DNA from: Paucibacter sp. KBW04
GTDB taxonomy: Bacteria > Pseudomonadota > Gammaproteobacteria > Burkholderiales > Burkholderiaceae_C
Assembly (NCBI RefSeq): GCF_003852425.1
Contig: NZ_QAJN01000002.1
Coordinates: forward strand, 62,001 to 126,000
DNA length: 64,000 bases
Direction of reading: 5' to 3'
Shown here piece after piece: positions 1 to 64,000 of this stretch. Each line of letters opens with the position of its first letter. Positions within the stretch are counted from its first letter, which is position 1. The notes below the pieces were generated by a model, which did not search any database, was not told where the DNA came from, and worked only from the letters and a program-made list of their open reading frames with translations. Made by a program: the position numbers and the translations under genes.

Positions 1-1
1 T

Positions 2-58
2 GAAATGGGCATGGTGCCCGCCAAGGTTCGAGTCAAGGTTCAGCAACAGGGAATTTGA
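2..58 (+). CDS. 3' end of an unidentified CDS cut by the window edge
   Basis: A frame is open from base 2 to a TGA at 56-58, giving a basic, glutamine-rich tail that ends VQQQGI. Only 18 codons are visible, so the family cannot be recognised. The frame could also be open by chance. It would be a plus-strand gene converging on the tRNA-Thr terminator. Confidence 0.3.
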   Translation, partial: EMGMVPAKVRVKVQQQGI

Positions 59-64
59 GAGCCG

Positions 65-116
65 AAAAGCAAAACGGCCGCTGTGATTGCCTGTGAGGGC
101 TTTCACAACGACCGTT
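65..116 (-). terminator. Rho-independent terminator of tRNA-Thr
   Basis: Read on the minus strand, a 14-bp stem (arms at 103-116 and 73-86, fully paired if two G-U wobbles are allowed) is followed by a U-rich run interrupted by GC (65-74). It lies 10 bases beyond the tRNA CCA end. The plus-strand RNA would have two mismatches, so the hairpin belongs to the minus strand. Confidence 0.75.
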
Positions 117-125
117 GCTTGATTC

Positions 126-201
126 TGGTGCCGGCTATCGGATTCGAACTGATGACCTACCGCTTACAAGGCGGTTGCTCTACCAACTGAGCTAAGCCGG
201 C
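126..201 (-). tRNA. tRNA-Thr (anticodon TGT)
   Basis: The reverse complement starts GCCGGCTTAGCTCAGTTGG and ends GCCGGCACCA, a 7-bp acceptor stem with an encoded CCA. The D-loop GTTGGTAGAGC, the anticodon loop with TGT (threonine, ACA codons) and the T-loop GTTCGAATC are all in place. The total is 76 nt. It has its own terminator downstream and lies directly after the sspB stop region on the same strand. Confidence 0.97.
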
Positions 202-241
202 ACAAGCCAAAGATTATAGGGGCATTTTCCGCCCCTCAAAT

Positions 242-883
242 TCATTTGACGCGTTTTAGTGCGGGACGGCCGGCACCGGGGGCGGGGCCGTTAGGTTCGT
301 CGTCGCCATCGCCAGGCGTTTGCGCAGCCGCAGGTGCAGCGGTGGCGGCGCCCTGCTCGGGCTTGGCCACCTCCTCATCGCCCTTGCTGGCTGGAGTCGG
401 GGCCAGGCGCAGACCGGGCTTGGCCTGCGCAGGCGCCGAAGCGGGCGGCTGCGCCGCTTCGCTTGCAGGCGCCAGGCTGGCAGCGGTCACGCCGATGGCG
501 CTGCTGCCGCCTTGCGCGTTGGCAGCCGTGGTATCTGGCGGCGGGAAGGCCATGCCCTGCCCGTTCTCACGCGCATAGATGGCCACCACATGATCGACCG
601 GCACAATGATCTCGCGTGCCGTGCCGCCGAAGCGCGCCTTGAACTGGATGAACTCGTTGCCAAGGTCCAGGCTGCTGGTCGCTTCGAAGCCAACGTTGAG
701 AACAATCTCGTTATTGCTGACGTACTCCATCGGCACCTGCACAAACTTGTCCACATGCACCGCGATATAGGGCGTGAAGCCGTTGTCGGTACACCAGTCG
801 TGCAGGGCGCGAATCAGGTACGGCCGCGTCGAGCTGCTCGCTCCTCCGCCTGCCCCTGCGCCTTTGTCGCTGCTTTGATCCAT
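242..883 (-). CDS. sspB: SspB, ClpXP protease specificity-enhancing factor
   Basis: SspB is the adaptor that delivers ssrA-tagged and other substrates to the ClpXP protease. The N-terminal domain carries the family's RPYLIRALHDW opening and continues through VNVGFEATSSLDLGNEF-type segments to about residue 115. The rest is an Ala/Pro-rich disordered tail ending RPALKRVK, which fits the known flexible tether with a short C-terminal ClpX-binding motif. The protein is 213 aa. About 20 Gly/Ser-rich residues precede the usual start of homology, so a slightly later start is possible. It lies 10 bases after sspA, the usual operon. Confidence 0.93.
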   Translation of the reverse strand: MDQSSDKGAGAGGGASSSTRPYLIRALHDWCTDNGFTPYIAVHVDKFVQVPMEYVSNNEIVLNVGFEATSSLDLGNEFIQFKARFGGTAREIIVPVDHVVAIYARENGQGMAFPPPDTTAANAQGGSSAIGVTAASLAPASEAAQPPASAPAQAKPGLRLAPTPASKGDEEVAKPEQGAATAAPAAAQTPGDGDDEPNGPAPGAGRPALKRVK

Positions 884-893
884 GAGGCTGGCT

Positions 894-1511
894 TTACTTG
901 CGCATGACCTTTTCGGAGGGCGTCAGCGCTTCGATATAGGCCGGACGCGAGAAGATGCGCTCGGCGTACTTCAGCAGCGGCAGCGCGTTCTTGGACAGGT
1001 CGATGCCGTAGTAATCCAGACGCCACAGCAGCGGGGCGATCGCCACATCCAGCATCGAGAAGTCGTCACCCAACATGTACTTGTTCTTCAAGAAGATGGG
1101 GGCGAGCTGGGTCAGGCGGTCACGGATCTGAGCGCGCGCCTTTTCCAACTGCTTGTCAGCAGCCTTGACGGCTTGGCTGCGGCCTTCCAGCACATTGACG
1201 TGGGCGAACAGCTCCTTCTCGAAATTCAAGAGGAACAGACGCACACGAGCGCGTGCCACCGGGTCGCCGGGCATCAGCTGGGGATGCGGGAAGCGCTCGT
1301 CGATGTACTCATTGATGATGTGCGACTCATACAGAATCAGGTCGCGCTCAACGAGGATGGGCACCTCGTTGTAGGGGTTCATCAAGGCGATGTCTTCGGG
1401 CTTGGCGAACAGATCAACGTCGCGGATTTCGAAGTCCATGCCCTTTTCAAACAGCACGAAGCGGCAGCGATGCGAGTAAGGGCAGGTGGTTCCAGAATAA
1501 AGCACCATCAT
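894..1511 (-). CDS. sspA: SspA, stringent starvation protein A (GST-like)
   Basis: This is an RNA polymerase-associated protein with a glutathione S-transferase fold. The thioredoxin-like N-terminal half starts MMVLYSGTTCPYSHRCRF, and the helical C-terminal half contains DDFSMLDVAIAPLLWRLDYY. It is 205 aa, the normal family length. The first of two adjacent ATG codons (1509-1511) is chosen because a GGAG lies about 10 bases upstream; longer upstream extensions do not resemble the family. It is followed by sspB in the standard sspA-sspB pair, and the cytochrome bc1 genes sit upstream, a common betaproteobacterial arrangement. Confidence 0.95.
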   Translation of the reverse strand: MMVLYSGTTCPYSHRCRFVLFEKGMDFEIRDVDLFAKPEDIALMNPYNEVPILVERDLILYESHIINEYIDERFPHPQLMPGDPVARARVRLFLLNFEKELFAHVNVLEGRSQAVKAADKQLEKARAQIRDRLTQLAPIFLKNKYMLGDDFSMLDVAIAPLLWRLDYYGIDLSKNALPLLKYAERIFSRPAYIEALTPSEKVMRK

Positions 1512-1665
1512 GGCGGCAGGCTCCGAAGGGTCAGGTAGAAAAATTCGCGGTCCATCACAGAGGATCCGCACAAAAGGCAAACGCAGTGGGTCGCTACAAG
1601 AGCAATCCACTGCGCTTTGTGGCCCGTCACCTGGCGCAAAAAGCGCCAGCTCGAGCCTCCCAGCT

Positions 1666-2436
1666 TTACTTCACGTCTTTCCAGTACGCGGCATTCAAAC
1701 GCCAGGCAAACAAGGTCAGCACACCCAAGAACAGCAGCACGACCACACCCAGACGGAAGCGCTGCGCCTGAGCCGGCTCACCCATCCACTGCAGATAGGC
1801 CACCAGATCGCCGACCGCGCTGTCGTATTGATGAGCGTCCAGCTGGCCGGGCGTCAACTGCTCAAAGCCCTTGAACTCGTGCACGGTCTTGCTGTGGTCA
1901 TGTGGATCTTGCACTTCCTCAAACTTGGCTGCGCGCTGACCTTGCAATTCCCACAGCACATGCGGCATCGCAACGCTGGGGAAGGCGAGATTATTCCATC
2001 CCGTGGCCTTGCTGTCGTCGCGGTAGAAAGTCCGCATATAGGTGTAGAGGTAATCAGCCCCCGAACCCTTGGATCCATCGGCGCGCGAACGGGCGATCAC
2101 GGTCAGGTCGGGCGGGGTCGCGCCAAACCAGTCCTTGGCCTGCTTGGGGTCCATGGAAATCTTCATCTGGTCACCCACCTTGTCGGCGGCGAACATCAGA
2201 TTGCTCTTGATCTGCGCTTCAGTCAGACCCAGATCGCGCAAGCGGTTGTAGCGGTTATAGGCCGCCGAGTGGCAGTTCAGGCAGTAGTTGACGAACAGCT
2301 TGGCGCCGTTTTGCAGCGCCGCCACATCCTGCATCTTTTCCTTGGGGAACTTGTCCCACTGGATGCCACCGCCGGCAGCAAAGGCGCCGGAGACCAGGCC
2401 AAAGCAGGTCAGCAGCGTAGCGATGAGTTTCTTCAT
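1666..2436 (-). CDS. petC: Cytochrome c1, ubiquinol-cytochrome c reductase
   Basis: This is the heme c subunit of the bc1 complex (complex III), passing electrons from the Rieske protein to cytochrome c in the periplasm. The 256-aa product has a signal peptide (residues 1-20, ending GAFA), the heme-attachment motif CLNCH at 52-56, a later AMPHVL segment that should supply the axial methionine, and one C-terminal membrane anchor (RLGVVVLLFLGVLTLFAW). The ATG at 2434-2436 has a GGAG upstream and gives a proper signal peptide, unlike the longer open frame. It starts 20 bases after petB, completing petA-petB-petC. Confidence 0.96.
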   Translation of the reverse strand: MKKLIATLLTCFGLVSGAFAAGGGIQWDKFPKEKMQDVAALQNGAKLFVNYCLNCHSAAYNRYNRLRDLGLTEAQIKSNLMFAADKVGDQMKISMDPKQAKDWFGATPPDLTVIARSRADGSKGSGADYLYTYMRTFYRDDSKATGWNNLAFPSVAMPHVLWELQGQRAAKFEEVQDPHDHSKTVHEFKGFEQLTPGQLDAHQYDSAVGDLVAYLQWMGEPAQAQRFRLGVVVLLFLGVLTLFAWRLNAAYWKDVK

Positions 2437-2456
2437 TCTTTGGACTCCGTTGCTTT

Positions 2457-3866
2457 TCAGTGGGCGTGGAAGGTCACACGATCGGGCACTTGCTTGAACT
2501 GCCCCAACTTGCTCCACCAGGGCATCAAGAGGAAGAAGCCAAAGTAGAAGATCGTGCCGATTTGCGACACCAGGGTGCCCAGATCGGTCGGAGGCTGAAT
2601 GCCCAGATAGCCCAGCACCAGGAAGAACACCACGAACACGGCATAGACATAGCTATGCCAGCCCGGACGGTAACGGATGGACTTGACCGGGCTGTGATCC
2701 AGCCAAGGCAGGAAGAACAAGATCACGACCGCGCCGCCCATCACCACCACGCCCCAGAACTTGGCGTCGAAGATCTTCAGCAAGAAGCAGGCTGCCGCAG
2801 CAATCACCAGCACGGCCAGCTTGGCCTTGGCGTTGAAGCTGCCCTTGAGCACCGCCAGCAGCGCCGACAGGCCGATGATGCCCACCAGCACATTGACCAT
2901 GGTGTCGGTCGTAGCGCGCAGCATCGAATAGAAAGGCGTGAAGTACCAGACCGGGGCGATGTGAGCCGGCGTCTTCAGCGGATCGGCGGGGATGAAGTTG
3001 TTGTACTCCAGGAAGTAGCCACCCAACTCCGGCGCGAAGAAGATGATGCCGGTGAACACCATCAGGAACAGGCAGACGCCGTAGATGTCATGCACCGAGT
3101 AGTAGGGATGGAAAGGCACGCCGTCCAGCGGGTGACCATTCGCATCCTTGGGCGCCTTGGGGCCCTTGATCTCGACGCCATCGGGGTTGTTGGAGCCCAC
3201 TTCATGCAGCGCGATGATGTGCGCCACCACCAGGCCCAGCAGCACCAGCGGCACAGCGATGACGTGGAAGCTGAAGAAGCGATTCAGGGTGGCGTCGCCG
3301 ACGACGAAGTCACCGCGAATCAGCAGGGCCAGGTCGTTGCCCACAAAGGGAACGGCGGCAAACAGATTCACGATCACCTGGGCACCCCAGTAAGACATCT
3401 GGCCCCAGGGCAGCAGATAGCCCATGAAGGCCTCGGCCATCAGGCACAGGAAGATGCCGCAACCGAAGATCCAGACCAGTTCACGCGGCTTGCGATAAGA
3501 ACCGTAGAGCAGGCCACGGAACATATGCAGATACACGACGACGAAGAAGGCCGAAGCGCCCGTCGAGTGCATATAGCGGATCAACCAGCCCCAGGGCACA
3601 TCGCGCATGATGTACTCAACCGAGGCGAAGGCCAGGGCCGCATCCGGCTTGTAGTGCATCACCAGGAAAATACCGGTGACGATCTGGATCACCAGCACCA
3701 GCAGTGCCAGCGAGCCGAAGATGTACCACCAGTTGAAGTTCTTCGGAGCGTAGTACTCCGACATATGCTCTTTGAAGAGCTTGCTCGCCGGGAAGCGGTT
3801 GTCTACCCAAGTCATGAGCTGTTCGCCCATGGGTGCGCCAGCGGGAGCTTCTTTGAATTCAGCCAT
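2457..3866 (-). CDS. petB: Cytochrome b, ubiquinol-cytochrome c reductase
   Basis: This is the integral membrane subunit of complex III and carries two b hemes and the quinol sites. The 469-aa sequence is dominated by hydrophobic helices. Histidine pairs for heme ligation are visible in the second and fourth helices (MHSTGASAFFVVVYLHMFRG and FFSFHVIAVPLVLLGLVVAH). It is longer than mitochondrial cytochrome b, with about eight spans plus a proteobacterial C-terminal extension. The start MAEFKEAP is preceded by GAGGTC-like sequence. It is the middle gene of petA-petB-petC. Confidence 0.97.
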   Translation of the reverse strand: MAEFKEAPAGAPMGEQLMTWVDNRFPASKLFKEHMSEYYAPKNFNWWYIFGSLALLVLVIQIVTGIFLVMHYKPDAALAFASVEYIMRDVPWGWLIRYMHSTGASAFFVVVYLHMFRGLLYGSYRKPRELVWIFGCGIFLCLMAEAFMGYLLPWGQMSYWGAQVIVNLFAAVPFVGNDLALLIRGDFVVGDATLNRFFSFHVIAVPLVLLGLVVAHIIALHEVGSNNPDGVEIKGPKAPKDANGHPLDGVPFHPYYSVHDIYGVCLFLMVFTGIIFFAPELGGYFLEYNNFIPADPLKTPAHIAPVWYFTPFYSMLRATTDTMVNVLVGIIGLSALLAVLKGSFNAKAKLAVLVIAAAACFLLKIFDAKFWGVVVMGGAVVILFFLPWLDHSPVKSIRYRPGWHSYVYAVFVVFFLVLGYLGIQPPTDLGTLVSQIGTIFYFGFFLLMPWWSKLGQFKQVPDRVTFHAH

Positions 3867-3927
3867 TTTGACCTCTGTCCTTTAACCTGTTTTGGCTTGC
3901 CTTGGCCAGTCTTGGCCTGCCTGGGTT

Positions 3928-4524
3928 TTAAGCCGCCTTGTCTTCGCCAATCAGCAGCTTGGCGTCGGACAGGTACATATGGGGAGGCACTTCGAGGTTA
4001 TCCGGCGCGGGCTTGTTCTTGAACACGCGGCCTGCCAGATCGAAAGTCGAGCCATGGCAAGGGCAGAGGAAGCCACCATGCCAGTCATCCGGCAGCGAGG
4101 GCTGAGGGCCCATCTGGAATTTGTCGCTGGGCGAGCAACCCAGATGCGAGCAGATTCCCACGACCACCAGGAATTCGGGCTTGATCGAGCGCGCAGCGTT
4201 CTTGGCATAGGCCGGCGTCGGGTAGGCCGTGCGCGCCGAATTCGGATCTGCCAGCTCGTTGTCGAATTTAGACAGCGCTGCCAGCTGCTCGGGCGTGCGT
4301 CGCACGATCCAAACCGGCTTGCCACGCCATTCCACGGTCAATTTTTCACCCGGCTTGATGCCGCTGATGTCCACTTCCACCGGTGCCCCGGCGGCCTTGG
4401 CGCGCTCAGAAGGCGTGAAAGTACTGACGAAAGGCACGGCGGTGGCTACACCGCCAACGGCGCCTGCGCAACTTGTGGCGATGAGCCAGGTACGCTTGCC
4501 GTGGTCCACTTGCTGGTCACTCAT
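3928..4524 (-). CDS. petA: Rieske iron-sulfur protein of the bc1 complex
   Basis: This is the [2Fe-2S] subunit that takes electrons from quinol. The 198-aa protein has an N-terminal Tat-type or anchor segment (KRTWLIATSCAGAVGGVAT) and the two cluster-binding boxes CSHLGC and CPCHGS near the C-terminus. The ATG at 4522-4524 is preferred over an in-frame TTG four codons upstream, because GAGG sits 6 bases before it. It is the first gene of the pet operon, so the promoter should lie in 4525-4751, shared divergently with mscL. Tat export is plausible because tatABC lies in the same window. Confidence 0.96.
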   Translation of the reverse strand: MSDQQVDHGKRTWLIATSCAGAVGGVATAVPFVSTFTPSERAKAAGAPVEVDISGIKPGEKLTVEWRGKPVWIVRRTPEQLAALSKFDNELADPNSARTAYPTPAYAKNAARSIKPEFLVVVGICSHLGCSPSDKFQMGPQPSLPDDWHGGFLCPCHGSTFDLAGRVFKNKPAPDNLEVPPHMYLSDAKLLIGEDKAA

Positions 4525-4751
4525 GAGGATCCTCAAACGAGACTTCTGATCGGGGGCAACCCGGGATTCTAACGGACTGTAGGACCCCCTAGCCTATCAG
4601 GCTGAGGCCCACTGGTATCCACACCACAATATCAGTGTTTTACCGCTGGCGAAGCTGTCAATCCGCCCTCCATCATGCACCGAGGCATGAAACACAGTCT
4701 TGCTTTTCAACAACAAATACGGGCTTAGCCCTCTCTATTTTGGAGTTTTCC

Positions 4752-5189
4752 ATGGGTTTCTTTTCCGAGTTCAAAGAGTTTGCCGTCAAAGGCAATGTGG
4801 TCGATCTGGCCGTCGGCGTCATCATTGGCGGAGCTTTTGGCAAGATCGTGGACTCGATCGTCAAGGACCTCATCATGCCCATCGTTGGCAAGATTTTTGG
4901 TGGCCTAGATTTCTCAAATTACTTCATCCTGCTGGCCAACCCGCCGGTGGACTTCAAGGGCCCAATGACTTACGAAGCCCTCAGCAAGGCCGGTGTACCC
5001 CTGTTTGCCTATGGCGCCTTCCTGACCGTGCTGGTCAACTTCCTCATCCTGGCCTTCATCATTTTTCTGATGATCAGGCAGATCAATCGCCTCAAGCGCG
5101 CCGAGGCACCGGCCGCTCCCGCCGAAGCGCCCGCCACGCCGGAAGACATCCAGCTGCTGCGCGAAATCCGCGACTCGCTCAAGCGCTAA
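4752..5189 (+). CDS. mscL: Large-conductance mechanosensitive channel
   Basis: MscL opens under membrane tension to release solutes during osmotic downshock. The 145-aa protein begins [20 protein letters not shown], the amphipathic N-terminal helix and first half of TM1. It has a second transmembrane helix ([19 protein letters not shown]) and ends with a helical bundle ([14 protein letters not shown]). Length and motifs are typical. The ATG at 4752 has a GGAG 7 bases upstream; about 40 further in-frame codons upstream are not MscL-like. It is monocistronic and divergent from petA. Confidence 0.97.
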
Positions 5190-5198
5190 GCCCTCAGA

Positions 5199-5235
5199 CG
5201 GCCCGTGCAAGACACCCACGGTTTTGCACGAGCCG
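5199..5235 (+). terminator. Possible weak terminator hairpin after mscL
   Basis: A 12-bp stem with one mismatch (arms 5199-5210 and 5224-5235, CGGCCCGTGCAA against TTGCACGAGCCG) sits 10 bases after the mscL stop. No U-run follows, so it may only protect the mRNA end or act with Rho. The rest of 5236-5415 shows no gene. Confidence 0.4.
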
Positions 5236-5415
5236 ACTCAGGCAAGGCCTACACGCTCAAGGCCTGTAAGCAAAGGTTTCAGTGACCGCAGGTGTTAGCT
5301 AGTTGACACGAAGGCGGCCCACAAAACACCCGGCAGCCCTTGCCGGCATGAATTCGGCGCGATACTTCGGGCAAACACTGTAGCGAGAACACTACAGCCC
5401 AGGTCCTCCGCGCTC

Positions 5416-7863
5416 ATGAATCCCTCCGAATCCCGTCTCAACCCTCATTTGGAGGCTGCCCTCCAACGCATTCGCACGGCCGTCGAACAGGCGGCCGAGC
5501 GCTGCGCCGAGGGCTTGGGCCTGTCGGCCCTGTCGGCCGGCATGATCAAGCGCCGCGACGCCTTGCTCGCCGCCCAGTTCCAGTTCCGCAAGCAGCAAGG
5601 CCTTTTTGCCCAAGCCTTCGGTCAAAGCCTGCGCAAGCAGATCAGCGAAACCCGGCAGGAAAGCCTGGCCGCTGCCAGCCCCCGCAAGGAATGGGCCGAA
5701 CTCTCCCTGATGGACGACGAGCAGGTGGACGCCCTGGTGGCCGCCGACCGCATTGGCCTGGCGATTGGCCACCAAAGCGAGTGGGAACTGCGCGAGGTGG
5801 AGTCTTACGTCGCCAGCCTGCAACTGGGTGAACGCCACCCGCTGCGCCCCGAGGCCATAGGCCAGGCGCTGCTGAGCGCGGTACACGCCGTCAGCGAAGA
5901 GGCCGAGACCCGACAAATCCTGGTCGATGAGCTGACCCGGGCCATGGCCCAGGAAATGCGCGCCTGCTACGCCGATATCGCCGCACTTTTCCGCAGCCGG
6001 GGCCTGCGGCCTCAAGATTTGCGGGTGCGCGGGGTGGAGTCGGCTGGCGGCGCTGGGCAATCCACCCGTTCTCCTTCGCTTCACTCCATCAGCGGCCAAG
6101 CGCTGGACTTTCGACGCTCCGAAGCCGGGCAGTTGCCGGGAGCTGGCCCTGGCGGCGGTGGATCGGGCTGGGGCCCCTCCGGCGGCGGCATGGGCAACTA
6201 CCCCAGCACGGGCATGGCTGCCAGCGGCGGGAGTGGCGCTGGCGGCAGCGTAGCCTCCGGCGGCGGGCTGGGCCAGATCGACCCTCAGTTGATGGACCTG
6301 CTGCGCCGCTTGGCCCAGGCCAGCCAAGCTCAGCCCAGCATTCCCGGCGCCTTGTCGACCGGCTCAGGCGGCGGCAGCGCCGGCTTGGATCCGACCCATT
6401 GGCCTAGCGAGGCCAGCACCCTGGCCGGCGGCCTGCCCGCCAATCTGATCCAGCTGCACCGCGAAGAACTGCGCCAGGCAGCCACCGGCCGCCTGGACCA
6501 TATGGTCATCGACGTGGTCAGCAGTTTGTTCGACCAGGTGCTGTCCGACCCCAAGGTGCCGCCGCAGATGGCGCGCCTGCTGGCCCGCCTGCAACTGCCT
6601 GTCTTGCGCGCCGCCCTGGGCGACCCCAGCTTCTTCTCCACCCGCCGCCATCCGGTGCGACTCTTCGTCAACCGCATGGCCTCGCTGGCCTGCGCGTTTG
6701 AAGATTTCAGCGAAGACCCAGGCCGCGCCTTTCTGAGTCGCGTGCGCGAGTTGGTCGAGGAGCTGGTGGCCGGTGACTTCGAGCATATGGCGGTCTACAC
6801 CGCCAAGCTGGACGCGCTTGAGCATTTCATAGCCGAGCAGATCAGCACTGGCCTGCAATCGCAAGGCGAGCTGACCAAGCTACTGGCCCGCAAGGAAATT
6901 GATCTGCGCCTGCAGCAGCGCTATGCCAAGCACTTGGCGGCCGCCTTGCAAGCGGTCAGCATGCCGGACTTTCTGCGCGACTTCTTGGCCCAAGTCTGGA
7001 GCCAGGCCATCATGCGCGCCAGCCGCGACCTGGGCGGCGCGCCGGAGCGCATCCAGCGCTTCCGCCTGCTGGGCCGGGATTTGGTGATGAGTGTGCAGCC
7101 CAAGGGCCGCACCGCCCAGCGCCAGGTCTTTCTGGGCCAACTGCCCAGCCTGATGGCCACCTTGGGCGAAGGCTTGGACCTGATCGCCTGGCCAGAGGCC
7201 GCGCGCAAAAAGTTTTACGGCGACTTGCTGCCCGCCCATGCCGAGTCCTTGAAAGGCCAGGCGCCCAGCCCGCTGGAAGCCAATTTGCTGAGTCGGCAGC
7301 TGGACACGATTTTTGCCGTCGCCACGCCCGACGAGCAAAGCCTGGCTCAGGACCCATCCAGCGACGAGGCCACGACCCAGCCGGCCGCGCTGGGCGAGCT
7401 GGATCTGGACCTCAATCTGGGCCTCAGTCATGCCGAGGCCAGCCAGGTCGGTCTGATTCAAGAAACCAGCGTGGACTGGCAGGGTGCGCTGGACATCGAC
7501 CTCAGCGCCGAAGCGCCGCTGCAGGCGCTAGACATCAGCATCAACGGCCTGCCGGCCGCCAGCGAAGCGCCCGAACCCAGCAGCGGAGAGCTGCTGATCG
7601 AGCATCTGCACGTGGGCTTTTCCTACCAGATGCGCACCGGCGAGCAGTGGCAAAAGGTGCGCCTGGCCCATGTCAGCGCGGGCCGCAGCTTTTTCATCTT
7701 CACCCACGGTGCCAAGCACCAGCAGACGGTCACCATGACGGCCCGCATGCTCAGGCGCTTGTGCGAGTCCAAGCGTCTGCGCGCCTTCGAGAACGCCTAT
7801 TTGCTGGAGCGCGCCATGGCCCGCACCCGCAAGCAGTTGGCAGCCATCGGCAGCAAGCCCTAA
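5416..7863 (+). CDS. DUF1631 family protein
   Basis: This 815-aa protein of unknown function matches the DUF1631 family, which is common in beta- and gammaproteobacteria and sometimes mislabelled thymidine phosphorylase. The N-terminal part (MNPSESRLNPHLEAALQRIR) and the long alpha-helical core (for example FLRDFLAQVWSQAIMRASRDLGG) fit. Residues of about 230-290 form a Gly/Ser-rich low-complexity linker. The C-terminal part, after an acidic stretch, looks like a PilZ-like beta-rich domain (SYQMRTGEQWQKVRLAHVS); that assignment is inference. It ends 4 bases inside the convergent pdxA-family gene. No signal peptide or membrane span is visible. Confidence 0.85.
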   Translation: MNPSESRLNPHLEAALQRIRTAVEQAAERCAEGLGLSALSAGMIKRRDALLAAQFQFRKQQGLFAQAFGQSLRKQISETRQESLAAASPRKEWAELSLMDDEQVDALVAADRIGLAIGHQSEWELREVESYVASLQLGERHPLRPEAIGQALLSAVHAVSEEAETRQILVDELTRAMAQEMRACYADIAALFRSRGLRPQDLRVRGVESAGGAGQSTRSPSLHSISGQALDFRRSEAGQLPGAGPGGGGSGWGPSGGGMGNYPSTGMAASGGSGAGGSVASGGGLGQIDPQLMDLLRRLAQASQAQPSIPGALSTGSGGGSAGLDPTHWPSEASTLAGGLPANLIQLHREELRQAATGRLDHMVIDVVSSLFDQVLSDPKVPPQMARLLARLQLPVLRAALGDPSFFSTRRHPVRLFVNRMASLACAFEDFSEDPGRAFLSRVRELVEELVAGDFEHMAVYTAKLDALEHFIAEQISTGLQSQGELTKLLARKEIDLRLQQRYAKHLAAALQAVSMPDFLRDFLAQVWSQAIMRASRDLGGAPERIQRFRLLGRDLVMSVQPKGRTAQRQVFLGQLPSLMATLGEGLDLIAWPEAARKKFYGDLLPAHAESLKGQAPSPLEANLLSRQLDTIFAVATPDEQSLAQDPSSDEATTQPAALGELDLDLNLGLSHAEASQVGLIQETSVDWQGALDIDLSAEAPLQALDISINGLPAASEAPEPSSGELLIEHLHVGFSYQMRTGEQWQKVRLAHVSAGRSFFIFTHGAKHQQTVTMTARMLRRLCESKRLRAFENAYLLERAMARTRKQLAAIGSKP

Positions 7864-8885
7864 GCGCTCAGTCGGCGCGCGATGCGAATGGCCGCCAGCA
7901 AACTGGCCGCATCGGCCAGGCCTTGGCCAGCAATGTCGAAGGCCGTGCCGTGATCGGGGCTGGTGCGCACAAAAGGCAGACCCAGGGTCACATTGACGCC
8001 CTGCTCCACCCCCAGATACTTGACCGGAATCAGGCCATGGTCATGGGTCATGGCCACCACCAGATCGAACTCGCCGGGGTGCTCGGCCGTGTCGCGGGCG
8101 CGCATAAAGACCGTGTCCGGCGCATAGGGGCCGCTGGCATCCAGGGCCAGGCTGCGCGCGCGGGCGATGGCCGGGGCAATGTGATCGATCTCCTCGCGCC
8201 CGAACAAGCCGCCCTCGCCCGCATGCGGATTCAGGCCGGCGACCGCGATGCGCGGCTGCTTGAAGCCAAAACGCAGCAAGGCCGCATGGCTGATGCGAAT
8301 CGTCTCCAGCACCGAGGCCTCGCTGATGCGCTCAATCGCCTCGCGCAGGGCGCAGTGAATGGTCACCAGCACCGTGCGCAATTCCTCATTGGCCAGCATC
8401 ATGCGCACCGGCGGCATCTGCCCGTCAATTGCAGCTAGGGCCTGCAGCATCTCGGTATGGCCGGGGTAGTCCACGCCGGCGGCATGCAAGGCTTCCTTGT
8501 GGATGGGCGCGGTGACGATGGCGCTGCCCTGCCCTGCTTGCAGCGCCTGCACCGCAGCGCGTATGCACTGGGCCGCAGCCGCACCTGCCTTGGCCTCAAT
8601 GCGGCCCTGCGGCAAATCGATCAATCCCGCCTCCAGGCCCGGCGGCTGCCAAACCGGCAAGGTGCCCGGCGGCACCGGCTCGTCCACCGAATCCAGCTGC
8701 AAGACCGGCAGGCTGGCGCCGACTTGGCGCAGAGCCCGGCGCAGCACCGCCACATCACCCACGACCCGGCAGTCGGCCGCCTGGCCTTGGGCAAAGGCCC
8801 GCGCAATGATCTCCGGGCCTATGCCGCAAACATCGCCTTGGGTGATCAGCAAGGGGGAAGGCTTGGCGCTCGTGCTAGTGCTCAT
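7860..8885 (-). CDS. pdxA: 4-hydroxythreonine-4-phosphate dehydrogenase family protein (PdxA)
   Basis: The family oxidises 4-phosphohydroxy-L-threonine in pyridoxal phosphate synthesis; close paralogues (PdxA2) act on erythronate-type phosphates. Metal-binding histidines appear in PGHTEM, in GLNPHAGEGG and in SPDHGTAFD near the C-terminus. The usual GDPxGIGPE opening reads GDVCGIGPE, with proline replaced by valine. Length is 341 aa, as expected. The ATG at 8883-8885 overlaps the NIF3-family stop as ATGA, implying translational coupling; about 77 upstream in-frame codons belong to another gene's shadow. ksgA, a frequent pdxA neighbour, is absent, so true PdxA versus PdxA2 is undecided. Confidence 0.85.
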   Translation of the reverse strand: MSTSTSAKPSPLLITQGDVCGIGPEIIARAFAQGQAADCRVVGDVAVLRRALRQVGASLPVLQLDSVDEPVPPGTLPVWQPPGLEAGLIDLPQGRIEAKAGAAAAQCIRAAVQALQAGQGSAIVTAPIHKEALHAAGVDYPGHTEMLQALAAIDGQMPPVRMMLANEELRTVLVTIHCALREAIERISEASVLETIRISHAALLRFGFKQPRIAVAGLNPHAGEGGLFGREEIDHIAPAIARARSLALDASGPYAPDTVFMRARDTAEHPGEFDLVVAMTHDHGLIPVKYLGVEQGVNVTLGLPFVRTSPDHGTAFDIAGQGLADAASLLAAIRIARRLSA

Positions 8886-9631
8886 GCGGGATTGGCGATG
8901 TCGATGAATTGCTGGCTCAGGCCGAACTGCTGGGCCAGATGCTGGCCCAGGGCCTGCACGCCGTAACGCTCGGTGGCGTGATGGCCGGCGGCCATAAAGG
9001 CCACGCCCATCTCGGCGGCGTAGTGTGCTTGCGGCTCGGAGATCTCGCCGGTCACGAAAACATCGGCCCCGGCCGCAATCGCCGCCTCGAAATAGCCTTG
9101 CGCGCCGCCCGTGCACCAGGCCACGCGGCGGAGGGGGCGGCCGTCCCCTGCTGCCTGCACCGTGCTGCGGCCCAGCGTCCTTGCGATCTGGGAGGCCAGA
9201 TCGTCCAGACTGATGGGCTCGGGCAGCAAGCCCAGCCAGCCCAGATCCTGCTCACCAAAACGGGACTCGGCCGTCCAGCCCAGAACCCGACCGAGCTGCG
9301 CGTTATTGCCAAGCTCGGCATGCGCATCAAGGGGCAGGTGATAGGCAAACAAATTGATGTCATGCGCCAGCAGCTTGGCCAGGCGCTGCTTCATCCAACC
9401 GGTGACGCGGCCGTCCTGCCCGCGCCAGAACAGGCCGTGGTGCACCAGGATGGCATCGGCCTTGGCGGCGATGGCCGCATCGATCAAGGCGGCACTGGCG
9501 GTCACGCCGCAGACCAGATGGCCAATCGCCTCCCGGCCCTCGACCTGCAAACCATTCGGCCCATAATCCTTGAAGCGAGCGACTTCCAACAAGGAAAGCA
9601 GATGGCGGTCGATCTCGTTTCTATGCGTCAT
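8882..9631 (-). CDS. NIF3-like dinuclear metal-center protein (YbgI family)
   Basis: This is a conserved family with a toroidal hexameric fold and a two-metal site, often annotated as a GTP cyclohydrolase I type 2 homologue; its true reaction is uncertain. Metal ligands are visible in the VHHGLFW motif, in YHLPLDAH and in the C-terminal AGHHATE motif. The 249-aa length is normal. It is transcribed first and overlaps the pdxA-family gene by 4 bases. It is divergent from the DegS-like protease, with about 44 bases between starts. Confidence 0.9.
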   Translation of the reverse strand: MTHRNEIDRHLLSLLEVARFKDYGPNGLQVEGREAIGHLVCGVTASAALIDAAIAAKADAILVHHGLFWRGQDGRVTGWMKQRLAKLLAHDINLFAYHLPLDAHAELGNNAQLGRVLGWTAESRFGEQDLGWLGLLPEPISLDDLASQIARTLGRSTVQAAGDGRPLRRVAWCTGGAQGYFEAAIAAGADVFVTGEISEPQAHYAAEMGVAFMAAGHHATERYGVQALGQHLAQQFGLSQQFIDIANPA

Positions 9632-9675
9632 GGCGTGTGGTGTGAAAGTACACGGTTAGAAAAAAGGATTGGGGT

Positions 9676-10869
9676 GTGCGCAGACTTTGGTTGATTTTCG
9701 CTCAGGCCACCACCGTGGCCCTGGCGCTCTTGTTCGTGCTCAGCACACTCAAGCCCGAATGGATGGGCAGGAGCGGCCCCGCTGCGAGCCGGCCCATTGT
9801 GCTTGGGGCCAGCGCGCCCGAGGACAAAGCACGGACCGACACGCCCGGCGTCGACATCCACCGCGGCGGCTACAGCCTCGCGGCCAAACGGGCCGCGCCT
9901 GCGGTCGTCAGCATCATGGCCAGCAAGGCACCCAGCCGCAACTCGGCCTCGGAGGCCGAGGATCCCTGGTATCGCTTTCACTTCGGTCAGCGTGGCCAGA
10001 AGGGGAACAGGACACCCCAAGATCGGCGCCCTCAAACCGGCTTGGGCTCGGGCGTGATCGTCTCCGAACAAGGCTATCTGCTCACCAACAGCCATGTGGT
10101 GGAAGGTGCCTCGGACATCGAGGTCATGCTGACCGACGGCCGCCAGACCCACGCCACCCTGGTCGGCACCGACCCCGAGACCGATATCGCGGTGCTCAAA
10201 ATCGATCTGCCCGGCCTGCCCGTCATTCAGCTGGGTCAGGTCGAGAGTTTGCAGGTGGGCGATGTGGTGCTGGCCATAGGCAACCCCTTCAATGTGGGCC
10301 AGACCGTCACCTCCGGCATCGTCAGCGCGCTGGAGCGCGATCAGCTGGGCATCAACACCTTTGAGAACTTCATCCAAACCGATGCGGCCATCAACCCCGG
10401 CAACTCCGGCGGCGCCCTGGTGGATGAGGCTGGCCGCCTGGTCGGCATCAACACCGCCATCTACTCCCGCAGCGGCGGCAGCCTAGGCATAGGCTTTGCC
10501 ATCCCCATCAGCACGGCTCGCCAGGTGATGGAAAGCCTGTTGCGTGACGGCCAGGTGCAACGCGGCTGGATAGGCGTGCAGCTGCGCGAGCTCACGCCGG
10601 AGTTCGCCGAGGCCTTCAAGCTGCCGATTCACGAGGGCGTGCTGATCAGCGGCGTGCTGGCCGAAGGCCCCGCGGCCAAAGCCGGCGTTAAACCGGGCGA
10701 TGTGATCGTGCAGGTAGGCAAGACGGTGGTGCATAGCCCCGCCCAGCTGCTGACGGCCATCTCCGCCGTGCCCCCCAAGAGCGCCACCACCTTGAGCCTG
10801 CTACGCGGTCAGCAAAAGATGGAGATTGCCCTGACCGTGGCGCAACGCCCCAAACCCAAGCCGCAGTGA
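9676..10869 (+). CDS. DegS/HtrA-type membrane-anchored serine protease
   Basis: This is a periplasmic S1C protease of the Do/HtrA family, which degrades or senses misfolded envelope proteins. The 397-aa protein has one N-terminal membrane anchor (about residues 8-24), a trypsin-like domain with catalytic H140 (NSH), D170 (DPETDIAV) and S244 (PGNSGG), and a single PDZ domain at about 290-385. One PDZ plus an uncleaved anchor fits DegS/AlgW rather than DegP. The start is GTG at 9676 with AAGGA upstream. No rseA or sigma factor is nearby, so a regulatory role cannot be read from context. A shared terminator follows. Confidence 0.9.
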   Translation: MRRLWLIFAQATTVALALLFVLSTLKPEWMGRSGPAASRPIVLGASAPEDKARTDTPGVDIHRGGYSLAAKRAAPAVVSIMASKAPSRNSASEAEDPWYRFHFGQRGQKGNRTPQDRRPQTGLGSGVIVSEQGYLLTNSHVVEGASDIEVMLTDGRQTHATLVGTDPETDIAVLKIDLPGLPVIQLGQVESLQVGDVVLAIGNPFNVGQTVTSGIVSALERDQLGINTFENFIQTDAAINPGNSGGALVDEAGRLVGINTAIYSRSGGSLGIGFAIPISTARQVMESLLRDGQVQRGWIGVQLRELTPEFAEAFKLPIHEGVLISGVLAEGPAAKAGVKPGDVIVQVGKTVVHSPAQLLTAISAVPPKSATTLSLLRGQQKMEIALTVAQRPKPKPQ

Positions 10870-10884
10870 GCCTGACCCGGTAAC

Positions 10885-10910
10885 AAAAAGGCCCGCTTTT
10901 GCGGGCCTTT
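10885..10910. terminator. Bidirectional Rho-independent terminator
   Basis: A perfect 10-bp stem AAAGGCCCGC / GCGGGCCTTT (10887-10896 and 10901-10910) with a 4-base loop lies between the convergent degS-like and tatC genes. The minus-strand reading has the better U tract (TTTTTGTT), so it mainly serves tatC, but the plus strand also continues T-rich. Confidence 0.9.
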
Positions 10911-10927
10911 GCGTTTGTGCAAGCGGA

Positions 10928-11725
10928 TCAGACCTTGGTCTGCGCCTCGCTGGCCTCTTCCTCCGGTGCTTTGGAATAGCGAATGAAGTAGGAGGCCGCA
11001 AACACCCCCAGCTCGTACAAGATGCACATGGGGATGGCCAGGGCCAGCTGCGAGACCACATCGGGCGGCGTGATGATGGCCGCGATCACAAAGGCCACGA
11101 CGATGAAATAGCCGCGCCACTCGCGCAGCTTGGCCACCGTCACCAAGCCCATGCGCGCCGCCACCACCACCACCACCGGCACCTCAAATGCGGCGCCAAA
11201 GGCGATGAACATGGACATCACAAAGCTCAGATAGGCCTCGATATCGGGCGCCGCCATGATGCTCTTGGGCGCGAAACCCTGGATGAACTTGAACACCTGA
11301 CCGAAGACGAAGAAATAGCAAAAGGCCACGCCGACGAAAAACAGCAAGGTGCTGGAGATCACCAAGGGCATGACCAGGCGCTTTTCATGCGAATACAGGC
11401 CCGGCGCCACAAAAGCCCAGACCTGATACAGCACGAAGGGCAAGGCCAGGAAAAAGGCCGCCAAGAGCGTGATTTTCAGCGGCACCAAAAAGGGCGAGAT
11501 CACATTGGTGGCGATCATGGTCGAGCCCTTGGGCAGATGCGCCACCAGGGGCGAAGCCAAGAGGTCGTAGAGCGCCGAGGGGCCGGGGAAGACGGCCAGA
11601 ATGCCGAACATTACCGCCACCGCGATGCTGGCGCGGATCAAGCGGTCGCGCAGCTCGATCAGATGGGAGACAAAGGGCTGTTCGGTGCCGGCGAGTTCAT
11701 CCTCGGGCTTGTGGGAATCGGTCAT
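10928..11725 (-). CDS. tatC: Twin-arginine translocase subunit TatC
   Basis: TatC is the receptor core of the Tat system that exports folded, often cofactor-bearing proteins. The 265-aa polytopic protein has six predicted spans. The N-terminal signature is EQPFVSHLIELRDRLIRA, and the helices include FVLYQVWAFVAPGLYSHEKR, the conserved periplasmic and glutamate-bearing region. It is the last gene of the hisI-to-tatC run, 6 bases after tatB. A likely Tat client in the window is the Rieske protein. Confidence 0.96.
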   Translation of the reverse strand: MTDSHKPEDELAGTEQPFVSHLIELRDRLIRASIAVAVMFGILAVFPGPSALYDLLASPLVAHLPKGSTMIATNVISPFLVPLKITLLAAFFLALPFVLYQVWAFVAPGLYSHEKRLVMPLVISSTLLFFVGVAFCYFFVFGQVFKFIQGFAPKSIMAAPDIEAYLSFVMSMFIAFGAAFEVPVVVVVAARMGLVTVAKLREWRGYFIVVAFVIAAIITPPDVVSQLALAIPMCILYELGVFAASYFIRYSKAPEEEASEAQTKV

Positions 11726-11731
11726 GGGGAA

Positions 11732-12241
11732 TCAGGGGATCCGGTGCGAGGAGGCAGAAGAAGGTGGGCGGAAACGCGCCACCCGGGCGGCGCCCGACTG
11801 CACATACCGACGCACGCCTTGACGCTGCTTGTACCACTGCGGGGTGGCGCTGCGCTTGACCCGCCAATTCTTCTTGGGCGGCTGGTAGCCCGAGCCGCTT
11901 GAACCCAGCGGGCCACCCTCATAGGCATAGCTGCTGTTCGGATCCAGGCCGCTCGTCGCATCCTGCCAAGTCTGCTCAAAGACCTGGCTGGCGGAGTTGA
12001 TCTCCTGCTGCACCGAGGCACCGATATCGCGCGCCGCCTCTTCGATGCCACCCTTCATCTTCTTGAGCTCTTCCAGCTCGATGGAGCGGTTCACCTCGGC
12101 CTTGACGTCGGCCACATAGCGCTGTGCCTTGCCCAGCAAATGGCCCACGGTGCGGGCCACGCGCGGCAGGCGCTCGGGCCCCAGCACGACCAGGGCCACG
12201 GCGCCGATCAGGGCAATCTTGTCAAAGCCGAAATCAAGCAT
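11732..12241 (-). CDS. tatB: Sec-independent translocase protein TatB
   Basis: TatB works with TatC as the signal-peptide receptor. The 169-aa protein begins [20 protein letters not shown], a single N-terminal membrane helix, followed by the [14 protein letters not shown] hinge and amphipathic helix. The long charged C-terminal tail is rich in Pro, Ser and Arg and poorly conserved. It lies between tatA and tatC. Confidence 0.94.
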
Positions 12242-12292
12242 GCCGGGGGCGCAGGGTGAAAAGCGTGGAAAGGCTCGAAGGCATCAAGAAGA

Positions 12293-12523
12293 TCAAGACT
12301 TGGTCTTGGCTTCGACGTCGACGGTATTGCTGTCGCTGGCCTTGTTGGCCGTGACCTGCTGCGCCGGCGCCTCGGGCGTGGCGCTGCCGTCCTTCATGCC
12401 GTCCTTGAAACCCTTGACGGCCGAACCCAGGTCATTGCCCACGTTCTTCAGCTTCTTGGTTCCAAACACCAGCACCACGATCACAAGAACGATGAGCCAG
12501 TGCCAAATGCTGAATGAACCCAT
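12293..12523 (-). CDS. tatA: Twin-arginine translocase protein TatA
   Basis: TatA is the pore-forming component of the Tat system. The 76-aa protein begins [20 protein letters not shown] and continues [20 protein letters not shown], the canonical membrane helix, hinge and amphipathic helix with the F-G pair. A TAGGAG lies just upstream of the ATG. It is followed by tatB and tatC. Confidence 0.96.
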
Positions 12524-12624
12524 AATTTTTCTCCTACGGTAGATGGCCAGATTCTAGTGGGGCCGTATGACAGTTTTTACGAAAGGGTCAGGCGAGCCCA
12601 CCCGACTTCGGCGCATGCCAGTCT

Positions 12625-12975
12625 CTAGCCTTTCAGCCAAGGCCGTGGGCCGCCCATCACATGCATATGCAGGTGGTAAATCTCTTGCCCGCCGTCAGGC
12701 CCGGTGTTGATGACAGTTCTGAAGCCATTCGTCACACCCAAGTCGCGCATCAGACGCGGCGCCAGCACCGACATCCGCCCCAGCAGCTCCGCATGCTCCT
12801 CGCCGATGTCGGCCATCGTGGCGATATGCAGCTTGGGGATGATCAAGACATGGACCGGCGCCCAAGGGTTGATGTCGTGAAAGGCCAGCAGATGCTCGTC
12901 TTCATAGGCCTTGCGGCTGGGGATCTGGCCCGCAACGATTTTGCAGAACAGGCAGTTGGGATCGGTGGCAGACAT
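12625..12975 (-). CDS. HIT (histidine triad) family nucleotide hydrolase
   Basis: This is a HinT-like purine nucleoside phosphoramidase. The 116-aa protein has the N-terminal zinc-type NCLFCKIVAGQIPS motif and the catalytic triad motif HLHMHVMGG close to the C-terminus. In many betaproteobacteria this gene sits between hisE and tatA, exactly as here, although a DUF4870 gene intervenes. Confidence 0.94.
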   Translation of the reverse strand: MSATDPNCLFCKIVAGQIPSRKAYEDEHLLAFHDINPWAPVHVLIIPKLHIATMADIGEEHAELLGRMSVLAPRLMRDLGVTNGFRTVINTGPDGGQEIYHLHMHVMGGPRPWLKG

Positions 12976-13011
12976 GGTGTGTTCCGTCAGGCAAATTGAC
13001 GCGGGCAGGGT

Positions 13012-13401
13012 TCAAACAATCGCCCGGCCGGCATTCATGGTGGTCCAGCCCCGCACGATGCGGTAGAGGAACCAAATCGAGATCAGCGCCCAGGCAATCC
13101 AACCCGGCACCAAAAGCAAGAGCCACAGCGGCGCGGTGATCAGATACAGGCCGCCCGCCCACATCACGCTGCGCAAGCGCCAGCTGAAGTGCGAGGCCTG
13201 CCAGGAGCCGGCCGCCTCATCGCGTTTGACCAAATCCAGAATCACCGCCAGCAGCAGCAAGAACACGCTGGCCTGCACACCCGGCAGCACCGCGCCCACC
13301 GCCACCACCGTGTGCAGCAGATAGCTGATCAAACCCACCGTGCGCAGGGACTGCTCGCGCTGCGGATCCAGCAGCACCGTATCGGCGATTTCCTCAGTCA
13401 T
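13012..13401 (-). CDS. Small integral membrane protein, DUF4870-like
   Basis: This 129-aa membrane protein has about three hydrophobic segments (including [29 protein letters not shown] and [20 protein letters not shown]), consistent with DUF4870/YIP-like proteins of unknown role. The ATG at 13399-13401 overlaps the end of hisE by 8 bases and has AGGA upstream, so it is translationally linked to the his genes. The longer frame adds 12 Arg/Pro residues without a better ribosome-binding site. Confidence 0.8.
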
Positions 13402-13762
13402 TGGGTTCCTCCTCCGTGATCTTGCTGCGGGCGGCAAACTCCTGCAGGCCCGACAGGCCTTCGCGACGCGCCAACTCGGCCAAGACCTGTTCGGGCTTGA
13501 GGCCGAAATGCGAGAGCGCGATCAGCGAGTGAAACCAGAGATCGGCCACCTCGTAAACGATTTTCTGGGCGTCGCCGTCCTTGGCCGCCATCACCGTCTC
13601 ACATGCCTCCTCGCCGACCTTTTTCAAGATCGCGTCCAGGCCTTTGTCGAACAGCTTGGCCACGTAGCTGGTGCCGGGGTCGCCACCATTGCTGGGCTTG
13701 CGCGATTCGATCACCGCGGCGACCCGGTTCAAGATGTCATTGCCGTCCAAACGTGTTGTCAT
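13394..13762 (-). CDS. hisE: Phosphoribosyl-ATP pyrophosphatase HisE
   Basis: HisE catalyses the second step of histidine synthesis, hydrolysing PR-ATP to PR-AMP. The 122-aa all-helical MazG-like protein shows the motif [18 protein letters not shown] followed by [15 protein letters not shown], with the metal-binding acidic residues in place. The ATG at 13760-13762 matches the usual family start; the longer frame runs into hisI. The gap to hisI is 13 bases. In this organism HisE and HisI are separate proteins, unlike the enterobacterial fusion. Confidence 0.95.
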
Positions 13763-13775
13763 CGGAAGAAAACCG

Positions 13776-14165
13776 TCATTTGTAAATGCTGCCAGGGTCT
13801 TTGAGCACGGGCTCAACCGCCACCCAGGCGCCCGATTCAAAGCGCTGGTAGAAGCAGGAATGCCGGCCGGTGTGGCAAGCAATGCCAGGCTCATGCCCTT
13901 GTTGGGTGATGCGCAGCAAGATCACATCGTTGTCGCAGTCCAGGCGCATTTCATGCACCTTCTGAATATGGCCGGACTCCTCGCCCTTGTGCCACAGCTT
14001 GCCGCGCGAACGGCTCCAGTACACCGCCTCGCCTTTCTCCATGGTCAGTTGCAAGGCCTCGCGGTTCATCCAGGCAAACATCAGCACATCCCCCGTGCTG
14101 TGCTCCTGCGCGATCACCGGCACCAGGCCGGCGGCGTCCCATTTGATGTGATCCAAGCAGTTCAT
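13776..14165 (-). CDS. hisI: Phosphoribosyl-AMP cyclohydrolase HisI
   Basis: HisI catalyses the third step of histidine synthesis, opening the adenine ring of PR-AMP. The 129-aa protein has the zinc and magnesium sites [10 protein letters not shown] and [10 protein letters not shown], plus the conserved MNREAL and [14 protein letters not shown] segments. It heads hisI-hisE. The upstream gene is a Nudix hydrolase rather than hisF, so the rest of the his operon must be elsewhere. Confidence 0.96.
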
Positions 14166-14195
14166 CGCTACGAGTGTAGTGGGGCAGGACGAAAG

Positions 14196-14690
14196 TCAGG
14201 TTTCAGCGACGCTCAGATAGGTGGGGCCAACAAAGCCACGTTCGGCGGCAAACCAGTCCAGCACGGGGATGGTGCCGGGCAAGACCGGCTGCACCTGCAC
14301 CGGCAGTTCCTGCCAGGCCATGGCCTGCTGCTCGCGCATCTCAAACTCACCGCGCCACTCGTAGACCTTGCAGAAATGCAGGCGCACGCGCGCATGCTCA
14401 TAGTCCATGGTCAGCTCCTGCCAGGCATGAGCCGGGCCGATGGTGATGCCTAGCTCTTCGTGCAACTCACGCGCCAAGGCCTGCTCCACGCTCTCGCCCG
14501 CCTCCAGCTTGCCGCCGGGGAATTCCCAGTAACCGGCATAGACCTTGCCGACCGGCCGCGAGGTCAGCAAAAAACGCCCTTCCCGGCCCTGCGCATCGCG
14601 CTCCACCAAAACACCCACGGCCACATCCACGGCCTTGCGCACGGTCGCTGCTTGTTCTTCTTGTACTTGCTTCAATTCACTCTCAGACAT
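14196..14690 (-). CDS. mutT: Nudix hydrolase, MutT-like 8-oxo-dGTP diphosphatase
   Basis: This enzyme removes oxidised nucleotides from the precursor pool. The 164-aa protein carries a complete Nudix box (GGKLEAGESVEQALARELHE followed by ELGI), preceded by YWEFPGG. The ATG at 14688-14690 overlaps the DUF815 ATPase stop by 8 bases. The pairing of a DUF815 ATPase with mutT is common in Burkholderiales. The N-terminal 20 residues are Glu/Gln-rich and may be dispensable. Confidence 0.87.
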   Translation of the reverse strand: MSESELKQVQEEQAATVRKAVDVAVGVLVERDAQGREGRFLLTSRPVGKVYAGYWEFPGGKLEAGESVEQALARELHEELGITIGPAHAWQELTMDYEHARVRLHFCKVYEWRGEFEMREQQAMAWQELPVQVQPVLPGTIPVLDWFAAERGFVGPTYLSVAET

Positions 14691-15618
14691 GGTCCAGACC
14701 TTCGGGAGGCGGCGTGTTCGCCGCTGCATTGCTCGGTGCTAGCGTGGCGTCCAGCCCGCCGCGCCCGGCCAGATCGCGGGCAAACTGGTAGGCCACCCGG
14801 CCCGAACGTGAGCCGCGCTCCAGCGCCCACACCAGAGCGGGCTGGCGGGCGGCGCTGATGTCTGCCTCACCAAGCCCCAAGGCGCGCAGCCACTGGGCAC
14901 AGATGGCCAGGTATTCTTCCTGGCTGAAGGGATAAAAACTCAGCCAGAGGCCGAAGCGCTCCGACAGAGAAATCTTCTCCTCCACCGCCTCACCGGGATG
15001 GACCTCGCCGTTCTCGGTGTGCTTGTAGCCCAGGTTGTCGCGCATCTGCTCGGGCAGGAGGTGGCGACGATTGCTGGTGGCGTAGATCAGCAGGTTGTCG
15101 CTGGCAGCGGAAACCGAACCATCCAGCACCGACTTCAATGCCTTGTAGCCGGCCTCGCCTTCGTCAAAGCTGAGGTCGTCGCAAAAGATCACAAAGCGCT
15201 CAGGCCGCTCGGCCACCAGCTCGATCAGATCAGGCAACTCGACCAGATCGGCCTTGTCCACCTCGATCAGGCGCAGGCCTTGCGGCGCGAACTCATTCAA
15301 GCAGGCTTTGATCAAGGAGCTCTTACCCGTGCCACGCGCGCCGGTCAGCAAGACATTGTTGGCCGGGCGCCCGGCCACGAATTGGGCGGTGTTTTGCAGC
15401 AAGCGCTGCTTCTGCGGCTCGACCTCTTTGAGCTCCTGCAAGCGGATCTGCGCCACATGGCGCACCGGCTCCAGCACGCAGCGCCCACCCCGTTTGCGAT
15501 AGCGAAAAGCCACCGAGGCAGACCAGTCGGGGGCGACCGGGGCGGGAGGCAGCAGCGCCTCCACACGGGCCAGCAGGCCCTCGGCACGGGTCAGGAATGC
15601 TTGCAAGGAATCAGTCAT
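14683..15618 (-). CDS. DUF815 AAA-type ATP-binding protein
   Basis: This 311-aa AAA-like ATPase has a Walker A motif GARGTGKSS, a Walker B-like motif FVIFCDDLSF and an arginine-finger-like YATSNRRHL segment. DUF815 proteins are conserved in betaproteobacteria; their function is not established. The ATG at 15616-15618 skips nine extra codons of the open frame. It overlaps mutT by 8 bases and so is likely co-translated. Confidence 0.87.
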   Translation of the reverse strand: MTDSLQAFLTRAEGLLARVEALLPPAPVAPDWSASVAFRYRKRGGRCVLEPVRHVAQIRLQELKEVEPQKQRLLQNTAQFVAGRPANNVLLTGARGTGKSSLIKACLNEFAPQGLRLIEVDKADLVELPDLIELVAERPERFVIFCDDLSFDEGEAGYKALKSVLDGSVSAASDNLLIYATSNRRHLLPEQMRDNLGYKHTENGEVHPGEAVEEKISLSERFGLWLSFYPFSQEEYLAICAQWLRALGLGEADISAARQPALVWALERGSRSGRVAYQFARDLAGRGGLDATLAPSNAAANTPPPEGLDHV

Positions 15619-15694
15619 GACAAAGAGGTGAGGATTGAGAAGCAAGCAGGGCCCGCAGGACCGGCGCCGGGCTTGCCTGCAGCCCGCCAGCGCC

Positions 15695-16447
15695 TCAGGC
15701 CACCAACAATTTCAGCGAGAACTCCAGCTGCTCGGTGGGCAGGCGTTTGAAGCCCGAGCGGGCATAGCGCTGCAGGCGGCCGATCATGAAGCTCAAGAGC
15801 ACCGAGGCCTGGGCATTGGCCTCCACCGTGGGCGTGGCCGAACCCCGTGCCTCAGCGGCATTGCGCAAAACCTGACGCAGGGTGGATTCGATGCGGTCGA
15901 AAAACTGGTTCATGCGCGCCACCAGGCGCTCGTTTTCGTAGACCAGGGCATCGCCCACCATCACCCGGGTCATGCCGGGATTGCGCTCGCCGAACTGCAT
16001 CAGCACGGCGACGATTTTCTGCGCCTGGGCCTGGCCCGAGCCTTCGCGCTCCACGATCTGGTTCAACAGGGTGAAGATGCTGCCTTCGATGAACTCGATC
16101 AGGCCCTCAAACATCTGCGCCTTGCTGGCGAAATGGCGATACAGCGCCGCCTCGCTCACGGACAGCTTGGCCGCCAGTGCGGCGGTGGTGACGCGATCGG
16201 CGCCAGGCTGCTCCAGCATGCCGGCCAGGGTCTGCAAGATTTGCACGCGGCGCTCGCCGGGCCGGGGGCGTTTGCGAGCCGGCGCGGCCTCGGCGGACAC
16301 GGCCTCCTCAGCAGCGCCCGGCACCGACTCCGGGCTTTGCTCCTGGGCCTGTTCCGAAGCTGGCAAATGGGCCGCGGCCATGGGAGCCGCCGCCCCTTCA
16401 CTCAGGGTGGATTCGGACAAAGACAGATCGGGCAAGGAGGCGGGCAT
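15695..16447 (-). CDS. slmA: Nucleoid occlusion factor SlmA (TetR family)
   Basis: SlmA binds specific chromosomal sites and blocks FtsZ ring assembly over the nucleoid. The 250-aa protein has an acidic, Ala-rich N-terminal extension of about 65 residues. A TetR-type helix-turn-helix follows (TTAALAAKLSVSEAALYRHF), then the SlmA-specific region ASKAQMFEGLIEFIEGSIF. Family members in enterobacteria are near 200 aa, so the N-terminal extension is a betaproteobacterial feature. The ATG at 16445-16447 is preferred over a TTG two codons upstream. In relatives it follows the HAD gene directly. Confidence 0.9.
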   Translation of the reverse strand: MPASLPDLSLSESTLSEGAAAPMAAAHLPASEQAQEQSPESVPGAAEEAVSAEAAPARKRPRPGERRVQILQTLAGMLEQPGADRVTTAALAAKLSVSEAALYRHFASKAQMFEGLIEFIEGSIFTLLNQIVEREGSGQAQAQKIVAVLMQFGERNPGMTRVMVGDALVYENERLVARMNQFFDRIESTLRQVLRNAAEARGSATPTVEANAQASVLLSFMIGRLQRYARSGFKRLPTEQLEFSLKLLVA

Positions 16448-16546
16448 CGGCAAAAAATTCAGGGGAAGATTGCCGGGGATTCTGTCACAGCCGGCAAGCC
16501 CCTCGATCCACGCTGCGCGCAGCCCGCCGGGTGGACGCTGCAGCTC

Positions 16547-17236
16547 TTAGTCGCGCAGCCAGCCCAGGCGCCTGGCTTCGTAAATGGCCTCCACCTTGGA
16601 GCGCACATGCAGCTTGCGGTAGACCCGCTTCACATAGGTAGTCACCGTATGCGAAGACACACTCATGAACTGCGCGATTTCATCAAAGGTGAAACCCTTG
16701 GCGGCCAGATGCAGCACCCGTGATTCCTGCTCGGACAAGGCGATCGCATCCTCCTCCAGCAGCGCACCCATGGACGGGTCATGCACCGCGGGCATGGCCA
16801 CGCCGGCGCTGGCAGGTGCCAGACGAATCAGCAGACGACGCGCGATGACTGGGCTGATGGGGCTGCCGCCAGCGCGCAGGCTGCGCAGCTGCCCAGGCAG
16901 GTCCAGAGCCAGGCTGTCTTTGAGCAGATAGCCGGTGGCGCCGGCCTCGATGCTGGAGAGCACATGCTGCTCATCCCCGAACACCGAGATCACCATCACC
17001 TCACAATCGGGTTTGACATGGGCGGCGTGACGAATCAGCTCGATGCCGCTGCCGCCGGGCAGGTCCAGATCGACCAGCAAGACATCGGGCCGGTACTGAT
17101 CGAACAAACGCATGCCCTGCATCAGGTCGGGCGCGACACCCAGCAGCTGGATGTCGCGAACATTGGACAAGGAGTGCACAAAGGCGTCGCGAAACCGGGC
17201 CTGGTCTTCAACAATCAGCACGGAAAAAGTAGGCAT
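16547..17236 (-). CDS. NarL/LuxR-type response regulator, no adjacent kinase
   Basis: This 229-aa two-domain regulator has an N-terminal receiver (MPTFSVLIVEDQ) with phospho-acceptor D56 in VLLVDLDLPGGSG and the conserved lysine in GYLLKDSLA. The C-terminal LuxR-type HTH reads LSEQESRVLHLAAKGFTFDE and continues to VKRVYRKLHVRSK. No histidine kinase lies next to it. It interrupts the usual HAD-slmA neighbourhood and has its own upstream interval of 223 bases. The ATG at 17234-17236 matches the start of receiver homology. Targets are unknown. Confidence 0.9.
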   Translation of the reverse strand: MPTFSVLIVEDQARFRDAFVHSLSNVRDIQLLGVAPDLMQGMRLFDQYRPDVLLVDLDLPGGSGIELIRHAAHVKPDCEVMVISVFGDEQHVLSSIEAGATGYLLKDSLALDLPGQLRSLRAGGSPISPVIARRLLIRLAPASAGVAMPAVHDPSMGALLEEDAIALSEQESRVLHLAAKGFTFDEIAQFMSVSSHTVTTYVKRVYRKLHVRSKVEAIYEARRLGWLRD

Positions 17237-17401
17237 GGATTTCACGGTAATGACATCGGTCTTCAAAAGGTCGGCCGGTGTTACAGGCTTATGACCACGC
17301 GACACCGGGATGTCACACCATAACGCGCCGACTCCTCAAAACTCACCCTACGATCATGGGATCAACACAGCTCAAAATGCCAACTATCACCGATATCTTC
17401 A

Positions 17402-17419
17402 GCTTTCATCTATGAAAGC
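17402..17419. other. Short perfect hairpin upstream of the response regulator
   Basis: GCTTTCAT-CT-ATGAAAGC is an 8-bp inverted repeat lying 41 bases after the HAD stop and about 165 bases before the response regulator start. No T-run follows on either strand, so it may be an operator rather than a terminator. Nothing else is recognisable in 17237-17459. Confidence 0.4.
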
Positions 17420-17459
17420 CAAGGCGCCTCGGTGTTTAGACCGCGCTCCTTAATTCCTC

Positions 17460-18143
17460 TCAACGCAACAACTGGCGCAGGCTGCTGACGCGTCTATCCA
17501 CGTAGGCGGGGCGGCTGCGCAGGCTTCGGCCGGTCTGCGGACTCTGGGTCTTAGCAGCCGCGCGCAACCAGCGCTGCATCCACACCGTCTGCATGCCCAC
17601 ACGGCGGGCGGATTTTTGATGAATCAAGGTGTCTTCGACCAAGATGCAATCGCTGGGCCGCAGACGCAATCTGGCCAGCAAATGGCGGAACATGCGGGCG
17701 TCGGGCTTGGGCCGCAACTCACCAAACATGGCCATCTGCTCCATCGCGATCACGGCCTCAAAACAGTCGTCCATCTTCAAGGCCCGCAGCACCCGCAAGG
17801 CATAGGCCAGGGGGGCGTTGGTCAGCAGGAATTTGCGCCCGGGCAACTCGCGCAGGGCGGCTAGATCATGGGCATGGCTGTGCACATGCGACTCCAGGCC
17901 CGGCAGGGCATGGGTCTCGTGCAAGAAGTGGGCGGCGCTCACACCGTGGTGCTTGACCAAGCCCAGCAAGGTGGCGCCGTAGCGCCGCCAGTAGTGGCCA
18001 CGCAGACGGCTGGCCTCGGCGGCTTCCACTTGCAGATGGCGGACGATGTAGTCCGTCATGGCTTGCGAGAGCTCAGCAAACACCTGCGCAGACGCGTTGT
18101 GCAAGGTGTTGTCGAGGTCAAAGAACCAGACGGGCGCCCTCAA
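17460..18143 (-). CDS. HAD-family pyrimidine 5'-nucleotidase (Sdt1-like)
   Basis: This is a HAD hydrolase of the Sdt1/YjjG-like pyrimidine nucleotidase group. The 227-aa protein shows motif I WFFDLDNTLHNAS, motif II LLTNAP, a conserved Lys in RPKPDA and motif IV LVEDTLIH. The only usable start before motif I is TTG at 18141-18143, with GAG upstream, because an in-frame stop lies 9 codons earlier. The C-terminus is Arg-rich. It follows argB on the same strand, as in most Burkholderiales. Confidence 0.88.
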   Translation of the reverse strand: MRAPVWFFDLDNTLHNASAQVFAELSQAMTDYIVRHLQVEAAEASRLRGHYWRRYGATLLGLVKHHGVSAAHFLHETHALPGLESHVHSHAHDLAALRELPGRKFLLTNAPLAYALRVLRALKMDDCFEAVIAMEQMAMFGELRPKPDARMFRHLLARLRLRPSDCILVEDTLIHQKSARRVGMQTVWMQRWLRAAAKTQSPQTGRSLRSRPAYVDRRVSSLRQLLR

Positions 18144-18155
18144 TTTGGCAGTCTC

Positions 18156-18234
18156 AGTGAGATCGAATCATTGCAAGTCCTCGCTTCGCTCAGACGCGGA
18201 ACAAGCCTTCGATCCCTTAGTGGGATCGAATCAT
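18156..18234. repeat. Near-identical 16-bp direct repeat flanking the argB stop
   Basis: The sequence AGTGRGATCGAATCAT occurs at 18156-18171 and 18219-18234, 63 bp apart, differing at one position. One copy encodes the argB C-terminus. Within the same stretch TTCGATCCC (18208-18216) and GGGATCGAA (18222-18230) form a perfect 9-bp hairpin whose 5-base loop contains the argB stop codon. No T-run follows. Confidence 0.6.
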
Positions 18235-19137
18235 CGTTCCGTACGCCTGGTCGCTCAAGATCTCCAGCAGCATGGCGTGAGGCACCCGGCCATCGATGAT
18301 GTGAACGGCGTTGACGCCACTGCGGGCGGCGTCCAGGGCCGAGGCGATCTTGGGCAGCATGCCGCCAGACAAAGTGCCGTCGGCAAACAAGGCGTCGATC
18401 TCGCGCGCGCTCAGATCAGTCAGCAGATTGCCGGCCTTGTCCAGCACGCCGGGCGTGTTGGTCAGCAGCACCAGCTTCTCGGCCTTGAGCACCTCGGCCA
18501 GCTTGCCCGCCACCACATCGGCATTGATGTTGTAGCTCTCGTTTTGCTCGCCAAAGCCGATGGGGCTGATGACGGGGATGAACTGGTCATCTTGCAAGGC
18601 CTTGACCACGCTGGGGTCGATGCTGACGATATCGCCCACCTGGCCGATATCGTGTTCCTTGGCCGGGTCGTCCTTGTCCAGCATCTTGAGCTTTTTGGCG
18701 CGGATCATGCCGCCGTCGCGGCCGGTCAGGCCCACGGCCTTGCCGCCGGCCACATTGATCAGGCCCACGATGTCTTGCTGCACCTGGCCGGCCAACACCC
18801 ACTCCACCACTTCCATGGTTTCTTCGTCGGTGACGCGCATGCCCTGGATGAAGTGCCCCTTCTTGCCCAGGCGACTCAGCGCGCCTTCGATCTGCGGGCC
18901 GCCGCCATGCACCACCACCGGGTTCAGGCCCACCAACTTCAGGAGCACCACGTCCTCGGCAAAATCCTGCTGCAGGGCCGGGTCGGTCATGGCATTGCCG
19001 CCGTACTTGATGACGATGGTCTTGCCGTGGAATTTACGGATATAGGGCAGCGCCTGGGAAAGAATCTCGGCCTTCTCGCGCGGGGCGATGTGGGAGACAT
19101 CCGTGGAGACGGCAGGAGCGGCGGACTCAATTTTCAT
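18217..19137 (-). CDS. argB: Acetylglutamate kinase
   Basis: ArgB phosphorylates N-acetyl-L-glutamate in the second step of arginine synthesis. The 306-aa amino acid kinase fold shows the nucleotide-binding KYGGNAM motif, the substrate-binding VHGGGPQI motif and a later GVLD/ST-type ATP loop ([15 protein letters not shown]). The start [10 protein letters not shown] fits relatives. The C-terminus ends TMIRSH inside a small repeat. It is divergent from dtd, with 110 bases between, so arginine-linked control could sit at 19138-19247, but I recognise no operator. Confidence 0.96.
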
Positions 19138-19247
19138 GGCGGCGATGAAAGAAGCAGGAATGAGGCCCAGATTGTAGGGCGCACCCCGGCAAAACCCGGA
19201 GAAGGCGAGGAGACAATGCGCCCCAGGAATTTCATCAAGGAGCCTCA

Positions 19248-19688
19248 GTGATCGCCCTGCTGCAAAGAGTCAAACATGCCAAGGTCGAGGTGGCCGGCCA
19301 GGTGGTGGGCGCCATCGGCCCAGGCCTTTTGATGCTGGTCTGCGCCGAGCCAACGGACACCGAGGCGCAGGCCGACAAGCTGATCAACAAGGTGCTGGGC
19401 CTGCGCATCTTCAGCGACGCGGCCGGCAAGATGAATCTGAGCGTGCAAGATGTGCAGGGCGGGCTCTTGATCGTGTCCCAATTCACCTTGGCCGCCGACA
19501 CCAGCAGCGGCAAGCGCCCCAGCTTCACCGGCGCCGCCGGGCCCGACCTGGGCCGCCAGCTCTACGACTACTGCCTGGCCCAGGCGCGGCGCCTGCACCC
19601 CGAGGTGGCCTGCGGCGAGTTCGGCGCGGATATGCAGTTGAGCCTGCTCAACGACGGGCCGGTGACCATTCCCCTGCGCATCAACTGA
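19248..19688 (+). CDS. dtd: D-aminoacyl-tRNA deacylase
   Basis: Dtd hydrolyses D-aminoacyl-tRNAs and also glycyl-tRNA(Ala) mischarging products. The 146-aa protein begins [18 protein letters not shown] and carries the active-site [17 protein letters not shown] and [11 protein letters not shown] motifs of the family. The start is GTG at 19248 with AAGGAG 7 bases upstream. It is divergent from argB. Confidence 0.95.
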
Positions 19689-19699
19689 GTCGGCCCTCT

Positions 19700-20704
19700 T
19701 CAGTCGGCGTAACTGCCCGCCGCCCGTATCACCGCCCCCCATTTGGCGATCTCGGCCTTGACGAACTTCTTGTGCTCGGGGCCTTGGCTGCGGCTGTCTT
19801 CGATCAAGGTGGCGCCCTGAGCGGCCAGCGCGGCGCGAAAGGCGGGGTCGGCTCTAACCTGCTGCAAGGCCGCCGCAATCTTGTCCAGCGCCGCTTTGGG
19901 CGTGCCGTGCGGGGCATAAAGCCCATGCCAGACCGAGACCGAAAAGCCCTTGAGCCCCAGCTCATCCAAGGTGGGCACGGCCGCCAGATTGGGCAGGGTC
20001 GTCAGGCGCTGGCCGCTGGCCACGGCATAGGCCTTGATCCGGCCCCGGGCGATCTGGGCGGCGGTGTCGCTGGTTTGGTCACACAAAAGGTCGACCTGAT
20101 CGGCCAAGAGATCGGCCATGGCCGGTGAAGCGCCGCGGTAGCGCACCGTGCGCAAATCCAGATGGGTGACGCTGCGAAACAGCATGCCGCACAGATGCGA
20201 GGCCGAACCCTGGCCGGCATTGGCCAGATTGATCTTGCCGCGGTTGGCCACCATCCACTGGCTCAGCTCCGCATAGTTCTTGGCCGGCAAGCCGGGTCGG
20301 CCCACCAACACCATGGGCACCTCGTTGATCAGGCCCAGATAGTCAAAGTCCTCCAGCGGCTTGTAAGCCAGGGCCGGGTACAGGGCCGGCGCCGTGGCCA
20401 TGCCGATGTGATGCAAAAGCAAGGTGTAGCCATCGGCCGGCGCGCGCGCCACCTTGGCCGCACCCACCGTGCCGCCACCGCCACCGATATTCTCGCGCTG
20501 CACCGCCACGCCCAGGCTTTTGCGCAAGGCCTCGGCCAGATCGCGGGCCAGCAGATCGCTGGGGCCGCCGGCCGGAAAGGGCACGACCAGGGTGATGGGG
20601 CGATCTGGGAACTCCGCCCGCGCGGCGTGCATGGCCGTCAGCCCCAGAGCTGCGCTCAAAACGCTTGTTAGCCAGCGCCTACCAAATCGCTTCTTGTTGT
20701 CCAT
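19700..20704 (-). CDS. Bug-family (TctC-like) tripartite tricarboxylate receptor
   Basis: This is a periplasmic solute-binding protein of the large Bug family, typically binding carboxylates. The 334-aa protein has a twin-arginine-containing signal (GRRWLTSVLSAALGL, ending AARA) and the Bug core motif FPDRPITLVVPFPAGGPSD. Two cysteines lie in SHLCGM and DLLCDQ, a plausible disulfide. No tctA or tctB permease gene is near, so it is a typical orphan Bug. The ATG at 20702-20704 has a closely spaced GGAG; an in-frame GTG at 20713 is an alternative. It belongs to a different subgroup from the three Bugs at 30.6 and 55-57 kb. Confidence 0.9.
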   Translation of the reverse strand: MDNKKRFGRRWLTSVLSAALGLTAMHAARAEFPDRPITLVVPFPAGGPSDLLARDLAEALRKSLGVAVQRENIGGGGGTVGAAKVARAPADGYTLLLHHIGMATAPALYPALAYKPLEDFDYLGLINEVPMVLVGRPGLPAKNYAELSQWMVANRGKINLANAGQGSASHLCGMLFRSVTHLDLRTVRYRGASPAMADLLADQVDLLCDQTSDTAAQIARGRIKAYAVASGQRLTTLPNLAAVPTLDELGLKGFSVSVWHGLYAPHGTPKAALDKIAAALQQVRADPAFRAALAAQGATLIEDSRSQGPEHKKFVKAEIAKWGAVIRAAGSYAD

Positions 20705-20828
20705 CTCTCCCACCCGGCGCGAACGGTCGCGCAGCTGGGATGCTAGGCCGGGGAGAGGCCGGGCAACTAACGGGTATTACGTAGATCGCCCTGCCCTGAT
20801 CAGCAAGACCTGACCCCAGGGCCTGGAC

Positions 20829-22103
20829 TCACTGATAGCTGCGGGCGTCCTCGATCACCTTGCCGTCATTGGGCAGGCTTCCAGCCAGCACCAGCTGCAC
20901 CTCGCAGCGCAGCTTGGTGATGTCTCGCATGGCCTGGGCCAAACCTTCGGCCAGGCCTTCGGGCGCCGCGCCGTCCAGCTCCACCTTCAGGCACATACGG
21001 TCTTGTGCCATCTCGCCCTCCACCACCAGGCGGGCCCGGCCCAGGCCAGTAAAACGCCGCAAGGCCTCGGCCACCTGGCCAGCGTGGACAAACATGCCGC
21101 GCACCTTGGCCGACTGATCGGCCCGGCCCATCCAGCCACGGATGCGGCGATTGCTGCGCCCCGTGGGGCAAGTGCCGGGCAAGATCGCCGAGAGATCGCC
21201 GGTGCCAAAGCGGATCAGCGGGTAGCCGGGCGTGAGCGTGGTCACCACCAACTCGCCCACCTCGCCGTCCGGCACGGGCTCACCCGTACCTGGGCGCACG
21301 ATTTCGACGATCACGCCCTCGGCCAGCACCAGGCCCTCACGAGCGCTGGTCTCGTAGGCAATCAGCCCCAAATCGGCCGTGGCATAACACTGAAAACCCT
21401 GGACCCCACGCGCCGCGAACCAGTCGCGCAGCGAGGGCGTGAAAGCCTCGCCGCTGAACAAGGCCTTGTGCAGGCTGCTCACATCCACGCCGGTGTCGGC
21501 CGCCTTCTCCAAAAGAATCTTCAAGAAGCTGGGTGTGCCCACAAAACCGTGTGGACGCAGCTCGGCGATCGCCTGCAGCTGCAGCTCGGTATTGCCCACA
21601 CCGCCGGGAAAAACGGTGCAGCCCAGGGCGCGGGCACCGCCCTCCATCATGGCGCCGGCAGGGGTCAGGTGATAGCTGAAGCCGTTGTGCAGCAAGTCGC
21701 CCGCCCGCATGCCGGCGGCGTACAGGGCGCGGGCCACGCGCCAGTAGTCGGGGCCCTCGCCCTCGGGCTCGTAAATCGTGCCGGGCGATTGGAAGACCCG
21801 GCGCGCGCCGCCTGAGCGCAGCAGACCGGACCAGCCAATGGCCGCAAAGCCACCGAAAGGATCTTGGCCTCGCTGCGCCTGTTGACGCGCCAGCAACTCG
21901 CTCTTGCGTATCACGGGCAGCCGAGCCAGGGCGGCGCGGCTGTTGATGGCGCTGGCCTCCACCCCGGCCAGGAGTTCGGCATAGGCGGTGGTGTGGGCCT
22001 GGGCATGGGCGATCTGCGCCGGCAAGGCAGCCAGCAAGGCCTGCTCGCGCAGCTGCGGGTCGCGGGCTTCCAGCACATCAAAAAAAATGTCTTGGCTCGT
22101 CAT
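20829..22103 (-). CDS. PaaK-like AMP-dependent CoA ligase (phenylacetate-CoA ligase family)
   Basis: This 424-aa adenylate-forming enzyme resembles phenylacetate-CoA ligases. It shows the glycine-rich LLRSGGARRVFQSPGT region, the family's YATADLGLIAYE motif (in place of the YG-TTE motif) and the GYPLIRFGTGDLS segment, and ends with a small mobile C-terminal domain. Its substrate is unknown. The start overlaps the upstream 100-aa gene as ATGA. As the last gene of the liv-type operon it probably activates the transported acid or a product of it. Confidence 0.85.
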   Translation of the reverse strand: MTSQDIFFDVLEARDPQLREQALLAALPAQIAHAQAHTTAYAELLAGVEASAINSRAALARLPVIRKSELLARQQAQRGQDPFGGFAAIGWSGLLRSGGARRVFQSPGTIYEPEGEGPDYWRVARALYAAGMRAGDLLHNGFSYHLTPAGAMMEGGARALGCTVFPGGVGNTELQLQAIAELRPHGFVGTPSFLKILLEKAADTGVDVSSLHKALFSGEAFTPSLRDWFAARGVQGFQCYATADLGLIAYETSAREGLVLAEGVIVEIVRPGTGEPVPDGEVGELVVTTLTPGYPLIRFGTGDLSAILPGTCPTGRSNRRIRGWMGRADQSAKVRGMFVHAGQVAEALRRFTGLGRARLVVEGEMAQDRMCLKVELDGAAPEGLAEGLAQAMRDITKLRCEVQLVLAGSLPNDGKVIEDARSYQ

Positions 22104-22402
22104 GGGCTTTCATCCGTCCAAAGCATCAGTCGGCGCTTGATCTCGTCTTGCAGCCTGCGCACATCGGCGCTGTTCTTGCAGAGCTTCAAATCCCACTCCG
22201 GCCTTTGCGCCGGGCGCTTGGCCAGGCGCGCGTGCAAGAGCCCGTCGGCAACACTGAGTTCCAGCAAGACCTGACCCCGCAGCGTGAAGCTGTCGCCCTG
22301 GTTCTGCAATGCGCGCAGATCACGCAGATTGCGTTTGAGCGTCAGCAAGGCCTCCTCAGGCTTGAAGGCCGGCGGGGCAAAGAAATCGTCTTCGCCACTC
22401 AT
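22100..22402 (-). CDS. Conserved small protein of the liv/CoA-ligase operon
   Basis: This is a 100-aa soluble protein that I cannot assign to a named family. It begins MSGEDDFFAPPAFKPEEALL, is Leu/Arg-rich and probably mostly helical with a central beta segment (FTLRGQVLLELSVADG). The ATG at 22400-22402 overlaps the livF stop as ATGA, and its own stop overlaps the PaaK-like start as ATGA, so it is translationally coupled on both sides. There is no signal peptide. A role in the transport or activation system is inferred only from this position. Confidence 0.8.
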   Translation of the reverse strand: MSGEDDFFAPPAFKPEEALLTLKRNLRDLRALQNQGDSFTLRGQVLLELSVADGLLHARLAKRPAQRPEWDLKLCKNSADVRRLQDEIKRRLMLWTDESP

Positions 22403-23211
22403 GCCAGCCAACGCTTTCTGCGCTTGTAGCTCTTCACATCCTTGAAGCTCTTTCTATCGCCACCGCCGGTGCCGAGATAGAACTCCTTCACATCCTCGTT
22501 CTCGCGCAAGGCCTGGGCCTCGCCGTCCATCACGACCCGGCCGCTTTCCAGGATGTAGCCGTAGTCGGCATAACGCAGGGCCATGCTGGTGTTTTGCTCG
22601 GCCAGCAAAAAGGTCACGCCTTCCTTGGTGTTGAGGTCTTTGACGATCTCAAACACCTCCTCGACGATTTGCGGCGCCAGGCCCATGGAGGGCTCGTCCA
22701 GCAAGACCATCTTGGGATTGGCCATCAGAGCGCGGCCGATGGCGCACATCTGCTGCTCACCACCCGAGGTGTAGGCGGCTTGCGAGGCACGCCGGGTCTT
22801 CAGTCGAGGGAAGTAGTTATAGACCTTGTCCAGGGTCTGCTGCACCGCCGCCCGGCCGTCCTTGCGGGTGTAGGCACCGGTCATCAGGTTTTCTTCGATG
22901 CTGAGGTGGGCAAAGCAGTGCCGCCCCTCCATCACCTGGATCACGCCCCGGTTGACCATCTCGGAGGTGGACAGGTTTTCGATGCGCTCGCCGCGCAACT
23001 CAATCGAGCCCTTGGTCACCTCGCCGCGCTCGCCCGCCAGCAGATTGGAGACGGCCCGCAAGGTGGTCGTCTTGCCCGCCCCATTGCCGCCCAGCAAGGC
23101 CACGATGCCGCCCTCCTTGACCTGCAAGGACACGCCCTTGAGCACCAGGATCACATGGTTGTAGATGACCTCGATGCCGTTGACGTTCAGCAGAATATTC
23201 GGGTTGTTCAT
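22399..23211 (-). CDS. livF: ABC transporter ATP-binding protein, LivF type
   Basis: This is one of two ATPases of a branched-chain-amino-acid-type (HAAT) importer. The 270-aa protein has Walker A GGNGAGKTT, an ABC signature written TSGGEQQM and Walker B MVLLDEPS followed by MGLAP. It carries a basic C-terminal tail of about 25 residues after the usual LivF end (YLGTG), ending KRRKRWLA. It follows the binding-protein gene after a hairpin-rich gap of 124 bases and is coupled to the 100-aa gene. Confidence 0.92.
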   Translation of the reverse strand: MNNPNILLNVNGIEVIYNHVILVLKGVSLQVKEGGIVALLGGNGAGKTTTLRAVSNLLAGERGEVTKGSIELRGERIENLSTSEMVNRGVIQVMEGRHCFAHLSIEENLMTGAYTRKDGRAAVQQTLDKVYNYFPRLKTRRASQAAYTSGGEQQMCAIGRALMANPKMVLLDEPSMGLAPQIVEEVFEIVKDLNTKEGVTFLLAEQNTSMALRYADYGYILESGRVVMDGEAQALRENEDVKEFYLGTGGGDRKSFKDVKSYKRRKRWLA

Positions 23212-23244
23212 AGGCTACTCATCGCAGTGCAGAAAGACGCTTGA

Positions 23245-23294
23245 CTCGCAGCAGCGTCGCACGCGGCGCTGCTGCGAGGGCTCCTCGTGGAGCC
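23245..23294. other. Tandem intercistronic hairpins between binding protein and livF
   Basis: A perfect 12-bp stem CTCGCAGCAGCG / CGCTGCTGCGAG (23245-23256 and 23267-23278) is immediately followed by a 6-bp hairpin GGCTCC-TCGT-GGAGCC (23279-23294). No T-run follows, so this looks like an mRNA-protecting or attenuating structure that keeps binding-protein message more abundant than downstream livF. Confidence 0.65.
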
Positions 23295-23335
23295 CTGCCC
23301 CCTACGCAGAGAGGGGGAGGCGGACTAAGCCAGGA

Positions 23336-24661
23336 TCAGGATTGGCAATCGGCCGGGGCGCGGCGCTCCAGCTTCTTCTCACCCGCGTACTTATCCGCGG
23401 CGGACTTGACCATGGGTTTGATGATTTGCTCATCAGCCTGCAGCCAGTCGGAGCTGAAGTTCCACTTGGCGCCGTCCCAGGTGTGGACGCGGGCCCAGGT
23501 CGAGCCCATATGGTCTTGGCAGGAGGTGCTGATGGGGCGCAACACACCAGCAAAGCCCAGAGCGTCGAGGCGCTTCTGATCCAGGGCCAGGTTCTCCAGA
23601 CCCCAGCGCACCTGCTCGGCCGTCATGACCTTGCCCTTGCCGAAGCGCTCCTGCGCGCGGCGCACGGCCTCGATGCCCAGCATTTGGATGATCAGCCCGC
23701 GGGTGTAGAGCACCGAGCCAACTTCGTCCTTGGGGCCTGTGCCCTCGCCCTTGCCGTGCACATACTTGAGGATGTCTTGGATCACCTTGGGGCTTTGGCC
23801 CGAGGTGTTCAGTGCCAGGGCGTTATAGCCCTTAGCGCCCTCGCCCACGTCCTTGACATCGGGCTCAGCACCTGCCCACCAGACGCCATACATCTTCTCG
23901 CGCGGGAAGCCGGTCGCCTGGGCTTCTTTCAGCGCGGTGGAGTTCATCACGCCCCAGCCCCACAGCAACACATAGTCGGGCCGCTGCTGGCGCACCTGCA
24001 GCCAGGCGGACTTTTGCTCGACACCCGGCGCGGTCACAGGGATCTTGATCAGCTCAAAGCCATGCATCTTCTGGCGCTCGTCCAACAAGGGCATGGGCTC
24101 TTTGCCAAAGGGCGAGTCGTGATAAACCAGGGCAATCTTCTTGCCCTTGAGCTTGTCGAAGCCCCCCTCTTTCTTGGCCAGATGCTGGATCAACATATCG
24201 GCCGCCGTCCAGTAGCTGCCCATCAGCGGGAAGTTCCACTTGAACACACCACCGTCCTGCGAGGCCGACAGGCCGTAGCCCAGGGTCACCAGGGGGATCT
24301 TGTCCTTGATGACCTTGTCGGTCAGGGCAAAGGTGATGCCGGTGGCCTGGGGGTCGAATAGCGAGGCACCCTTGCCTTTCAGGCGCTCATAGCATTCCAC
24401 ACCCTTGTCGGTGGCGTAGCCGGTTTCGCATTCTTCAAAAGTGATCTTGACGCCATTCACGCCGCCGTCGCGGGCGTTGATCATCTTGATGTAGTCCTGC
24501 TTGCCATTGGCCCAGGGCGTGCCATTGGGGGCGTAAGGGCCGGTGCGGTAGACCAGCAGGGGGAAGAACTGCTCCTTGGCTTGCGCCAGGGCCTCGCTCA
24601 CCAGACCGGTCAGACCCAGGGCCGTCAGGGCTCCGGCGATTGCAAATGTCTTCAGTTTCAT
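23336..24661 (-). CDS. Branched-chain-amino-acid-type ABC transporter substrate-binding protein
   Basis: This is a periplasmic type I binding protein (Peripla_BP_6 family). The 441-aa product has a signal peptide (MKLKTFAIAGALTALGLTGL, ending EALA) and then QAKEQFFPLLVYRTGPYAP. It is longer than LivJ (about 350 aa), as in the subfamily found beside acyl-CoA ligases. The ligand is probably not an amino acid; this is inference from the flanking CoA ligases. The ATG at 24659-24661 has GGAGA upstream. It lies between livM and livF. Confidence 0.9.
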   Translation of the reverse strand: MKLKTFAIAGALTALGLTGLVSEALAQAKEQFFPLLVYRTGPYAPNGTPWANGKQDYIKMINARDGGVNGVKITFEECETGYATDKGVECYERLKGKGASLFDPQATGITFALTDKVIKDKIPLVTLGYGLSASQDGGVFKWNFPLMGSYWTAADMLIQHLAKKEGGFDKLKGKKIALVYHDSPFGKEPMPLLDERQKMHGFELIKIPVTAPGVEQKSAWLQVRQQRPDYVLLWGWGVMNSTALKEAQATGFPREKMYGVWWAGAEPDVKDVGEGAKGYNALALNTSGQSPKVIQDILKYVHGKGEGTGPKDEVGSVLYTRGLIIQMLGIEAVRRAQERFGKGKVMTAEQVRWGLENLALDQKRLDALGFAGVLRPISTSCQDHMGSTWARVHTWDGAKWNFSSDWLQADEQIIKPMVKSAADKYAGEKKLERRAPADCQS

Positions 24662-24729
24662 GATGCTTTTGTCTCCTGTAATCGGCGACCTTGGGGCCCG
24701 CCGTGGTATTGAACAAAACAATCAAACGC

Positions 24730-25794
24730 TCAGTGAGGGAAAGGCCAGAGGCGCAATTTCTCCTTGGCCGTGGACCACAGCCGCGCCAGGCCGTGAGGCT
24801 CTTTGATGAGGAAGAAAATGATCAAGGCGCCGAACACCATCAGCTCCAGATGAGAAGCCGTCTCGGTGCCGATATGAATGCCCAGCGCCTGCGGCAGCTG
24901 GTTCAGCACGATGGGCAAAAAGATGATGAAGGCCGCGCCGAAAAAGCTACCCATCACCGAACCCAGGCCGCCGATGATGACCATGAAGAGCAGCTGGAAG
25001 GAACGGTCGATGGAAAACGCCGCCGGCTCCCAGGAGCCCAGATGCACAAAGCCCCACAGGGCGCCCGCCACGCCGACGATAAAGCTGCTCACGGCGAACG
25101 CCGTCAGCTTGGCGTAGACGGGACGGATGCCGATGACTGCCGCCGCTACGTCCATATCCCGCATGGCCATCCACTCGCGGCCAATGGCGCCACGCACCAG
25201 GTTTTTGGTCAGCAGGGCAAAGACGCTGACGAAGCTCAGCACAAACAAATACTTCTGCACCGGCGCGTCCAGCGAGAAACCCAGCAGGTTCAAGTCCGAC
25301 ACCGAGACATTGCCCGAGGAGGAATTGTTGGTGAACCATTTGATGCGCAAAAAGGCCCAGTCGCAAAAGAACTGCGCCGCCAGCGTGGCCACCGCCAGAT
25401 ACAGGCCTTTGATGCGCAGCGAAGGGATGCCAAAGAGCACACCCACCGCGGTGGAACACAAGCCGCCCAGCAAGATGGACGCGATCAGCGGCATGCCTTC
25501 GATGCGGACCTGGAAGTTATAGGCCGCATAGGCCCCGACGGCCATGAAGGCCCCCGTGCCCAGCGAGATCTGCCCGCAATAGCCCACCAGCACATTCAGA
25601 CCCAGGGCCGCAAGCGAAAGGATCAAAAACGGGATCAGGATGGCACTGAACAGGTAGTCCGAAGCCAGCAGCGGCATCAAGACAAAGGCGGCGATCAGCA
25701 AGGCCAGGATGGCGACGCGGTCCTGCCGGATCGCGAAGATCTGGCTGTCCGCGCGGTAAGAGGTTTTGAACTGGCCGTTCTCACGGTAAAGCAT
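24730..25794 (-). CDS. livM: Branched-chain-amino-acid-type ABC permease, LivM type
   Basis: This 354-aa inner-membrane permease has multiple hydrophobic helices. The family loop LGLNVLVGYCGQISLGTGAF and the cytoplasmic EAA-like region NLVRGAIGREWMAMRDMDVA, which contacts the ATPases, are clear. A soluble N-terminal leader of about 25 residues precedes the first helix. It partners LivH. It is separated from livH by a 98-base gap containing two hairpins. Confidence 0.93.
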   Translation of the reverse strand: MLYRENGQFKTSYRADSQIFAIRQDRVAILALLIAAFVLMPLLASDYLFSAILIPFLILSLAALGLNVLVGYCGQISLGTGAFMAVGAYAAYNFQVRIEGMPLIASILLGGLCSTAVGVLFGIPSLRIKGLYLAVATLAAQFFCDWAFLRIKWFTNNSSSGNVSVSDLNLLGFSLDAPVQKYLFVLSFVSVFALLTKNLVRGAIGREWMAMRDMDVAAAVIGIRPVYAKLTAFAVSSFIVGVAGALWGFVHLGSWEPAAFSIDRSFQLLFMVIIGGLGSVMGSFFGAAFIIFLPIVLNQLPQALGIHIGTETASHLELMVFGALIIFFLIKEPHGLARLWSTAKEKLRLWPFPH

Positions 25795-25845
25795 GGGCTG
25801 ATTCCTCGATGATTTTTTGACTTTGGCCGCTCACTGCGTTCGCTT

Positions 25846-25864
25846 AACTTTGCTGCGCAAAGTT
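25846..25864. other. Small hairpin in the livH-livM gap
   Basis: AACTTTG-CTGCG-CAAAGTT is a perfect 7-bp stem with a 5-base loop. It lies about 30 bases after the livH stop on the transcribed strand. Without a U-run it is unlikely to terminate; it may stabilise the transcript together with the larger hairpin next to it. Confidence 0.5.
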
Positions 25865-25876
25865 AGCCGGCGTCGA

Positions 25877-25915
25877 AAGATCATTGCCCGCGTCATACGC
25901 GGTCAATGATCTTTT
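25877..25915. other. Long hairpin spanning the livH stop codon
   Basis: AAAGATCATTG (25877-25887) pairs perfectly with CAATGATCTTT (25905-25915), and an inner CCGCG / CGCGG stem extends it. The right arm encodes the last residues of LivH (EKIIDRV), so the structure covers the stop codon. It could influence termination of translation or mRNA decay between livH and livM. Confidence 0.6.
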
Positions 25916-26822
25916 CGCCGAACAAGCCTTGCGGCCTGACAAGCAAGAACAACAGCGCCAGCACATAGGCAAACCAGATCTCGATGCCGCCGCCCATCAA
26001 GGGGCCCAGGTACACCTCGGAGACCTTCTCGCCCACGCCTATCACCAGGCCGCCGATGATGGCGCCGGGCACCGAAGTCAACCCGCCCAGAATCACCACC
26101 GGCAAGGCTTTCAGTGCCACCAGGGAGAGCGAGAACTGCACGCCTAATTTGCTGCCCCAGATGACCCCGGCCACCAAGGCCACGATGCCGGCCACGGCCC
26201 AGACGATGACCCAGATGCGCGAGAGCGGGATGCCGATGGACTGGGCCGCTTGGTGGTCGTCGGCCACGGCGCGCAGCGCCCGGCCGGTCGAGGTCTTCTG
26301 AAAGAACAAGGCCAGCAGAACCACCATGGCCGCAGCGATCAAGGCGGCGTACAGGTCTTCCTTGTTGACCAGCACACCGCCTTCAAAAGTCTTCTCGAAC
26401 AAAAAGATCGGGTCCTTGGGCATGCCCACATCGATCTTGTAGATGTCCGAGCCGAACAAGGTCTGGCCCAGGCCTTCCAGCAGATAGGTCACGCCGATGG
26501 TGGCCATCAAAAGCGTGATGCCTTCTTGGTTGACCAGCTTGCCCAGCACCAGGCGCTCGATGAGCCAAGCCACCGCCACCATCACCGCGCAGGCGGCGAT
26601 AAAGCCCAGCACATTGACCAGCACCGGGTTGCTGATGCCCGTCCATTGCGGGATCCATTCGGTGAAGCGGGCCATGGCCAGGGCGGCGAACAGCACCATG
26701 GCCCCTTGCGCGAAATTGAACACCCCGCTGGCCTTGTAGATCAAGACAAAGCCCAGGGCGATCAGGCTGTACAGCATGCCCGTCATCAGGCCGCCGAAGA
26801 TGGTTTCAATCAAAAATCCCAT
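25893..26822 (-). CDS. livH: Branched-chain-amino-acid-type ABC permease, LivH type
   Basis: This 309-aa permease has about eight hydrophobic helices. The N-terminal part GLMTGMLYSLIALGFVLIYK and the loop KASGVFNFAQGAM are standard for LivH. The cytoplasmic contact loop TSTGRALRAVADDHQAAQSIGI is clear. The ATG at 26820-26822 is preferred over an in-frame TTG two codons upstream. It is 10 bases after livG, in the order livG-livH-livM. Confidence 0.93.
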   Translation of the reverse strand: MGFLIETIFGGLMTGMLYSLIALGFVLIYKASGVFNFAQGAMVLFAALAMARFTEWIPQWTGISNPVLVNVLGFIAACAVMVAVAWLIERLVLGKLVNQEGITLLMATIGVTYLLEGLGQTLFGSDIYKIDVGMPKDPIFLFEKTFEGGVLVNKEDLYAALIAAAMVVLLALFFQKTSTGRALRAVADDHQAAQSIGIPLSRIWVIVWAVAGIVALVAGVIWGSKLGVQFSLSLVALKALPVVILGGLTSVPGAIIGGLVIGVGEKVSEVYLGPLMGGGIEIWFAYVLALLFLLVRPQGLFGEKIIDRV

Positions 26823-26832
26823 GGCCAACCCT

Positions 26833-27615
26833 TTAGTGCGTCGTGCCGAGATAGGCGCGGATCACGTCTTCGTTACCCCGAACTTCATCGGGCGCGCCGT
26901 CGCCGATCTTCTTGCCGTAGTCCAGCACGACGACCCGGTCCGAGATGTCCATCACCACGCCCATATCGTGCTCAATCAAGACGATGGTGGTGCCGAACTC
27001 GTCGTTCACGTCCAGGATGAAGCGGCACATATCCTGCTTCTCTTCCACATTCATGCCGGCCATGGGCTCGTCCAGCAGCAAGACCTGCGGCTCCATGGCC
27101 AAGGCGCGGCCCAGGTCCACCCGCTTTTGCAGGCCATAGGGCAGGCGACCCACGGGTGTTTTGCGATAGGCCTGGATCTCCAGAAAGTCGATGATGCGTT
27201 CGACCTTCTCGCGCTGGGCGCTCTCTTCGCGCTCGGCCGGGCCCCAGCGCAGGGCCTGCATCAAGAGGCCGGTCTTCATATGCAGGGTACGGCCGGTCAT
27301 GATGTTGTCCAGCACGCTCATGCCCTTGAACAGGGCCAGGTTTTGAAAGGTGCGGGCCACGCCCATCTCGGCCACCTGGCGTGAGCTCAGGTGCTTGAAG
27401 GTCTTGCCACGGAAGGCGATGGAGCCCTGCTGCGGCTGATAGACACCGTTGATGCAATTGAGCATGGAGCTCTTGCCCGCGCCGTTGGGGCCGATGATGG
27501 CGCGGATCTCATGCTCGCGCACATTGAAGCTGATGTCCGTCAGCGCCTTCACGCCGCCGAAACTCAGGCTGATGTTTTGGATGTCGAGGATGACATCGCC
27601 AATCTTTTTAGCCAT
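26833..27615 (-). CDS. livG: ABC transporter ATP-binding protein, LivG type
   Basis: This is the second ATPase of the HAAT importer. The 260-aa protein shows Walker A GPNGAGKSS, the family's LPYGLQKRVDLGRAL signature region and Walker B VLLLDEPMAGMN, followed by the D-loop and H-loop (LIEHDMGVV). It overlaps the acyl-CoA ligase stop by one base (TGATG), so the ligase and transporter are co-translated. Confidence 0.94.
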   Translation of the reverse strand: MAKKIGDVILDIQNISLSFGGVKALTDISFNVREHEIRAIIGPNGAGKSSMLNCINGVYQPQQGSIAFRGKTFKHLSSRQVAEMGVARTFQNLALFKGMSVLDNIMTGRTLHMKTGLLMQALRWGPAEREESAQREKVERIIDFLEIQAYRKTPVGRLPYGLQKRVDLGRALAMEPQVLLLDEPMAGMNVEEKQDMCRFILDVNDEFGTTIVLIEHDMGVVMDISDRVVVLDYGKKIGDGAPDEVRGNEDVIRAYLGTTH

Positions 27616-29585
27616 CAGGCGGCCCTCCTCGTCGCTGCGGGTGCGAAGGTTTTCGCATCACTGATCTTCAGGTCAGCCGAGACCGAGCCCGCCCGGCCGT
27701 CCTCAAAGCGCACCGCGGTCTCGATGAATTGCGAGCTTTTGCCCCCGTAGAATGCGTCGATCAAGACCGCGTACTTCTCTGCAATCGCGCCACGCCTGAC
27801 CTTGCGGGTGCGGGTCAGCTCGCCGTCATCGGCATCCAACTCCTTGTGCAGGATCAGGAAGCGCGTGATCTGGCTGCCGGCCAGCAGCTCGTCCTCGGCC
27901 AGATCGGCGTTGACCTGCTCCACACAGTCGCGAATCAAGGCATAGACCTCGGGCTTTTGCGCCAGATCGGTATAGCCCGCGTAGGCGATATTGCGCCGCT
28001 CGGCCCAGTTGCCCACCGCATCGAAATCGATATTGATGAAGGCGCAGACCTTCTCGCGCCCATCGCCAAAGGCCACCGCCTCCTTAATGTGGGCAAAGAA
28101 CTTGAGCTTGTTCTCCACATACTTGGGCGCGAACATGGCGGCGTCGAAAGCGCCGCCCTTGAGCCGGCCCACATCCTTGGCGCGGTCGATGATCTTCAAA
28201 TGACCATGCGCGTCGATAAAGCCGGCGTCGCCGGTGTGGTACCAGCCTTCCGGCGTCAGCACCTCGGCGGTGGCCGCCTCGTTTTTGTAATAGCCCCTGA
28301 GCAATCCCGGCGATTTGACGAGGATCTCCCCGCTGTCGCTCAACTTGATTTCCACACCTTCGATGGGCACGCCCACCGTGTCGGCCCGTGCCTCGTGGTC
28401 CGGCTGCAGGCAGACGAACACCGCCGTCTCGGTCGAGCCATAAAGCTGCTTGAGATTGATGCCTATGCTGCGGTAGAAGCTGAACAGATCGGGGCCAATC
28501 GCCTCGCCCGCCGTGTAAGCCACCCGCACCCGACTGAAGCCCAGCGTGTTGCGCAGCGGGCCGTAAATGGCCAGATTGCCTAATGCGTATTTCAGGCGGT
28601 CCAGCAGCCCCACATCCTTGCCATCCATCAGGGCCGGGCCGACGCGGCGGGCCAGCTTCATGCAGGCCTGGAACAGCCAGCGCTTGGGTGCGGAGGCGTC
28701 TTCCATGCGGATCATCACACTGGTCAGCAGGCCCTCGAACACGCGCGGCGGGGCGAAGTAGTAGGTCGGCCCGATCTCCTTCAGATCGATGCTGACGGTG
28801 CTGGTGGACTCGGGGCAGTTCACCACGTAGCCGCAGGCGATCCACTGGGCGTAGCTGAAGATGTTCTGGCCAATCCAGGCGGGCGGCAGATAGGCCAACA
28901 CCTCCTCGGAAGCGGTGAGCTTGTCAAAGCGCGCACCGGCCTGGGCGCGGTCGATCAGGCTGGCATGGGTGTGGACCACGCCCTTGGGGTTGCCCGTCGT
29001 GCCCGAGGTGAAGAACATGGCCGCCACATCGCTGGCGCGACCCTGGCCCACGGCCTGGGCGTAAAAGTCTTGGTGCAGCTCCGCATGGGCGCGGCCGGCC
29101 GCGCAGAGCTGGTCCAGCGAGGCCAGGCCGGCTTCAGCATAGCTACGCAGGCCGCGCGGATCGTCGAACCAGATGTGGCCCAGCTGCGGGCAGTGCTCAC
29201 GCAGCTCCAGCATCTTGTCCACCTGCTCCTGGTCCTCCACCACCGCAAAAGCGATCTCTGCGTTATTGACCGGAAAAACAAATTCAGCCGCCACAGCGTC
29301 CTGATAAAGCGGCACGGGCACGGCCCCCAGGGACTGGGCGGCCAGCATGGCGGCCGACAGACGCGGCCGGTTCTCACCCACCACCAGCAAATGGTCGCCC
29401 CGGCGCAGGCCCGCATGCGCCAGGCCATGGGCCATCTCGCGGACCAGCGCGGCCAGCGCAGCCCAAGAGAGGGTCTGCCAGATGCCGTATTCCTTCTCGC
29501 GCAGGGCAGGAGCCTCGGGCCGCTGGGCCGCATGGGCCAGCAGAAGGCGTGGGAAGGTCGTCCCCTTGCTTGCTTCGTCGTCCAC
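27615..29585 (-). CDS. Long-chain acyl-CoA synthetase-like AMP-dependent ligase
   Basis: This adenylate-forming acid-CoA ligase is about 656 aa. Motifs include the P-loop FFTSGTTGNPKGVVHTH, LYGSTETAVF, GWYHTGDAGFID and the hinge DRAKDVGRLKGG. The protein begins in relatives just before GTTFPRLLL. I place the start at a GTG (29583-29585), because AAAGGAG lies 9 bases upstream; an ATG 39 bases earlier (29624) has no good ribosome-binding site. It is the first gene of the liv-type operon and divergent from a Crp/Fnr regulator. The substrate is unknown. Confidence 0.88.
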   Translation of the reverse strand: MDDEASKGTTFPRLLLAHAAQRPEAPALREKEYGIWQTLSWAALAALVREMAHGLAHAGLRRGDHLLVVGENRPRLSAAMLAAQSLGAVPVPLYQDAVAAEFVFPVNNAEIAFAVVEDQEQVDKMLELREHCPQLGHIWFDDPRGLRSYAEAGLASLDQLCAAGRAHAELHQDFYAQAVGQGRASDVAAMFFTSGTTGNPKGVVHTHASLIDRAQAGARFDKLTASEEVLAYLPPAWIGQNIFSYAQWIACGYVVNCPESTSTVSIDLKEIGPTYYFAPPRVFEGLLTSVMIRMEDASAPKRWLFQACMKLARRVGPALMDGKDVGLLDRLKYALGNLAIYGPLRNTLGFSRVRVAYTAGEAIGPDLFSFYRSIGINLKQLYGSTETAVFVCLQPDHEARADTVGVPIEGVEIKLSDSGEILVKSPGLLRGYYKNEAATAEVLTPEGWYHTGDAGFIDAHGHLKIIDRAKDVGRLKGGAFDAAMFAPKYVENKLKFFAHIKEAVAFGDGREKVCAFINIDFDAVGNWAERRNIAYAGYTDLAQKPEVYALIRDCVEQVNADLAEDELLAGSQITRFLILHKELDADDGELTRTRKVRRGAIAEKYAVLIDAFYGGKSSQFIETAVRFEDGRAGSVSADLKISDAKTFAPAATRRAA

Positions 29586-29682
29586 CGGAATTGTCTCCTT
29601 TGGGCTCGGCGGGCTTGTCGCCATGCGACAGGCCCACAGGCTTTGTTGTGGCCGGATAGTAGGCGCGACTTTGACGCCTGCC

Positions 29683-29698
29683 TGTCATTGCAACGACA
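29683..29698. promoter_or_regulatory. Candidate operator for the divergent Crp/Fnr-type regulator
   Basis: TGTCATTGCAACGACA is a near-perfect 16-bp palindrome (arms differ only at positions 5 and 12), with the form TGTC-N8-GACA. It lies midway between the start of the acyl-CoA ligase operon (29585) and the regulator start (29790). Crp/Fnr proteins bind two-fold symmetric sites of this size, so it is a good candidate site for autoregulation and operon control. Confidence 0.6.
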
Positions 29699-29789
29699 AT
29701 CCTAGGGAGACTCCGGGGGCGTGCTTTCCCGGAGGGATTTGACGGGCATTTGTAAGCCTCCTGTCACCCTCAGCGGAGAACACTGTGGG

Positions 29790-30515
29790 ATGCACTCCGT
29801 CGATGTATCCAGTCATGTCGCCCTGCGCCAACGTGCCAGAACCGCCACCGCCGCCGAGCTCGACGCCATCCCCTGGCTGAGCTTGCTCAGCCCCGAGCAG
29901 CGCGAGCGCGCGATTGCGCGGCTGGAGGTGGCCGACGCCGAGGTGGGCGAGCGCATCTGCCGCATCGGCCGCAAGGCCAATTTCTGGTTCGGCGTCATCG
30001 ACGGCCTGCTGAAGATGAGCAATGACGACTCATCCGGCCAGCCCATCACCTTCACCGGCGTGCCGCCGGGCGGCTGGTTTGGTGAGGGCACTTTGCTCAA
30101 GCGCGAGTGCTACCGCTACAACATCCAGGTGCTGCGGCCCAGCATCGTGGCCGGCCTGCCCATCGACAGCTTTCACGAGCTGCTGGAGAACAGCATCGCC
30201 TTCAACCGCTTCATGCTGAACCAATTGAATGAGCGGCTCGGGCAATTCATCGCCGCCCGCGAGATCGACCGCATCAGCGACCCCGATCTGCGCGTGGCCC
30301 GCAATCTGGCCGCACTCTTCCACCCCCAGCTCTACCCCGGTGTGGGCAGCATGTTGCGCATCACCCAGCAGGAGCTAGGCTATCTGGTGGGTTTGTCGCG
30401 CCAGCGCGTCAATCAAGCCCTCAACCGCCTGGCCCGAGATCAGCTGATCAGCATCGAGTACGGCGGCCTGCGGGTGCTCAATCTGGCGGGTTTGCAGAGC
30501 TTTCCCAAGGTCTGA
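29790..30515 (+). CDS. Crp/Fnr-family transcriptional regulator
   Basis: This 241-aa regulator has an N-terminal cyclic-nucleotide-binding-like beta barrel (about residues 30-140, with GGWFGEGTLLKRECYRY) and a C-terminal winged HTH (ITQQELGYLVGLSRQRVNQ followed by ALNRLARDQLI). There is no Fnr-type N-terminal cysteine cluster, so an oxygen-sensing role is unlikely. The ligand is unknown. The ATG at 29790 starts MHSVDV; a further 23 codons upstream are open but lack homology. It is divergent from the CoA-ligase/liv operon, which it probably controls. Confidence 0.87.
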   Translation: MHSVDVSSHVALRQRARTATAAELDAIPWLSLLSPEQRERAIARLEVADAEVGERICRIGRKANFWFGVIDGLLKMSNDDSSGQPITFTGVPPGGWFGEGTLLKRECYRYNIQVLRPSIVAGLPIDSFHELLENSIAFNRFMLNQLNERLGQFIAAREIDRISDPDLRVARNLAALFHPQLYPGVGSMLRITQQELGYLVGLSRQRVNQALNRLARDQLISIEYGGLRVLNLAGLQSFPKV

Positions 30516-30558
30516 GTGCGGGCCAGGCACTGTCGCGGCGCGGCTGTGGCGGTAAAAA

Positions 30559-30566
30559 TAATGCCC
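30559..30566. promoter_or_regulatory. TAATGCCC element upstream of the receptor-kinase operon
   Basis: TAATGCCC occurs about 65 bases before the Bug receptor start. A matching TAATACCC occurs on the minus strand at 20772-20779, upstream of the classical Bug gene. The shared octamer is suggestive, but two sites in high-GC DNA are weak evidence. Confidence 0.25.
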
Positions 30567-30631
30567 TAATTACATGGCGCTTTGCAGTAGGCTTCTTGCT
30601 GGAACCAGCCTCACTCAGATGGAGTCGTCCG

Positions 30632-31723
30632 ATGAGTTTTTCCTGCAGGCTCAAGGCCAGGATGGAGCAAAGCGTCGATCAGGGCCCGCCACCTCCTTTC
30701 GCTGCCGCAAGGCCCGCGCCTTATGCGAGACGCTGGGCACTGGGCCTGCTTGCCGCGCTGCTGCCCGGCTGGGCCTTGGCTGCCGGCACGGCGCGCACGC
30801 CTGAGCGCTACCCCGAGCGCGAAATCAAGCTCCTGATCCCCTACGCCCAGGGCGGCGACGCGGACGGCACGGCCCGCCGCCTGGCGCCGCTGGCCCAAAA
30901 GCATTTGCCGGGCGCCCAGTTCCTGCTGGAGAACCGGGTCGGCAACTCCGGCATGACGGCCGCCCAGGAACTGGCCTCCAGCCCCAAGGACGGCTACACC
31001 TTGATGCTGGGTCGGGTGGGCAATCTGGTGATCGCGCCGGCACTCAGCGCACAAGGCGGCTACGACTGGCAGGCCTTCAGCTTTCTGGCCGTGCTGGAGA
31101 TCAGCCCCATGGTCTGCGCCGTGGGCAAGAATTCCAAGCTTTCGAACCCGCGCGAGTTGCTCAATGAGCTGCGCCGCAGCCCCGGCAAGCTCAAGTACGC
31201 CACCGCCGGCGCGGGCAGCATCCAGAACATGAGCGTCAGCTATATGCTCAAGCTCGGCGGCCTCAAGCCCACGGCGGCCAGCGCCCTGCACCTGAGCAGC
31301 TCGGGCGAGGTCTTGCAGGCGCTGGAGCGCGGCGAGGTGGACTTCATCTGCAGCAATGCCTCCACCGTCATTCCCAGGGTCAAGGAGGGCCGGCTGAACG
31401 CCTTGTTCAGCACCTCCAGCACCCGCATGTCGGAGTTCAGCCAGATCCCCACGGCCAGCGAGGTCGGCCTGCGCGATATGGTCAAGCTCTCGGGCTGGTC
31501 GGCCCTGGTGGCGCCACGCGGCCTGCCGGCTGCGGTGCTGGCCCAATGGCAGGACGCGCTCAAACGCGTGGCCCGCGACCCTGAATGGCTGAGTGCCACC
31601 CCTCAGTTCGGCAGCAGCGGCATCCAGTTCGACGCCAAGGCAGCGGAGCGCTTCGCGCGCGAGCAAGCCAGCTTGTTCGAGGAGCTGGCCGTGCTCAGCC
31701 GCATGCAGGGCAGTGCCCCATGA
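30632..31723 (+). CDS. Bug-family periplasmic receptor paired with a hybrid kinase
   Basis: This is a 363-aa Bug/TctC-like binding protein. The N-terminal 50 residues include a signal segment (RRWALGLLAALLPGWALAAG) after an unusually long, charged leader. Bug core motifs follow: YPEREIKLLIPYAQGGDAD, DGYTLMLGRVGN and ASEVGLRDM. Two conserved cysteines (PMVCAV and DFICSN) could form a disulfide. The ATG at 30632 has GGAG 7 bases upstream. A CHASE hybrid histidine kinase starts 80 bases downstream and no TctA/TctB permease is near, so a sensory rather than transport role is inferred. Confidence 0.87.
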   Translation: MSFSCRLKARMEQSVDQGPPPPFAAARPAPYARRWALGLLAALLPGWALAAGTARTPERYPEREIKLLIPYAQGGDADGTARRLAPLAQKHLPGAQFLLENRVGNSGMTAAQELASSPKDGYTLMLGRVGNLVIAPALSAQGGYDWQAFSFLAVLEISPMVCAVGKNSKLSNPRELLNELRRSPGKLKYATAGAGSIQNMSVSYMLKLGGLKPTAASALHLSSSGEVLQALERGEVDFICSNASTVIPRVKEGRLNALFSTSSTRMSEFSQIPTASEVGLRDMVKLSGWSALVAPRGLPAAVLAQWQDALKRVARDPEWLSATPQFGSSGIQFDAKAAERFAREQASLFEELAVLSRMQGSAP

Positions 31724-31803
31724 GTGCAGCGTGAGTCCGGCATGAGTGCAGCAGCAACACCCACCGGCCCAGGAGCCCAGGTCTGAGCAGGCCTCCTTCG
31801 CCC

Positions 31804-35202
<3,399 letters not shown>

Positions 35203-35238
35203 TACCGCATCTCGAAGCGGGGGGGCTGGCTTGCGCGA

Positions 35239-36615
35239 TCAGGATGGCAGCGCGTTTTTGTAGACCTTGCCGTCCTTCATGATCAGCAAGAAATTCTTGG
35301 CCGGGTCGGCGATCAGCTGGATGTTCTCCAGCGGATTGCCGTCCACCAGCAGCAGATCGGCCAGCGCGCCTTCCGCCACCACGCCCAGCTTGCCGCGATA
35401 AGGGCTGCGCGCACCGGCCAGGGCCAGCAGCTCGGCATTCACCGAGGTGCCCATCTTCAAGACCTCCACGGGGCTGAACCAGCGCGTCATCTTGGCCAGT
35501 TGCGCCCCCTGGGTGGCCGCGGCGCTGGCGTCGAACAAGGTGTCGGTGCCCCAGGCGGTCTTGATCTTGTATTTGCGGGCCAGGGCATAGGCGGTGTCGG
35601 TGCCGGCATACATCTCCAGCTGCTTCAGGCGATTGGGCGAGCCTTCCGGGAAGGGCGAAGGGCGGTCGTCCACAAAGGGCTGCAAGCTCCACCAAACACC
35701 TTTTTCGGCCATCAGCTTGGCGGTGGGCTCGTCCAGCAACTGGCCGTGGTCGATGCAGCGCACGCCGGCCTCGATGGCCTGGCGCACCGCCCGCGGCGTG
35801 TAGGCATGGACGGTGACGTAAGTGCCCCAGTTCTCGGCCGCCTCGACGGCGGCGCGCAGCTCGGGCACGGTGAACTGGGTGACGTCCAGCGGGTCGTAGC
35901 TGGAGGACACGCCACCACCGGCCATCAGCTTGAGCTGGGAGGCGCCCAGCGCCAGCAGCTCGCGGCTGCGTTGGCGCACGGTGTCGGCGCTGTCGGCGAT
36001 GACGGCGGCGCCCACGCGCTCGCTAAAGCTGTACTCGCCGGGCCGCGCGGGCAACTCGTTAGGCAGGCGGAAGTCGCCATGGCCGCCGGTTTGCGAGATG
36101 AAGGCACCGGAAGGGAAGATGCGCGGCCCGTTGACCAGGCCTGCATCGATGCCGCGCTTGAGGCCGAACACCGGCCCGCCCAGATCGCGGATGGTGGTGA
36201 AGCCCCGCATCAGCATGTCGTTGGCCGCCTTCACCGCCGCCACATTGACGAAACCCACATCGCTGGTGAGGATGACCATCTGCGGCACGGTGGCAAACAT
36301 GATGTGGGTGTGGGCGTCGATCAACCCTGGCATGAGGGTGCGGCCCTCGCCTTGCACCCGGCTCACCTCGGCGCCGGCCGGCACCGAAATGGGCGCGCTG
36401 GAAATCGTCTTCACCACATTGCCCATCACCAGCACATTGGCCGGGGCGCTGAGCTTGTCGGCCGTGCCGTTGAAGACGCGCACATTCTCGAACAGCACGC
36501 CGCTGGGCTTGGGCGCAGACGCAGTGGCTGCCGCTTGGGCGAGCGCCAAACCTTGGCTTGCAACACCGCCCAGCATCAGCAAGGCGCTCAGGATTTTTCT
36601 ACGCTTGATTCGCAT
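35239..36615 (-). CDS. Exported amidohydrolase-family metal-dependent hydrolase
   Basis: This 458-aa member of the amidohydrolase superfamily resembles imidazolonepropionase-like and Xaa-Pro or arginine-carboxypeptidase-type enzymes. A signal peptide is visible (RRKILSALLMLGGVASQGLA). Metal-binding residues appear in DAHTHIM, in VHAYTPRA, in DHGQLL and in GTDTLFD, so the site looks complete. The C-terminal part (GVVAEGALADLLLVDGNPLE) is the family's composite beta domain. The ATG at 36613-36615 is chosen because it places the basic n-region correctly. It converges with the kinase gene. The substrate is not predictable. Confidence 0.87.
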   Translation of the reverse strand: MRIKRRKILSALLMLGGVASQGLALAQAAATASAPKPSGVLFENVRVFNGTADKLSAPANVLVMGNVVKTISSAPISVPAGAEVSRVQGEGRTLMPGLIDAHTHIMFATVPQMVILTSDVGFVNVAAVKAANDMLMRGFTTIRDLGGPVFGLKRGIDAGLVNGPRIFPSGAFISQTGGHGDFRLPNELPARPGEYSFSERVGAAVIADSADTVRQRSRELLALGASQLKLMAGGGVSSSYDPLDVTQFTVPELRAAVEAAENWGTYVTVHAYTPRAVRQAIEAGVRCIDHGQLLDEPTAKLMAEKGVWWSLQPFVDDRPSPFPEGSPNRLKQLEMYAGTDTAYALARKYKIKTAWGTDTLFDASAAATQGAQLAKMTRWFSPVEVLKMGTSVNAELLALAGARSPYRGKLGVVAEGALADLLLVDGNPLENIQLIADPAKNFLLIMKDGKVYKNALPS

Positions 36616-36699
36616 TCTCGGCAGTCCCAGTTTGAGATGGCGAAAGACCATCTTTACTGTCGATTCTGCGTCAGAACCAGCCTCGCGCCGAGCTCAGGA

Positions 36700-37287
36700 T
36701 CAGGCGCCAAAAGGCGTGGGCAGGGGCAGGGTGTGGGGCGTGTTGGCGTAGTGCGCCGCGCTCATCTCGTAGAGCAGGCTGGGGGGCTGGCCGGGCACAT
36801 CGGCGAGTGAGCCCTTGAGCCGCATGCCGATGCGCTCCAGCGTCTTGCGCGAGGGCATATTGGCCGGCCGCACCACGGCCAGCACGGCCGGGGCATAGAG
36901 CTGCTCAAAGGCCAGGGCCAGCGCGGCCAAGGCCATTTCGGAGGCATAGCCCTGACCCCAGGCCTGGGGCCGGAAGCGGAAGTACAGATTCAAGCCCGTC
37001 GGCCCCAGGCTGGGCTTGGCCATGATGCCGCCAAAGCCCAGCAATTGCTCGGGCTGCTCCCGCGAGGCAATCGCCCAGTAGCCAAAGCCCTGCGCCTGCC
37101 AATGCGCGAGCCAGCCCTGCAGCAAGGCCTCGGCCTCCTGTGTCGAGCGCATGGGGCCACCCGGATTGAAGCGGTTGGTGATGGGGTCGGCGTGGATCTC
37201 GAAGATCGCTGCCAAATCCGCTGCGGCCGGCTGGCGCAGCAGCAAACGGTTCGTCTCTATCGCCTCCAAAGACGCCTGCAATGTCAT
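36700..37287 (-). CDS. GNAT acetyltransferase, RimJ/RimL type
   Basis: This 195-aa N-acetyltransferase has the RimJ/RimL-like opening ETNRLLLRQPAAADL, the acetyl-CoA-binding region YFRFRPQAWGQGYASEM (a Q/RxxGxG-like loop) and the late motif NMPSRKTLERIGMRLKG. The ATG at 37285-37287 has GGAG 9 bases upstream; a GTG 15 bases further is possible. Its target is unknown. It is divergent from the SOS mutasome operon. Confidence 0.85.
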   Translation of the reverse strand: MTLQASLEAIETNRLLLRQPAAADLAAIFEIHADPITNRFNPGGPMRSTQEAEALLQGWLAHWQAQGFGYWAIASREQPEQLLGFGGIMAKPSLGPTGLNLYFRFRPQAWGQGYASEMALAALALAFEQLYAPAVLAVVRPANMPSRKTLERIGMRLKGSLADVPGQPPSLLYEMSAAHYANTPHTLPLPTPFGA

Positions 37288-37452
37288 GTGTTCCGGCTCC
37301 ACAAAGATGACGAACTGGTGAAAACCCTGATTCTGAACCGTAAAACGGCGTCGGGACCCAGAGCCCCCTCAAACAAAGGATGTTTGCGAGAAATCTTGCG
37401 GGCAAGCCACCTAGCGTGCCAAGAAACTTCCGGCCCCTGCCGCCTTGTCATA

Positions 37453-37472
37453 TACTGTACAAACATACAGTA
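37453..37472. promoter_or_regulatory. LexA-binding SOS box of the imuA operon
   Basis: CTGTACAAACATACAG (37455-37470) matches the LexA consensus CTGT-N8-ACAG exactly, and the symmetry extends to TACTGT...ACAGTA. It is centred about 35 bases before the imuA start. DNA damage would therefore induce imuA-imuB-dnaE2. Confidence 0.92.
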
Positions 37473-37497
37473 GTTAATCTGCCAAGCGCTTTTCTCC

Positions 37498-38307
37498 ATG
37501 CCCTCCCCCGCCGTTTTTTGCCCCGCGCAGCCCTCGGCCAGTTCGCCGGGCCTGAGTGCGCAGGCCCTGCACGCCCAGCTCTGGCGCGCCAGCCATCTGG
37601 GCAGCAACCCCAAGCCCTGCGTGAGCAGCGGCTTTGCGGCGCTGGACGCGGAGCTGCCCGGCAAGGGCTGGCCCACCCACGGCCTGAGCGAAATCCTGCA
37701 AGACGCCACCGTGCATCTGGAGTGGCGCCTGCTGGCCCCGGCCTTGCAAGCCTTGTTGAGCGAGCCGGCACAAAGCCGGCCGCTCCTGCTGATCAACCCA
37801 CCGCTAACCCCAAATTTACCCGGCCTACAAGCCAGCGGCCTGCCGCCGCGCCAGCTGGTCTGGATTCAAGCCTGCAGCCCTCAGCAGCAGCTCTGGGCCA
37901 CCGAGCAAGCCATCAAGGCCAATGCGGCCGCCGCCGTGCTGGCCTGGCTGCCCCAGGCCAGGCCCGAGCAGATCCGGCGTTTGCAAAGCCATGCCCAGGC
38001 CTCAGCGGCGCCCGTTTTTCTGCTGCGCCCCTCCAGCGCCCGCAGCCAGTCCTCGGCCGCGCCGCTACGCCTGGCCCTGCGGCCGGGGCGCGACTGGTGC
38101 TTGCATCTGCACATCCTCAAACGCCGCGGCCCCTGCCATGAAGGCGAGCTGGCTCTACAAGCCCTGCCCGCCGGCCTGCAGCAGGTGCTGACGCCTCGCA
38201 TGCTGAGCCATCCCTGGCCGCTGCGGCCCGACATCAGCACAACACCCAGCCTGCCTCACCATGCACTGGCTCGCCCTGCTCCTGCCGCCGCCCTCGGCAT
38301 CGCCTGA
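37498..38307 (+). CDS. imuA: ImuA, SOS-induced mutasome protein
   Basis: ImuA (SulA/RecA-like) is part of the ImuA-ImuB-DnaE2 translesion synthesis machine. The 269-aa protein has the family features GFAALDAELPGKGWPTHGLSE and LPPRQLVWIQACSPQQQLWA, a RecA-like core without a full Walker motif. The C-terminal region overlaps the imuB start by 47 bases in another frame. The start at ATG 37498 lies 28 bases after the LexA box, so the transcript leader is short. Confidence 0.92.
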   Translation: MPSPAVFCPAQPSASSPGLSAQALHAQLWRASHLGSNPKPCVSSGFAALDAELPGKGWPTHGLSEILQDATVHLEWRLLAPALQALLSEPAQSRPLLLINPPLTPNLPGLQASGLPPRQLVWIQACSPQQQLWATEQAIKANAAAAVLAWLPQARPEQIRRLQSHAQASAAPVFLLRPSSARSQSSAAPLRLALRPGRDWCLHLHILKRRGPCHEGELALQALPAGLQQVLTPRMLSHPWPLRPDISTTPSLPHHALARPAPAAALGIA

Positions 38308-39592
38308 GCCATCGGCACAACTCGCCCTGGCCTGGTGGGCCCTGCAGTTCACGCCGCGGGTGGCCTGCCTGGAGGAGGCGGTGGTGCTGGAGGTGCAGAG
38401 CAGCCTGCGCTTGTTCGGCGGCGCGCCGGCCCTGCACCGCAGCCTGCAGCCGCGCGCAGAGCAAGCCGGCCTGGCCCTGCACGCCGCCGCTTGGGCGCCC
38501 AGCAGCTTGGGCGCCTTGGCCTTGGCGCGCAGCCGCCCCGGTTTAGATGAAGCACTGCAATGGCCGGCCGAACAAGCTTTTAGCGAACAGCTGGACGCCC
38601 TGCCCCTGCCCACCCTGAGCGCCTGCCAGCCCCATCTGCCCATGCTGGCCCGCTTGGGCCTGCGCCGCTTAGGTGAGCTGCGCCGCCTGCCCCGCCCCGC
38701 CCTGGCGCGGCGCTTTGGCCAAGGCTTGCTGCTGGCCCTGGACCGCGCCTACGGCGACCTGGCCGAGGCCCATGCCTGGGTGGAGATCCCGGAGCAATTC
38801 CAGGCCCGGCTGGAACTGCCCCAGCGCAACGATAACGCCATGGCTCTGCGGCACCATGCCCAGCACCTGCTGCAGCAGCTCTGCGCCTGGTTAGCCGCCC
38901 GCCATGCCGGCGTGCAAGGCCTGAGCCTGCGCTGGGCCCACGACGCCATGCGGGCCCGCGAGATCGCCAGCCATGGCGAGCTGCGCCTGCAAACGGCCGA
39001 GATCAGCCGCGACTACCGCCACCTCAGCCGCTTGCTGAACGAGCATCTGCTGCGCCTGCAGCTGCCCGCCCCGGTGGGCGAGATCAGCCTGCATGCCGAA
39101 CAGATCCTGCCCCTGCGCGAACACAGCGCCAAGCTGCTCGCACCGGGTGCTGGCGAGGGCGGCGAGCCGCAAGAATCCATCACCCAGCTGCTGGAACGCT
39201 TGGCCCTGCGCCTAGGCGCCGATCAGGTGCGCTGCGGCCAGCTGCGCGAGGACCACCGGCCCGAGCAAATGCAGCACTGGCAGGCCTGGCCGGGCAGCGC
39301 GCCGCAGTCAGCCGCCCGCCTGCCCAGCTGCCCCCAACCCAGCTGGCTGCTGCCCGAGCCTTTGCGCCTGGAGGTGCAGCGGGATCAGCCGCTCTACCAA
39401 GGCCCGCTGCAATTGCTGGCCGGCCCGCAGCGCGTCGAGGGTGGCTGGTGGCAAAACGAGGGCCAGCCCGCCCAGCGCGACTACTTCCTGGCGCTGAGCG
39501 AGACGGCCGGGGCGCTGTGGATTTTTCATGAGCGCCTGCCCAGCGGCCGCCTGGACGAGCAGGGTTGGTTTTTGCACGGGTTCTTTGCATGA
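38261..39592 (+). CDS. imuB: ImuB, non-catalytic Y-family polymerase-like protein
   Basis: ImuB bridges DnaE2, ImuA and the beta clamp during error-prone repair. The 443-aa protein has the family's SSLRLFGG motif and C-terminal GPLQLLAGPQRVEGGWW motif. The N-terminal part (MHWLALLLPPPSASPEP) lacks the DxD catalytic acids of active Y-family polymerases, as expected. It overlaps imuA by 47 bases and dnaE2 by 4 (ATGA), so the three are co-translated. Confidence 0.93.
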   Translation: MHWLALLLPPPSASPEPSAQLALAWWALQFTPRVACLEEAVVLEVQSSLRLFGGAPALHRSLQPRAEQAGLALHAAAWAPSSLGALALARSRPGLDEALQWPAEQAFSEQLDALPLPTLSACQPHLPMLARLGLRRLGELRRLPRPALARRFGQGLLLALDRAYGDLAEAHAWVEIPEQFQARLELPQRNDNAMALRHHAQHLLQQLCAWLAARHAGVQGLSLRWAHDAMRAREIASHGELRLQTAEISRDYRHLSRLLNEHLLRLQLPAPVGEISLHAEQILPLREHSAKLLAPGAGEGGEPQESITQLLERLALRLGADQVRCGQLREDHRPEQMQHWQAWPGSAPQSAARLPSCPQPSWLLPEPLRLEVQRDQPLYQGPLQLLAGPQRVEGGWWQNEGQPAQRDYFLALSETAGALWIFHERLPSGRLDEQGWFLHGFFA

Positions 39593-42500
39593 GCAGCACA
39601 GCGAAACCCAAGGCCCTGCCCGCCTACGCCGAGCTGCACTGCCTCAGCCACTATTCCTTTTTGCGCGGCGCCTCCAGCCCGGGCGAGCTGGTGGAGCGCG
39701 CCCAGCATCAGGGTTATGCCGCCCTGGCCATCACCGACGAATGCTCGCTGGCTGGCGTGGTTCGCGCTCATGTGGCTGCCAAGACCTGCGGGCTCAAGCT
39801 CTTGATAGGCTCCGAGTTCGCCGTCCATACGGACGAAGCTGAGGAAGACGCCGCACCGCAATTCAAACTGGTGCTGATGGCCCGCAATCTGCAAGGCTAT
39901 GGCGACCTTTGCCAGTTCATCACCGATCTGCGCCGCAACTCGCCCAAAGGAACTTACCGCCTGACGCTGGCGCAATTGCAGATCGAGGCCCCGCGCCTGG
40001 GCCGCGACTGCCTGGCCTTGCTGCTGCCCCTGCGCAGCAGCTCGGGCGCGCAACTACTAAACGATACCGCTTGGCTACAACGTCACTTCAGCGGCCCTAT
40101 CTGGCTCGGGGTAGCGCTGCTGCGCGAGCTGGGCGATGAGCGCTGGCTGCAGCGCCTGCGCGAGCTCTCCACCGCCAGCGGCCTGCCCCTGCTGGCCGCA
40201 GGCGATGTACATATGCATGTGCGCTCGCGCAAGCCCTTGCAAGACGTGATGACGGCCACCCGCATGAACCGCCCCATCGCCGCCTGCGGCCTGGACCTGC
40301 AACCCAATGCCGAGCGCCATCTGCGCAGTCGCCTGCGCCTGGCCCAGCTCTACCCGCCCGAGCTGCTGAACGAGACCCTGGCGGTAGTGGCAGCCTGCGA
40401 GTTCTCGCTGGACGAGATCCGCTACCGCTACCCCACCGAGGTGATCCCCCCCGGCAGCACCCCGGCCCGCCATCTGCGGGTGCTGACCGAGACAGGCGCA
40501 CGCAAGCGCTGGCCGGGCGGCGTGGATGCGCGCTGGCAAGCCTTGATTGAGCATGAGCTGGACCTGATCAACGAGCTGGGCTACGAGCATTACTTCCTCA
40601 CCGTGGCCGATATCGTCAGCTTTGCCCGCGGGCGCGGCATCCTCTGCCAAGGCCGCGGCTCGGCCGCCAATAGCGTGGTGTGCTTTTGCCTGGGCATCAC
40701 CGAGGTGGACCCGGGGCGCAGCAGCGTCTTGTTCGAGCGCTTCATCAGCCGCGAGCGCAAGGAGCCGCCCGATATCGATGTGGACTTCGAGCACGAGCGC
40801 CGCGAGGAGGTGATCCAGTACCTCTACCAAAAATACGGCCGCGAGCGCGCCGCGCTCACCGCTGTGCTGATCTGCTACCGCCCGCGCAGCGCCATCCGCG
40901 ATGTGGGCCGTGCTCTGCAGCTGGACGAGGCCTTGATCGAGGCCCTGGCCAAGGACCACAGCGGCTGGAGCGAGGAGGTCTTGCCCGAGAGCCGCTTGCA
41001 AGAGCTGCGCCAAGAACTCAGGCTGGACCTCGACGCCCCCAGTCTGCGCCAGCTGCTCGTGCTGACCCGCCAGCTGATGGGCATGCCCCGGCACCTGAGC
41101 CAGCACCCCGGCGGCTTTGTGCTGACCGAGGGGCCGCTCTCGCGCCTGGTGCCGATCGAGAACGCCAGCATGGCCGAGCGCACCGTCATCCAATGGGACA
41201 AGGACGATATCGACGCGCTCAATCTGATGAAGGTGGATGTGCTGGCCTTAGGGATGCTCAGCGCCCTGCGGCGCAGCTTTGCGCTCATCTCTGAGCTGCG
41301 CGGCAGGCCTTTCGGCATGAGCGATGTACCGGCCGAAGACACAGCCACTTACGACATGATTTGCCGGGCCGACACCATCGGCGTGTTCCAGATCGAATCA
41401 CGCGCCCAGATGTCCATGCTGCCGCGCCTGCAGCCGCGCTGTTTTTACGACCTGGTGGTCGAGGTCGCCATCGTGCGGCCCGGCCCCATCCAGGGCGGCA
41501 TGGTCCATCCCTATCTGACGAATCGGGCCAAGCCGGAGGGCTCCATCACTTACCCGAAGAAGGAACTGGAGGCCGCACTCAAACGCACCTTTGGCGTGCC
41601 GATTTTTCAGGAACAGGTGATGCAGGTGGCCATGATTGCCGCCGGCTTCACCGCCGGCGAGGCCGATCAGCTGCGCCGCGCCATGGCGGCCTGGAAGCGG
41701 CCCGGTGATCTGCAAAAGTTCTACGACAAAATCATCACGGGCATGGCCGAGCGCGGCTATACGCAGGACTTTGCCGAGGCCATCTTCCGCCAGATCAAGG
41801 GCTTTGCCTCCTACGGTTTTCCGGAGTCGCATGCGGCCAGTTTTGCCCTGCTGACCTATCAGTCTTGCTGGGTCAAAAAGCATGAGCCGGCGGCCTTTTT
41901 ATGCGCCCTTTTGAACTCCCAACCCCTGGGCTTTTACACCCCCAGCCAGCTGGTTCAGGACGCCCGCCGCCACCAGGTCGAGGTGCGGGCCGCGGACGTC
42001 ATGCACAGCGGGGTGGACAGTGAACTGGAGTTAATCCCCGGCCAGGACCAGCCCGCCGTTCGCCTGGGCCTGCGCCTGGTGTCCGGCCTGCCCAAGGCCG
42101 CCGCCCAGCGCATCGAAGCTGCCCGCAGCCAAGCCCCGTTCAGCGACACGCAAGACCTGGCCCTGCGCGCCGGCCTGGACCAGCAAGAGATGCAGCAACT
42201 CGCCGCTGCCGATGCATTGATGAGCCTGGCCGGCCACCGCCGCCAGCAAGTCTGGCAGGCCAGCGCCCAGCGCGCCCTGCCACCTCTGCTGCAAGGCTCC
42301 TTGCCGCTGGAGGACCCGCTTGAACTGCCGGCCGCCCGCGAAGGCGAAGAAGTGCTGTGGGACTACGCCTCGCTGGGCCTGACCCTGCGCAGCCACCCGC
42401 TCAAACTCCTGCGCCCGCAGCTGGCCAAACGCGGCCTGCTGACGGCCGAGCAATTGCAGGCCTGGCGCAGCGGCCGCCAAGCGCACGCCTGCGGCATCAT

Positions 42501-42756
42501 CACCGTGCGCCAACGCCCGCAAACCGCCAAGGGCACACTCTTCATCAGCCTGGAAGACGAGACCGGCAGCGTGCAGGTCATCGTCTGGCCCGATGTCTAC
42601 GCGGCGAATCGAACGCTGCTACGCAATGCCCGGCTCTTGGCCGCGCATGGCAAATGGCAGTTTGAAAACAAGGTGCGGCATCTGCTGGCGCAGCGCTTTG
42701 ACGACTTGACGCCGATGCTGGGAAGGCTGGGGGTGGAGAGTCGGGATTTCCGCTGA
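39589..42756 (+). CDS. dnaE2: Error-prone DNA polymerase DnaE2
   Basis: DnaE2 is the C-family polymerase that performs SOS translesion synthesis. The 1055-aa protein has an N-terminal PHP domain (YAELHCLSHYSFLRGASSP) and palm catalytic aspartates D395 and D397 (PDIDVDF) with a third near D550 (LMKVDVLALG). A helix-hairpin-helix and OB-fold C-terminal region follows (GTLFISLEDETGSVQVIVW). The ATG at 39589 overlaps the imuB stop as ATGA. Length is typical of DnaE2 and shorter than DnaE1. LexA-controlled through the upstream box. Confidence 0.96.
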   Translation: MSSTAKPKALPAYAELHCLSHYSFLRGASSPGELVERAQHQGYAALAITDECSLAGVVRAHVAAKTCGLKLLIGSEFAVHTDEAEEDAAPQFKLVLMARNLQGYGDLCQFITDLRRNSPKGTYRLTLAQLQIEAPRLGRDCLALLLPLRSSSGAQLLNDTAWLQRHFSGPIWLGVALLRELGDERWLQRLRELSTASGLPLLAAGDVHMHVRSRKPLQDVMTATRMNRPIAACGLDLQPNAERHLRSRLRLAQLYPPELLNETLAVVAACEFSLDEIRYRYPTEVIPPGSTPARHLRVLTETGARKRWPGGVDARWQALIEHELDLINELGYEHYFLTVADIVSFARGRGILCQGRGSAANSVVCFCLGITEVDPGRSSVLFERFISRERKEPPDIDVDFEHERREEVIQYLYQKYGRERAALTAVLICYRPRSAIRDVGRALQLDEALIEALAKDHSGWSEEVLPESRLQELRQELRLDLDAPSLRQLLVLTRQLMGMPRHLSQHPGGFVLTEGPLSRLVPIENASMAERTVIQWDKDDIDALNLMKVDVLALGMLSALRRSFALISELRGRPFGMSDVPAEDTATYDMICRADTIGVFQIESRAQMSMLPRLQPRCFYDLVVEVAIVRPGPIQGGMVHPYLTNRAKPEGSITYPKKELEAALKRTFGVPIFQEQVMQVAMIAAGFTAGEADQLRRAMAAWKRPGDLQKFYDKIITGMAERGYTQDFAEAIFRQIKGFASYGFPESHAASFALLTYQSCWVKKHEPAAFLCALLNSQPLGFYTPSQLVQDARRHQVEVRAADVMHSGVDSELELIPGQDQPAVRLGLRLVSGLPKAAAQRIEAARSQAPFSDTQDLALRAGLDQQEMQQLAAADALMSLAGHRRQQVWQASAQRALPPLLQGSLPLEDPLELPAAREGEEVLWDYASLGLTLRSHPLKLLRPQLAKRGLLTAEQLQAWRSGRQAHACGIITVRQRPQTAKGTLFISLEDETGSVQVIVWPDVYAANRTLLRNARLLAAHGKWQFENKVRHLLAQRFDDLTPMLGRLGVESRDFR

Positions 42757-42769
42757 TGCCGCGCCCGCC

Positions 42770-43555
42770 TCAGTTCCCCTTGCCCCAAAAGAACTGCGTC
42801 GCCGTCTTGCTGCCGCTTGGGAAGCCGTGAATCGTGTAGCTGACGGGCGTCAGCTCAAAAACAAGCCCTTCACCGCAGACCGAGCTGCCGTAGGACTGGA
42901 GGGGCTTTTGCAGGCGGTACAGGACCTCGCCGCTCAACTCCTTGCTGGCGCCCTCGCCCAGCAGGGCCAGGGTCTCCTCGGGGCTGATCTTCAGGCGGCT
43001 GAGCTTTTCGCCAAACAGATGGGCGGCGAACACGCCCGGCGAGCCCAGGTCCACATCGGCCAGCTGGCCGCTGAGGTCCACGAACAGGCAGGCGGGAATG
43101 CTGAGCGGCCAGTAGGCGTAAGCGCTGATGGAGTTCTTGACCTGATAGGCCTCGCTCTTGAACACCGGGCCAATGATCAAGGCCTGATCATCGAAGGAAT
43201 ATGCCCGCCGGATGACGGGGAACTTGGCCTTGATCTTGAGCAGAGTCGGCAAGGGCAGCGGCTCGCCCAGGGCCTCACCGCGCTGCTTGGCGGCGGTCTT
43301 GATCTTGCTGGCAAAAGCATTCACCGAAAACGGGTCGCGAATCTTGACGCCAAAGCGCTCCAGGGTCATGGGCGAGCCCAGCACATAGTCGATCTGCTTC
43401 TTCAGCCTGGCCTCCAAGCGGGGGCCACCCACATAGGCCTCAGGCTGGGACAGCACGGCCTCAAGATCGGAGGCACTCGCAGCCGTGGGCTGCGCCAAGG
43501 CGGGCAAGGCCAGGGCCAGACCTGCGGCCAAGGCAAGGACGTTTCTTTGCATCAT
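42770..43555 (-). CDS. Secreted protein of unknown function
   Basis: This 261-aa protein has a clear signal peptide (MQRNVLALAAGLALALPALA followed by Q). The mature part is basic and mixed, with motifs such as YVGGPRLEARLKKQIDYVLG and SISAYAYWPLSIPACLFVDL and cysteines in IPACLF and SSVCGEG. No family is recognised and there is no lipobox. The two adjacent ATGs at 43550-43555 are both possible starts; no strong ribosome-binding site is visible. It converges on dnaE2, 13 bases away, and is not part of a visible operon. Confidence 0.75.
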   Translation of the reverse strand: MMQRNVLALAAGLALALPALAQPTAASASDLEAVLSQPEAYVGGPRLEARLKKQIDYVLGSPMTLERFGVKIRDPFSVNAFASKIKTAAKQRGEALGEPLPLPTLLKIKAKFPVIRRAYSFDDQALIIGPVFKSEAYQVKNSISAYAYWPLSIPACLFVDLSGQLADVDLGSPGVFAAHLFGEKLSRLKISPEETLALLGEGASKELSGEVLYRLQKPLQSYGSSVCGEGLVFELTPVSYTIHGFPSGSKTATQFFWGKGN

Positions 43556-43650
43556 GGGAAGGGAGAAAAGAGAAGAGAGAGACAGCAAGCCGCAGTGTAA
43601 AAAGCCCGGCTAACACGCCGCTTGCGCGGCATCAAGCCGCTGTCAGAGGC

Positions 43651-44385
43651 TCAGCTGGCCAGCTTGTCCAAGCCCACATCCGGCGAGCCCACGATGGCCA
43701 TGGTTTGCGTGCCGGTGACGATCATGCGCACCATGATGACCAATTGCTCGGTCAGCTCGGGCAGCTTGTCGTGCGGCAGGTCCATGGCGGTGGAGCCGAT
43801 GGCGAAGACCAGGCGGGTGATGGCCTTGGCCGTCAGCGCGGGTTCATAGAGGCCGGTGCCGTTGGCCTCGGCGATGCGGATCAGATCCTGGCGCAGCTCT
43901 TCCTCGAAAAAACCCAGTTGCCGGTCCACCGCTTGCTTGAAGGCGTCAGAGCCCACCGTGCCTTCGCGCAGCAAGATGTGCAGCAGCAAATCGTCGGAGC
44001 GCAGCTGATCCATAAAAGCCTGCACGGCGCTGCGCACCACGCTGGAGCCGCCGTTGGAGCGCCGTCTGGCCTCGCCAATGATCTCGCGCAGGGACTGGCC
44101 GGCCAGGTCGATCAAGGCCACGGCCAACTCGTCCATATCGCGGAACTGGCGATAAAAGCTGTTCGGCGCGATGCCGGCCTCGCGGGCGACCTCGCGCAGG
44201 CTCAAAGACGAGACGCTGCGATGCGGCCCCACCAGCTTGAGCGCCGCCTGAATGATGTCGCCCCGGGTGATCAAGGCCTTGCGGCCAGGGCCGACCACAG
44301 CAGCGGCGGCGGCCTGCGACTCGGGCAGCAAGACCGGGTCGGCAAGATCATCAACAACAGAGGGCTGGGCGAGCAATGGAGTCAT
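43651..44385 (-). CDS. TetR-family repressor, FabR/DesT-like
   Basis: TetR-type regulators of the FabR/DesT group control unsaturated fatty acid synthesis by sensing acyl-CoA/ACP pools. The 244-aa protein shows an HTH near residues 45-85 (SLSLREVAREAGIAPNSFYR) typical of FabR. The long C-terminal ligand domain follows. The ATG at 44383-44385 is chosen over a TTG two codons upstream. It is divergent from the reductase/desaturase pair, the same arrangement as desT-desCB in Pseudomonas. Confidence 0.87.
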   Translation of the reverse strand: MTPLLAQPSVVDDLADPVLLPESQAAAAAVVGPGRKALITRGDIIQAALKLVGPHRSVSSLSLREVAREAGIAPNSFYRQFRDMDELAVALIDLAGQSLREIIGEARRRSNGGSSVVRSAVQAFMDQLRSDDLLLHILLREGTVGSDAFKQAVDRQLGFFEEELRQDLIRIAEANGTGLYEPALTAKAITRLVFAIGSTAMDLPHDKLPELTEQLVIMVRMIVTGTQTMAIVGSPDVGLDKLAS

Positions 44386-44429
44386 CGGCAAGGGGCAGAA
44401 GAGCCCGCATCATAGCCAAAAAATAATTA

Positions 44430-44445
44430 ATATACAGGTGTATAT
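44430..44445. promoter_or_regulatory. Palindromic operator candidate between fabR-like and desaturase genes
   Basis: ATATACA-GG-TGTATAT is a perfect 16-bp inverted repeat in the AT-rich divergent region. It is followed by TATGC-TCAT-GCATA (44453-44466), with a TATAAT (44465-44470) overlapping its end. It is a strong candidate binding site of the divergent TetR-type protein, and repression of both directions would follow from its position. Confidence 0.65.
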
Positions 44446-44519
44446 ATATTTGTATGCTCATGCATATAATCTCGCCAGTCCAGCGCTTTCCCCCTGGACG
44501 CCCTGTTTTTGTGAGTGCC

Positions 44520-45623
44520 ATGACGACCGCTTTCGCCAGCCCCCCTGCCCCAGCCAAGCAGCCCGCGCCTAGCCTGCTGCGCCGCTGGGCCCAGCCCTTT
44601 GTGGACCCCGCCGTGTTTGACTACTGGCTGGGCCACATCAACCCCTTGTGGACCTGGGACCGCCCCTTGGCACGCGTGGTGCAGCGCCAGGAGGCGGCCG
44701 CCGGTGCCGTCACCTTGACGCTGCAGCCCAATCGACACTGGAAGGGCTTCACGCCCGGCCAACATCTGCACATTGGTGCCGAGATCCAGGGCCGCCGTGT
44801 CACACGCTCCTACAGCCTGAGCGATATTCCACGCGCCGATGGCCGCATCGCCATCACGGTGCAAAAAGTGAACGGTGGCCTCTTGTCCACCCATCTCTGC
44901 ACCCAAACCCAGGTCGGCGATGTGCTGGAGTTGGCGCCCGCTTTTGGCGACCTGGTCTTGCCCAAGGCCCTGTCCGGCCGCTATCTGCTGCTGGCTGCCG
45001 GCAGCGGCATCACCCCGCTGATGAGCCTGACCCGTGCCCTGGCCGCGCAAAACATGCCCGTTCCCCTGACCCTGATCTACTGGGTCAAGACCGCCGCCCA
45101 AGCCTGCTTTGTGCCCGAGTTGCAGGCCCTGGCCCAGCGCTTCGCCAACTTCAAGTTTCAGCTGATCGCCACCCAAGAAGGCGGCCAGCGCATCAATGCT
45201 GAGGCGCTGGCGCCCAGTTTGGCGGCAGGCGCTGAAGATTTGCAGGCCTTCGCCTGCGGCCCCGGCGGCTTTGCGTTGACGGCGCGTGAGCTGCTGGGCG
45301 GCCAGGCCAAGAGCTTCAAGGCCGAGGCCTTCACGCCGGCCGTGCCGCTCAATACCGACAGCAAGCACCAGGTGAAGGTGGAGCTGCGCCGCTCCGGCCG
45401 CACGCTGGAAGTCGCCTCGGGCATTCCTCTGCTGGTGGCCCTGGAAGCGCAAGGCGTCAGACCCCAATCGGGTTGCCGCATGGGCATCTGCCACAGCTGC
45501 GTGTGCACCAAGCACGAAGGCTTGGCCGAAGACATCAACACCGGCGAGCGTTCAAGCGAGCCCGAGAGCGCCATCCGCATCTGCGTGAGCCGCGCCTGTA
45601 CCGACATCAGCCTGGATCTCTAA
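44520..45623 (+). CDS. Ferredoxin reductase-type electron donor for the desaturase (DesC-like)
   Basis: This 367-aa flavoprotein fusion has an FAD domain (RSYSLSDI), an NAD domain (LLAAGSGITPLMSL, ACGPGG) and a C-terminal plant-type [2Fe-2S] ferredoxin with the cysteines of SGCRMGICHSC followed by VC...IRICVSRAC. It should pass electrons from NAD(P)H to the desaturase 3 bases downstream. The ATG at 44520 is chosen, with an in-frame GTG three codons upstream as an alternative. It is homologous in organisation to DesC of Pseudomonas. Confidence 0.9.
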   Translation: MTTAFASPPAPAKQPAPSLLRRWAQPFVDPAVFDYWLGHINPLWTWDRPLARVVQRQEAAAGAVTLTLQPNRHWKGFTPGQHLHIGAEIQGRRVTRSYSLSDIPRADGRIAITVQKVNGGLLSTHLCTQTQVGDVLELAPAFGDLVLPKALSGRYLLLAAGSGITPLMSLTRALAAQNMPVPLTLIYWVKTAAQACFVPELQALAQRFANFKFQLIATQEGGQRINAEALAPSLAAGAEDLQAFACGPGGFALTARELLGGQAKSFKAEAFTPAVPLNTDSKHQVKVELRRSGRTLEVASGIPLLVALEAQGVRPQSGCRMGICHSCVCTKHEGLAEDINTGERSSEPESAIRICVSRACTDISLDL

Positions 45624-45626
45624 GCG

Positions 45627-46736
45627 ATGACTAAGTCACTCACCCGCAATCTGACCAGCCAGGAGCTGGAACAATTCGGCGCCGAAATCGACGCCTTGCG
45701 CGCCCGCACCGTGGCCGATCTGGGCGAGCGCGACGCGCGCTACATCCGCAATATCTTCAAGGCCGTGCGCTGGACCGAGTTGGCCGGCCGCGCGCTCTTG
45801 ATGATTGGCGCCTTTTTGCCCACACCCTGGATGATTGGCTTTTGGGTCGTCGGTGCCCTAAGCCTGGGTCTGTCCAAGATTTTGGACAATATGGAGCTGG
45901 GCCATAACGTCATCCACGGTCAGTTCGACTGGATGGGCGACCCCAAGTTCCAGGGCAAGAGCTTTGAGTGGGACATCGTCGGCACCAGCGAGAACTGGCG
46001 CAAGACCCACAACTTCCGCCACCACACCTATACCAATATCCACGGCCTAGACGACGACATCGGCTACGGCCTGCTGCGCCTCTTCCCCGAGCAAAAGTGG
46101 AGCCCGATTGCCCTGATCCAGCCCGTCGTGGCCGTGCTCTTCGCGCTGCTGTTTCAGTGGGGCGTGGCGATCCAGAACCTGCCCAAGGGCGGCTATTTCG
46201 GCAAGCATGGCAAGGCCGCACGCAAGGAAGTGAAGCTGGCCGCCCGCAAAGTCTCACATCAGCTGATCAAGGACTATCTGATCTTCCCGCTGCTCGCCGG
46301 CCCTGGCTTCCTGGTCGTGCTGAGCGGCAATCTGGTCGCCAATATGCTGCGCAATATCTGGACCTACACCATCATCTTCTGTGGCCACTTCACCACCGAG
46401 GTCGAGACCTTCCACCGCAATGTGTTGAAGAACGAGACTCGCGCCCATTGGTACTGGCGCCAGATCCGCGGCTCCAGCAATCTGGCCGGCGGCTTTGTGC
46501 TGAACACGCTGTCGGGCAATCTGAGCCACCAGATCGAGCACCATCTCTTCCCCGATGTGCCGGCCAACCGCTATGTCGAGATGGCACCCGTGGTGCGCGA
46601 TATCTGCCGCCGCTACGGTGTGCACTACAACACCGGCTCGCTGACCAAACAGTTCGGCCAGGTGATCTGGCGCATCCTGCGCCACAGCTTCCCCAGCCGA
46701 CCCAGCCGCAGTCGGGTGGCCAGCTTGCAGAGCTAA
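45627..46736 (+). CDS. Membrane fatty acid (acyl-CoA) desaturase
   Basis: This 369-aa di-iron desaturase introduces double bonds into acyl chains. The three histidine boxes are complete: GHNVIHG, THNFRHHTY and HQIEHHLFP. The QIEHH form of the last box places it in the DesB/front-end-like group. Hydrophobic helices surround the boxes. It begins 3 bases after the reductase stop, so the two are one operon. It probably adjusts membrane fluidity under the divergent TetR regulator. A terminator follows. Confidence 0.93.
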   Translation: MTKSLTRNLTSQELEQFGAEIDALRARTVADLGERDARYIRNIFKAVRWTELAGRALLMIGAFLPTPWMIGFWVVGALSLGLSKILDNMELGHNVIHGQFDWMGDPKFQGKSFEWDIVGTSENWRKTHNFRHHTYTNIHGLDDDIGYGLLRLFPEQKWSPIALIQPVVAVLFALLFQWGVAIQNLPKGGYFGKHGKAARKEVKLAARKVSHQLIKDYLIFPLLAGPGFLVVLSGNLVANMLRNIWTYTIIFCGHFTTEVETFHRNVLKNETRAHWYWRQIRGSSNLAGGFVLNTLSGNLSHQIEHHLFPDVPANRYVEMAPVVRDICRRYGVHYNTGSLTKQFGQVIWRILRHSFPSRPSRSRVASLQS

Positions 46737-46756
46737 GGCCTGGCAAACCCCAAACA

Positions 46757-46784
46757 AAAGGGCTTCCATTCGGAAGCCCTTTTT
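46757..46784 (+). terminator. Rho-independent terminator after the desaturase
   Basis: AAAGGGCTTCC (46757-46767) pairs perfectly with GGAAGCCCTTT (46772-46782) around a 4-base loop and runs into a T stretch. It ends the reductase-desaturase transcript and, with its A-run on the other side, may also serve the convergent protease gene. Confidence 0.93.
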
Positions 46785-46836
46785 GCTTGCCTAAAGCTCC
46801 AGGCCTAGGCCTGGAAGCTCTTGGCTCAGATCGCGA

Positions 46837-49230
46837 TCAGGGGGTGCAACGGTAGACCGTCACATCGTCCAGATACCAGCCGGTATTGCCGCCGCAGCCG
46901 TCATTGCCCAGCTCGAAGCGCAGCTTGACCTTGTCACCGCCCTTGGCGAAGCGAGACAGATTGACGATGGAACGACCCCAGGAGCCGCTCAGCGAGCCGC
47001 CGTCCGTGCCCGAGAAAGCGGGCTGACCGGCCAGCGGGTTGTCATTGCCAGCGCCGACGGTCTTCAAGGTCTTGTTGTAGGCGTTGTAGACAAAGTCGCT
47101 CGCCGCCAGCAACTGCCAGGCACCGCCGTTGACGCTGATCTTCAGATTGCCGCCATCCCAATCGGCCTCGGTCGCGACCCAGTGGTCGAAGCTGAGACGA
47201 GGGGTCGCGGCACCCACGGGGATCAAGATCTCGGGGCTTTCGATGCGCTGCAGACCGGCTTGGTTGCCGCCAGGCGCGCAGGTGCCGATATCGGCATCGG
47301 CCGCGAACAGGGCATAGCCGGTACGCGGTGTGGGCAGCTTGCTGACGACGCCGAAGTCACGCGGGGTGAACTCGGGGTTGTTGCCCGCATGGCTGACCAC
47401 CCAACGCACGCCACCGCGCTTGCCGCCGTCGAAGTTATCGCTCAACAAAGGCGTGGGCGTGCCGCTGGGGCACAGAGGCGGGGGCGACTTGGCCAGCAGG
47501 GGGACGAAGTTGCACTGGCTCGGCGAGCTGCGCAGCTCCACCGCCAGCGCCGCCTTGGCCACTTGTGCGCAATCCTGGGCGTTGATGATCTCGCCCGAAG
47601 CGGCACCGGTCTTCAGATCGTTCAGGTTCACGCCGCTCAGGTCGGCGCAAGACTGCTGCAGCGCATCCGCATGATCGGCAAAGCCGCTGGTCGGGCCTTG
47701 GTACACGCTTTGGGCGCGGTAGTAGATGTGCGCCGCCTTGGTCAGGCCGATGCCGAACACGGTCTGGCCGTTGTAGCTGCCGCCGTCCACCAGCAGGGCA
47801 TAGCCGTGGTTGGGCACGCCAGAGTTGCTGTGCACGCCGCCCTGGTCGGCGGTGCTGCAGCGGTACTGGCTGTCGCTGACCTTGCCTGGGTTGCCATAGC
47901 AAGTGGGGTTGTACATATCGCGAATGGCACCACCAAACACAGCGGCGTCTTCGCCCATCAGCCAGCGCACCGAGTTGTCGGTCCCCGGCACACCGCCCAC
48001 CTTGGTGAAGACCGTGCAGGCGCCGTTGGAACGCGGCGCGTCGGGCGTGTCGGTGCCGCGGGTGTTCAGGCGGTCCACCGTCTCACCCCAGATGTCGGAG
48101 TAGGCCTCGTTCAGAGCACCCGGCTGCCATTGATAGATCAGACCGTGGGTGTACTCGGTGTAGGCATGACCCCACTCGTGCGCGGTCACGTCGTCGGTCG
48201 TCGTGCCGGGGCAGAAGGAGATGAAGCGACCGTTCCAGGAGGCATTGGGGCAGCTGTCCCCACGGTTGAAGATGGAGTCCATGGTGGCACCCTTGCCATC
48301 GAAGGAGTCGCGCCCGAATGCCCGCTTGAACAGATCGTGGATATCGGACGAGGCCGCGATCATATTGTCGGCTTCCACCGTGCCGGTGGGGAAGGCATTG
48401 CCTTCGACCCAGAAGGGATTGTTCGGATAGTTGGGGCCCGGTGCGGTGACGCCCTGGCCATTGAAAGCGCGGCGGTTTTTGGCATCGTGAATGCCGCTGA
48501 TCTTCTCAATCACCTTGCCGGTGTGTGCGTCCACCAAGACGAACTCACGCACATCCACACGGTTGCCCACCTCGACATGCCAGGCCAGGTGGTTGGCGCC
48601 TTCCACGCCCTTGGCCAGGCCGGCGCGATAGACAAACAAGCTGGGGGTGCCGGCGGTGACGCGGCTTGCTACGCTGCGGCCCAGATCGGCATTCACCGCC
48701 GCCAAAGCGATCTTGCTGGCCTGCTCGGCCGTACGGCTGGGCGTGGCCTTGACATTGATGCCGGGCACGAAGGCGCCGTTCACCACCGTCAGATTGCCGG
48801 CCGCGTCGTAATGCGCGCGCAGTTCGGCGCCAAAAACCGGCACGCCTTGATACAGCTGCTGGTAACGCAGATGGCTGCCACCTTGCGGGTCCTTGGAGAT
48901 CACGGCGGAGGCCAGTTCGGCACCGGCGTCCTTGATGCCGAACAGGGCCGCGTACTCATTCAGAAACTGGACGGCGCTGGCCTGCTTGGCGGCATCGCTT
49001 TGCAGCGCAGCACGCGCGGCGCTGAGCTTGCCACCGACGGGCAAACGCACAAAGCGAGCGGCACCGGTCGCCTCGCTGTACGAGACCTCGACAGGGCTGC
49101 CGGCATCGGCAGCGAGACGAGCCGCCGCCTCGCGTTGGCCCACCAAGCTGCTCTGAGCTTGCGCCTGAGCGGCCAGCACCATGCCGACGGAAAGGGCGAC
49201 GCAGCTCAGCTGAAATTTACTTCTTGTCAT
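46837..49230 (-). CDS. Secreted M4 (thermolysin-like) metalloprotease
   Basis: This 797-aa exported protease has a signal peptide (SCVALSVGMVLAAQAQAQ) and an FTP/PepSY-type propeptide (about 30-230). The M4 catalytic domain has zinc ligands HEWGH (about 351-355) and the downstream glutamate of NEAYSDIWGE. The proton-donor histidine segment is GGVHSNSGVPNH. A beta-rich C-terminal domain of about 200 residues (LRFELGNDGCGGNTGWYLDD) resembles immune-inhibitor A/MAM-like domains. The ATG at 49228-49230 has AGGGA 7 bases upstream; another ATG two codons earlier exists. It is probably a secreted nutrient-scavenging protease. Confidence 0.93.
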   Translation of the reverse strand: MTRSKFQLSCVALSVGMVLAAQAQAQSSLVGQREAAARLAADAGSPVEVSYSEATGAARFVRLPVGGKLSAARAALQSDAAKQASAVQFLNEYAALFGIKDAGAELASAVISKDPQGGSHLRYQQLYQGVPVFGAELRAHYDAAGNLTVVNGAFVPGINVKATPSRTAEQASKIALAAVNADLGRSVASRVTAGTPSLFVYRAGLAKGVEGANHLAWHVEVGNRVDVREFVLVDAHTGKVIEKISGIHDAKNRRAFNGQGVTAPGPNYPNNPFWVEGNAFPTGTVEADNMIAASSDIHDLFKRAFGRDSFDGKGATMDSIFNRGDSCPNASWNGRFISFCPGTTTDDVTAHEWGHAYTEYTHGLIYQWQPGALNEAYSDIWGETVDRLNTRGTDTPDAPRSNGACTVFTKVGGVPGTDNSVRWLMGEDAAVFGGAIRDMYNPTCYGNPGKVSDSQYRCSTADQGGVHSNSGVPNHGYALLVDGGSYNGQTVFGIGLTKAAHIYYRAQSVYQGPTSGFADHADALQQSCADLSGVNLNDLKTGAASGEIINAQDCAQVAKAALAVELRSSPSQCNFVPLLAKSPPPLCPSGTPTPLLSDNFDGGKRGGVRWVVSHAGNNPEFTPRDFGVVSKLPTPRTGYALFAADADIGTCAPGGNQAGLQRIESPEILIPVGAATPRLSFDHWVATEADWDGGNLKISVNGGAWQLLAASDFVYNAYNKTLKTVGAGNDNPLAGQPAFSGTDGGSLSGSWGRSIVNLSRFAKGGDKVKLRFELGNDGCGGNTGWYLDDVTVYRCTP

Positions 49231-49311
49231 ATGCATTCCCTGATGCGGGCGAAGACCCGCATCGACAAATTTTGAAGAACGAAACCGTGATTGAGTGTGG
49301 CGTGGCGAGAC

Positions 49312-49926
49312 TCAAGCCTTGCGGCGGCGTGCCAGGCCCAGGCCGGCCAGACCCAGGCCCATCAAGGCCCAAGTGCCAGGCTCGGGCACGGCGCTCACCG
49401 AACCGACGGTCAGGTTGTCCAGCGTGGCGTAAAGCGAGGTGCCGGGGCCGCTCAGGGTCAGCGAGCTGATGGCCAGGTTGGAGCTGAAGCCACGGAAGCT
49501 GTCCAACACCGAACCCGGTGTGAAGCTCGTGACCGTGCCATCGCTCAAGGTCAGCGTCAGCGCCACCGCTTGGAAGGCGTCCGACAAATTGACCGCATAG
49601 AAATTGCCGCCCACGGCATTGATAGGGCCGCCGGTGAAATTGATGGTGATGGCCAGGTCGGGCAAGCTGGTCGACAGGAATTCGCCCGATGCATAGAGAT
49701 TGCCTGGCGCCGAGACCGTATAAGAAAAACCGTTGCCCGAGAAACCAGCGGCACCCGCGGGCAGCTCGGCCAAGCCATCAAAGCTCTCGGTGTAATGCCC
49801 ACCCTTCAGGCTGGCAAGAAAGTCGGCGGAATTGGTAAAGGTGCTGGTCTCGGCCAGCGCAGGTGCGGCAATGGCCGCCATGGCGAGAGCGGCGGCGACC
49901 GTGTTCAAACGATGTTTCAGTTGCAT
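49312..49926 (-). CDS. PEP-CTERM sorting-domain protein
   Basis: This 204-aa exported protein has a signal peptide (LNTVAAALAMAAIAAPALA) and a classical PEP-CTERM tail: VPEPGTW, a hydrophobic stretch ALMGLGLAGLGLA and a terminal RRRKA. Such proteins are processed by exosortase and attached to the envelope or exopolysaccharide. The body is Thr/Ser/Gly-rich and beta-like with no other recognisable domain. No exosortase gene lies in the window. Its promoter should lie in 49927-50145, where I see only a loose AATCTCG/CGAGATT inverted repeat (50062-50097). Confidence 0.93.
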   Translation of the reverse strand: MQLKHRLNTVAAALAMAAIAAPALAETSTFTNSADFLASLKGGHYTESFDGLAELPAGAAGFSGNGFSYTVSAPGNLYASGEFLSTSLPDLAITINFTGGPINAVGGNFYAVNLSDAFQAVALTLTLSDGTVTSFTPGSVLDSFRGFSSNLAISSLTLSGPGTSLYATLDNLTVGSVSAVPEPGTWALMGLGLAGLGLARRRKA

Positions 49927-50145
49927 TCAATTTCCCTTGAACTTGTGGAGGGGGTGGGCACGAAATGGAGATCGAACCCCAGCTTCTCACCCGTGCAAAA
50001 GTCACGTTAGAGGGGAAGCACCAGGGTTTGACCCAATCCCCCTAAGCCTAGGGAGCTAGCAAATCTCGGCCTGGGCTTGAGTTTTTTTGGCGAGATTGCT
50101 AACCAATACTTGACGCAGCATCTCAAGAGGTAGAAGGGAGGTGCC

Positions 50146-51120
50146 TCAGAACGCCTGAAAACTGCGCCGCCAGGCCGTGGGCGAGACGGCAAAAGCCCGC
50201 TGGAAATGCAGGCGCAAGGACGCGGCCGAACCAAAGCCCGCCAGGGCCGCGACGCGCTCGACCGAATGCTGGCTGCCCTCCAACAAGCTCTGGCTGAGGC
50301 GCAGGCGCTCATGCAGCAGCCACTCGCCCACCGTGCCGCCCGTGAGTTGGCGGAAGTGGCGGCTGAAGCTGCGCCGGCTCATCGAAGCGCGGGCCGCCAA
50401 GCTGTCCAGGCTGTGCGACTGCTCCAGCGTGGCGCGCACCTCGTCCAACAAGACGGCCAGCTTGGAGTCGCGACTGCGCTGCGGCAAGGCCTGCTCGATG
50501 TACTGGGCCTGGCCGCCCTGGCGATGCGGCTGCACCACCAGGCGGCGCGCCACCGAGTTGGCCACTTGGCTGCCGCAGCGGCGGCGCAAGAGATGCAGAC
50601 AAGCATCGATGCCGGCGGCTGTGCCCGCCGAGGTCAAGACCTGACCCTCGTCCTCCTCGATATAGAGCACATCGGCCTCCACCTCGATCTGCGGATAGCG
50701 CTGCGCAAAGTCCTGGGCATAGGCCCAGTGGGTGGTGGCGCGGCGGCCGTCCAGCAAGCCGGCCTCGGCCAGCACATAAGCCCCCAGGCATAGCCCCACG
50801 ATCAGGGCGCCGCGGCGATGCGCGGCCTGCAAGGCCCGCAGCAAGGGCGCAGGCACCGCCTCCTGCGGATCGCGCCAGCTGGGCACGATGACGATGGCGG
50901 CGCGGCGCAGCAGCTCCAGGCCATGGTCCAGGCCCAGGCCGAAGCCGGCCGTGCTGCGCAAAGGCCCGGGCTCGGCGGCGCAGACCCGCACATCAAAGGC
51001 GGGCGCGCCCGCTTGCGCCTCGCCAAACACCGCGCAAGGCACGGCCAGATGGAAGGCGCTGATCTGGTCAAAAGCCAGCACGGCGACGATGGGCAGGGCG
51101 GATCGGGCAGAGGAAGACAT
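50146..51120 (-). CDS. GlxA-type AraC regulator with DJ-1/PfpI domain
   Basis: This 324-aa transcription regulator has an N-terminal DJ-1/PfpI-like domain (VAVLAFDQISAFHLAVPCAV, with the nucleophile-elbow-like GLCLGAYVLAEAG). The C-terminal AraC/XylS double HTH begins SLDSLAARASMSRRSFSRHF and ends with VERVAALAGFGSAASLRLHF. The ATG at 51118-51120 fits the domain start. It is divergent from an isochorismatase-family hydrolase, a common GlxA partner, with TTGGCCC-type arms at 51120-51128 and 51172-51181 as possible operator sequence. Confidence 0.9.
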   Translation of the reverse strand: MSSSARSALPIVAVLAFDQISAFHLAVPCAVFGEAQAGAPAFDVRVCAAEPGPLRSTAGFGLGLDHGLELLRRAAIVIVPSWRDPQEAVPAPLLRALQAAHRRGALIVGLCLGAYVLAEAGLLDGRRATTHWAYAQDFAQRYPQIEVEADVLYIEEDEGQVLTSAGTAAGIDACLHLLRRRCGSQVANSVARRLVVQPHRQGGQAQYIEQALPQRSRDSKLAVLLDEVRATLEQSHSLDSLAARASMSRRSFSRHFRQLTGGTVGEWLLHERLRLSQSLLEGSQHSVERVAALAGFGSAASLRLHFQRAFAVSPTAWRRSFQAF

Positions 51121-51221
51121 TGGCCCGATCTTAGCGATTGTTGTCACTTGGGCCACTCGTCGAAACAGACCTCGGGGCCAACAATGAAGTCCTCAATTCA
51201 GCCCAGCCGGAGATTCAAACC

Positions 51222-51746
51222 ATGAGCAAAACCGCCCTCCTCCTCATCGACATCCAGATGGACTATTTCCCCGGCGGCCTGTTCCCGCTGTGGCAGCCCG
51301 AGGCGGCCCTGAGCCGCAGCCTGGCCGCCCTGCGGCGCGCCCGCGAGCTGGGCATGCCTGTCGTGCTGGTGCAGCATGTGGCCGACCCCGCCAAGGGCCC
51401 GGCCCCCTTTTTCAACCAAAGCAGCGCAGGTGTCGCTCTGCACCCGGACTTGCTGGCCGCCGCTGGCCCCGAACCCCTGATCGTGATCAAGCGCTTTGCC
51501 GACAGCTTCGAGGGCACAACGCTAGAGGCCACGCTGAGCGACCTGGGTGTTGAGGCGCTGCTGATCGGCGGCATGATGACGCAGAACTGCGTGGCCTTCA
51601 CCGCCCTCTCCAAGGCGGCCGAGAAGTACCGCCTGCGCATACTGCCGGACTGCTGCACCAGCGTCAGCGAGATGATTCACCGCATCGCGCTGAGCGGCGT
51701 GTCGACCCGGGTGAGCTTGGTTCCCAGCGAAGAGGCCTTGGCCTGA
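51222..51746 (+). CDS. Isochorismatase-family cysteine hydrolase
   Basis: This 174-aa enzyme of the nicotinamidase/isochorismatase superfamily has a catalytic aspartate in LLIDIQMDY, a lysine in VIKRFADS and a cysteine in MMTQNCVAFT. The amide or ester substrate cannot be named. The ATG at 51222 has CGGAG about 11 bases upstream. It is divergent from the GlxA-type AraC regulator, which probably controls it. Confidence 0.92.
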   Translation: MSKTALLLIDIQMDYFPGGLFPLWQPEAALSRSLAALRRARELGMPVVLVQHVADPAKGPAPFFNQSSAGVALHPDLLAAAGPEPLIVIKRFADSFEGTTLEATLSDLGVEALLIGGMMTQNCVAFTALSKAAEKYRLRILPDCCTSVSEMIHRIALSGVSTRVSLVPSEEALA

Positions 51747-51753
51747 GCCGCAA

Positions 51754-51787
51754 CAAAAAAGGCCGAACCCTTGTTCCGGGTCCGGCC
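51754..51787 (-). terminator. Rho-independent terminator after the acyl-CoA reductase
   Basis: On the minus strand GGCCGGACCC pairs with GGGTTCGGCC (one G-U wobble) and is followed by TTTTTTGTTG. It lies 35 bases beyond the acyl-CoA reductase stop and between convergent genes. The plus-strand reading has one mismatch and a poor T-run. Confidence 0.85.
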
Positions 51788-51821
51788 AGCTCACAAAAGA
51801 GAAATCAGTGCTGCTGAATGC

Positions 51822-53825
51822 TCAGAAATGAATGCCCTTCATCATCTGCTGCAGGGCGATGGCCTCGGCCGAGAGCTGAGGCTTGCCACCCTTCTCGCCC
51901 TTGGCCGCATCGCTGTCCGGGAACATGCGGAAGCTGGTATTCATCACGATCTGCGCCACCCGCGGCATCAGCGCATGCATCAGCTCGCCGGTGATGCCCA
52001 GCCTTGTCGCGATGCGCACCGGCTTGGCGATGCAGGCCTCGGCAATCATATCGGCCGCTTCCTCGGGGCTGAGCGTGGGCACATTGTTGTAGATCTTGGT
52101 CGGCGCAATCATGGGCGTGCGCACCAAGGGCATATTGATGGTGGTGAAGGTGATGCCCTGGTCGGCGAACTCGGATGAAGCGCAGCGCGTCCAAGCGTCC
52201 AGCGCGGCCTTGGAAGCCACATAGGCCGAGAAGCGCGGCGCATTGGTCAGCACGCCAATGCTGGAGATATTCACCACATGGCCTTTGCGCTTGGCCACCA
52301 TGCCGGGCAGCAAGCCCATGGTGACGCGCAGGCAGCCGAAGTAGTTCAGCTGCATGGTGCGCTCGTAGTCGTGGAAGCGGTCGTAGCTGCCCTCGATGGC
52401 GCGGCGGATGGAGCGGCCGGCGTTGTTGATGAGGAAGTCCACCCCGCCAAAGTTCTCGGCGATCCAGGCCATCATCTCGGCGCAGCTCTGTTCATTGGCG
52501 ATATCGGCCGAGAAGCTATGCACCTGGGCTTGGGCGCCGGCTGCAGCGCGGATCTGCTGCACTGCCTCGACCAGCTTGACCTCGTCGCGGGCGCAGATCA
52601 GGGTGATGGCGCCGGCCTCGGCGAACTTGATGGCCGCGGCCAGGCCAATGCCGGAGGAGCCCCCCGTCACCAGCACCACCTTGCCCGCCACCGTGCCGCG
52701 CAGGCTGCGGTCGATGAAGAGGGCCGGGTCCAGATGGCGCTCCCAGTAGTCCCACAAACGCCAGGCGTAGTCGTGCAGATTGGGGCAGGCAATACCCGAG
52801 CCCTTCAGCGCGGCCTCGGTGTCGCGGCAGTCAAAACGGGTGGGGTAATTGACGAAGGTGAGCATGTCCTCGGGCAGGCCCAGATCCTTCATCACCGCAT
52901 TGCGGATACGCCGCACCGGCGCCAGCGCCATCAACCCCTTCTTGACGCTCTTGGGGATGAAACCCAGCAAGGCCGCGTTGATGAAGAGATTCATCTTGGG
53001 CGCGTGGGCGGCCTTGGAGAAGATGTCCAGCACATCGCCGACCCGGTAGCCCACCGGGTCCACCAGATGGAAGCAGGCGCCGCTCTTGCGCTGCTGGTGG
53101 CTGATGTGATCGAGCGCGTCCACCACAAAGTCCACCGGCACGATATTGACGCGGCCGCCCTCTAGGCCGATGGCCGGCATCCAGGGCGGCAGGATCTGAC
53201 GCAGGCGCTGGATGGGTTTGAAGAAGTAGTAAGGCCCGTCGATCTTGTCCATCTCGCCGGTCTGGGAGTCGCCCACCACCATGGCCGGGCGATACACCGT
53301 CCAGGGCTTTTTGCACTCCTTGCGCACGATCTTCTCGCTCTCGTGCTTGGTCATGAAATAGGGGTGGTCCAGGCCCTCGGCCTCGCTGAACATATCCTCG
53401 CGGAACACGCCTTCGTAAAGGCCTGCAGCCGCGATAGAGGAAACATGGTGCACATGACCGGCGTCCACCGCCTGGGCGAACTCCACCATGCTGCGGGTGC
53501 CATCGATATTGGCCCGCACCTGGGACTCCTCGTCCGCCTTCAGGTCGTAGACGGCAGCCAGGTGGTAGACGTGATCGATCTGACCCTTGAGGCGCTTGAG
53601 GTCCTCGGCGCTGACGCCCAGCTTCTTGCCATTCAGATCACCAAAAACCGGCACGGCCCGGGTCTTGGCGCTCTTGCCCAGGCCCCAGAATTCCAAGAGC
53701 TCGGGCAGCTTGTCCCGGCTTTCTTCGCGCAGCAAAAAGTGCACCGTGCTGCCCCGGCGGGCCAAAAGTTTCTTCACCAGACGTTTGCCGATAAAGCCGG
53801 TGGCCCCAGTCACGAAATACTGCAT
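51822..53825 (-). CDS. Two-domain fatty acyl-CoA reductase (fatty alcohol-forming)
   Basis: This 667-aa fusion of two NAD(P)-binding Rossmann domains starts with an extended SDR (about residues 1-370) that has GATGFIG and the catalytic YFMTK. A classical SDR (about 375-600) follows, with TGGSSGIG, NNAGRS and YVASK. Length and both motif sets match the Marinobacter-type bifunctional acyl-CoA reductases that take acyl-CoA or acyl-ACP to fatty alcohol. This suggests fatty alcohol or wax-ester metabolism; whether both domains are active cannot be read. It is divergent from a phasin-like gene and ends at a terminator. Confidence 0.85.
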   Translation of the reverse strand: MQYFVTGATGFIGKRLVKKLLARRGSTVHFLLREESRDKLPELLEFWGLGKSAKTRAVPVFGDLNGKKLGVSAEDLKRLKGQIDHVYHLAAVYDLKADEESQVRANIDGTRSMVEFAQAVDAGHVHHVSSIAAAGLYEGVFREDMFSEAEGLDHPYFMTKHESEKIVRKECKKPWTVYRPAMVVGDSQTGEMDKIDGPYYFFKPIQRLRQILPPWMPAIGLEGGRVNIVPVDFVVDALDHISHQQRKSGACFHLVDPVGYRVGDVLDIFSKAAHAPKMNLFINAALLGFIPKSVKKGLMALAPVRRIRNAVMKDLGLPEDMLTFVNYPTRFDCRDTEAALKGSGIACPNLHDYAWRLWDYWERHLDPALFIDRSLRGTVAGKVVLVTGGSSGIGLAAAIKFAEAGAITLICARDEVKLVEAVQQIRAAAGAQAQVHSFSADIANEQSCAEMMAWIAENFGGVDFLINNAGRSIRRAIEGSYDRFHDYERTMQLNYFGCLRVTMGLLPGMVAKRKGHVVNISSIGVLTNAPRFSAYVASKAALDAWTRCASSEFADQGITFTTINMPLVRTPMIAPTKIYNNVPTLSPEEAADMIAEACIAKPVRIATRLGITGELMHALMPRVAQIVMNTSFRMFPDSDAAKGEKGGKPQLSAEAIALQQMMKGIHF

Positions 53826-54106
53826 CGCAGTCTCCTATTGTTTGAATTTGCGCTGCGATTCTTGACCATTCGCCGAGCGCCGCCCCCCGCGCTTACCCGC
53901 AGTTGCCAGGCTCGGCCAGCGCACGCCAAACTCGCAGGCGCAAGCCCAAAACCCTGGCAAAGGCCGGCAATAGGTAGAGGGCACAGCCTAGGAAGTACCG
54001 ATGCGCAGGGCACGACTGTGGCTCTATAGTGGGACAAGCGCCCGCAAAGATGGGCCGCATGAATCAAGCAAAGCACAGCAAATTGTCATCACAAAGGACT
54101 GAGAAC

Positions 54107-54955
54107 ATGGTCAAGAAGCTTCAGAAAATGGCGGCTAAAAAGAACGCGGCAGCTAATAGCTCCTTGGGTGCGGCCTTTGGCTCTGCCATCCCTGCAGGCC
54201 TGCTCGACAGCCAACTGGCCCAGAACATCAAGGACTCCGCCCAGCAAATCTGGGCCGCCGGTCTGGGTGCCTTCTCCAAGGCCCAGGGCGAAGGTGGCAA
54301 GGTGTTTGAAGCCCTGGTCAAGGAAGGCGTCAATCTGCAGAAGAAGACCCAGTCCGCCGCCGAAGACAAGCTCGGTGCCATGGCCAGCAAAATGAGCGGC
54401 ATGGCCGGCGACGTCGGCAACAAGGCCGGCCAGCATTGGGACAAGCTGGAATCCATCTTCGAAGAACGCGTGGCCCGTGCCTTGAAGCGCCTGGGTGTGC
54501 CCTCGGCCAAGGATGTGGACGAACTGATCGAACGCCTGAACGCATTGAGCGATCATCTGGATCTGCCTAAGGCCAAACCCGCCAAGGCCGCGAGCAAGGT
54601 CAGCAAGCCAGCAGCCAAAGCGGCCGCCAAGCCCGCTGCAAAGTCTGCCGCCAAGCCCGTGGCCAAGAAGGCGACGCCCAAGGCTAGCAGCGCTGCGCCC
54701 AAGTCGCCCTTCAAGGCAGTGAGCAAGGCCGGCAAGACGGTCAAGGCCGCCGCTGACAGCGCCCCGGCTGCCGCCAAAAAGGCCGTGGCTCAGGCCGTCA
54801 AAACCGCCAAGCCCGCCACCAAGGCCTTGAGCAGCGCGGCCAAGGCTGTCAAGGCCGCCGCAGCCCCGGCGGCCAAGAAAGCCCCGGCAAAGAAGGCCGC
54901 CGCCCCCAAGGTGGAAGCCAAGGCCGAGGTCAAGGTCGAGGCCGCCCAGGCCTGA
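54107..54955 (+). CDS. PhaF/PhaI-like phasin with histone H1-like tail
   Basis: This 282-aa granule-associated protein has an N-terminal phasin domain (about 30-160: AQNIKDSAQQIWAAGLGAFS, then the helical NLQKKTQSAAEDKL) and a C-terminal Lys/Ala/Pro-rich tail of (A)AKP/AAK repeats, like PhaF, which binds PHA granules and DNA. The tail is a low-complexity protein repeat and not a mobile DNA repeat. The ATG at 54107 has AAGGA upstream; a longer frame to 54029 is less likely. It is divergent from the acyl-CoA reductase gene. No phaC lies in the window. Confidence 0.88.
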   Translation: MVKKLQKMAAKKNAAANSSLGAAFGSAIPAGLLDSQLAQNIKDSAQQIWAAGLGAFSKAQGEGGKVFEALVKEGVNLQKKTQSAAEDKLGAMASKMSGMAGDVGNKAGQHWDKLESIFEERVARALKRLGVPSAKDVDELIERLNALSDHLDLPKAKPAKAASKVSKPAAKAAAKPAAKSAAKPVAKKATPKASSAAPKSPFKAVSKAGKTVKAAADSAPAAAKKAVAQAVKTAKPATKALSSAAKAVKAAAAPAAKKAPAKKAAAPKVEAKAEVKVEAAQA

Positions 54956-55287
54956 CGTCAAGCAAAGCCACCGAGTCGGCCGCGCTCAAGCGGTCGCGCT
55001 GAGTAGCAGCGCTCAGCCAGGCAAACAAGCCTTGCCTCAAGCCGGCACAGCCCTCTCACCCGGAGGTCTGGCCGGCTTTCTTGTTGCTTGAGCGCCGAAT
55101 TCTGCGGCAAGAATGCACACCGAAAACGCAACAAGCGCGGCCCAGACAGGTATTCTTCTAAGCATCGAAAGCTATGGATGTGCGGCTCGCCTGAGCCCGC
55201 TGAGTTTGCCGGGCAGGCCCAGCAGGCAAGCGGATTCCGCGCCGACCAGACGAGTTTGAATCGCGAACTCAAGTCGAGGAGCGGGCG
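54956..55287. other. 332-bp gap between the phasin and the second Bug-kinase operon
   Basis: No gene is supported here. It contains the phasin terminator (55039-55092), a weak 6-bp hairpin GCTGAG...CTCAGC (54998-55017) and a probable promoter for the following Bug operon. A GGTATTC at about 55150-55160 is reminiscent of the octamers upstream of the other Bug genes, but the match is weak. Confidence 0.5.
55039..55092 (+). terminator. Probable terminator after the phasin gene
   Basis: AAGCCGGC (55039-55046) pairs perfectly with GCCGGCTT (55071-55078), followed by TCTTGTTGCTTG. The loop is long (24 bases) and partly paired. It lies 84 bases after the phasin stop. Confidence 0.6.
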
Positions 55288-56400
55288 ATGGCATGGATGG
55301 TGGCAGGCAGACGGGCAGCAGGCGCCCTGATCGATTCCTTGACCCTGGAGCCCAGGCTGGCAGGCGAGCCGCGTGCTCCGCAGCGACGCGGGCTTGCTAG
55401 GCCCAAGCCCGAGCGCAACCACGCCGGGCTCAAGCTTGGCGCCATCTGGCTGGCCTTGGCCGCCTGCCTCAGCAGCCCGGCCAGCGCCGAGAACTACCCC
55501 GAGCGTGAAATCACCCTGATCGTGCCCTTCTCGCGCGGCGGCGACACCGACCTTGCCGCCCGCGCCCTGCAAACCCATGTACAGAAACACTTCCCCAAAA
55601 TCAGCCTGCGCCTGGACCATCACGAGGGCGAGTCGGGTGCGGTGGCCACCCGGCACCTGATCCAATCCCCAGCCGATGGCTACACCTTGATGGTGGGCCG
55701 GGTCAGCAATCTGGCCATCGTGCCAGTGCTGGACACCCGCGCCAGCTATAGCGCCAAGGACATGAGCGTGATCGCCATGATCTCGATCAATCCGCTGGTC
55801 TGTTCGGTGCGACGCGACGCCCCGTTCAGCAAGCCGCGCGACCTGATCAACTATATGCGTGCCAACCCCGGCAAGCTGCGCTACGGCACGGCCGGCGCCA
55901 TGACCATCCACCATCTCAGCGTGCTTTATCTGCTGAAGATCTCAGGGCTTAAATCCGATCACGCCACGGCCAAGCCCTATGCGAACGGTGCCGACGCCGT
56001 CGCGGCGCTGATGGACGGCTCGGTCGATCTGGTCTGCGGCAACACCGCCACCGTGCTGCCCGCGCTGCGCGACAAGCGCTTGCAAGCGCTGTTCACCACC
56101 GCCTCGGCCCGCATCCCGGCCTTGCCCGAGGTGCCAACCGCGCAGGAAGTGGGGCTGCGCGATATGCAGCGCATGCTGGGCTGGGTGGCCCTGGTGGGGC
56201 CGGCCCATCTGCCGGAGCCCGTGGTGCAAAGCCTGCGCCAGGTGATCGAGCAGACCGTCAACGATGCGCAATGGACCGCCTCGGAAGAGCGCACCGGCTC
56301 CATACGCATCCCGCGCTCGGTGCGCCAGCCCGAGAAGTTCATCAAGGATCAGGTCGAGTTCTACGACGAACTGGTGGGCTCCATAGGCCTGAGGAAATGA
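55288..56400 (+). CDS. Bug-family periplasmic receptor, first of the second module
   Basis: This 370-aa Bug/TctC-like protein has a long basic leader of about 45 residues, then a signal segment (GAIWLALAACLSSPASA) containing LAAC, so a lipoprotein form is possible. Core motifs are YPEREITLIVPFSRGGDTD, DGYTLMVGRVSN and AQEVGLRDM. Cysteines lie in PLVCSV and DLVCGN, the same positions as in the other receptor. The ATG at 55288 has GAGGAG upstream. It overlaps the next Bug gene by ATGA and lies upstream of a CHASE hybrid kinase. A sensory role is inferred. Confidence 0.86.
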   Translation: MAWMVAGRRAAGALIDSLTLEPRLAGEPRAPQRRGLARPKPERNHAGLKLGAIWLALAACLSSPASAENYPEREITLIVPFSRGGDTDLAARALQTHVQKHFPKISLRLDHHEGESGAVATRHLIQSPADGYTLMVGRVSNLAIVPVLDTRASYSAKDMSVIAMISINPLVCSVRRDAPFSKPRDLINYMRANPGKLRYGTAGAMTIHHLSVLYLLKISGLKSDHATAKPYANGADAVAALMDGSVDLVCGNTATVLPALRDKRLQALFTTASARIPALPEVPTAQEVGLRDMQRMLGWVALVGPAHLPEPVVQSLRQVIEQTVNDAQWTASEERTGSIRIPRSVRQPEKFIKDQVEFYDELVGSIGLRK

Positions 56401-57449
56401 GGATGAAGATCATGGCCACCTCTTTGCTTCAAACCCTGGGGCTAGGCCTGCTTGGGCCCGCCGCCTGCCTGGCGACCTTGCTACTCGGCGCAAGCAGTAC
56501 CTCGGCCGGGGCGGCCGGCGGCGCCGATGCAGCGCTGGCCCCGCCCCTCACCATCATCGTGCCCTTCACGCCGGGCGGTGACTCCGATCTATCGGCCCGT
56601 GCGCTCGCACCTTTTGCCCAAAAGTATCTGCACGCCAGCAGCGTGCAGGTGCTGAACAAGCCCGGCGCCGCTGGCCAAGGCGGGGTGCCCAGCACCAAGG
56701 CTTTTCTGGAAGCCACGCCGGACGGCAACACCGTGCTGATGGGGCGCGGTGGCAATATCGCCGTGGCGCCGGCCCTGATGGTGCATGCGCCCTACACGCC
56801 GGAGGACTTCACCATCCTGGCCGTGCTGCAGATCGACCCGCTGGTCTGTGCCGTGCGAGCCGACTCGCCCTACCAAAAGCCGCGCGATGTGGTGGACGAT
56901 ATCCGGGCCCGACCCGGCGCCGTGCGCTACAGCACGGCCGGCATAGGCTCGGTGCAAAACCTCTCGGTGCTTTACTTCGTCAAGATCTCCGGCCTGAAGC
57001 CGGACGGCGTCAAGGCCGTGCATCTGGCCAGCAGTGGCGACGCCACCCGCGCCTTGCTGGACGGTGAGGTCGAACTGTCCTGCGGCAGCGTCTTGCTGAT
57101 GGTGCCGCATATCAAGAGCGGGCGCCTGCGCGGGCTTTTTGGCACCTCGCCCACCGGCCGCCTGGCCCAATTGCCCGCCATGCCCAGCGCCCAGGAAGTG
57201 GGCCTGCGCGATATGAGCAAGATGGTGGGCTGGTCGGTGCTGGTGGCGCCGCCCAAAATGCCCGCACCGGCGCTGGCGCGCTGGCGCACCGCCCTGCAAA
57301 AAATCGCCGACGACCCGCAGTGGGTCAATGGCATCGAACAATCCGGCGGCCTGGTCGCCATCAAGTCCCTGCCCCGCCCGGCCGAATTCGTCAACGATCA
57401 GTTCAATCTCTACGAAGAGCTGGGCATCAATCTCGGTCTACGAAAGTAG
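56397..57449 (+). CDS. Bug-family periplasmic receptor, second of the second module
   Basis: This 350-aa protein begins MRMKIMATSLLQTLGLGLL with a signal peptide, followed by LTIIVPFTPGGDSDLSARAL, GNTVLMGRGGN and AQEVGLRDM. Conserved cysteines lie in PLVCAV and ELSCGS. The C-terminus ends NLGLRK, as the upstream Bug ends IGLRK. It starts by ATGA overlap and ends 9 bases before the hybrid kinase, so all three are co-expressed. It is closer in sequence to the Bug at 30.6 kb than to the classical Bug at 19.7 kb. Confidence 0.87.
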   Translation: MRMKIMATSLLQTLGLGLLGPAACLATLLLGASSTSAGAAGGADAALAPPLTIIVPFTPGGDSDLSARALAPFAQKYLHASSVQVLNKPGAAGQGGVPSTKAFLEATPDGNTVLMGRGGNIAVAPALMVHAPYTPEDFTILAVLQIDPLVCAVRADSPYQKPRDVVDDIRARPGAVRYSTAGIGSVQNLSVLYFVKISGLKPDGVKAVHLASSGDATRALLDGEVELSCGSVLLMVPHIKSGRLRGLFGTSPTGRLAQLPAMPSAQEVGLRDMSKMVGWSVLVAPPKMPAPALARWRTALQKIADDPQWVNGIEQSGGLVAIKSLPRPAEFVNDQFNLYEELGINLGLRK

Positions 57450-57458
57450 CGCCCGACC

Positions 57459-60400
57459 ATGGCTGAAGCGCGCCGCTGGGGTTTTTCATGGCTGGCCTGG
57501 AGCATTTTTGCTCTGGTGCTGGTCAGTGGAGGCTCCGCCAGCTGGCTGCTCTATCGCGCCATGTCCACCACCCTGGACGTGCTGACCGAAGAGCGTTTGA
57601 ACGCCGCAGGCCGGGCCGTCCTGCAAGCCCTGGATACCGATCTGAACGGCGCCATCGATGCCATGCGCAGCACCGCTTTGATGATGGGGGCGCTGAACGC
57701 CCCCGATGAACAAGCTTGGCGCGCCTTTACCGTCCCCATCATGAAGGGCCGCACACCCTTGCGCGCCATGGACTGGGCTCCGCGTAGCCCTGCCGAGCAA
57801 GGCCAGGACCGCTTTCCACGCAAGCTGGTGACCCCGCCCAATATCCTGCCCCTGGGCGAGGATCTGGCGCGTCAGCCCCTCTGGTTGAGCAGCAGCCAGA
57901 TGGCGCGCGACAGCGGCGTCACCGTCTCCACCGCACTCACCGATTTTCAGCTGCGCCCGGACGCTGAAGAGGTCACACAGCCCGGTGCCGACGGCTTTGA
58001 CCGCGGTCGCGGTTTGATTCTGGTAACCCCGGTTTTTGCGCCCGGCACGACGACTGGATTGAAGGCCAGGCGCGAGCGCTTGAGAGGTTATGTCTCGGGT
58101 TTGTTCGACATCAACTTCTTCATGCAGGAGGCCTCCTTCCGGGCCGATTCCGCCCATCTGGACCTGCTGGTCTTCGACGTGACCGATCAGCGAAGCCTCC
58201 AGTACGCCCAGCGCGGTGAGCACAGCGATCTGGACCCGGAGACGCTGGAAGCCTACAAGCCCCGACCCGGCGATCTGCAACTCTCGGTGGTGGTGGCATC
58301 GCGATCCTGGGAGCTGGTGCTGCACCCGCGCAGCAGCTTTTTTGCGGCCGACGACCGCGGCTCCATCCACGCTTTTGCCGCCGTGGCGGCCCTGGTCACC
58401 CTGCTCTTGGCAGCCGCCGTGTTCTGGGTCGGGCACAGCCAATATGTGGCGGCGCAGGCGCGGCGCGCGGCCGAGGCGGCGGATCGCTCCAAATCGAGCT
58501 TTCTGGCCAATATGAGCCACGAGATCCGCACGCCCATGAATGCCATCATCGGCATGAGCATGCTGCTACTCAAGACCGAGCTGAACCCACGGCAAAAAGA
58601 CTTCACCGAAAAAATTCAGTCCAGCAGCCTGAACCTGCTGGGCATCATCAACGACATCCTCGACCTATCCAAGATCGAGGCCGAGAAACTCAGCATCGAG
58701 AACATCGAGTTTGAATTGGAGCGGGTGCTGGACAACGTCGCCCTGCTGGTGGGGGAGAAGGCTGCGGCCAAAGGCCTGGAGGTGATTTACGACCTGGCGC
58801 CCGAGTTGCCGCGCCGGCTGATCGGCGACCCGCTGCGCCTGGGTCAAATCCTGATCAACTACGCCAATAACGCGGTCAAGTTCACCGCCCAGGGCGAGAT
58901 CGTGCTGCGCATCACGGTGCGCGAGCAAAGTGCCGAGCAGGTGCTGCTGGAGTTCTCGGTCAGCGACACCGGCATCGGCCTCTCGGCCGAGCAGATGAGT
59001 CGCTTGTTCCGCAGCTTTGAGCAGGCCGACAGCTCCGTCACCCGCCAGTACGGCGGCACCGGCCTGGGCCTGGTGATCGTCAAATCGCTGGCCCAGCTGA
59101 TGGGCGGCGAGGCCGGCGTGGACAGTGTGCTGGGCCAGGGCAGCCGCTTTTGGTTCACCGCCCGCCTGGGCCTGGCCGAGGCCCAAGACGAGCCCGCCAC
59201 CGTGCAACAACTCGGCCTGGCCAAGGCCTTGCGCGTCCTGGTGGTGGACGACAACGCCAGCGCCCGCCAGGTGCTGGGCCTGCAGCTGCAACGCCTGCAA
59301 CTCAGTTTTGCCGAAGCCCAAGACGGCCAGCAAGCCCTGGACATGCTCGCCGCGGCACAAGCCGGCCCCCAGCCCTTTGACCTCGTCTTGATGGACTGGC
59401 TGATGCCTGGCATGGACGGTGTGGCTGCCGCCCGCCTGATCCGCGCACGCTGGCCTGCGCTGGCCGTGGTGATGGTGACGGCCCATGGCCGCGAGGAAAT
59501 CGTCAGCCAGGCCTCGCAGCTGGGCATCAGCGAGTTTCTGATCAAGCCCGTCAACGCCTCGGCCTTGCTCGGCACCTTGCTGCGCGCCAGCGGCGTGGCC
59601 CAGGCCCTGAGCGAGGGCCGTGGTCTGCCCCTGGACGAGGGCGAGATCCGCATGGCCCCCTTCCACGGCGCCCGCATCCTGCTGGTGGAAGACCACCCCA
59701 TCAACCAGCAACTGGCCGTCGAGCTGCTGAGCGAGGTGGGCCTGCACGTCGAGGTCGCCGACAACGGCGCCATCGCCCTGGAGATGCTGCAGAAAAATGC
59801 TTACGAGCTGGTGTTGATGGACATGCAGATGCCGGTGATGGACGGCCTCAGCGCCACCCAGGCCCTGCGCCGCCTGCCCGGGCTGGAGCAAATCCCCGTG
59901 CTGGCCATGACGGCCAACGCCATGGACGCCGACCGCGACGCCTGCCTGCAAGCCGGCATGAACGACTTCATCTCCAAGCCCATAGACCCGGCCCAGCTCT
60001 GGCGCGCCTTGTCCAAATGGCTGCCCGCGCCGGAGTCGGCCGACACCATCCCAGCGCCCCTTTCGGCCGCCACCAGCCCCAAGCCCGAAGCGGCCGAAGC
60101 GCTGCCCAGCGTACTGCCCGGGGTCGACCTCAATCTCGGCCTGCGCTACAGCAATCGCAAGACCGCCACCTACCTCTCGGTGCTGCGCCAGTTCGCGCGC
60201 GGTCAGGCGCAAAGCAATGCGCAAATTGAGCAAGCCCTGGCCAGCGGCGATCTGGCCCTGGCCCAGCGCCTGGCGCATACCGTCAAGGGTGTGGCCGCCA
60301 ATATCGGCGCCACCCAGGTCCCGCCCCTGGCCGAAGCGCTGGAGCAGGGCTTGCGCGACGGCCTGCCTCTGAGCGAACTGCAGGCCCGCGCCGCCGCCCT

Positions 60401-60686
60401 CGCCCCCGCGCTGGACGCCTTGCTGGCCGCCATCGGCCAGGCTCTGCCCGAGGTGGCAAGAACTGAGCCCAGCACCACACTCCAAGCCAGCCCCAGCGAG
60501 ATCGCTCAGCGCCTGGCCGAGCTACGCGAGTTGCTCCAAGAAGCGGATGCCAGCAGCCCCGCCTTTTTGAGCGACCACCAGGCCTTGTTCCAACAAGCCC
60601 TGGGCGATCGATTCGCCCCCTTGGCCGCCGCCTTGCAGGCATTTGATCTAGAGGAAGGCTTGAAGATCCTGCAAGGCCAGGGCTGA
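57459..60686 (+). CDS. CHASE-domain hybrid sensor histidine kinase (HK-REC-REC-HPt), second copy
   Basis: This 1075-aa kinase has TM1 at about 10-32, a periplasmic CHASE-like domain at about 45-290, and TM2 at about 305-325. HisKA has H354 ([10 protein letters not shown]). The HATPase domain has [16 protein letters not shown] and GGTGLGL. Receivers carry D646 ([10 protein letters not shown]) and D788 ([10 protein letters not shown]), and the HPt domain has H940 (AHTVKG). The architecture is identical to the kinase at 31804, and the second receivers are near-identical in motifs. It lies 9 bases after two Bug receptors. No output domain or adjacent regulator is present. Confidence 0.93.
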
Positions 60687-60691
60687 TCGGT

Positions 60692-61690
60692 TCAAGCTCG
60701 CAAGTCATTCGCCTTCCTTGAGTACAAGGCAAGCACGGCGGCGGCCTCCGCCAGCAAGGCCTCACGCAGCGTTTTCGGACTCAGCACGATTAACTCGCTA
60801 CCCATACGCAAGAGCTGGCGCGCCGAGTAAGGCGCTGCTTCGATCGGCAGCTCGGTCTCGAACCAGCCGGGCTGTGTCGTTTTGCGCAAGCTCTGCTGCG
60901 CATGCTCGGCCATGGCAGGGGATTGCGCCCGCAGCAAGCGCAGACCCTCGTCCGAGATCTTGACCCTGGCGCGTTCGCACATCAGCTCGGCCTCAAAGCG
61001 CTGCACCGCCTTGCGCCAGTAGTCCGCCAACTCGAAGCGCCGGGGGCGCGGCGCGCTCTCGGGCAAGACCTCCAGGCTCAAGATGCTGGAGACCCGAAAG
61101 TGCCGCGTCCGCCCTGCCGCTTGCACCACCAAATACCAAAGCCCGCCCTTGAGTACCAGGCCCAGTGGCGCCACCCGCAACTGCCGCTCGCCCCGCCAGG
61201 CCGCATAGCTCAGGCTCAGCGCCTGGTCATGCCACAGGGCTGCGGCCAGCAAGGGCAGGTGCGCCAAGGCTTCGGCGCGGCCATACCAGGGCAAGGGATC
61301 CAGATGAAAACGCTCGGCCATGCGCTGCGCCTTGGCCAGCGCATCGGCACCGCCCTCCAAGGGTAGGCTGGCCAGCAGCTTGAGCTGGGCCGAGGCCGCC
61401 TCCGGGCCCAGCCCCAGATCGCTGGCCACGCCGCCCAGGCCCGCCAAAGGCAGACCTTGCGCCTCCTCCGCACTCAACGCCGTGGCACGGGCGCGGTAGC
61501 CCTCGCGCAAGACGATGCCGCCGTGGCGGCCTCGCTCGGCATAGACCGGCACCCCTGCCGCGCTGAGCCCGTCCACATCCCGGTAGATCGTGCGCACCGA
61601 GACCTCAAACAGCCGCGCCAACTCGCTTGCGCTACAACGCCCTTGCAGCTGCAAGCGCAGCAAGATCGACAGCAAACGGCTTGAGCGCAT
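60692..61690 (-). CDS. WYL-domain HTH regulator (YafY-like)
   Basis: This 332-aa transcription regulator has an N-terminal DeoR-like HTH (LSILLRLQLQGRCSASELAR, followed by LFEVSVRTIYRDVDGL) and a WYL domain with the ligand-binding GLWYLVVQ segment, plus a C-terminal WCX-like extension. The ATG at 61688-61690 is chosen; about 50 further codons upstream are open but not homologous. It is divergent from a small exported protein gene and converges on the kinase gene, with 5 bases between stops. Confidence 0.87.
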   Translation of the reverse strand: MRSSRLLSILLRLQLQGRCSASELARLFEVSVRTIYRDVDGLSAAGVPVYAERGRHGGIVLREGYRARATALSAEEAQGLPLAGLGGVASDLGLGPEAASAQLKLLASLPLEGGADALAKAQRMAERFHLDPLPWYGRAEALAHLPLLAAALWHDQALSLSYAAWRGERQLRVAPLGLVLKGGLWYLVVQAAGRTRHFRVSSILSLEVLPESAPRPRRFELADYWRKAVQRFEAELMCERARVKISDEGLRLLRAQSPAMAEHAQQSLRKTTQPGWFETELPIEAAPYSARQLLRMGSELIVLSPKTLREALLAEAAAVLALYSRKANDLRA

Positions 61691-61827
61691 GGTGGGCCCT
61701 CTTCTTTCCGACGTCCCGACAACACAGAGAAATTCTGCGCCGGCCCAGAATACATGACATGGGCTGACAGGTTTAGCTAGGCAAGATGAACTCCTGCTCA
61801 AACAGCGAACCAAGCAGGAGATCAGCC

Positions 61828-62415
61828 ATGAACACAGCAAGACGAAAACTCCTACTCAAAGCCGGCGGTGCGGCCACCGCCTTGGCCTTGAACAAGACGC
61901 AGGCAGCCCCCGGACTCCCGCCTCGCTTTGACCCCGTGCCGACGCTGCCCAGCCAGCCCACACCGGGCCGGCCAGGTGACTTTGATTTTCTGAACGGCGA
62001 ATGGCGCATCGAGCATTTCCGCCAGCAGCCGGGCCGCCAGGATTGGGACCATTTCGAGGGTGAAGCCACTTGCTGGAGCCTGCTGGGCGGCCGCGGCAGC
62101 GTGGAAGAGCTGCGCATCCCTGCCCGCCAATTCAGCGGCATGGGCTTGCGCCTGCTCGACGCCGAAAAGGCACAGTGGTCAGACTTTTGGGTCAATGCCA
62201 AAAGCGGCGTGCTCACCACGCCGGGTCAGACCGGCAGCTTCGAGCATGGCGTGGGCATCTTCAGCTCCGAATACGAAGAGCAAGGCAAAAAGATGCTTTC
62301 CGCCGGCCTGTGGGATCAGATCACCCCGCAGTCCTGCCGCTGGCGCCAGGTGGTGTCAGCCGACGGCGGCAAGAGTTGGGAGCACAACTGGGTGATGCAT
62401 TGGCGGCGGGTTTGA
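61828..62415 (+). CDS. Putative Tat-exported protein, DUF1579-like
   Basis: This 195-aa protein has an N-terminal ARRKLLLKAGGAATALAL leader, consistent with a Tat signal. The mature part has the pattern FDFLNGEWRIEHFRQQPGRQ and later SADGGKSWEHNWVMHWRRV, resembling DUF1579/lipocalin-like domains with a conserved W. The family assignment is tentative. The ATG at 61828 has CAGGAG 7 bases upstream. It is divergent from a WYL regulator that may control it. Confidence 0.75.
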   Translation: MNTARRKLLLKAGGAATALALNKTQAAPGLPPRFDPVPTLPSQPTPGRPGDFDFLNGEWRIEHFRQQPGRQDWDHFEGEATCWSLLGGRGSVEELRIPARQFSGMGLRLLDAEKAQWSDFWVNAKSGVLTTPGQTGSFEHGVGIFSSEYEEQGKKMLSAGLWDQITPQSCRWRQVVSADGGKSWEHNWVMHWRRV

Positions 62416-62486
62416 GGGCGCCCGAAGCGCGCAAATTCAGGCGGGCGATCTCAGTTGAGCGGCGAGCCTGTTGTGGCGGCGGCAGG

Positions 62487-62912
62487 CTACTGGTAGTGCT
62501 TCAGCAAGAAATACCGATCCGGGCTCTGCGCCACGCCCTCCACCTTGCCCACGATTTCAAAGCCCAGCTTTTGATAGAAGTCGGGCGCTTGAAAGGCCAG
62601 AGTGTCGACCTGGGCGGCCAGGCAGCCGCGTTGCCGGGCCTGGTTTTCTGCCAGGGCCATCAGCTGGCGGGCCAGGCCGCGGCCTCGGTGGCTATCTGCG
62701 ACCCAGAGTACGTCGATCAGGAACTGACGGTAGATTGTGCGGCCGGCCACACCGCCTAGCAGCTGGCCAGACACATCGCGGGCCAAGGCGGCCAGGGGCT
62801 GGGACCTCTCCTCGCCCATCTGCGCAAAATTGTGCTGGCGCACACCTTCGACCAAGGCCTCGAAATCGGCCGCTTTGACCTCGTTCAGCAGCTCAAGTTT
62901 CAGCTCCGCCAT
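62487..62912 (-). CDS. GNAT-family N-acetyltransferase
   Basis: This 141-aa GNAT protein has an acetyl-CoA-binding motif in HRGRGLARQLMALAENQA, followed by QKLGFEIVGKVEG and a C-terminal YFLLKHYQ. The substrate is unknown. It lies 18 bases after the carboxypeptidase gene on the same strand, so co-transcription is likely. Confidence 0.85.
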   Translation of the reverse strand: MAELKLELLNEVKAADFEALVEGVRQHNFAQMGEERSQPLAALARDVSGQLLGGVAGRTIYRQFLIDVLWVADSHRGRGLARQLMALAENQARQRGCLAAQVDTLAFQAPDFYQKLGFEIVGKVEGVAQSPDRYFLLKHYQ

Positions 62913-62930
62913 CTCGGGGTCAAACCTTGT

Positions 62931-64000
62931 TCAGCCCAGATAGCGGGACTGCAGATGTGCCTTGAAATGCGCGGGGTTGAGCGACTCAGCGCTGGCGCGA
63001 CGCACCAACTCAGGGGTCTCGTAGCGGCTGCCCTGCAGCCAGATGTTTTGCTTGAGCCAGTCGAACACCGGCGCCAGATTGCCCGCGCCGATTTGCGCGT
63101 CCAGATCCGGCATGGCGCGGCGCATGGCGGCAAACCATTGCGCGGCGTACATGGCGCCCAGGGTGTAGCAGGGGAAGTAACCGACCAGGCCCGCACCCCA
63201 GTGCACGTCCTGCATGCAGCCGTCCTTGAAGTTGCCACGGGTGTCCAGACCCAGCAGCTCCATCATCTTGGCGTCCCACAGGGCCGGGATGTCCTCGCAC
63301 TCGATCTGGCCTTCGATCAGGGCGCGCTCGATCTCGTAGCGCAAGATGATGTGGGCGGGGTAGGTCACCTCGTCGGCGTCGACGCGGATCAGGCCCGGGC
63401 TGACCCGGGTCAGCAGGCCATGCAGATTGCCGGCCTCAAACGCGGGCTGAGCCCCGAAATGTTGATTCAACAGCGGGCTCAAGAGCTTGGCGAACGCCGG
63501 GTGGCTGCCTAACTGCATCTCGAAGCTGAGCGACTGGCTCTCGTGCAAGCCCATGGAGCGGGCTTCTGACAGGGGTTGGCCCAGCCATTCGCGCGGGCGG
63601 TTCTGCTCGTAGCGGCCATGGCCGGTTTCGTGGATGGTGCCCATCAGGCTGGGCAGGAAATTGTCTTCGCGGTAGCGCGTGGTCATGCGCACGTCTTCGG
63701 GCACCCCGCCGCAAAAGGGGTGGGCGCTTTCATCCAGGCGTCCGGCTTCAAAGTCGAAGCCCATCAAGCGCATGGCGTCCAGGCCCAGGGCGCGCTGGGC
63801 GGCCTTGGGGAAGCTGCCCACCGGCTGCAGCACTTTTTCCTGCGCTTGCTTGGCGCGCACGCTTTGGATCAGGCCCGGCAACCAGCTGCGCAGATCGCCG
63901 AACACGCGGTCCACCTCGGCGCTGCGCATGCCGGGCTCATACTGGTCCATCAGCGCGTCGTAACGCGACAAACCGCTGGAGTCCGCCAGCAAGCTCGCCT
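62931..64000 (-). CDS. Carboxypeptidase Taq (M32 family), 5' end beyond the window
   Basis: This is the C-terminal ~355 residues of a zinc carboxypeptidase of the M32 family (about 500 aa in full). The catalytic HETGH motif, the later HESQS segment and FGDLRSWLPGLI in the upstream region are present. The frame stays open to the end of the window (a TTG at 63990 is not the real start), so the N-terminal third is missing. It precedes the GNAT gene on the minus strand. Confidence 0.9.
   Translation of the reverse strand, partial: ASLLADSSGLSRYDALMDQYEPGMRSAEVDRVFGDLRSWLPGLIQSVRAKQAQEKVLQPVGSFPKAAQRALGLDAMRLMGFDFEAGRLDESAHPFCGGVPEDVRMTTRYREDNFLPSLMGTIHETGHGRYEQNRPREWLGQPLSEARSMGLHESQSLSFEMQLGSHPAFAKLLSPLLNQHFGAQPAFEAGNLHGLLTRVSPGLIRVDADEVTYPAHIILRYEIERALIEGQIECEDIPALWDAKMMELLGLDTRGNFKDGCMQDVHWGAGLVGYFPCYTLGAMYAAQWFAAMRRAMPDLDAQIGAGNLAPVFDWLKQNIWLQGSRYETPELVRRASAESLNPAHFKAHLQSRYLG

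What the first reader, a model, noticed from the sequence alone, without database searches (positions are those of the whole stretch)
30632..60686. Duplicated module: Bug periplasmic receptor(s) followed by a CHASE hybrid histidine kinase
Two separate operons have the same layout: one Bug plus an 1132-aa kinase (30632-35202), and two Bugs plus a 1075-aa kinase (55288-60686). Both kinases are CHASE-HisKA-HATPase-REC-REC-HPt with every phosphorelay residue present. Neither operon has TctA/TctB permeases or a DNA-binding output. Bug proteins that act as periplasmic co-receptors of sensor kinases are known (for example the Bordetella BctC/BctE citrate system). Bug genes coupled to a CHASE multi-step phosphorelay look like a distinct sensory system, in which the Bug binds a ligand and presents it to the CHASE domain. 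The Bug-CHASE contact is inference.
Basis: partly seen in the sequence, partly recalled or inferred. Interest (0 to 1): 0.78.

Follow-up and report, generated by a model that had tools for sequence, protein, structure and literature searches.

The report
Bug proteins paired with CHASE receptors
Two gene sets in this bacterium each put small-molecule-binding periplasmic proteins next to a membrane receptor that signals into the cell; related pairs in two other bacteria suggest that one branch of these binding proteins has become a sensing partner rather than a nutrient carrier, though nobody has yet shown that the two proteins touch.

Summary
In detail: module A is one Bug (TctC) gene plus a CHASE-HisKA-HATPase-REC-REC-HPt kinase, module B two Bugs plus a like kinase. 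The linkage is not private to this genome. A second species of the genus has Bug + CHASE-PAS hybrid kinase, and another genus has Bug + CHASE-PAS-GGDEF, each with ATGA-overlapping genes. These five Bugs form one well-supported clade (100/99); 0 of 44 other Bug loci viewed show a CHASE gene beside the Bug. But linkage is rare (4 of 114 CHASE genes viewed) and labile: a close CHASE-GGDEF orthologue lacks the Bug at the same lysC-tRNA-Ser site, and sibling species lack both window modules at their sites. Best reading: a transport-free Bug lineage serving as ligand-loaded co-receptor for one CHASE lineage, with interchangeable outputs. That is a new variant of the known solute-binding-protein/receptor design (BctC-BctE, NspS-MbaA). 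Bug-CHASE contact and the ligand are inference; for the CHASE5 kinase AruS and an SBP encoded near it, a two-hybrid test was negative (PMC11113362).

The parts
30632..31723 (+). BugA: TctC-family periplasmic solute-binding protein, 363 aa; start not settled (long n-region before a signal-peptide-like stretch, by eye)
   Evidence: Pfam TctC 114.5 bits; AlphaFold2 model pLDDT 72.3, pTM 0.68, best solved fold MatC 6hke, BugD 2f5x
31804..35202 (+). KinA: CHASE-HisKA-HATPase-REC-REC-HPt hybrid kinase, 1132 aa
   Evidence: Pfam; phosphorelay motifs; CHASE profile matches plant AHK4 3t4j E 3e-10
30517..35238 (.). Module A as a unit: the stretch missing from sibling species, between the stop of the Crp-type gene and the stop of the amidohydrolase gene
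   Evidence: G009 aligns 25893-30516 and 35239-42756 with 28 bp between them; G007 aligns to 30511 and from 35270 with 131 bp between
55288..56400 (+). BugB1: TctC-family solute-binding protein, 370 aa, start not settled
   Evidence: Pfam TctC 133.8 bits
56397..57449 (+). BugB2: TctC-family solute-binding protein, 350 aa, start overlaps the BugB1 stop (ATGA)
   Evidence: Pfam TctC 115.8 bits; overlap
57459..60686 (+). KinB: partial CHASE-HisKA-HATPase-REC-REC-HPt hybrid kinase, 1075 aa; CHASE lacks about 32 residues present in KinA
   Evidence: Pfam; phosphorelay motifs; alignments
54662..62930 (.). Variable stretch that holds module B (with a WYL-type regulator and a GNAT gene); its flanks (phasin, M32 peptidase) lie 0.4-2.6 kb apart in five sibling species
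   Evidence: G007, G015, G004, G012, G008; M32 and GNAT by Pfam, WYL and phasin

Best explanation
Each module is a sensing unit without a transporter. The Bug is exported to the periplasm and binds a small organic anion. The loaded Bug docks on the periplasmic CHASE domain of its partner and changes the kinase's activity. The signal then runs HisKA -> REC -> REC -> HPt inside the kinase and on to a response regulator encoded elsewhere. In a related pair of another genus the same sensory halves drive a diguanylate cyclase instead. One Bug lineage was recruited to this task once, in or before the common ancestor of the two genera, and has travelled with (and been lost from) one CHASE lineage. 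SHOWN: gene order, domains, phosphorelay motifs, near-zero gene spacing, recurrence in 3 genomes, one Bug clade, presence/absence of modules A and B at their sites. INFERRED: periplasmic location, ligand binding, Bug-CHASE contact, direction of signalling, the partner regulator, recruitment history.
For: Domains and motifs. Same arrangement in G005 and G070, with ATGA overlap of Bug and receptor genes in both. The five linked Bugs are one clade: 100/99 in 38 rows, 99 in 56 rows, and G005+G070 still pair (97) with the window Bugs left out. No CHASE gene beside the Bug in 44 distinct other loci (49 loci scanned, 5 repeats), so linkage follows the clade. Module A is present or absent as Bug+kinase together. 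No permease in the modules; 2 TctA against 9 TctC genes in the genome. Precedent that a TctC protein can be a co-receptor of a kinase: BctC-BctE (passages of PMC5812351; PMC9602780). The KinB CHASE has lost about 32 residues, kept in 15 of 16 aligned relatives, which would fit a receptor that reads a protein rather than a small ligand (inference).
Against: A close CHASE-GGDEF orthologue (G765, 67% identical to G070's in the CHASE region) has no Bug at the same lysC-tRNA-Ser site and no trace of one; G685's CHASE kinase, nearest to G005's, also has no Bug hit in the 1.5 kb upstream. So the receptor need not have a neighbouring Bug. Whether those genomes hold such a Bug elsewhere was not shown. 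Linked CHASE domains are not a clade. Adjacency is rare. For AruS (CHASE5) and PA4985 (SBP_bac_8), an SBP encoded near its gene, a bacterial two-hybrid test saw no interaction (PMC11113362, section read); CHASE5 is a different domain family from CHASE.
Confidence: 0.62

Rival explanations
1. The Bugs are orphan transport receptors (scavengers that lend ligand to one of the two TctAB permeases elsewhere) and the kinase senses the same compound directly through its CHASE domain; the genes are neighbours because they serve one nutrient, not because the proteins touch.
For: The genome has two TctA genes elsewhere. CHASE domains can bind small ligands themselves (AHK4 matched; ligand role recalled). 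A CHASE orthologue works without a neighbouring Bug in G765. AruS/PA4985 adjacency without two-hybrid contact (PMC11113362).
Against: The linked Bugs form a clade apart from the genome's other Bugs sampled, including the TctBA-linked one. Bug and receptor genes overlap or nearly touch at 3 of 4 Bug-receptor junctions. No catabolic or permease gene is inside the modules. Module A comes and goes as Bug+kinase only.
Confidence: 0.22
2. The neighbourhood is a neutral accident: orphan Bug genes are common in this order and some land beside a kinase gene.
For: Linkage is rare: 4 of 114 CHASE genes viewed. Many family genomes have numerous Bug candidates. The sites are variable between siblings.
Against: Four loci in three genomes of two genera carry the same order, all four with Bugs of one clade, and two of the four CHASE genes of a genome with only 9 TctC genes are involved. 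No CHASE beside 44 other Bug loci.
Confidence: 0.1
3. The Bug acts as a negative partner: it holds the receptor off until it is loaded or pulled away, in the manner of an accessory inhibitor, rather than activating it when loaded.
For: Receptors of the same lineage exist without a Bug, as expected if they signal by themselves. Accessory inhibitors of kinases are known (CpxP, seen only as a listing).
Against: No direct evidence for sign. BctC activates through BctE when citrate-bound (PMC5812351).
Confidence: 0.06

Closest known systems
BctC-BctE of Bordetella pertussis (TctC protein as co-receptor of a sensor kinase)
   Same: A Bug/TctC protein and a sensor kinase in one locus; the loaded Bug is reported to interact with the kinase (passages of PMC5812351, and PMC9602780).
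   Different: BctC is also the binding protein of a BctCBA citrate transporter and BctDE is a plain two-component pair. Here there is no permease in the module and the receptor is a CHASE protein with a multi-step phosphorelay (or GGDEF in G070). The sensor-domain family of BctE was not tested here.
NspS-MbaA of Vibrio cholerae (SBP + membrane GGDEF/EAL receptor)
   Same: Solute-binding-protein gene immediately upstream of a membrane receptor that it contacts, without transport (passages of PMC8079147). Parallels the Bug + CHASE-GGDEF pair of G070.
   Different: NspS is a polyamine-binding protein, not TctC; 'CHASE' was not found in that paper's text.
TorT-TorS type SBP/hybrid-kinase pairs (recalled)
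   Same: Periplasmic binding protein and hybrid kinase with REC and HPt domains encoded together; the own genome has a pair of that look at C14 (L276: Peripla_BP_4 then kinase).
   Different: Different SBP family and sensor domain; TorS was not compared here.
PA4985-AruS of Pseudomonas aeruginosa (SBP_bac_8 encoded near a CHASE5 kinase)
   Same: SBP gene near a kinase gene with a CHASE-type sensor (PMC11113362).
   Different: CHASE5, SBP_bac_8, and two-hybrid interaction was not observed.
Cytokinin receptors AHK4 / bacterial CHASE kinase 6k62
   Same: Same CHASE family by profile (E 3e-10 and 3e-8).
   Different: No SBP partner known to me; KinB lacks about 32 residues within the matched region.

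Membership tests
SBP-coupled sensor kinase systems (BctC-BctE kind) | Solute-binding protein and receptor encoded side by side | tested here: met
   also G005 and G070
SBP-coupled sensor kinase systems (BctC-BctE kind) | Direct contact of loaded SBP with the periplasmic sensor domain | not testable with these tools
   No complex prediction; KinA sensor model pLDDT 46.5
SBP-coupled sensor kinase systems (BctC-BctE kind) | Adjacent tctBA permease genes | tested here: not met
   None in the modules; the genome's two TctA genes lie on other contigs, C1 and C4
Bug/TctC family (PF03401) | TctC profile match and Bug fold | tested here: met
   114.5-133.8 bits; BugA model matches MatC, BugD, TphC
Bug/TctC family (PF03401) | Binds a small organic anion | not testable with these tools
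   Ligand not predictable; solved relatives are 20-27% identical
CHASE receptors (PF03924) | CHASE domain between two transmembrane helices | tested here: met
   KinA 97.1 bits, KinB 39.9 bits, partial; transmembrane helices by eye only
Multi-step phosphorelay hybrid kinases | His-Asp-Asp-His motifs in HisKA, REC, REC, HPt | tested here: met
   for KinA and KinB
NspS-MbaA kind | GGDEF/EAL output under an SBP-read receptor | tested here: not met
   Window receptors end in HPt; only the G070 relative has GGDEF

The most novel reading that the evidence does not exclude
One lineage of the huge, mostly 'orphan' Bug family has left transport altogether and become a dedicated co-receptor that clips onto CHASE receptors with different outputs (phosphorelay or c-di-GMP), moving between genomes as a two- or three-gene cassette; and this is one case of a wider habit in which CHASE receptors are read through solute-binding proteins of unrelated families (TctC here, SBP_bac_3 in 13 and SBP_bac_8 in 1 of 113 other CHASE genes viewed).
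Probability: 0.4. Interest if true: 0.66.

Novelty: new variant of a known kind. Interest (0 to 1): 0.5.

Why it matters
Burkholderiales can carry tens of Bug genes per genome with few permeases, and why is an open question (PMC5812351, PMC9602780 passages). A permease-free Bug clade tied to CHASE receptors would give part of an answer: some orphan Bugs are senses, not carriers. It would also give CHASE domains, whose ligands are mostly unknown, a protein partner whose ligand can be found by ordinary binding screens.

Tried and rejected
Kinase-core similarity as proof of module duplication: rejected, since KinA's core is 62% identical to KinB's and also 56-62% identical to 13 other matches of the genome; the sensory halves carry the argument. 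Linked CHASE as one clade: rejected (p-AU 3e-13). A trace of a lost Bug in G765 or G685: none above noise. Direct or inverted repeats of 7 bases or more across the two ends of module A: none in the short stretches compared; base composition and GC3 of the modules are like those of the neighbours, so no sign of recent foreign origin. AlphaFold2 of the KinA sensory region: unusable (pLDDT 46.5). Genome-contig scan with the three window Bugs: only two distant Bacillaceae Bugs, 25% identical. Plasmid collection: no match to the KinA sensory region; 20 records with distant Bugs, best 34-36% identical, neighbours not inspected. An invariant-looking cysteine pair in the Bugs (C162, C240 of BugA) was considered as a mark of the sensory clade and rejected as such: unlinked subfamily members share it.

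Limits: the genome search scored only 4-8 candidates per genome in the large searches; the CHASE sample was chosen as the strongest Pfam matches (30 loci) and the nearest to the linked CHASE (the rest), so frequencies are not unbiased; 2 of its 120 loci showed no CHASE frame with my profile, 5 were repeats, and one (L182) had only 402 bp upstream. Seven of the loci's list were seen only through loci with 1.5 kb upstream.
Full report
WHAT IS THERE. The window holds two modules about 20 kb apart. Module A: BugA (30632-31723), then 80 nt, then KinA (31804-35202). Module B: BugB1 (55288-56400), BugB2 (56397-57449, ATGA overlap), 9 nt, KinB (57459-60686). Pfam gives TctC for the three Bugs and CHASE-HisKA-HATPase-REC-REC-HPt for both kinases. 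The four phosphorelay motifs are present in each. The KinB CHASE is partial (profile 79-182, 39.9 bits; KinA 97.1 bits) and about 32 residues shorter than KinA's in the stretch between P119 and P163 of KinA; 15 of 16 aligned relatives keep that stretch. The CHASE profile matches plant AHK4 (E 3e-10) and a bacterial CHASE kinase, 6k62 (E 3e-8).

OWN GENOME. Nine TctC matches and two TctA. One TctC (C1) lies beside TctA, next to a divergent response regulator/kinase pair (L038). The other TctC genes outside the modules were viewed in 12-14 kb contexts and show no CHASE kinase by BLAST. Four CHASE genes in all, two of them KinA and KinB. KinA's catalytic core has 41 matches at E <= 1e-20, KinB best (62%) but closely followed by others. 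Of 15 further core matches viewed with upstream DNA, two have a solute-binding-protein gene directly before the kinase: SBP_bac_3 on C27 (L271, 38 nt gap) and Peripla_BP_4, a TorT-like look, on C14 (L276, 9 nt gap). So the window modules sit in a genome that repeatedly pairs binding proteins with kinases of one core family: 4 of 17 viewed.

ELSEWHERE. In the genus, 2 of 18 genomes have a close BugA relative (E <= 1e-40): the window genome and G005. G005 has Bug -> CHASE-PAS-HisKA-HATPase-REC-REC-HPt -> REC-HisKA-HATPase (L040). G070, another genus of the family, has Bug -> CHASE-PAS-GGDEF (L057). Bug and receptor genes overlap by ATGA in both. In 399 family genomes, 15 have a Bug matching the five-Bug profile at E <= 1e-70, 19 Bugs in all; 5 are the linked ones. 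In 399 genomes of the order, 31 have a match at E <= 1e-60. I scanned 49 loci of unlinked Bugs (44 distinct; mostly 1.5 kb flanks, one with only 819 bp downstream) with a CHASE profile: no hit, while the same profile found the CHASE genes of all the linked loci given to it (for flanks). Common neighbours of the unlinked ones, by eye, are thiamine-pyrophosphate enzymes and acyl-CoA synthetases.

TREES. The five linked Bugs are one clade: 100/99 with 38 rows and 99 with 56 rows. Their end branches are long (0.93-1.46 against a median of 0.29; one unlinked row, L062, is as long), so long-branch attraction was tested: without the window Bugs, G005 and G070 still pair (97); without G070, the other four hold (99). 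On the receptor side KinA and KinB are sisters (98/91), G070 pairs with unlinked G765 (100/100) and G005 with unlinked G685 (83/85); the linked CHASE domains as one clade are rejected (p-AU 3e-13). One Bug lineage has therefore stayed with one CHASE lineage while being lost from, or added to, single members.

PRESENCE AND ABSENCE. G070: lysC - tRNA-Ser - Bug - CHASE-GGDEF. G765: lysC - tRNA-Ser - CHASE-GGDEF with no Bug or visible remnant. Module A: in G009 (88-92% identical DNA around it) 28 bp, and in G007 131 bp, stand in place of window 30517-35238; of 16 siblings with the Crp-type gene, none has a BugA or KinA hit in the fetched flank (1.5 kb in most), and three show the amidohydrolase there. 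Module B: in five siblings (G007, G015, G004, G012, G008) the phasin and M32-peptidase flanks are 0.4-2.6 kb apart against 8.3 kb in the window, without a Bug or KinB-sensor hit (Pfam). Module A behaves as one two-gene unit; module B lies in a variable stretch with other genes.

CHASE GENES AT LARGE. CHASE is common in the family (156 of 250 genomes). I viewed 120 loci; 118 gave a CHASE frame, 113 after removing 5 repeats. Three have a Bug directly upstream (KinA, G005, G070); with KinB, 4 of 114. Two more (L117, L118) have the end of a Bug further upstream, beyond another binding-protein gene. Thirteen of the 113, in six genera, have an SBP_bac_3-type gene directly upstream (seven of these confirmed by Pfam), with GGDEF or GGDEF-EAL outputs in the three receptors checked. 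One has SBP_bac_8 (L128). This supports, but does not prove, a wider habit of binding-protein partners for CHASE receptors.

MECHANISM. Most likely the loaded Bug docks on CHASE and sets the kinase; the phosphoryl group passes His-Asp-Asp-His to a regulator encoded elsewhere. The ligand is probably a small organic anion, by family (solved relatives bind malate, aspartate, terephthalate and the like; titles and PMC5812351 passages). Two Bugs in module B may widen the ligand range or form a mixed complex (speculation). The shortened KinB CHASE fits a receptor that no longer binds a small ligand itself (inference).

LITERATURE. BctC-BctE is the nearest precedent (passages). NspS-MbaA is the parallel for the GGDEF form (passages). 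Against easy inference from adjacency: PA4985 and AruS (CHASE5), two-hybrid negative (section 18 read). My searches for Bug/TctC with CHASE kinases found no report: 0 papers; 3 papers, none about CHASE by title; listings. Only open-licence PMC papers were searched, so absence from print is not shown; a review on SBPs in signalling that I looked for by DOI is not held.

VERDICT. It is a new variant of solute-binding-protein-coupled receptors, not a new kind of system.

Noticed in passing
L114, L116, L117, L118, L121, L198, L202, L204, L205, L209, L210, L219, L226: A conserved pair in six genera of the family: an SBP_bac_3-type gene directly upstream of a CHASE receptor (13 of 113 CHASE genes viewed); the three receptors checked end in GGDEF or GGDEF-EAL. 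More widespread than the Bug pair and perhaps the better test case.
   Followed up: partly
L128:2-3075: SBP_bac_8/SBP_bac_1-type gene overlapping a CHASE-HisKA-HATPase kinase gene.
   Followed up: no
L276:2178-5401 and L271:2713-5101 (own genome, C14 and C27): Peripla_BP_4 (TorT-like look) and SBP_bac_3 genes directly upstream of kinases with the same core family as KinA.
   Followed up: partly
L040:9636-10880: A REC-HisKA-HATPase gene overlaps the end of the G005 Bug-linked kinase gene; possible next step of that phosphorelay.
   Followed up: no
window:30632-31723, 55288-57449 and most of the 32 Bugs of alignment A5: A cysteine pair (C162, C240 of BugA) conserved in over 90% of the aligned subfamily; the two cysteines are not both present in the three more ordinary Bugs of the same alignment. 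Possible disulfide, not tested.
   Followed up: partly
L117:3-371 and L118:3193-3561: End of a Bug gene before the SBP_bac_3-CHASE pair in two species of one genus.
   Followed up: no
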